NCBI GenBank assembly: GCA_026770585.1
Contig: MU646441.1
Coordinates: 210,071 to 236,295, forward strand
DNA length: 26,225 nucleotides
Direction of reading: 5' to 3'
Source: Baffinella frigidus
Lineage: Eukaryota > Cryptophyceae > Cryptomonadales > Baffinellaceae
A model generated the notes under the pieces. That model did no database searches and was not told where the DNA came from. It saw nothing but the letters and a program-made list of their open reading frames with translations. This document shows positions 1 to 26,225 of the stretch, piece by piece; within the stretch, counting starts at the first letter, position 1; each line of letters begins with the position of its first letter. A program made the translations under genes and the position numbers.

Positions 1-760
1 GGAGGTTTAGGGTTCAGGGTTCAGGGTTTGGGGTTTGGAGTTTGGGGTTTAGGGTTTAGGGTTTAGGATTTACGGTTTGGGATTTAGGGTTTAGGGTTTA
101 GGGTTTAGGGTTTAGTGTTTAGTGTTTAGGGTTTAGGGTTTAGGGTTTAGGGTTTAGGGTTTAGGGTTTAGGGTTTAGGGTTTATGGTTAGGGTTTAGGG
201 ACAAACCACGAGCGTCCGCGCCAACCCAATGTCTCTTTGCGCGATCTTCCCCTCCTGGTTTGGGGTTTGGGGTTTGGGGTTTGGGTTTCGGGTTTCGGGT
301 TTCAGGTGTCGGGTTTAGGGTTTAGGGTTTAGGGTGTAGAGTATACGGTTTAGGGTTTAGGGTGTCGGCCATGAAACGCCCACGTCCGAGACCAAACCAG
401 ATCAAACGATCAGAGCAAATCAAATCAAACGGTCAAGCGGAGCGAGAGGGAGTCGGCACCCTATCGTTGGCCATGGCCATCATCCGGTCCGCGTGGGTCA
501 TAAACCCAAAACCCTAAACCCTAAACCCTAAACCCTAAACCCTAAACCCTAAACCCTATGCGGCTTGTCCTCCGGGTGGAGGACGAGGAATGTGTCGAGG
601 CAACACGGTTTAGGGTGTGGGGTGTAGGGTACAGGGTGTAGGGTTCAGGGTGCAGGGTTCAGGGTGCAGGGTGTAGGGTGTAGGGTGTAGGGGTGTAGGG
701 TGTAAGGTGTGGGGTATAGGGTGTAGGGTGTAGGGTGTAGGGTGTAGGGTTCAGGGCGCG
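1..760. repeat. Interstitial telomere-like repeat array (TTTAGGG type)
   Basis: Long runs of TTTAGGG on the + strand, with degenerate versions (GGGTTTGG, GGGTTTCG) at 258-310 and a GTGTAGGG-type block at about 610-755. A short block at about 504-558 is in the opposite orientation (CCCTAAA). Non-repeat islands lie at about 200-255, 365-500 and 560-605. A chromosome left end would read CCCTAAA on this strand, so this is not a simple left telomere. I see no gene here. Confidence 0.9.
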
Positions 761-768
761 GGGGGGGT

Positions 769-2100
769 ACCCTATCGTTGGCCATGGCCATCATCCGGTC
801 CGCGTGGGTCACGTGCGGCCTTTCCTCCGGAACCTTCTGCCCACGGCAGGGTTCAGGATACTGTAGATTTCAGGGCGGTTCAGCATTATTTTACCATGGC
901 AAATAAACGTACCACGAAACGAAACGTCGCGCCCTGAAGTTTTCACTGGTGCCATTGTCATCATCGCAACCAGGTAGAAGCCTGGACGTAGAAAGGACGA
1001 GGAGCTGCATTTCACCGGGGAGCGCACACTCATTTAGTACCGCGAAACGAAACGTCGCGGTCTGAAGTTTTCACTGGTGCCATTGTCATCATTTTCCTCC
1101 GGAATCTGTTGTAACGCCATAAAGGTCCAGAATACTGTTGATTCAGCATACCCTTACCATAGAAAAAGAACGCATTTTCGTCGCGTTCTGAAAACGTCGC
1201 GCTCTGAAATTCTAGTACCACGAAAACGAAACGTCGCGTTCTGAGATTTTCGCGTGTGCCATGGCCATCATCCGGTCCGCGTGGGTCACATGCGGCTTTT
1301 CCTCCGGCACCTGTGTTGTATACCAGGAGTTATAAGAACCTGTTGCATACAAATACTGGCCTTATAATACCTGGGTTTATAAGGGAGGACACGATACAAG
1401 ACACATGCGGTGCTGCCTCCGGAACCTGTTGCCATAAAGGTTCAGGATACTGTTGACTTCAGGGTTGTTTTCGCGTGTGCCATGGCCAGCATCCTATCGG
1501 CGTGGGTCAAATGCGGATTTTCCTCTGGAACCTGTTGTATACCAGAAATTGTAAGAATGTTTTGAATTTTGTTATGAGAACTTTTTGAACTTTGTACCGG
1601 GGTTTTCGGAATCGGGTGAAAGTCTGGACATGGAAAGGACGAGGAGGAGCGTTTCACGGGAAAGCGCACACTCGTTTAGTACCACGAAACGAAACGTTGC
1701 GTTCTGAGATTTTCGCTTGCGCCATGGCCATCATCTGGTCCGCGTGGGTCACGTGCGGCTTTATAAGGGAGGACACGATACAGGACACATGCGGTGCTGC
1801 CTTCGGAATCTGTTGCCACGCAATCAAGGTTCGGGATATTGATGCCTTCAGGGTTGTTCAGCATATCCTTACCATAGCAAAAAAAAGTATTTTCGCCCGT
1901 AGAACCACGCCAGGTCACACGTAGAAATCTCAGATACAACTCTTGTTTTTAATTTTGTACCGGGACTTTCGGAATCGGGTAAAAGCCTAGACTGCAAGGT
2001 TTACTTGTGCCCTGGCGTGGTCCTGTCCGCGTTGGTCACATGCTGCTTTTCCGCCGGAACCTGTTGTATGCTTTTCCGCCGGAACCTGTTGTATACTTAT
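769..2100. repeat. Dispersed repeat family with core CCATGGCCATCATCCGG
   Basis: A 200-300 bp composite unit recurs imperfectly. Its core (CCATGGCCATCATCCGG followed by TCCGCGTGGGTCAC and TTTTCCTCCGGAACCTGTTG) is seen near 779, 1259, 1480, 1722 and 2008, with a truncated copy at 472. A second sub-repeat (ACGAAACGAAACGTCGCG then TCTGAAGTTTTC) occurs near 913, 1043, 1220 and 1684. Short open frames here come from the repeat in shifted frames and show no domain. No gene is called in this stretch. Confidence 0.75.
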
Positions 2101-2310
2101 AATAGAAATTATAAGAACCTGTCAAAATTAAAAAGTGGAATTATGACACCTGGAGTTATAAGGGATGACGCGACATAGGACAAGCCACAGGACACGATCA
2201 CCTAATTCCGGCGTCTACTCCATCACGGCATTCGTGTATCATTAGGGAGACGATGTTGTAAAGCACCGTGTGCAGATATTGTAAAGCAACTGATGATATG
2301 TAACAACATG
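2101..2310. other. AT-rich stretch without a recognisable gene
   Basis: The end of the dispersed-repeat domain, including two adjacent TTTTCCGCCGGAACCTGTTG copies just upstream (about 2046-2092). No coding signal seen. Confidence 0.4.
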
Positions 2311-2810
2311 AGGGTTTGGGTTTAGGGTTCAGGGTTTAGGATGTAGGGTTTCGTGTTTAGGGTTTAGGGTTTAGGGATTAGGGTTCAGGGTTCAGGGTTT
2401 AGGGTTTAGGGTTGATGGTGAGGGTTTAGGGTTGAGGGATTCGGGTTTCACCGGATGCCGTCTAGAGCTTGAGGCAGCTGTATCTGCAGGGGACGCTTTC
2501 TTGACGGTAGAAGCTGGTTGAGGGTCTAGGGTTTAGGGCTTAGGGTTTAGGGTTTAGGGTTTAGGGTTTAGGGTTTAAGAATTTTGGTTTAGATAAGGGT
2601 TTGGTGTTTGGGGTTTAGGTTTTGGATTTTAGGGTTTAGGGTTCAGGGTTTAGGGTTTAGGTTAAAGGTTTTAGGGTTTGGGGTTTGGGGGTTGGAGTGT
2701 TCATGCCTTTAGACGCTGCAACCGGGACCCGGATCTGCTGTGGAGGTACATAAGACCTGGTTCAGGATTTAGGGTTGAGAGTTCAGGGTGTAGGGTGTAG
2801 GGGTTTCCCT
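2310..2810. repeat. Telomere-like repeat array, degenerate
   Basis: TTTAGGG and GTTTAGGG runs on the + strand at 2310-2435, 2520-2600 and 2630-2695, with short unique islands at 2436-2520 and 2700-2765. Same orientation as the first array. Confidence 0.85.
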
Positions 2811-2858
2811 CAGGGGGTTCTTCAATATTGTTAGTCCCTTTCCAGGTCTTGCATGGCA

Positions 2859-2987
2859 TACCACGCCAGATTCTTGGAAGGGGTCGCGAAAAGTCAATTC
2901 CTCCTCAAAGCACGGTTTTCAAAAGTTGACACCCGTATCCTCATACGGGTTAAAAAATCCAACCCCCTCCTCCAATCTGGCGTGGTA
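2859..2987. mobile_element. Foldback (MITE-like) element with TIR TACCACGCCAGATT
   Basis: A perfect 14-bp inverted repeat is formed by 2859-2872 and 2974-2987. An inner hairpin lies at 2931-2950 (ACCCGTAT against ATACGGGT). The 129-bp size and the lack of coding capacity fit a non-autonomous inverted-repeat element. No target-site duplication could be defined by eye. Confidence 0.6.
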
Positions 2988-3032
2988 GTCGAACAAGGTA
3001 GAAAGGGGCCTTTAGAAAGGGCCCTTTTGTGT

Positions 3033-3074
3033 ATATGTCAACTTATGCGTAGAGGAAAGAATAAGTTGACATAT
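3033..3074. repeat. Hairpin with AAGTTGACA stem
   Basis: ATATGTCAACTTAT (3033-3046) pairs perfectly with ATAAGTTGACATAT (3061-3074) around a 14-nt loop. The AAGTTGACA stem motif recurs in many elements of this window. Confidence 0.75.
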
Positions 3075-3181
3075 TTGAAGGGGAATTGACTTAAGAAAAC
3101 GAGTTTTAGAACTGCTTTCTTGAGATAGAAAAGGGCCTGCAGAAGGCGTGGCCGCGCGGGTTTCGTTTTTGTTTTTTTTGG

Positions 3182-3332
3182 TTTCGTTTTTCGAGTCCCG
3201 GGCTTCAGGTTTTGTATTCCGGGTATCGGGCTTCGTGTTTCGTGTTGCGGGGTTCGTGTTGCGGGGAAACACGAAACACGAAGCCCGATACCCGGAATAC
3301 AAAACCTGAAGCCCGGACCACGAAAAACGAAA
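3182..3332. repeat. Long near-perfect foldback, about 65-bp arms
   Basis: Arms 3198-3246 and 3268-3316 are complementary over 49 bp with no mismatch seen. After a 4-nt internal loop the pairing continues for 12 bp (3182-3193 with 3321-3332). The 21-nt loop contains GTTGCGGGG twice. Because both strands read alike, similar short peptides appear in both directions. These are a consequence of the foldback, not genes. Confidence 0.85.
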
Positions 3333-3359
3333 TAAGAAAACCCAAAAACGAAACCCGAA

Positions 3360-3590
3360 CCCCGGTCTACAGAGGCAAAGCCACTCGGGTTCCGGGTTCC
3401 GGTTTTCGTGTTTCGGGGTGCGGGTCTACATAGACATAGCTGCTCGGGTTTCGGGTCTCGCGTCTCATGTTCCGGGGTGCGGGGTTGAGGTCTACAGAGG
3501 CATCGCCGCTCGTGTTTCAGGTTCCGGATTTCGGATTTCGGGTTCCGTGTTTCGGGTTTTCGGGATCTACAGAGGCATCGCCGCTCGATC
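3360..3590. repeat. Four spaced copies of TCTACAGAGGCATCGCC separated by TTTCGGG-like tracts
   Basis: The unit (with variants such as TCTACATAGACATAGCTGC) lies near 3364, 3425, 3500 and 3568. Spacers are degenerate GGGTTTCGGGTTCCGG sequence. Confidence 0.7.
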
Positions 3591-3870
3591 CACATACTCT
3601 CCGTTCCGCCCCCTCTCCGTGTGGGATGTGCCCGCACTGCCCTTTTCCAAGCCCCGCTTCGCCTCCTGCTGCACGCTGTGGACGTGTGGCTGCTGCTGCT
3701 GTTGTTGCTGCCCCTGTAGCAGGATGCAGACATTAGCGAGGAATGTCTCTGTCTGATCCACATACTCCCCGCCCCGCCCCCTCTCCGTGTGGGATGTGCG
3801 CTTTTCCGCGCCCCGCTTCGCCTCTTGCTGCACGATAGGGTGTTGTGGCTGCTGTTAGTGCTGCCCCTGC
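3585..3870. repeat. Tandem duplication, about 170-bp unit, with a CTG/CAG-rich tract
   Basis: The segment starting GATCCACATACTC at 3588 recurs at 3755; both contain CCGTGTGGGATGTG and CCCCGCTTCGCCTC. The first unit ends in a CTG/TTG-rich tract at about 3688-3718. On the minus strand one frame stays open through both units and would encode a repeated peptide with QQEAKRG and TSHTERGR plus a short Gln run. With only two copies and no other coding evidence this is not called as a gene. Confidence 0.7.
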
Positions 3871-3894
3871 GCATGACGAGGGCGTTAAGGGTGC

Positions 3895-4445
3895 ACGCCC
3901 TAATTCCGGCGTCAACTTAATTCCGGCGTCAACCCAATTCCGGCGTTCCATAGCACCCTACTCTCAGCAGCCACAACTTTGTGGCACACGTGGGTACTCG
4001 CAGGTAACCCAGTTACGTAGGTACCCACCCCAAGGTTACCTAAACCCCAAGGTGGGTAACACACACCCCCTTGGGGTTTAGGGTCTAGGTTGCACGTGAG
4101 TTATCTTTAGGGTGCAGGTGTGTTACCCACCTTGGGGTTTAGGGTTCAGGGCACCTTGGGGTTTAGGGTTTAGGGTTTAGGGTTACCCACCCTGCGAGGT
4201 CCACTTAGTGGTCGTAAGTAGCCAGGAATTAGCCAACTAGGAGTTCCTCTTCACTGCAATGCATCTCAGCTGCTGCCCCTGTGCAGGAAGAGGGCGTTAA
4301 GGGTGCACGCCCTGATTCCGGCGTTAACCCAATTCCGGCGTCAACCTAATTCCGGCGTCAACCTAATTCCGGCGTCAACCTAATTCCGGCGTTCCGTAGC
4401 TCCCTACTGCATTGCCTACCGTAGCACCGGAAATACCGGAATCAG
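3895..4445. repeat. Satellite with 18-bp unit TAATTCCGGCGTCAACC
   Basis: Three units at 3900-3945 and about five at 4311-4395, each block preceded by the same context (GAGGGCGTTAAGGGTGCACG at about 3877 and 4292) and followed by a GTAGC(A/T)CCCTACT segment. An inverted piece appears at about 4440-4480. Between the blocks lies a telomere-like stretch with a foldback. Confidence 0.75.
4041..4141. repeat. Foldback with 24-bp perfect arms inside telomere-like sequence
   Basis: 4041-4064 is the reverse complement of 4118-4141. The arms begin and end in TAAACCCC/GGGGTTTA, so the foldback partly consists of telomere-like sequence in both orientations. It may mark a point where array orientation is inverted. 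Confidence 0.8.
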
Positions 4446-4567
4446 GTTGATGCCGGAATTAGGGCGTCCACCCTTAACGAGGAGAATCCTTCCAGCGTTA
4501 CACCTTCGAGATTTGCGTGAGGCTACTTTGGACGTGACCGGGAGCAATCATAAGTTGACACACGGGA

Positions 4568-4593
4568 AGAATGTACAGGATCCTGTACATTCT
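4568..4593. repeat. 26-bp perfect palindrome
   Basis: AGAATGTACAGGA followed directly by TCCTGTACATTCT. It sits between AAGTTGAC motifs (about 4552 and 4599), so it may be the centre of an AAGTTGAC-type foldback spanning roughly 4550-4635. Confidence 0.8.
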
Positions 4594-4599
4594 GCCAAA

Positions 4600-5028
4600 A
4601 GTTGACTCACGCCTACTGATGAGTTGACTTTTGCGATTGACCACCCTCAGGTCTAGCGTAGTACGAAGCCTGCCCGGAATAGCCATCGTCCTGGTGCAAA
4701 CCCTTCTCGACGGCAGTCATGTTTCAGGACAGCAAGCTGAGTCCTGCGGGCTCCTGACCAGGCGATTGTGCATGCCATGCTGCGAATAGTCGAGGTGTCT
4801 CTGTGCGCTTTCAATCGGCTTCTTGGAAATTATTGCTCGGCGCGTCGGCGTTGGGGAGAAATGAATCATTTCAAATGACGATGAATGATGCTTTAAGTGC
4901 ATGCCGGCCGATGGATGCGCACCTGCTTCGTCTGGCGGGAAGCCTCCGATTGCTCCTCCTCAGCGTTCCGCAGAACCTGCCGTGAAATATTACGCGGGGG
5001 TTCAACCAAACCATTGCATATTCATAGG
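4600..5028. other. Non-repetitive stretch, no gene recognised
   Basis: Several short open frames of about 60 codons overlap on both strands with no domain, repeat or splice logic. I see nothing that can be supported here. Confidence 0.4.
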
Positions 5029-5188
5029 GGAACCTTCGGAAAGTTCGATAGTTTCCCTACGGATTTAGGTAGGACCTACCTACCGTAGGCTGTAGGGCTC
5101 CTAGGACCAAAATGACCTAGGATTTTAGCCTTCGGTATGAGGTCCTAGGCAATGCCGTAGGTGAAACTACTGAACTTTCCAAAGGTTT
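5029..5188. mobile_element. Foldback element with about 33-bp imperfect TIRs and CCTACGGTAGG-type core
   Basis: The left arm (AACCTTCGGAAAGTTC...GTTTC, 5031-5062) matches the complement of 5154-5188 with a few mismatches. The interior carries CCTAGG and CTACCGTAGG palindromes. The same core occurs in unrelated-armed foldbacks elsewhere in the window. Confidence 0.65.
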
Positions 5189-5307
5189 CGCGACTAATAT
5201 CTCGCAAGAGGGGCAGGTGAGCGCCCAGTCCTCTTTCGCCATGTGAGGGTGCTACAGTGCAAGCACCGAACCGAACCCCCGTCGTGGAGCCTCCCCGGAA
5301 TTCGCAC

Positions 5308-5544
5308 CTTTGCCACCTCAGCCATCGGGCTCAACTTGCCGCCGCTCTTGCCCGACCCAGCCCCGGCGAACGCGGCTGATGCAGCCAAAGAGCCTCCCTC
5401 CGATCCGAACACTTCTTGAAGTATCCCGAGGCTGCCCGACCCCTGCGCCCCAGAAAAATCACCCCCGGACACCGTGCCCAGCGCGACGGACAGGCCAAGC
5501 AGCACCGCTCCGTGGCTCCGCCGCCGCTGCCGCATCGGGAACAA
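5308..5544 (-). CDS. Possible first exon of a divergent gene (weak)
   Basis: On the minus strand an ATG at 5544 opens a frame starting MFPMRQRRRSHGAVLLGLSV, an arginine-rich start followed by a short hydrophobic segment. That could be a signal or organelle-targeting peptide. After a low-complexity Gly/Ser/Ala stretch, AAG|GTGCGA at about 5306-5307 could serve as a donor; otherwise the frame runs on to 5194. No domain is recognised and no downstream exon was found before the foldback at 5188. If real, it would be transcribed divergently from the LRR gene, with a shared upstream region of about 390 bp. It could equally be a chance frame in GC-rich DNA. Confidence 0.25.
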
Positions 5545-5933
5545 GATCTGCTCCGCAGGGGGTTAGCACCTTAGGATCGGGAAATCCCGAGGCCGAACGT
5601 GTAGTAAAGAACCCCGAGGCGGGCCCGTCGAATAAAAAAACGAGGCCCGTAACCTGACCTGTCAGGTTTTTGCAAAATTAAATTAAATATTACTATTTTG
5701 AATTGTCAGGTGGGTCGTTCGTTCGTCGGCCGTTCGTCCTCATCCAGAGCAGGCGCAGGCACTTTGTCGCTGTGTGAGCGGCGGAGATCGGCGCGTGTCC
5801 CCCACAGGCGCCCGGGGCGGGACCAGAGTCCCCTTCGCCGGACGCTAATTTTCGAGTTTCGGGTCAAGCAGCTCCGGGGGAGCGCTGTTGAGCGACCTCG
5901 CTTGGCGGCGACCTTCTTTACAAATCCGCAATC
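5545..5933 (+). promoter_or_regulatory. Presumed 5' flank and 5' UTR of the LRR gene
   Basis: Non-repetitive DNA directly upstream of the proposed LRR start codon. It includes an AT-rich patch at about 5672-5700 (AAATTAAATTAAATATTAC). No TATA box or other element can be assigned with confidence. The transcription start is not visible from sequence alone. Confidence 0.3.
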
Positions 5934-8215
5934 ATGTCTGCGCAATCGCAAGGGGCTGCCTCCATGTGCAGGTGCGCGCGCCGTTCGAGCACCTGCTAAT
6001 AGGAGGAATAGTGTAGAGAGTTTTGATCCGTTGCATGCCGTTCTCCCCGTTTCCAGCCATCTGGCACCCTGACAGCCTGCCCTGTGCAGCCGCCATGATG
6101 CGGTCCAAGCGATCGTTCAGCGCCTCAACAATGGCGAGCACATGGCCGAGGTGAAGCTGGCCGGCTCGCTCATTGGGAAGACGGGCATCGCAAACGTCGT
6201 GAAGCCGCTGCAGGTTCCATCCCACTTGCCCGACCTTCTCGACCCGTCCTGCCGCGCCCGAGCTCTGTCTATTTGGGCTCGCAAATTTGGTGAGCCCGGG
6301 CTCTTTCCTGCTCCAAAGTTGACGGATTTGTACCGCGAACCCAGCATGTCAACTGAGAATAGTCGGTCGACCCGAGTGAGGCAGAGCTAGCCCCTGCCGC
6401 GCCATGCGGCGCGTGAACGCTCAGTGTCAGCGCCGGACGCCCCCTTCTCTCGCCCGGACCACCCCCCCCCCCATTGTGACACCGCACCAGCGCGCCCTGC
6501 GGAAAACCTAACGACAGGGGACCGTTAGGCAGGCATCTACCTGGTACAAACCCTGCGCGGTTCGGTCAACCGTTCTTCGTACGTGGCCTCGCAGGAGCAC
6601 ACTGATTGGTGTGTGTCTAACACCGATTCGTGTGTGTTTAACACTCATGTGTGTGTGTGCAGGAGAACACGCACGTGCGGCACGTGGACCTGGCATCGAA
6701 CGGCCTCAACGAATTCGGCGCCACCAAAATCGCCGAGGTCTCACCTGGAATCCATTTCCCCAGACTTTACAGGGCTGGTTGGAATCCATTTCCCCAGACG
6801 ATCTAATCCCGTGGAGTATTCATAATGAATACGATTTTGGTATATCTTAAGGGGTATGAATAAGACAGTCGTCTATCTAGACTTCATTTAGAGCCTTAAG
6901 ATGCACGAGAATCGGATCGGAGATCCCCGAAATCGTATTCATTATGAATACTCATCCGGATGAGATCGTGGAACCTCCCCCGGTTTATATGAGGGGGTAT
7001 ACGGGAAATCGGTCCACCCCTGCCTCAACAAATTTGACGCTACCAAAAACGCCGAGGTCTCCTAGCTCTGTCCCAGTCTTGGATGCGTGGACTGTTCTCA
7101 AGTTGACTTTCTAGGCCTGTGGTACAAATCCGTCAACTTTGGAGCGGAAAAGACCACGGGCACACCAGAGTGGTGTGACCAAATAGACCGAGGCGGAGCG
7201 AGGAGGTAACAACGAATTCGGCGCCACCGAGAGGTCTCGAATCCTAGCCCTGCCTGCGTAAAAATCCTTTCCCTCTCTCACTCAACTGGGCAAGTCCTTT
7301 TCTCTCCATCTTTTCTCAACAGGGTACGCCCTCATGTCTGCATCGTTTCCACATGCGGAAACTCAGTTGCGTTCTCCCGTCGGATTTCTCAGGTGCTGGA
7401 CCTTTTGTGTTTTTTTCGTCGGCGTTCCCAGTTGCTCAACCTGTCGCGTTTTTGCTGAAAATTATGTTTTTCCCGAAAAACCTGTTTTTCCTGAAAAACG
7501 TGGTTTTTTCCGGTTGGATTTCGCAGGTGCTGATCCTCTCCAACGGGCTGCGCTCACCCTTATTCCCTCCAGCGCACTGAAATAAACTTACCACCTTCAT
7601 AACGTGCCACCCTCTTCTCTTCGTCTTTTACACGTGCTGAACCTCTTGTGTTTTCCCGTCGGATTCCCAGGTGCTGAAACTCTCCAACGGGCTGCGGTCC
7701 CTCTCCCTCGAAGACAACTCTATAAAGAACCCCGGGGCCGAAGAGCTGGCGGCGGCGATCGAAGTGAACTCGAATCTGCATACGCTCCACCTCTCGTGCA
7801 ACCGCATCGACGACTCAGGCTGCCAGGTTCGGGGATCCTAGGGTTTCGGGTTCAGGGTCTGGAGTCTAGGGCGTAGGGTCAGTCTGGAGTCTAGGGCGTA
7901 GGGTCAGTCTGGAGTCTAGGGCGTAGGGTCGGTATTTTGTACAAGTCCCTACACCCTGAGCCAGGTGTGAGGGGTTACACGGTGCTGTGCAGGCCCGCTT
8001 GCATGTTTCAGCGGGGGTTGTTTTTGGCTGAAGGGTTATAGGGTGTGGAGTTAAGGGGTTGGGTGCTAGGGGTTTGGATCGGCTGAGGAGCTGGCGGCGG
8101 CGATTGAAGTGAACTCGAATCTCCATACGCTCCACCTCTCGTGCAACCGCATCGACGATTCAGGCTGCCAGGTTCGTTTGCAAAACGCATTGATGCCGAG
8201 GAGTGTAAACATATG

Positions 8216-8260
<45 letters not shown>

Positions 8261-11200
8261 ATATATTGCAAACGCATTGATGTTGAGGAGTGATGTTGAG
8301 CAGTTTGTATAAAATTTGCCAGCCGATGTCGATGAGTGCCCCCATGCATGCAGCGGGTCGCACTCACCACAGCTCACGACGTTGCTTTGTACTCAAATGG
8401 GGGGCATTCGGCGGTTTTGTCAAGCATCAAGAAATTTATTTAATTTTGGGAATCCCTCGGTTGTTGGCTAACCCGGGGCAATTTTGTAGAAGGAAAAAAA
8501 GGTTATAACAGGCAGGTCCGCAGCAGTCAAGGCTTTACATAGACAATAGTTGCACGGGGGAGTTGCAAGAAAGCGCGCTGGTCTTGAGGAGTGCTAAACC
8601 ACTAAATTTTTATTTGATTCGCGCAAGTCTACATAAGACCTAATTTGATTTGCGTAAATCTACATACAACTTGAACTTAATTTGAGACATACACCTACAT
8701 CTCACCATAAATCCATATGAAACCTCACATAAACCTTCACGAAATCTCACAATGCACGGCACGTTCTGCAGAGGCTCGCGGTGGCGCTGCGGAGCAACAC
8801 CTCAATCCACACCTTCTTCCTCGGCCGCAACAACTCGATCTGATCTGATTTGCACAAATCCTACGTGCAATCTCGCAATCTTACATACACCTAGAGCTAC
8901 ATAGAAAATCATAATCTTGCATAAATCTACCTTAAGTTTCAATTGTAACACACAATGCACGGCACGTTCTGCAGAGGCTCGCCGTCGCGCTGCGGAGCAA
9001 CACGTCGATCCACACCTTCTTCCTCGACCGCAACAACGCCGGGGACGACTTCGCCCGCGAAATGGGCGTCACTCTCCAGGTTGCGTGTTTGTGGGTCAGG
9101 TTCAGGCTTCAGGCTTCAGGCTTCAGGCTTCAGGCTTCAGGGCTCTATCACGCACATGCAAGTCTCTCACTTACATGTAAGTATGTAAGTTAGAGACCAC
9201 TCGACGTTCTTCCTCGACCGAAACAACGCCGGGGATGACTTCGCCCGCGAAATAGGGCATCACCCTTCAGGTTGGATCACATCCCACCCCTGAGTTATCA
9301 ACACAAGGTTTAGTGTTTGGGGTTTAGGCATCGTGCTTCAGGTTGCGAGCCCTCACCCCAAACCCCACACCCGTATACCCCCCTCCCCCGAGCCCCCCCC
9401 CATCGCACGACCGTGGAGAGATCTGGGAACAACACGTCGACCCACACGTTCTTCCTGGACCGCAACAACGCGGGCCATGATTTCGCCCGCGAAATGGGCA
9501 TCACGCTGCAGGTTGCTAAACCATGAACCCAAAATCTTAGACCCTTACAACAACCCTAAACCCGAAACCCGAAACCCGAAACCCGAAACCCTGAACCCTG
9601 AACCCTAAACCCTAAACTCTACACCCCAAACCCCAAACCCCAAACCCCAAACCCTAAACCCCAAACCCCAAACCCTAAACCCCAAACCCTCGACAGATGA
9701 ACAGGACCCTCCACACGCTGGACCTTTCAGACACCGACATCAAATTCGCGGGAACCCTTCACCCTGCACCCGTCACAGATGAACAGCACCCCACGCACTA
9801 AACCCTCAACCCCTAGCAGATGACCCTGCTCACGCTCGGCTCGGATTGAGGGGCAGAGCGCTGTGCAGATAAGTTGGCCACCGAAAAATGGGGAAATGGG
9901 AAAATTGGAGCCATTTTGTCCACTCGTGAGAAATTCATGGTACCAAATTTCTCGAAAGTCGATAAAATGGCTCCAATTTCTCAATTTCCAATGTTTCCCG
10001 TGGCTAACTTCTCTGCACGGCGCTCTACACGGTGTAGGCCGACGGGAGGCGCTCGAGCTCCTACTAAACCCTAAACCCTCAACCCTTCACAGATGAACAG
10101 GACGCTGCACACGCTGGACCTTTCGGATAACGACATCAAGTTCCCGGGCGCCGCAGCCCTCTCCAAGGTCAACCCCCCAAAACCGGAAACCAAAACTCGA
10201 AAACCGAAAACCGAAACCCCGCCGCTGCCCTCTCCGCGGCAAGATTCCCGTCCAGTTTGGTGTAGGTTTCGGGCTTAGGGATGCGTTCAGGTTTCGGGGG
10301 CAGGGAAACTTGACAGATGAACCGGACCCTCCACACGCTCGACCTTTCGGGTAACGACATCAAGTTCCCGGGCGCCGCAGCCCTCTCCAAGGCAAGCCTC
10401 CATCCACGAAACCCTCACCCGAAACCTGAACCCCGAAACCCGAAACCCGAAACCATGCCCCATACACCCCAATCCCTAACCCCGAACCCGTCAACCTTGT
10501 TGGTCGAAGGCGGTTTCGGGCAACAGCACGATCGCGGCGCGCACCCTCCCATATTGGCCGACTATGCTTAACCACACAGCGGGCTACGAAGGGATTTTCG
10601 GGCGCTGAGAGCCCGAGTTTCCGTTACCTCATCCGTAGGAACCCCCCTCTGCCCCTACGGGTTGCCTACCGTAGGGTCCTAGGTCTCGTCGCTTAGGGGT
10701 TATTCAAAGTCTCTTCGAAGTCCGCTGTATGGGTTGACATGCTGGGTGTGCTTTGGCACCAATCTATCAACTTCGGAGAAATTTGAGCCCGGATAATCCC
10801 TGTCGCAGGCGGTTTCGGGCAACAGCACGATGACGGCGCTGAACCTCACCCGCAACTCCATCGGCAACGAGGCCTGACTATCCTTAAGTTGCCACGCTGG
10901 GTGCGTATGCGTACCAATCTGTCAACTTTGAAGCGAAAACGAGCCCGGCCTCACCAAATCCGTGAGCCCAAATAACCCCTATCGCAGGGCGGTTTCGGGC
11001 AACAGCACGATGACGGCGCTCAACGCCTCCCAACCAACCCCTAAACCTTTCAACCCGAAACCCAAAACCCGAAACCCGGATCCCTGAACCCTGGACCCTG
11101 ATCCCTGAACCCTGAACCCTGAACCCTGAACCCTGAACCCTGAACCCTAAACACTGATCCCTCAACCCTGTCGCAGGCGGTGTCGGGCAAAAGCACGATG

Positions 11201-14200
11201 ACGGCGCTGAACCTCAGCCGCAACTCCAGCGGCAACGAGGGCTGACTATCCTTAAGTTGACATGCTTGATGTGTGGTACCAATCTGTCAACTTTGGGGCG
11301 AAAAAGGGCCCGTCCTCACGAAATTACTGAGCACGTATAACCCCTAACCCCTGAATCCTTTTGATTGCAGGCGGTGGCGGGCAACAGCACGATGACGGCG
11401 CTGAACCTCAGCCGCAACTCCATCGGCAACGAGGGTGCCTCCGAGGTGAGACCCGAAACGCTACACCCTACACCCAACCCTACAACCTGAACCCTAAACC
11501 CTAAACCCTACACCCTACGCCCTACACCCTATACCCTACCCTTTAAACCCCATACCCTAAACCCTAAACCCTTATCCCTGAAACAAGCGGCCAAAATCCT
11601 GGGCCAGAACAAATCGCTGAAGCAACCTAAACCCCAAACCCTAAACCCTGACCCCTAAACCCTAAATCCCAAACCCTAAACCCTAAACCCTAAACCCTAA
11701 ATGACATCATCGAAATTTCCAACCCTGAAACTCCCAACCTCTCAACCACAAAATAGGTGGCGAAAATGCTGGGCGAGAACAAATCGCTGAAGCAGCTCCG
11801 CATGTCCTGGAACACCATCTCAGACGTACGCCCCCCCCAACCCCCCCGCGGCCAACNNNNNNNNNNNNNNNNNNNNNNNNNNNNNNNNNNNNNNNNNNNN
11901 NNNNNNNNNNNNNNNNNNNNNNNNNNNNNNNNNNNNNNNNNNNNNNNNNNNNNNNNNNNNNNCTCGCACACACACCCTCTCTGCCTCCCGGGTCTTCGCG
12001 GTCATTGCGCAGTGCTGAGGGCTGATGACTTAGAGAGTTGTTTGAGGTCTTCCGGCTCGTTTCGGTCAATTTGAACAAAATCGCTGAAGCAGCTCCTCAT
12101 GTCGTGGAACACCATCTCGGACGTAAATCCCAAACCCTCCAAATCTTACACCTTAAACCCTGAACTCTGAAATAAACCTGAACCCTGACCCCTGAACCCC
12201 TGAACCCCTCAACCGGAACCCTGGCCCCTGAACCCTAAACCCCGAACCCTAAACCCTAAACCCTAAACTCTAAACCCCAAACCCTGCTTCGATATGCAAA
12301 CCTTAAAACCTCAACCCAAACCCCCAAACCCCAAACCCCAAACCCTAAACCCAGCCCCTTCACTATTTTTTTTACACAAACCAACAAAACCCCAAACCCT
12401 AAACCCCCGAGCGACCCCTGAGACGCGAACCCTGAACGCTCTGAACCCTAAACCCTAAACTCTACAGGCGGGCGCACACGAACTTGCAGCGGTGCTGCGC
12501 GACAATGCGACCCTCGAGCTTATTGATCTCGCCGACAACCGCGTCAGCAGGCACACACCCCCACCCTGCTAGCTATGTCGCAGTCTATTGAGTCTCACTA
12601 TTTTGGGCAGACCGGGCTCTTTCCCGCGCCAAAGTTGACGGTTTTGTACCGCGGTCTCAGCGTGGCAACTTATGAATAGTCCGCGCACACGAACTGGCCG
12701 CGGTGCTGCGTGACAACGCGACTCTCGAGCTTATCGATCTCGCGGATAACCGCGTCAGCAGGCACGCCCCCGCTCCAAAGTTGACGAGTTTGTACCACGG
12801 TCCACTTATGGATAGTCCGCGAACTCGAGTGGGGCGGTGCTGCGCGATAACGCGACACTCGAGCTGATTGACCTCGCCGACAACCGCGTCAGCAGGCACG
12901 TCATCCTAAACCCTAAACCATTAACCTCATCCTAAACCCTAAACCATTAACCTCATCCTAAACCCTAAACCATTTTTCCTCGAGCCTGAACCCTAAACCC
13001 TAAACCCTAAACCCTAAACCCCAAACCCCACACCTCAAACCCCAAACCCCAAACCCCAAACCCTAAATCCCAAACCCCACTTCCGCATCACGCTCCCCTT
13101 GCTGACGCAGCGGGTTTCAGCCGAGAACTCCGCCTCTCCCTAAGCCCCAAAACCTAAGCCCCGACACCAAAACAGCGTGGGGGCGACGGAGGCTGGCGCG
13201 CGCGCTGCTCGTCAACACGACTTTTCTTAAGTTGACACAGCTGAATGTGTGGTACAAATCCGTCAACTTTGGCGCGGAAAAGGGCCTGGTCTCACCAAAC
13301 AGTCTGACCAAATAAAGCATCAACCCTAACTCCCGAAACAGCGTTGGAGCGACAGAGCTTGCGCGCGCGCTGCTCGTCAACAAGTCCATCCAGTCCCTGT
13401 ACCTCTCAGGTCCGCGCCCCCCTTAACCTCCGACCCCCTTAAAACCCTGAACCTTGCGACCCCCTTAATCCCTGAACCTCGCGCCCCCCTTAGACCCTGA
13501 ACCTCGAGACCCCCTTAACAAATCGATCCAGTCCCTCTATCTCTCAGGCTCAGGCTCGCGCCCCCCTTAACCCCCGACCCCCTTAGGCTCGCGCCCCGCT
13601 TAAACCGACCCCCTTGAAACTTTGAACCGTAAATTCACGCGTCACGTCCGAAGCCAGTCAACAAGTCGATCCAGTCCCTCTACCTATCAGGCTCGTGCCC
13701 CCCTTAAAACCTCTCGCGCCCCCTTTAACCCCTGAAGCCTGTATCTCTCAGGCTCGCGCCCCCCTTAAATCCTGAACCGTGCGCCTTCCTTACACCTTGA
13801 ACCTCGCGTCCCCCTTAAACTCTGCCCCCCTTAAGTCATGAACCCGAAACAGGGAACGGGATCGCGGGCCCTGGAGCACAAGAGGTTGCGTCAGCGCTGC
13901 ACGTGAGCGCGTCTGCACGGGCCTGATCACGTCCTGTAGCGTGTCCATTCAAGCTCATCCCGTCCTGTGTCGCATCCGGAAGGAAGTCATCTGAGTGTGT
14001 CGTGTCCGCAGGCAACGGGATCGCGGGCCCGGGGGCGCAGGAAGTGGCGTCAGCGCTGCACGTCAACGCAACGCTCCAGGAGCTTCATCTCGCGTGGAAC
14101 TGCATCGTCGAGCACGGTACATCCCCTGCTGCATTTCCGTGTGAGACGGCACCAGCACCCCGAAACAGCTTATTTCGGGTCCGGGAGCTTCGGATTTTCG

Positions 14201-17200
14201 GCCCGTAGGACCCTACGGTAGGACATCCGTAGGGACCTAGGGGTTTCCTAGGGGGGTGAATAGACGGCTGGTACACTGTGACGTGTCAGCGCTGCACGTG
14301 AACACAACGCTACAGGAGCTTCATCTCGCGTGGAACTGCATCGTCGAACATGGTTCATCCCTCAAGGCCCAAACCCGAAACAGCTTATTTCGGGTCTGGG
14401 AGCTTCGGATTTTCGTTCCGTAGGACCCTACGGTAGGACATCCGTAGGGACCTAGGGGTTTCCTAAGGAGGTGGCGTCAGCGCTGCACGTGAACGCAACG
14501 CTCCAGGAGCTCCACCTCGCATGGAACTGCATCGTCGAACACGGTAGAGCGTTTGCGGTAATTGTTGTCCGTTTTGGACATACGGTTTTCCCGTTTCCCG
14601 GGTTTGATTTGTACCAGAAGTGTCCATTTAATTTTTTTTACGAACTTTAAATGGACACTTTTGGTACAAATCAAAATCGGAAAACGGGAAAACCGCAAGT
14701 CCAAAACGGACAACAATTACCGCAAACGCTCTACATTAATACGGTAACGGACGACTGAAATCTGGGTAGTTACGCTTACGATATTGACTACGGTAGGCCC
14801 GTAGACCCGGGTTTCTCGTAGGCCCCCTGCTAGGCCCCTACGGCCTACGTGTAGGGGCCTACCGTAGGCACGGTACATCCATATCAAAACCCTCAACCCT
14901 GAAACTTGCGTAGGCCCTTCCGCCTCCCTCCGCCCGGCCTTCCGGCTCTTCGCGGTCATTTTTCTATTCAAACCTTAAACCCTAAACACTAAACCCTAAA
15001 TCCTAAACCCTAAATCCTAAGCTCTCAACCCCACACCCTACACCCTAAACCCCAAACCCCAAACCCTGAACCCTGAACCTTAAACCCTAACCCCTAAACT
15101 CCAAACCCTAAACCCCAAACCCCAAACCCCAAACCCTAAACCCTAAACCCTAAACCCCAAACCCAACCCTAAACCCTAAACCCTGAACCAGGTGCGAAGG
15201 CGTTGGCGGACGCGCTGTGCGTCAACACAACCCTCACCTCCCTCGACATCTCCGCCAACGGCATCGGCAAGGTCAATTTCATCCCCGGAAGATACCTGAA
15301 TCAGTTGCGCTTTATTCACTTTATTACGGGGTTGAATTGTTGAATAGGAAGAATTTGCACGGGTGCCTAAGGTTTAATTAGGCTGCCTATTTAATTCAGT
15401 TCTCCGCACGACGCTCACCTCCCTCGACATCTCCGCCACGGCATCGGCAAGGTCTCTTTAATCCCGCGAGACACCCAAATCCGTTGCACTCCGGTGTTGG
15501 ATCGTTGAATAGGAGGAATCTGCAAGAACCCCAACCCCTGAGCCCTGAACCGTAATCCCTAACCCGTAAACCCTAAACCCAAAACCCGAAACCCGAAACC
15601 CTCGATGTCAGGAGGGGGCCTCGCACGTGTCCCGGGCGTTGACGGTCAACTCGACACTTCGTGCGCTGCATCTCCACGGTAGATCCTGAACCCTCACCCC
15701 CTAGACCCCAACCCCCAAATCCTCAATCTTCCACTCGAACCCCGAAATCCTGAACCCTGTACCTGTACCGTGCCCTGCACCTCCACGGTACACCCTACAC
15801 CCAAAACCCTGAATCCTGAACCCGAAACCCGAAAACTGAAACCCTCTAAACTCTACACTCGCAACCCTGAATCCTAAACTCGAAACCCGAAACCCGAAAC
15901 CTGAATCCTCAACCCTGAACCCGAAATCCTGAGCCCAAACCCTACACCAGGCAACGTGCTCAAGGAGGAGGGGCCCAAGCACATCGCCAAGGCTCTTCAG
16001 ACCAACCGGGTACGCGCCCCACAGCGGAACTCGTTACGCAACCTTCCAGTCCTGATGGGCTTTTCTGGGCCCTGAAGCGGATCAAATCCCTTTTCGAGGC
16101 CTGGCAGTTTTCAGAGTCTGAAAAGGGGGTGAGCGTAGAGGGAATTTGATCCGCTTCAGATCCCAAAAAGCCCATCAGGGCTGGAAGGTTCCGAAACTAG
16201 AACGAGCCTTTGTGTAACCCCAAAGTCGACGGATTTGTACCGCACACCCACCTTGTCAACTTGAGAATAGTCAACCCGAGTGAGGCGGAGCCACACAGTG
16301 GGCTTCAAAGGAAACTGTGTGGTGGGTATGTGCTGAGGGAGGAGGGGCCGAAGCACATCGCCAAGGCCCTCCAGACCAACCGGGTGCGCCCCGTTGGCCT
16401 AAACCCTAAATCCTAAACCCTAAACCCCCTTGACAAACTGGTCAAAACTACCATGGTCAAATTGTACCGCGACACCTCTGAACACGGCCGGAGTTTTGAC
16501 CAGATTCCTCTCCCCGTCCCAGGTGCTCGAGCTGCTCGATCTGGTAACGAAATCGGGCCATCGAACATCAAACCCTAAACCCTAAACTCTAAGCTCTAAG
16601 CTCTAAACCCCAAACCCTAAACCCTAAACCCTAAACCCTAAAACCCTAAAACCCTACGGGCCCTCGACTTGAAACCTAAACCCCAAACCCCAAACCCTCA
16701 CCCCTAAAAGTATTGGAGCTGCTCGATCTGGACGGCAACGAAATCGGGCCCTCGAACATCAAACCCCAAACCATAACCGCTAAAGCCAAAACCCTAATCC
16801 CAGGTGCTCGAGCTGCTCGACTTGGACGGCAACGAGATCGGGCCATCCAACATCAAGGATAGGGGTTAGGGTTCAGAGGAAACCCTAAACTTCAAACCCT
16901 AAACCATAAACCCTAAACCCTCCTCAACCCTCCTCAACCCTCATAAACCCTAAATCAAAGGTGCTGGAGTTGCTGGATCTGGACGGCAACGAGATCGTGC
17001 CCTCGAACATCAAACCCCAAACTCCAAACCCCAAACCCCAAACCCTGAACCCTGATCACCAAACCCCACCCCTCAAAGGTGCTGGAGTTGCTCGATCTGA
17101 TTTAGTGGAAACCCTAAACCTTGAATCCTCAACCCTCAACCCTCCTAAACCCCAAACCCCAAACCCCAAACCCCAAACCCCAAACCCCAAACCCCAAACT

Positions 17201-20200
17201 AGGTTCTCGAGCTGTTGGACCTCGACGGCAACGAAATCGGGCCCTCGAACATCAAGGACACTCACCCCCAAACACCAAACTCTAAATCTTCAACCCTCGA
17301 CCCTTAACCCCAAAGGTGCTCGAATTGCTCGATCTGGACGGCAACGAGATTGGGCCATCCAACATCAAGGACATCGCCGACGCGCTCCGCGTCAACGTCT
17401 CCCTCCAGACATTGAAGCTGGCGCGGAACAAGATCAACGACGTGGGCGCGTGGGAGCTCGCCGAGGCCCTCAAGGTCACACACCCCCCCCACCCGCGTCC
17501 GGGACAGTGTCTTGGATCCCGGTGGGGCCTTGGTGTGCATGCGTGGCTGCGGGGCCTCGAAGGGATTGGTGGTACTGGGACTAGGACCTCTACTGCTATA
17601 CTGGTGCTGGTTCTGGTACTGGTACTTGTTTAGGGTGTATGGTTTACGGTTGAGGGCGACGCGCTCCGCGTCAACGTCTCCCTCCAGACATTGAAGCTGG
17701 CGCGGAACAAGATCAATGACGTGGGCGCGTGGGAGCTTGCTGAGGCTCTCAAGGTCCCGACCCTCTCTCCTTACAACTAACGCTAGACGCTACACCCTAA
17801 CCCCTACACCCTACACCTTACGTCCTGCACCCTACACCCTACACCCTACACCCTACACCCTACACCCTAAACCCTACACCCTACACCCTACACCCCACCC
17901 CACACTCTACACTCGCCACCCTATCCCCCCCCCCCTGCTATTCCCGGCGGTTCGAAGAGCCCTAGGATTTACCAAAGTCAATTCGGTATGCTCAACGACC
18001 CTGACTCTCAAACCTTGAACACTATCCCCACCTGAAACAGGTGAACCGATCGCTGACGAAGCTAGACCTGACGCGCAACTCGGTCGAGGAGGCGGGCGCC
18101 ACCGACCTCAACTCCAACCCCTAGGACATACCAGGCCAATACCGCATGCATAAATATTTAACTTTTGCCATCTTAGGGGTGAATTTTGTGTTATGGTAAA
18201 GCTATGGCGAAGCTAAGATAGCACATTCCACACTAGCACATTCCACACTTGATGTAGCATGGAACAGTGATTTAAGTTGAACGTGTTCCCGCATTAAATC
18301 CCTAACGCCTGAAACAGGTGAACCGATCGCTGACGAAGCTCGACCTGACGCGCAACTCCGTCGAGGAGGCGGGCGCCACCGACCTCAACTCATCCCGAAA
18401 CCCAATCTACTCCCATGCCCTATCTTCCAAACTCTATTCCCTGAACCTTTACCCCCAAACCATGAACCCTGCACACTAAACACTAAACACTAAACACTAA
18501 ACACTAAACACTAACACTAAACACTTAACACTAAAACACTAAACACTCAACACTATCCCCACCTGAAACAGGTGAACCGATCGCTGACGAAGCTGGACCT
18601 GACGCGCAACTCGGTCGAGGAGGCGGGCGCCACCGACCTCAACGAGGTGAGCGTGCAGGGTCAGGGTGGAGAGTGACGGGTAGGGTGGAGGGTAGAGGGT
18701 GGAGGGTCTAGGGTCTAGAGTGCAGAGTGTAGAGTGTAGAGATTAGGGTCGAAGGTGGAGAGTGTAGGGTGTAGGGTGTAGGTTGGAGAGTGGATGGTGG
18801 AGGGTTTAAGGTCTAGGGTGCAGGGTGCAGGGTTGAGGGTCTGACGAAGCTAGACCTGACGCGCAACTCTGTCGAGGAGGCGGGCGCCACCGACCTCAAC
18901 GAGGTCCAAGGGTTAACGTTTTAGGTTTCATGTGCAGGTGTAGGGCAGGGCACAGGTGTAGGGCACATAGAGCACCCGCAGGCTTCTGACGCTCTTGGTG
19001 TCCCCCTTGCTGACCCCCTTGCTGACCCTCTCGTTCTCTGACCCTCTTATTCTCTGACCCCTTTGTTCTTGTTCGCACATGCCATGTACAGGTGTAGGGC
19101 ACAGGAGGCTCCTGACCTGGTTGATGGTTTAGGGTTGAGGTTACAGGCTGCTGACCCCCTTTCTTGTTCGTGCATGCTGACCCTCTTGTTTATTGACCCT
19201 CTTATTTCCCGACCCTCTTATTCTCTGACCCCCTTGCTCGTGTGCGCACAGGCAATGTGCATCAACAACGTCCTCCGGGAGCTGCACCTCTCCTACAACC
19301 GCATCAAGGAAGCGGTCCGTGCCCTCCCCTCCGCAGTTGACTAAACTGGAAGGGGTTTGTACTAAGAAGAGGACGCGACCAGGCGTGTTTAGTACCGGGA
19401 AAACGTGCGTTCAGTCAACTGCATCGAACGAAGGGGTGTCAACAACGTCATGTGGGAGCTGCACCTCTCGTACAACCGCATCAAGGAAGCGGTCCGTGCC
19501 CCCCCCTCCGCAGTTGACTAGACCGTGGCGCAGTTGACTAATCTGGGCGGGGTTTGTACGAGGAAGAGGACGCGACCAGGCTGGATTAGTACCGGGAAAA
19601 CGTCTAATTAGTCAACTGCATCACCAACGTCCTCCGGGAGCTGCACCTCTCGTACAACCGCATCAAGGAAGCGGTATATTTCGCCCAGCCTGAACCATAA
19701 ACCCTAAACCATGAACCATGAACCGTGAACCATGAACCATAAAGCCTCAACCATAAACCATAAACCCTAAACCATAAACCCTAAACCCTAAACCATAAAC
19801 CCTAAACCCTAAACCCTAAACCCTAAACCCGCTACCCTCTCCTAAACCCGAAGTCCCCAAGACCCTCAACCTCAAACCCTAAAACAGGGGGCGGCATCGC
19901 TGTCGAACGCGGTGCGGTTCAACACGACGCTGCACACGCTCAAGCTCGCGGACAACGACATTAACGAAGTTGGTGCGCTCAAGATCGCTGAGGTAGAGCC
20001 CAGTAATCCCTAAACCCTACCGTATTTCGTACCGTATTTACTACTGTTCAATACTGTAATTTACCATTTACAACTGTAAATTACCATGCACGACGCTGCA
20101 CACCCTCAAGCTCGCGGACAACGACATTAACGAAGTTGGCGCGCTCAAGATCGCTGAGGTAGAGCCCATGAATCCCTACAGCCTGATCCATAAACCCTAA

Positions 20201-22374
20201 AACCTACCGTATTTAACATTCCATGCCGTTATCCCTAATCCCTAATCCCTAATCCTTCATCCCTGAACCCTCATCCCTAAACCCCAAACCCCAAACCCCA
20301 AACCCCAAACCCCAAACCTCAAACCCTAAACCCTCAAACCTCAACCCTAAACCCTAAACCCCACAACCCACACCCCAAACCCTAAGGCCTAAAACCTAAA
20401 ACAGGCGCTCTCCGTGAACTCGACGATCCACACCCTCGACATTCTCGGAAACAACCTCTCGAAAAATACTACCGTGTTTAATACCGAGTTTAATACTGCC
20501 ATTTACCATTTAACACCGCAATTTACCAATTCAAGCCGTAATCACTAATCCCTAGTTAATACCGTAACCCCTTATCCCCACCATCTAATACCTCATTCAC
20601 TAATCCTCAATACCCAATTCCTAAAATAGTAAACTCTAAACTCTAAACCCTAAACCCCCAACCCCCAACCCCAAACCCCAAACCCCAAAACCCACCCCCA
20701 GGCGCTCTCAGTGAACTCGACGATCCACACCCTCGACATGCTCGGGAACAACCTCTCGAAAAAGGCAATCCCCCACCGCCCCTTCCCCGACACACTGTGG
20801 TGTGTGCACAACACACTCCGTTTTCATCTCGGAAGATAACTGAATCAGTTCCTTTTCAATGGGAGGTTGCATAGGAGAAATGAGTTAGGGCATAGTAAAT
20901 TTAATTAGGCCTCCTAATTAAATGAAAACGCTAATTAGGGAACTGGTTCAGTTATCTTTCGAGATGAGTTTGGTGTGCATCACACAGCGGGGAGTGCACG
21001 ACATGCTGCGGCTGACCGGACGGACATTTGTCGCGGACGTGCTGGACACGATAGTAGACACGACATCCTGTTGAGTGTGCGCAACACTCTTGCTGATAGA
21101 AGGACACACTCTTGCTGACAGAAGGACACACACAGGTGGAGGACATGCTGGACGCGATCGTGCGAAACTCCAACGCCTACGTCCGCATCCCGTCGGAATT
21201 CCAGGCACGCACACCCGAAACCCGAAACCCTAAGCCCGAAACCCGAAACCCGAAACACGCTTACGTCCGCACCCCCTCCGAATTCCAGGCAAACCCTAAA
21301 CCCTAAACCATAAACCACCGAAACCTCAGCACTAAGCCCTAAGCCCTAAGCTCGAAACTCGCTTACGTCCGCATCCCATCGGAATTCCAGGCACGCCATC
21401 CCGAAACCCGAAACCCGAAACCCTGAACTCTCTCTCTGTATTACCCTGAATCCTGAACCCAGAAATGCTTAGGTCCGCATCCCGTCCGAATTCCAGGCAT
21501 TCAAATTCTACGCCCGAAACCCGAAACCCTGAATTCTTTCTCTCTCTTGATTTCCCCAAACCCTGAACCCTGAATCCTGAACTCTGAAACGCTTACGTCC
21601 GCACTCCGTCCAAATTCCACGCACGCCCTGAGCTATTTTGGTTTTGATCCGTAGTATCACTTAGTAACACGCCCTAATCAATGAACAATGCACAATGAAC
21701 AATAAATCATAGATAATAAATGATAAACAATAGACAATACAAAATGCACAATGCACAACAAACAATAACCCCCAAATTCTAACCCAGGAGGCCTTATGCA
21801 TGGGGCTGCACGTGCGGCTGGGCGCCGATCCAAACTGCTAAAATCCGGGTAGTAAACCGGATCCGGGTAGTGCGTAGGACCCTACGGCGTCGCCTACTGT
21901 AGGGTGCTACGGAGTGCTATGGAATGGTACGGAGTACCCGTACCCGAAACCCGAAACCCGAAACCCTAACCCAGGAGGCGTTGTGCATGGGGCTGCACGT
22001 GCGGCTGGGCGCCGATCCAAACTGCTGGGTCCGCATTCTCGACGAGTCTCTGGTACACCCCAAACCCTAAACCCCCTAAACCCTGAACCCTTAACCCTAA
22101 ACACTAATCACCAAACCCTTAACCCTAAACACTAATCACCAAACCCTTAACCCTAAACTCTAATCACCAAACCCTTAACCCTGAACCCTGAACCCTAAAC
22201 CCTAAACCCTAAACCCCAAACCCTAAACCCTAAACCCTGATCCCCAAACCCCAAACCCAAAACCCCAACCCCCAATCTCTAACCCCCAAACCCTAAACCC
22301 TAAACCTTAAACCCCAGGTCATGATGGTGATCGAGTGCTCTACGGTCGCGGCGCCGCGCAAGTTCCAATTCTGA
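5934..22374 (+). CDS. Leucine-rich repeat protein, ribonuclease-inhibitor type, 22 exons, 615 residues
   Basis: Proposed exons: 5934-5971, 6090-6213, 6663-6737, 7671-7826, 8975-9079, 10093-10167 (alternative 10317-10391), 11371-11445, 11757-11825, 12468-12550, 13342-13409, 14012-14116, 15192-15271, 15612-15678, 15951-16009, 17316-17474, 18572-18646, 19252-19314, 19888-19992, 20702-20764, 21136-21204, 21975-22052, 22318-22374 (stop TGA). They total 1848 nt and all phases match, including split codons at five junctions. Start MSAQSQGAASMC was chosen because its exon ends in phase 2, as the next one needs. The protein is 19 LRRs of pattern LxxLxLxxNxIxxxGAxxLAxAL. The Asn (Ser in the first repeat) recurs every 28 residues across all junctions. 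The last three exons (starting VEDMLDAIV, EALCMGLHV and VMMVIECS) form a non-LRR C-terminal cap I do not recognise. No signal peptide or membrane segment is seen, so a soluble, protein-binding horseshoe is likely; the partner is unknown. Donors are GT except GC after 12550, 20764 and 21204. Exon inclusion and the start are inferred, not proven. Confidence 0.85.
6261..6388 (-). mobile_element. AAGTTGAC-family MITE, copy a (full length)
   Basis: A 128-bp element ending in AGCTCTG (6261-6267) and CAGAGCT (6382-6388). It contains CAAAGTTGACGGATTTGTAC and a TGTCAACT segment in opposite orientation, followed by GAATAGTC. It lies in the intron after the second exon. Related copies occur at eight other places in the gene. 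Confidence 0.7.
6600..6662 (+). repeat. TGTGTGT-rich intron end before exon 3
   Basis: GT-rich degenerate repeat (TGTGTGTCTAACACC, TGTGTGTTTAACACT) ending in the acceptor TGTGTGTGCAG at 6662. Confidence 0.6.
6797..6970. mobile_element. Foldback with 24-bp perfect inner arms
   Basis: 6814-6837 (GAGTATTCATAATGAATACG...) is the exact complement of 6930-6953. Imperfect pairing extends outward (ACGATCTAATCC against GGATGAGATCGT). It lies in the intron after exon 3. A direct repeat of GGAATCCATTTCCCCAGAC precedes it (about 6749 and 6781). Confidence 0.75.
7022..7235 (+). repeat. Two 5'-truncated copies of exon 3 with an AAGTTGAC-family MITE between them
   Basis: 7022-7056 matches the last part of exon 3 (CTCAACGAATTCGGCGCCAC...GCCGAG) with several substitutions and keeps the donor GAG|GTCTC. 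7205-7235 is a second, shorter copy. Between them, about 7074-7199, is MITE copy b on the + strand (AGCTCTG start, TCAAGTTGAC, GGTACAAATCCGTCAACTTT, ending GGCGGAGC). Both exon copies follow the complete exon and lack its 5' end. Confidence 0.7.
7385..7670 (+). repeat. Acceptor-side decoy copies of exon 4
   Basis: Acceptor plus first exon bases recur before the complete exon 4: TCTCAG|GTGCTGGACC at about 7392, and CGCAG|GTGCTGATCCTCTCC at about 7528, which keeps about 30 nt of exon. GTGCTGAACCTCTTGTG at about 7634 resembles the 7392 copy. The true acceptor is ATTCCCAG at 7670. The intervening sequence (TTTTCCCGTCGGATT) also repeats, showing that the unit duplicated was intron end plus exon start. 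Confidence 0.65.
7830..8171 (+). repeat. Telomere-like intron sequence and a 5'-truncated copy of exon 4
   Basis: 7830-7935 holds three copies of GTCTGGAGTCTAGGGCGTAGG. 8082-8171 repeats the last 90 nt of exon 4 almost exactly (GCTGAGGAGCTGGCGGCGG...GGCTGCCAG) and keeps the donor CAG|GTTCG, but has no acceptor. This is one of the few introns where the G-rich strand is sense. Confidence 0.75.
8172..8771 (+). other. Intron interior with a TG microsatellite
   Basis: A (TG)16 run at 8224-8256 is flanked by repeats of AACGCATTGATG (about 8185 and 8271). From about 8590 to 8960 an AT-rich motif such as CTACATAAACC/TTTGATTTGCGTAAATC recurs loosely. No coding signal. Confidence 0.6.
8772..8834 (+). 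repeat. 3'-truncated copy of exon 5 with intact acceptor
   Basis: The context GCACGGCACGTTCTGCAG, identical to the acceptor of the complete exon at 8974, is followed by about 63 nt of exon 5 (AGGCTCGCGGTGGCG...GGCCGCAACAAC) and then unrelated sequence. No donor. Confidence 0.8.
9200..9511 (+). repeat. Two 5'-truncated copies of exon 5 with donors
   Basis: 9200-9270 matches the 3' part of exon 5 with a frame-disrupting change (GAAATAGGGCATC) and keeps TTCAG|GTTGG. 9422-9511 matches the last 90 nt (CAACACGTCGACCCACACG...GGCATCACGCTGCAG) and keeps CAG|GTTGC. Neither has an acceptor. A tract of CAGGCTT repeats lies at about 9100-9140. Confidence 0.75.
9545..9690 (+). repeat. CCCTAAA/CCCCAAA/CCCGAAA intron array
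   Basis: Telomere-like repeats with the C-rich strand sense, segregated into blocks of CCCGAAA, CCCTGAA, CCCTAAA and CCCCAAA. The array runs directly into the acceptor AACCCTCGACAG at 9696. Confidence 0.9.
9697..9800 (+). repeat. 3'-truncated decoy copies of exon 6
   Basis: Acceptor CGACAG then ATGAACAGGACCCTCCACACG, matching exon 6 for about 58 nt before diverging at about 9754. A micro-copy CACAG|ATGAACAGCACC follows at about 9780. Neither has a donor. Confidence 0.8.
9855..10026. mobile_element. Foldback with about 27-bp imperfect outer arms
   Basis: AGAGCGCTGTGCAGATAAG...(9855-9881) pairs with GTGGCTAACTTCTCTGCACG... (10000-10026). Inner segments ATTGGAGCCATTTT and AAAATGGCTCCAATTT also pair. 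It lies in the intron before exon 6. Confidence 0.7.
10093..10391 (+). CDS. Two complete copies of LRR exon 6 (alternative exons)
   Basis: 10093-10167 and 10317-10391 each encode MNRTLHTLDLS(D/G)NDIKFP..., 25 codons, differing by one residue. The first has donor AAG|GTCAAC, the second AAG|GCAAGC. Either one gives the exact 28-residue repeat spacing to its neighbours. Including both would place two consensus Asn only 25 residues apart, so they are more likely alternatives than consecutive exons. This is the only exon present twice in complete form. Confidence 0.7.
10507..11345 (+). repeat. Four acceptor-side decoys of exon 7 alternating with AAGTTGAC-family MITEs
   Basis: Copies start at about 10511 (short, GAAG acceptor), 10809, 10988 and 11178, each with AG|GCGGT(T/G)TCGGGCAA. 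The second and fourth run for 66 nt and then pass directly into TGACTATCCTTAAGTTG, the start of a MITE (10876-10985 and 11241-11345); the third stops after 42 nt. A degenerate MITE lies at 10727-10806. None of the copies has a donor. The complete exon follows at 11371. Confidence 0.8.
11446..11756 (+). repeat. CCCTAAA-type intron array with a truncated copy of exon 8
   Basis: Telomere-like variants (CCCTACA, CCCTAAA, CCCTGAC) fill the intron. At about 11587-11625 a copy of the exon 8 start (GCGGCCAAAATCCTGGGCC...CTGAAGCA) breaks off into CCTAAACCCC. The complete exon begins after AAATAG at 11757. Confidence 0.8.
11857..11962. other. Assembly gap (106 N)
   Basis: A run of N in the intron after exon 8. 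Any frames crossing it are artefacts. Confidence 1.
12071..12122 (+). repeat. 5'-truncated copy of exon 8 with donor
   Basis: GAACAAAATCGCTGAAGCAG...ATCTCGGAC matches the last 50 nt of exon 8 and keeps GAC|GTAAAT. It follows the complete exon and the N gap. Confidence 0.8.
12123..12467 (+). repeat. CCCTAAA/CCCTGAA/CCCCAAA intron array
   Basis: Telomere-like variants with the C-rich strand sense, running into the acceptor CTAAACTCTACAG at 12467. Confidence 0.9.
12551..12895 (+). repeat. Two 5'-truncated copies of exon 9 joined to inverted MITE copies
   Basis: 12681-12761 and 12817-12895 repeat the 3' part of exon 9 (CTCGAGCT...GACAACCGCGTCAGCAG). They keep the same GC donor context, CAG|GCACG. 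Each is preceded by a minus-oriented AAGTTGAC MITE (about 12590-12680 and 12768-12820) ending GAATAGTC or GGATAGTC just before the exon part. No acceptor is present. Confidence 0.75.
12900..13085 (+). repeat. CCCTAAA-type intron array with ACCATTAACCTCAT units
   Basis: Three copies of CCTAAACCCTAAACCATT (12904-12972), then CCCTAAA and CCCCAAA blocks. Confidence 0.85.
13176..13320 (+). repeat. 3'-truncated decoy of exon 10 followed by AAGTTGAC MITE (+)
   Basis: AACAG|CGTGGGGGCGACGGAGG matches the exon 10 start for about 46 nt. It then runs into a MITE (about 13224-13320: TTAAGTTGACACAG, GGTACAAATCCGTCAACTTT). The next complete acceptor is ACAG at 13341. Confidence 0.8.
13411..13845 (+). repeat. 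Three 5'-truncated copies of exon 10 in a CGCGCCCCCCTTAA minisatellite
   Basis: The end of exon 10 (ATCCAGTCCCT...CTCTCAG) recurs at about 13517-13548, 13660-13691 and 13739-13752, each followed by GCTCG. The spacers are a C-rich minisatellite with units such as CTCGCGCCCCCCTTAAACC. Confidence 0.75.
13853..13925 (+). repeat. 3'-truncated decoy of exon 11
   Basis: ACAG|GGAACGGGATCGCGGGCC... follows exon 11 for about 55 nt (to CTGCACGTGA) and then diverges into GTCTGCACGGGCCTGA. No donor. Confidence 0.75.
14117..14543 (+). repeat. Two 5'-truncated copies of exon 11 alternating with a CCTACGGTAGG-type element
   Basis: 14285-14352 and 14470-14543 repeat the 3' part of exon 11 (TCAGCGCTGCACGTGAAC...GTCGAACA(T/C)G) and keep the donors G|GTTCAT and G|GTAGAG. 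A conserved stretch (GAAACAGCTTATTTCGGG...CCTAGGGGTTTCCTA) separates the copies, at about 14160-14255 and 14378-14466. The duplicated unit is therefore exon end plus element. Confidence 0.8.
14545..14733. mobile_element. Large foldback with about 85-bp arms starting at a donor site
   Basis: TAGAGCGTTTGCGGTAATTG (from 14545) is the exact complement of the sequence ending at 14733. Pairing continues with a few mismatches to about 14628/14650. The first base of the arm is the T of the GT donor of the last exon-11 copy. Similar open frames on both strands are due to the symmetry. Confidence 0.85.
14755..14880. repeat. CCTACGGTAGG/CCTAGG-rich palindromic segment
   Basis: Several interlocking palindromes (CTACGGTAGGCC, GGCCTACCGTAGG). 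At about 14870 the phrase GCACGGTACATCC repeats the donor region of exon 11, a further remnant. Confidence 0.6.
14965..15190 (+). repeat. CCCTAAA/CCCCAAA intron array before exon 12
   Basis: Continuous telomere-like variants, C-rich sense strand, ending in the acceptor CCCTGAACCAG at 15191. Confidence 0.9.
15272..15451 (+). repeat. TTTCATC-family element and a 5'-truncated copy of exon 12
   Basis: After the donor AAG|GTCAA, an element begins TTTCATCCCCGGAAGATA and ends near TTAATTCAGTTCTC (about 15278-15402); the same family appears at 20821-20971. Then 15405-15451 repeats the end of exon 12 with a 1-nt deletion (GCCACGGC) and keeps AAG|GTCTC. Confidence 0.7.
15679..15950 (+). repeat. 5'-truncated remnant of exon 13 and CCCGAAA-type array
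   Basis: ACCGTGCCCTGCACCTCCACG|GTACACC at about 15768-15790 repeats the end of exon 13 with a donor. The rest is CCCGAAA, CCCTGAA and CCTCAAC variants ending in the acceptor CCTACACCAG. Confidence 0.7.
16040..16190. mobile_element. Foldback with about 48-bp imperfect arms
   Basis: AACCTTCCAGTCCTGATGGG... (from 16040) pairs with ...CCCATCAGGGCTGGAAGGTT (to 16190), including the inner segment GAAGCGGATCAAATCCC. It lies in the intron after exon 14. Confidence 0.8.
16205..16383 (+). repeat. Inverted AAGTTGAC MITE and a 5'-truncated copy of exon 14
   Basis: About 16210-16300 is a minus-oriented MITE (AAAGTCGACGGATTTGTAC, TTGTCAACTTGAGAATAGTC). 16328-16383 repeats exon 14 from GTGCTGAGGGAGGAGG to CAGACCAACCGG with the donor CGG|GTGCG but no acceptor. 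Confidence 0.75.
16523..17261 (+). repeat. Array of six acceptor-side decoys of exon 15
   Basis: Copies start at 16523, 16710, 16804, 16961, 17079 and 17203. Each follows an AG and carries the exon 15 start, GTGCT(C/G)GAGCTGCTCGATCTG or close. Most stop at or near CATCAA and pass straight into ACCCCAAA/ACCCTAAA repeat. The first lacks 5 nt inside, and the fifth ends after 22 nt. None has a donor. The complete exon is 17316-17474. Confidence 0.85.
17475..17753 (+). repeat. 5'-truncated copy of exon 15
   Basis: 17657-17753 repeats the second half of exon 15 (GACGCGCTCCGCGTCAACG...GAGGCTCTCAAG) and keeps AAG|GTCCCG. A CTGGT(A/T)CTGG tract lies just before it (about 17600-17628). Confidence 0.8.
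17754..18040 (+). repeat. CCCTACA-type intron array
   Basis: CACCCTACACCCTA repeats at about 17795-17920, a distinct local variant of the telomere-like unit. The acceptor for the first exon-16 copy is GAAACAG at 18040. Confidence 0.85.
18041..18571 (+). repeat. Two 3'-truncated decoys of exon 16 and an ACACTAA array
   Basis: 18041-18112 and 18318-18389 repeat exon 16 up to GACCTCAAC but lack the final GAG and donor. Each follows the same acceptor context CTGAAACAG. The intron before the complete exon contains a homogeneous AACACTA array (18472-18553). Confidence 0.85.
18647..18903 (+). repeat. GGGTGGAG/GTGTAGGG array and a 5'-truncated copy of exon 16
   Basis: This is one of the few introns with the G-rich strand sense (AGGGTGGAGGG, GTGTAGGG at 18650-18838). 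18840-18903 repeats the last 64 nt of exon 16 with the donor GAG|GTCCAA. Confidence 0.8.
18904..19251 (+). other. Intron with TTCTCTGACCC repeats
   Basis: Repeated CTGACCC(C/T)(C/T)TT phrases at about 19000-19070 and 19145-19235, and two copies of ATGTGCAGGTGTAGGGCA-like sequence (about 18930 and 19085). Ends in the acceptor TGCGCACAG. No gene. Confidence 0.6.
19333..19673 (+). repeat. GCAGTTGACTA foldbacks alternating with 5'-truncated copies of exon 17
   Basis: Elements at 19333-19422 and 19530-19619 start GCAGTTGACTA and end AGTCAACTGC. Exon 17 parts at about 19437-19491 and 19619-19673 follow directly, each keeping AAGGAAGCG|GT. The element end CTGC merges with TGCATCA(A/C)CAACG of the exon, so the breakpoints fall at the same exon position. 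Confidence 0.8.
19674..19887 (+). repeat. CCATAAA/CCCTAAA intron array
   Basis: A mixture of AACCATAAACC and AACCCTAAACC units, C-rich sense, ending in CCCTAAAACAG at 19887. Confidence 0.9.
19993..20158 (+). repeat. 5'-truncated copy of exon 18
   Basis: 20091-20158 repeats the last 68 nt of exon 18 (CGACGCTGCACACCC...AAGATCGCTGAG) with the same downstream donor context GAG|GTAGAGCCCA. It is preceded by ACCGTATTTACT/AATTTACCATTTAC units. Confidence 0.8.
20159..20404 (+). repeat. CCCTAAT/CCCCAAA intron array
   Basis: Blocks of AATCCCT and ACCCCAA, C-rich sense strand, running into the acceptor CCTAAAACAG at 20404. Confidence 0.9.
20405..20701 (+). repeat. 3'-truncated decoy of exon 19 and repeats
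   Basis: 20405-20466 repeats exon 19 up to CTCTCGAAAAA and then passes into TACTACCGTGTTTAATACC. Downstream are loosely repeated TTTACCATTTAACACCG units and CCCCAAA repeats up to the acceptor ACCCCCAG at 20701. Confidence 0.8.
20821..20971. mobile_element. TTTCATC-family foldback with about 31-bp arms
   Basis: TTTCATCTCGGAAGATAACTG... (from 20821) pairs with ...AGTTATCTTTCGAGATGAGT (to about 20971). The inner part has TTAATTAGGCCTCCTAATTAA. The left half closely resembles the element after exon 12. Confidence 0.8.
21205..21620 (+). repeat. Four 5'-truncated copies of exon 20
   Basis: The end of exon 20 (TACGTCCGCATCCCGTCGG then AATTCCAG) recurs at about 21258-21288, 21361-21390, 21467-21496 and 21589-21618. 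The first three keep CAG|GCA; the last reads CAC|GCACG. Spacers are CCCGAAA, CCCTGAA and TCTCTCT-type repeats. Confidence 0.85.
21640..21787 (+). other. AT-rich intron segment with ACAATGCACAATGA units
   Basis: Loose repeats of ACAATAAATGATAAACAATAG (one continuous degenerate tract, 21675-21770). Ends in the acceptor CTAACCCAG at 21787. Confidence 0.6.
21788..21974 (+). repeat. 3'-truncated decoy of exon 21
   Basis: 21788-21840 repeats exon 21 up to CCAAACTGC, then reads TAA and unrelated CCTACGGCG sequence. The acceptor context CTAACCCAGGAGGC is the same as that of the complete exon at 21975. Confidence 0.85.
22053..22317 (+). repeat. Last intron: CCCTTAA/CCCTAAA/CCCCAAA array
   Basis: Includes three copies of ACACTAATCACCAAACCC or close, then CCCTAAA and CCCCAAA blocks, ending in TAAACCCCAG before the terminal exon. 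Confidence 0.9.
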
Positions 22375-22565
22375 AGCTGTCAACTTTCTCAAGTTGACAG
22401 CTTGTCAACTTTCTCAAGTTGACAGCTGTCAACTTTATCAAGTTGACGACTGAAGCTGTCAACTTGAGAAATGAAGCTGTTAACTTCTCAAGTTGACAGC
22501 TTGTCAACTTTATCAAGTTGACAAGCTGTCAACTTTCTCTCAAGTCGACGGCTTAAGTTGACAAA
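22375..22565. repeat. Cluster of CTGTCAACTT...AAGTTGACAG hairpins directly after the stop codon
   Basis: The TGA ends at 22374 and the first hairpin begins at 22375. At least four perfect or near-perfect stem-loops follow (AGCTGTCAACTT/AAGTTGACAGCT, loops TCTC or TATC). The stem is the same AAGTTGACA motif seen in the MITEs. It would fall in the 3' UTR, where it could affect RNA stability or 3'-end formation, or it may simply be a nested-insertion hotspot. Confidence 0.85.
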
Positions 22566-22603
22566 GGCTCGAGTGAGTGAGCGAGCGGGCGACCAAGAGC
22601 GCC

Positions 22604-22720
22604 GTTACAGGGGTACCTCGCTCATAAGAAACCGCTGCCCCCTAGCATCCTACAGTAGGCCTATGCCTAGGGCCCTACGATAGTCATAGGGGGGGGGCTG
22701 TTTCTTATCAGCGAGGTAAC
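22604..22720. mobile_element. Foldback with CCTCGCTCATAAG arms, copy 1
   Basis: GTTAC then CTCGCTCATAAGAAAC (22604-22632) pairs with GTTTCTTATCAGCGAGGTAAC (22700-22720). The interior has CCTACAGTAGG and CCTAGGG palindromes. Confidence 0.75.
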
Positions 22721-22736
22721 TTTGTACAGGGGTACT

Positions 22737-22934
22737 CCTTAAGTGACGGACGGACGGATATTTGCCCGTCGAAGCCCTAGGCAGGTCCTAGGACCCTACC
22801 GTAGGGCGTATGCGCCTATCCCTTAAGTGGCCAGTGGGTCGAATTCGACCCCCAAGAGGTCCTAGGCAGGTCCTCTAGGGCCCTACGGTAGGGCGTATGA
22901 GCCTACTGGCCACTTAAGGGATAGTCACTTAAGG
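22737..22934. mobile_element. Nested foldbacks with CCTTAAGTG arms
   Basis: The outer arms CCTTAAGTGAC (22737-22747) and GTCACTTAAGG (22924-22934) enclose a second foldback with arms CTATCCCTTAAGTGGCCAGT (from about 22816) and its complement (to about 22925). Both halves contain CCTACCGTAGGGCGTATG. Confidence 0.75.
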
Positions 22935-22969
22935 GGTGCCGGGGAGTTGACTTTGACAAAAGTCAACTT

Positions 22970-23067
22970 CCTCGCTCATAAGGAGCCGCACCCCCCCCAG
23001 GACCACCGTAGGGCTATATAGGCCTACTGTAGGGTCTTGGGGGGGGGCGCCTCCTTATGAGCGAGGT
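22970..23067. mobile_element. Foldback with CCTCGCTCATAAGGAG arms, copy 2
   Basis: 22970-22985 pairs with 23051-23067. Poly-C (CCCCCCCC) and poly-G tracts also pair. The interior is CCGTAGGGCTATATAGGCC. A separate hairpin (AGTTGACTTTG with its complement) lies just upstream at 22945-22969. Confidence 0.8.
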
Positions 23068-23130
23068 ACCCCTGTAGATAGATTTGTTGGATAAACCCGT
23101 ACCACCCTCAACGGCCTTGGCTTTTCTGCA

Positions 23131-23250
23131 GAACAAGTTGCTGTGTCCGCCTATGTTGGGAGCTCGAAGAACCTAAAGGACCTAAATGCGTGTGTCGAAG
23201 CAGCTCTCAAGTCTCGAGAGGCAAACTTCAATGCCAATACGGTCGCCATG
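23131..23250 (+). CDS. Coding fragment of an unrecognised protein
   Basis: One frame reads EQVAVSAYVGSSKNLKDL followed by NACVEAALKSREANFNAN and TVAM, with the composition of a real protein. It has an acceptor-like CTTTTCTGCAG at 23131. The frame is also open upstream to a TAA at about 23092. It ends at 23250, where a CCTTAAGTGGC foldback begins and brings a stop at 23269-23271. The QV-VS-YVGSSKNLKDL segment recurs in both arms of the large inverted repeat downstream. I do not recognise the family. Confidence 0.4.
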
Positions 23251-23603
23251 AATCCCTTAAGTGGCGAGTAGGCTCATGTACCCTACCGTAGGGCCCTAGG
23301 TAATGCCACAAGCTAACGCCAGCGGACCCCTTAGCCTACGGTAGGAACCCCCCCTCCTCCTACGACGTTTCAAACAAAAAGGCCTTTAAAAGTCGTAGGA
23401 AGAGGGCTCCTACCGTAGGCAATCGTAGGCTCTAAGTACCTCGCTGGTGTTGGCTTTTCAGATGATAGGACCTGCCTAGGACCTCTTGGCGGTCAATTTT
23501 GACCGCCTCGCCACTTAAGGCGTATCATACACCCTCAAAGTAGACTCATACGCCCTACCGTAGGGCCCTAGGACCTGCCTACGACCCCTGAGACATAGAG
23601 GCT
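23251..23603. mobile_element. Foldback(s) with CCTTAAGTGGC ends and CCTACGGTAGG cores
   Basis: CCCTTAAGTGGCGAG (23253-23267) pairs with CTCGCCACTTAAGG (about 23508-23521). Nested inside is a second foldback (TTAGCCTACGGTAGG near 23331 with CCTACCGTAGGC near 23410). A short hairpin AGACATAG/CTATGTCT lies at 23591-23609. ATG is found on both sides (23248-23250 and 23604-23606). Confidence 0.6.
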
Positions 23604-23678
23604 ATGTCTGAGCAGAGGGCGGTCGTAACCCCAGCGGTTGTCACGGTCCGAACCTCAACCCGGGGTTGTCAACTTTAG
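23604..23678 (+). CDS. Short coding-like stretch after the foldback (weak)
   Basis: An open frame MSEQRAVVTPAVVTVRTSTR ending at TAG 23676-23678. It could be the continuation of the upstream coding fragment interrupted at its ATG codon, since both sides end or begin with ATG in compatible frame. Too short to assign. Confidence 0.2.
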   Translation: MSEQRAVVTPAVVTVRTSTRGCQL

Positions 23679-23931
23679 TTGGCTCACTCGAGCCTTTGTC
23701 AACTTCAGTCGTCGACTTTACCAGGTCTCTTAAGTTGACAATCACTGATATTCTCGTTGATATTCTCGTTGATATTCTCGTTCTGGGAAAATGGGGCTGA
23801 GCCCCCTTAGTGTTCTTTAGGTCCTTTAAGTTCTTCGAGCTCCCAACATAGGCGGACACCGGAACTTGTTCTGTAGAAAGGCCGTGCTTCCTTTCGGATC
23901 ACATCCAGGCCCCCCTGTACAGCGGATCGCG

Positions 23932-24584
23932 GCAGAACCGGCTTCTGGGGTAGTTTTGGAGAATAACCTGTTCGTGCAGATTCCACGGCCGATTGACATC
24001 TGTCACGCGTTGCACCGCGCCCGAGTGAAGACACATGCACTCCTTGAACCGTCCGCCCTTTCCAGGCACGCGGAAGGCCCCTAGAGGCCGAGATGGAGGT
24101 GCGCGCTCTGCTGGACCTTCTGCGCGAGAACCGGGCACACGGGCAACCCATGCAGGCATTGCGTTACCAGTTTAATAAGGTAACGGCCTGAAAATGGGGT
24201 AGTTGGGCCTACGGCACTGCCTAGGACCTCCTACAGTAGGCCGAGACTTTTTGGTCCTAGGAACCCTGGGCCTACGGTAGGAGGTCCTAGGCAATACCGT
24301 ATGCCTAACTATCCCATTTTCAGGCCGTTATCCTATGAAGGTGGTCTATGGGGGGCTCCTCAGCGGGATCACCTTCCCACGACTTGATGAGCTCATCACG
24401 CGGACGCCGAAGCCAACTGTCCGAGGTGACTGCCTTGCGTTGTACTGTAGTAATTTTTAGCCATAGAGCAACGTCCCCAGTCTCCGGATCGAGGAGCGCG
24501 AGGTGCTCGGAAAGCGAATTGGCCTATCTGCGCAGGGAGACTGGGAACGAGGAGCTCATCGAGTTGTGGGAAGACGAAGGTTAG
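23932..24584 (+). CDS. Pieces of an unrecognised gene, interrupted by an intron and apparent frameshifts
   Basis: Three coding-like blocks. Block 1 (23932-24081) includes VVLENNLFVQIPRPIDICHAL and ends at TAG. A -1 frame change then gives block 2 (24081-24179), LEAEMEVRALLDLLRENRAH to QFNK, with donor AAG|GTAACG. Block 3 (24341-24460) resumes in phase as VVYGGLLSGITFPRLDELIT to LALYCSNF. After a possible AG at 24466, a further block (about 24489-24584) reads RIEEREVLG, then with one frame change SELAYLRRETGNEEL, ending WEDEG and TAG. The family is not recognised. Frame changes suggest a decayed gene copy, sequencing errors, or introns I cannot place. Confidence 0.45.
24180..24340. mobile_element. 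Foldback forming an entire intron (introner-like)
   Basis: 24181-24204 (TAACGGCCTGAAAATGGGG...) pairs with 24307-24330 with one mismatch. The G before it and the T of the arm make the donor GT. The acceptor AAG ends at 24340, 10 nt after the right arm. The flanking frames join in phase 0. The interior carries CCTACGGCAC, CCTACAGTAGG and CCTACGGTAGG. Confidence 0.65.
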
Positions 24585-24776
24585 CCAACTGCTGCAGGGG
24601 CCCGGGGGTGCCTAGTTGATAAAGGAGTGGAAGGGGGAGGGGCTGGAAGTGGAAGGGGGAGGGGGGGGGTTGGTGCCGTGGTGCCCTGGAGACACCCTGG
24701 GGATTTTCTAGATTTTGACCATGACCTTTTAAAAATGAGTTTTAACAGGGCTTCACCTGAGTTTTAACAGGGCTTC
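24585..24776. other. G-rich stretch, no gene seen
   Basis: Contains GGAAGGGGGAGGGG tracts (24625-24670) and two AGTTTTAACAGGGCTTCACC repeats (about 24737 and 24760). Confidence 0.5.
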
Positions 24777-24973
24777 ACCACAACCCTTTAAAGGGCTTTA
24801 AAGGGTTGTGGTTAAAGGGCTTTAAAGGGTTGTGGTTTACCACAACCCTTTAAAGCCCTTTAAAGGGCTTCACCACTTCGTCCCTTCGAAGTGGTGAAGC
24901 CCTTTACAGTTGGAACCCTTTAAAGGGCTTCACCACTTCGTTTAATGTGAAGCCCTTTAAAGGGTTCCAACTG
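24777..24973. repeat. Cluster of four contiguous CCCTTTAAAGGG hairpins
   Basis: 24777-24790/24799-24812, 24813-24836/24839-24862, 24862-24880/24887-24905 and 24907-24933/24947-24973 are perfect or near-perfect inverted repeats placed end to end, with loops of 2-13 nt. Their stems share AACCCTTTAAAGGGCTT units in alternating orientation. Confidence 0.9.
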
Positions 24974-25130
24974 CCTGCTTGGGGCTCATAACCTCTGGAT
25001 CCGCCGGTTTCCAGTGAACGATCCACCCCTTAGGGGTGGTTACAGGCATTGGAGCCCTGCGTCTCGATCATCTCTCCCCCTAGCGTGTGCCGTCGACATA
25101 TCAACTTAATAAACAACGCTTTCCCCCCTT
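24974..25130. other. Spacer inside the large inverted repeat, no gene seen
   Basis: No open frame or repeat of note apart from a small hairpin CCACCCCTTAGGGGTGG at about 25024-25040. Confidence 0.5.
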
Positions 25131-25379
25131 TCTGCGGCGATCCTCTGTACAGGGTGGCTTGATGTGATCCGAAACGAAGCATGGCCTTTCTACAGAACAA
25201 GTTCCGGTGTCCTCCTATGTTGGGAGCTCGAAGAACCTAAAGGACCTAAAGAACACTAAAGGGGGTCGGCCCCATTTTCCCAGAACGAGAATATCAACGA
25301 GAATATCAACGAGAATATCAGATGGGAGGGGTTCGACCTGTAATAAACACATCGTCGGAGTTCCCATCCTACCCACACT

Positions 25380-25725
25380 ACCCACAATTTCCGCCCCCCG
25401 CTACACACAAGTGTATGTACTGGCGGTTTTGTTAACCCCCTCTACATCCACAAGATTTTCTCGTGACTTCCCTACGTCTTCAGCTGCGGAAACGATTAAA
25501 AATAACACTTTCTGGTAACGAAATTTACTACACAATTAGGCCTTACTAGTAATAGTAAAGCCTCTGTGTAGTAATTTTCGTTGCCAGAAAAGCAATGTTT
25601 TCAATCGTTTCCGGAGTTGAGTCTGGGCTGCACACACGTGTTTGTACCGGCGGGGTTGTTAACCCCCTGTACACACACAAGATTTCCTCGCGACTACCTT
25701 AGGTCTGGGCCACACGCTGTCCGGT
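25380..25725 (+). repeat. Direct duplication of a coding-like segment
   Basis: About 25393-25480 (CACACAAGTGTATGTACTGG, GTTAACCCCCTCTACATCC, CTCGTGACTTCC) and about 25630-25710 (CACACACGTGTTTGTACCGG, GTTAACCCCCTGTACACAC, CTCGCGACTACC) are about 80-bp diverged copies. One frame reads VLLTPSTSTRF and LLTPCTHTRF in the two copies. They flank a foldback. Confidence 0.55.
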
Positions 25726-25960
25726 TTGTACCAGGAATGATCTCCATGTCCGCCAGATCTGGCGTCAAAGTGCAATTGTAAGGCTTTTTTCTGGCAGCTT
25801 TGTTGGCGCGCGCTCGTGGCCGTACAAACGCGTGTGTGCAGCCCAGACTCTACTCCGGAAACGATTGAAAATATTACTTTTCTGGCAACGAAAATTACCA
25901 CACAGAGGCTTTACTATTACTAGTAAGACCCAATTGTGTAGTAAATTCCGTCACCAGAAA
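25509..25960. mobile_element. Long inverted repeat, about 138-bp arms
   Basis: 25509-25647 and 25822-25960 are inverted, diverged copies containing TTACTAGTAATAGTAAAGCC, GTTGCCAGAAA, CAATCGTTTCCGG and GTCTGGGCTGCACACACG. The left arm plus its own flank also forms a smaller foldback (25487-25613). The 174-bp spacer has no recognised gene. Confidence 0.75.
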
Positions 25961-25969
25961 TGGGGGGGG

Positions 25970-26056
25970 GGTGCTGCCTTGACGAAGAAGAAGGTTCTTG
26001 ATGAGTGGGTAGGAACCACGAGAGAGATCTTTACCACTCGGTTGACTGGACTACAA
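25970..26056 (+). CDS. Short coding-like fragment (possible exon)
   Basis: One frame reads GAALTKKKVLDEWVG then TTREIFTTRLTGLQ and meets CAA|GTTTTT, a possible donor. It is followed by T-rich sequence and TTTTACCCTACAG (26101), a possible acceptor. The 5' limit is unclear because it begins in a poly-G tract at the edge of the inverted repeat. Family not recognised. Confidence 0.3.
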
Positions 26057-26125
26057 GTTTTTTTTACCCGTTTTTTTTTGAAAACTTGTTTTACCCTACA
26101 GTTGCGATGCGGAATGAACGCACTT

Positions 26126-26225
<100 letters not shown>

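What the first reader, a model, noticed from the sequence alone, without database searches (positions are those of the whole stretch)
5934..22374. Strict polarity of partial exon copies around complete LRR exons
Nearly every exon has partial copies nearby. About 22 copies upstream of their complete exon keep acceptor plus exon start and lack the donor. About 25 downstream copies keep exon end plus donor and lack the acceptor. I found no copy of the opposite kind. A tandem duplication that spans one exon-intron junction yields exactly this arrangement. The mRNA is unchanged if the outer splice sites are joined, which would explain tolerance. The gene would then be a lineage record of junction-spanning duplications, with introns full of decoy splice sites. 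The scale (17 of 22 exons) is what seems unusual.
Basis: partly seen in the sequence, partly recalled or inferred. Interest (0 to 1): 0.88.

Follow-up and report, generated by a model that had tools for sequence, protein, structure and literature searches.

The report
Junction-spanning exon fragments crowding introns
In this eukaryote's genes many exons sit among partial copies that keep one splice site each, with a fixed polarity; the pattern is not confined to the reported gene, and the copies still look like working coding sequence, which simple dead duplicates should not.

Summary
Confirmed. The 22-exon LRR gene (5934-22374) has 44 partial exon copies above every control score: 20 upstream and 24 downstream of the intact exon. 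By a strict rule 18 upstream copies keep only the exon start, 23 downstream copies only the exon end, none is opposite; 19 of 22 exons are affected. One whole-exon duplicate exists (10317-10391). A myosin and an unnamed gene of the same 382-Mb genome show the same: 74 of 86 aligned copies over three genes are polar. So the pattern is not special to the LRR gene.

Tandem duplication across one junction explains the polarity. In the LRR gene whole-exon copies are about 28-fold rarer than random tandem units of that spacing would give, as expected if extra complete exons are spliced in and purged.

"Inert decoys" fits poorly. Copy-exon differences fall 20:18:151 on codon positions 1:2:3. In 11 chosen unit pairs, introns differ at 13.2%, third positions at 16.7%, first and second at 1.5%. 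Copies keep exon-like GC3, strong splice sites, few stops. I infer that they were coding for most of their divergence: captured from diverged functional alleles, or still used. RNA and haplotypes would decide; neither was available.

The parts
5934..22374 (+). LRR gene, 22 exons (E1-E22) plus duplicate exon E6b; 615-aa protein with one of E6/E6b
   Evidence: splice model; Pfam LRR_6 1.4e-63
5934..5971 (+). E1 (first exon, start codon; boundary least certain)
6090..6213 (+). E2
6663..6737 (+). E3 intact
7022..7056 (+). E3 downstream copy, end + donor
7210..7228 (+). E3 downstream fragment (alignment stops short of the exon end)
7527..7569 (+). E4 upstream copy, acceptor + start
7671..7826 (+). 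E4 intact
8081..8171 (+). E4 downstream copy, end + donor
8772..8834 (+). E5 upstream copy
8975..9079 (+). E5 intact
9204..9270 (+). E5 downstream copy
9423..9511 (+). E5 downstream copy
9697..9752 (+). E6 upstream copy
10093..10167 (+). E6 complete exon (GT donor)
10317..10391 (+). E6b complete duplicate exon (GC donor)
10510..10548 (+). E7 upstream copy
10809..10872 (+). E7 upstream copy
10989..11024 (+). E7 upstream copy
11177..11241 (+). E7 upstream copy
11371..11445 (+). E7 intact
11589..11624 (+). E8 upstream copy
11757..11825 (+). E8 intact
12073..12122 (+). E8 downstream copy
12468..12550 (+). E9 intact (GC donor)
12683..12761 (+). E9 downstream copy; all 8 differences at codon position 3
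12834..12895 (+). E9 downstream copy; all 5 differences at codon position 3
13176..13217 (+). E10 upstream copy
13342..13409 (+). E10 intact
13517..13547 (+). E10 downstream copy
13657..13690 (+). E10 downstream copy
13855..13910 (+). E11 upstream copy
14012..14116 (+). E11 intact
14285..14350 (+). E11 downstream copy; intron of the unit also aligns
14466..14543 (+). E11 downstream copy
15192..15271 (+). E12 intact
15407..15451 (+). E12 downstream copy
15612..15678 (+). E13 intact
15769..15787 (+). E13 downstream copy (score 28, at threshold)
15951..16009 (+). E14 intact
16330..16383 (+). E14 downstream copy
16523..16571 (+). E15 upstream copy
16720..16762 (+). E15 upstream copy (alignment starts at exon base 11)
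16804..16859 (+). E15 upstream copy
16961..17013 (+). E15 upstream copy
17079..17099 (+). E15 upstream copy
17203..17260 (+). E15 upstream copy
17316..17474 (+). E15 intact
17657..17753 (+). E15 downstream copy
18041..18112 (+). E16 upstream copy
18318..18389 (+). E16 upstream copy
18572..18646 (+). E16 intact
18841..18903 (+). E16 downstream copy
19252..19314 (+). E17 intact
19439..19491 (+). E17 downstream copy; intron of the unit also aligns
19617..19673 (+). E17 downstream copy
19888..19992 (+). E18 intact
20089..20158 (+). E18 downstream copy
20405..20466 (+). E19 upstream copy (62 of 63 bases, donor lost)
20702..20764 (+). E19 intact (GC donor)
21136..21204 (+). E20 intact (GC donor)
21251..21288 (+). 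E20 downstream copy
21353..21390 (+). E20 downstream copy
21464..21496 (+). E20 downstream copy
21588..21619 (+). E20 downstream copy
21788..21839 (+). E21 upstream copy
21975..22052 (+). E21 intact
22318..22374 (+). E22 last exon, stop codon

Best explanation
The copies are products of frequent local tandem duplication (spacing 84-396 bp in this gene) seen in three genes of this genome. SHOWN: the polarity, its recurrence in three genes, tandem-unit homology in part of the cases, scarcity of whole-exon copies in the LRR gene, exon-like splice sites, and the coding-like pattern of differences. INFERRED: a tandem duplication across an acceptor leaves the truncated copy upstream and the intact exon downstream, and one across a donor leaves the truncated copy downstream, so the opposite kind is not made directly. 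A lone acceptor or lone donor is ignored because exon definition needs a close acceptor-donor pair; a duplicated whole exon would be spliced in and is purged. INFERRED and less certain: the copies are not old dead relics of this chromosome. They were captured or refreshed by recombination (template switching, unequal exchange or gene conversion) from functional exons of strongly diverged alleles, so that copy and exon already differed at synonymous and intron sites at birth, and turnover is fast enough that little decay has followed.
For: Polarity: 18 UP-start + 23 DN-end against 0 opposite of 44 in the LRR gene; 74 polar of 86 aligned copies in three genes, with 1 opposite (half of a whole-exon copy), 3 with both ends, 8 with neither. 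Tandem geometry: intron homology at the predicted place in 13 of 44 at rank 0.05 or better (2.2 expected). Whole-exon scarcity: random tandem units of the observed spacing give whole-exon: single-junction 0.134: 0.21; observed 1: 44, p 7e-9. Coding-like differences: codon positions 20:18:151, copy against copy 28:24:118; 11 unit pairs chosen because their introns align give introns 113/854, third positions 33/198, positions 1+2 6/395; dead-copy simulation reached by 0 of 200; not a composition effect (GC sites: position 3 16.0%, position 1 3.4%, position 2 1.7%); GC3 0.859 in copies, 0.879 in exons, intron GC 0.51. Other genes: myosin 18:15:51, third gene 20:17:76.
Against: No second allele or close paralogue was found: of 34 matches to the protein in its own genome 30 lie at this locus and the 4 elsewhere are 31-36% identical; only the best candidates are scored there and withheld stretches may not be searchable. 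E15 (six copies and the exon) would need several distinct source haplotypes. Near-identical copies, expected from sister-chromatid events, are rare: 4 of 44 reach 97% identity, one of them a 19-nt fragment. 24 of 44 copies show no tandem-unit homology at rank 0.1, though exon parts are mostly 85-98% identical. Copies sharing a breakpoint, probably made by copying an already truncated copy, still differ largely synonymously (E15, E16), while E7 and E17 pairs do not. The whole-exon test takes the copy spacing as the length of the duplicated unit; if the duplicated pieces were shorter, with filler between them, fewer whole-exon copies would be expected without selection. In the myosin gene 2 of 15 copies reach both exon ends. 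Exon definition in this organism is assumed.
Confidence: 0.45

Rival explanations
1. The copies are used: they contribute coding sequence to the product, for example by alternative or unconventional splicing between a partial copy and the intact exon, or by collapse of the direct repeats at DNA level before expression. Purifying selection then acts on the copies themselves.
For: All codon-phase results; splice sites of copies score like those of exons (acceptor median 8.8 against 7.6, donor 6.5 against 6.3; the copies are relatives of the sites that trained the score); exon parts alike while adjoining introns are unrecognisable in many cases; syn:nonsyn is gene-dependent (LRR 149:40, myosin 39:32 with its x1 family left out, p 3e-4).
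Against: No ordinary splicing path uses a copy that lacks one site without adding intron. 9 of 44 alignments hold an indel that is no multiple of 3, some at the break edge; in-frame stops in 1 of 44 and 1 of 15 copies. No clear gradient of constraint from splice end to break end (p 0.06 and 0.40).
Confidence: 0.2
2. One reading: copies dead since birth, made by tandem duplication on the same chromosome and tolerated as decoys.
For: Polarity and tandem units. In the myosin gene the bias is weaker (61% at position 3; 1 of 200 simulations reach it, 3 of 200 without the x1 family), and the E7 pair 10809/11177 and the E17 pair differ by 3 nonsynonymous codons each against 1 and 0 synonymous.
Against: Position-3 share 0.80 against 0.45 expected in the LRR gene, p 8e-23; third gene 76 of 113, p 1.5e-6; myosin p 0.003. 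Copies keep exon-like GC3.
Confidence: 0.15
3. Noncoding copies are kept coding-like by constant gene conversion with the real exon in a very large population: chromosomes whose copies carry damaging changes export them into the exon and are selected against.
For: Same data; copies are near and similar to the exon. No call tests it directly.
Against: It should be at least as strong in a myosin gene, where the bias is weaker; it would also favour loss of the copies.
Confidence: 0.1
4. Assembly artefact: overlapping pieces of diverged haplotypes laid end to end (false heterotype duplications).
For: It would give tandem geometry, polarity and coding-like differences. Known from heterozygous genomes, with gaps between the copies and haploid read depth (PMC9516828, passages seen).
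Against: 44 copies at a median spacing of 184 bp with one N run in the window; several different E15 versions; whole-exon copies scarce although an assembler is blind to splicing (depends on the unit length assumed); the run of identity at the break end is under 20 bases in 37 of 44 copies (median 8), so breaks are not at long shared words.
Confidence: 0.1

Closest known systems
Intron gain by tandem duplication of an exonic AGGT segment (reviewed in PMC3443670; Drosophila cases in PMC2891723; passages seen)
   Same: Local tandem duplication in a gene, mRNA preserved by choice among duplicated splice motifs
   Different: There an intra-exonic segment is duplicated and a new intron arises. Here the duplication spans an existing junction and only existing introns grow
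Tandem exon duplication with mutually exclusive exons (recalled)
   Same: E6/E6b here and the first exon family of the myosin gene L023 are complete duplicates
   Different: The other copies lack one splice site; whole-exon copies are few here
False heterotype duplications in assemblies (PMC9516828, passages seen)
   Same: Tandem geometry, allele-like differences
   Different: One gap for 44 copies, several versions of one exon, scarcity of whole-exon copies
NLRC3-type proteins with RI-type LRRs
   Same: Protein of the window gene: LRR_6 repeats, about 40% identity to proteins named NLRC3 over 60-70% of its length
   Different: Pfam finds no NACHT or other named domain beside the repeats apart from a borderline DUF2202 match; the C-terminal 96 residues found no match among 189 candidates
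Lamprey VLR germline cassettes (recalled)
   Same: Partial LRR-coding pieces beside an LRR gene
   Different: Here pieces largely keep the amino-acid sequence, sit beside their own exon and occur in a myosin gene too

Membership tests
Intron gain by AGGT tandem duplication | Duplicated segment lies inside one exon | tested here: not met
   41 of 44 copies reach exactly one exon end
Intron gain by AGGT tandem duplication | Tandem duplicated unit | tested here: met
   Unit homology in 13 of 44 at rank 0.05 or better (24 of 44 show none at 0.1); some whole units align
Tandem whole-exon duplication | Copy has both splice sites | tested here: not met
   None of the 44 copies (one covers 62 of 63 bases but lost the donor); only the extra exon E6b
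Neutral decaying pseudo-exons | Differences spread over codon positions as for a dead copy | tested here: not met
   LRR gene 0.80 against 0.45 at position 3; 0 of 200
Functional coding exons | Copy present in mRNA | not testable with these tools
   No RNA data held
Functional coding exons | Synonymous excess in copy against copy | tested here: met
   111 synonymous against 44 nonsynonymous codons, pairs not independent
False heterotype duplication | Gap between copies | tested here: not met
   One N run in the window for 44 copies
False heterotype duplication | Haploid read depth over the copies | not testable with these tools
   No reads held
Capture from diverged alleles or paralogues | A second diverged gene copy exists | tested here: inconclusive
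   No match above 36% identity outside the locus; withheld stretches and a possibly haploid assembly limit this
RI-type LRR protein | 28-residue LRR repeats | tested here: met
   LRR_6 1.4e-63; 28-residue spacing read by eye

The most novel reading that the evidence does not exclude
The exon fragments are live coding sequence. In this lineage a gene is stored as overlapping, redundant, one-sided exon pieces around each intact exon, and the pieces are held under protein-level selection because they enter the product, by direct-repeat collapse of DNA or by an unconventional RNA joining step that needs no second splice site.
Probability: 0.17. Interest if true: 0.92.

Novelty: new variant of a known kind. 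Interest (0 to 1): 0.66.

Why it matters
Tandem duplication is a proposed engine of intron gain; the review seen lists 188 unambiguous events over seven kinds of organism (PMC3443670). Here one gene holds dozens of junction-spanning copies and two other genes hold more, so breakpoints, survival and selection can be measured directly. The scarcity of whole-exon copies may be a sequence-only readout of exon definition. The coding-like state of truncated copies is a real puzzle: either the species is hyperdiverse and its introns store pieces of other alleles, or copies without a full set of splice sites are somehow used. Gene finders may also mistake such copies for exons.

Tried and rejected
Neutral decoy model: rejected for the LRR gene by codon phase. 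Base composition as the cause: rejected. Duplication of a short piece with a filler insert, suggested by homology ending a few bases past the splice site: not excluded; unit homology exists at the predicted place in 13 of 44 and is absent at rank 0.1 in 24 of 44. Gradient of constraint from splice end to break end, expected from repeat collapse: inconclusive, p 0.06 LRR, 0.40 myosin. Paralogue source: none found in the searchable genome. Phase bias in unannotated local repeats: p 0.02 or lower in 5 of 9 stretches, none in the two window flanks, C124 and C150. Organism: not identified. Rfam and tRNA scans of the window: nothing. Literature: four searches answered, seven timed out; two papers were not held. 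Those four listings name no report of this pattern; no wider claim is made.

Full report
GENE. The window holds one long gene on the + strand, 5934-22374, 22 exons, for which I built a splice model with one continuous frame. Donors are GT except GC at E9, E19, E20 and at the duplicate exon E6b. The product is 615 residues of leucine-rich repeats (LRR_6, 1.4e-63). In the protein search 579 hits passed (120 listed, 7994 candidates scored); the best ten have no name, proteins named NLRC3 follow from rank 11, identities about 40%.

OBSERVATION. Each exon was aligned to the window with intact exons masked. The same searches against the reverse complement and the reversed sequence of the gene region never exceeded score 26, so 28 was the threshold. 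44 copies remain. By a strict rule (within 2 bases of the exon end) 18 of 20 upstream copies keep only the start, 23 of 24 downstream copies keep only the end, none is opposite, 1 reaches both ends (donor lost) and 2 reach neither. 19 of 22 exons have copies. One whole-exon pair exists, E6 and E6b; LRR spacing is 28 residues only when one is used.

OTHER GENES. The window lies in an unnamed assembly of 382,457,362 bases. I fetched 26 stretches of 10 kb; 67,341 of the first 250,000 letters were readable and 1,449 of the last 10,000. One stretch (L023) holds part of a myosin gene (Myosin_head 1.4e-45; exons). It has 15 copies at score 30 or more (control maximum 29): 4 upstream-start, 7 downstream-end, 2 reaching both ends (first exon family; one of these lost its donor), 2 neither. 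L016+L017, reverse strand, hold another gene without a Pfam match for the part tried; its nine chosen exons have 27 aligned pieces: 7 upstream-start, 15 downstream-end, 1 downstream-start, 4 neither (one far match near the control maximum of 31 was dropped). The downstream-start and one downstream-end are halves of one whole-exon copy with an internal deletion. Over three genes 74 of 86 are polar. The exons of the third gene were chosen by eye from self-similar stretches, so it is no random sample. Local direct repeats within 1 kb run at 10-27 per 10 kb in all nine stretches tested, window flanks included.

GEOMETRY. For each copy I asked whether the sequence beyond the break resembles the place that a tandem unit predicts. 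13 of 44 do at rank 0.05 or better and 20 of 44 at 0.1 or better, against 2.2 and 4.4 expected; 24 of 44 do not. Several whole units align. In many other pairs the homology ends 2-10 bases past the splice site although the exon parts are up to 98% identical; the flank beats 95% of non-cognate flanks in 10 of 24 downstream and 2 of 20 upstream cases. Tandem duplication across one junction gives the polarity by geometry. Random tandem units with the observed spacing (84-396, median 184) placed in this gene would span an acceptor only in 10.5%, a donor only in 10.5% and a whole exon in 13.4% of cases. With 44 single-junction copies about 28 whole-exon copies are expected; 1 is seen (p 7e-9). I read that as selection against extra complete exons. 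It holds only if the spacing is the length of the duplicated unit: shorter duplicated pieces with filler between them would rarely hold a whole exon anyway. In the myosin gene both-end copies are 2 of 15, so the scarcity is clearest in the LRR gene.

THE COPIES ARE CODING-LIKE. Differences between copy and intact exon fall 20:18:151 on codon positions 1, 2, 3. If copies had been dead since birth while the exon stayed constrained, position 3 should hold about 45%; it holds 80%, and 0 of 200 simulations reach that; if all change were on a constrained lineage 77-85% is expected. Copies differ from each other in the same way (28:24:118; 111 synonymous against 44 nonsynonymous codons, pairs not independent), and changes private to one copy fall 9:11:38. 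In 11 pairs of units chosen because their introns align (E16 adds only 17 intron bases), introns differ at 113/854, third positions at 33/198, first and second at 6/395: third positions run at about the intron pace, the others about ten times slower. Base composition is not the cause: G or C sites differ at 16.0% at position 3 against 3.4% and 1.7% at positions 1 and 2. GC3 is 0.859 in copies, 0.879 in exons, with intron GC 0.51. Splice sites of 29 and 45 strict copies score like the 49 and 49 real ones (acceptor 8.8 against 7.6, donor 6.5 against 6.3; random AG -1.2, GT 0.5); AG is kept in 27 of 29, GT or GC in 44 of 45; being relatives of the real sites they are no independent sample. One of 44 copies has an in-frame stop; 9 of 44 alignments hold an indel that is no multiple of 3, some at the break edge. 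The other genes agree more weakly: myosin 18:15:51 (p 0.003 against the dead-copy value), third gene 20:17:76 (p 1.5e-6). LRR copies look more constrained than myosin copies (149:40 against 39:32 synonymous to nonsynonymous, x1 family left out, p 3e-4).

AGAINST MY READING. Some copy pairs do look dead: E7 (10809 against 11177) 1 synonymous to 3 nonsynonymous codons, E17 0 to 3. No second allele or close paralogue turned up: the protein finds 34 matches in its own assembly, 30 at this locus and 4 elsewhere at 31-36% identity; withheld stretches and a possibly haploid assembly limit this. Copies that share a breakpoint (three of E15, two of E16, judged by eye) still differ largely synonymously, which capture from alleles explains only if truncated copies are refreshed by conversion. 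Only 4 of 44 copies reach 97% identity, few for a process said to be recent. The test for a gradient of constraint from splice end to break end was inconclusive (p 0.06 and 0.40).

WHAT IT IS. A logical point narrows the choice: two sequences on one chromosome that separated by duplication cannot both show protein-level constraint if one of them was never usable. So either the copies come from other functional versions of the gene (diverged alleles or lost paralogues), recently enough that little decay followed, or they are used, or exchange with the exon keeps them fit. I put the first at 0.45 and use at 0.2; neutral decoys (0.15), conversion-coupled selection (0.1) and assembly artefact (0.1) share the rest. 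Junction-spanning tandem duplication as such I hold at about 0.85, purging of whole-exon copies at about 0.7 (lowered on review, because the test depends on the unit length assumed).

KNOWN COMPARISONS. Intron gain by tandem duplication duplicates an AGGT inside an exon and makes a new intron (PMC3443670, PMC2891723; passages seen). Here the duplicated piece spans an existing junction. False heterotype duplications in assemblies show gaps between copies and haploid depth (PMC9516828, passages seen); here one N run stands beside 44 copies, and the run of identity at the break end is under 20 bases in 37 of 44. Direct repeats near splice sites have been surveyed at 4-30 bp (PMC11782384, abstract seen), shorter than most copies here. 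The four searches that were answered listed no report of this pattern.

Noticed in passing
window 5934-22374; L023: Seven-base CCCTAAA-type arrays fill many introns and run mostly in the sense of the gene (L023: 103 CCCTAAA against 1 TTTAGGG), so each unit offers a CTAAA that resembles a branch point (recalled consensus). One array in the LRR gene (18653-18840) and arrays outside it (4-200) run the other way.
   Followed up: partly
window 6263-6364, 7090-7192, 10876-10974, 11244-11325, 12583-12681, 13218-13299, 16220-16291: A repeated element of about 100 bp with AAGTTGAC-type ends lies in several introns in both orientations, in places inside the duplicated units.
   Followed up: no
window 14544-14734, 9855-10026, 16030-16200, 20824-20967: Long intron hairpins (arms 29-88 nt).
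   Followed up: no
window 24166-24345: A stretch that is one hairpin over its whole length (80% self-complementary) between pieces that look coding by eye; it may be an intron of a second gene made by an introner-like element (recalled kind).
   Followed up: no
L023 194-258, 424-488, 699-764: Three near-complete tandem copies of one 65-nt myosin exon; two have both splice sites, the third lost its donor and has a frameshift. As 65 is no multiple of 3, probably only one is used per mRNA.
   Followed up: partly
window 12550, 20764, 21204: GC donors at E9, E19 and E20; both E9 copies and three of four E20 copies keep the GC.
   Followed up: partly
window 23836-23937 and 25130-25230: Inverted pair, 92% identical; it may be the ends of a mobile element.
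   Followed up: no
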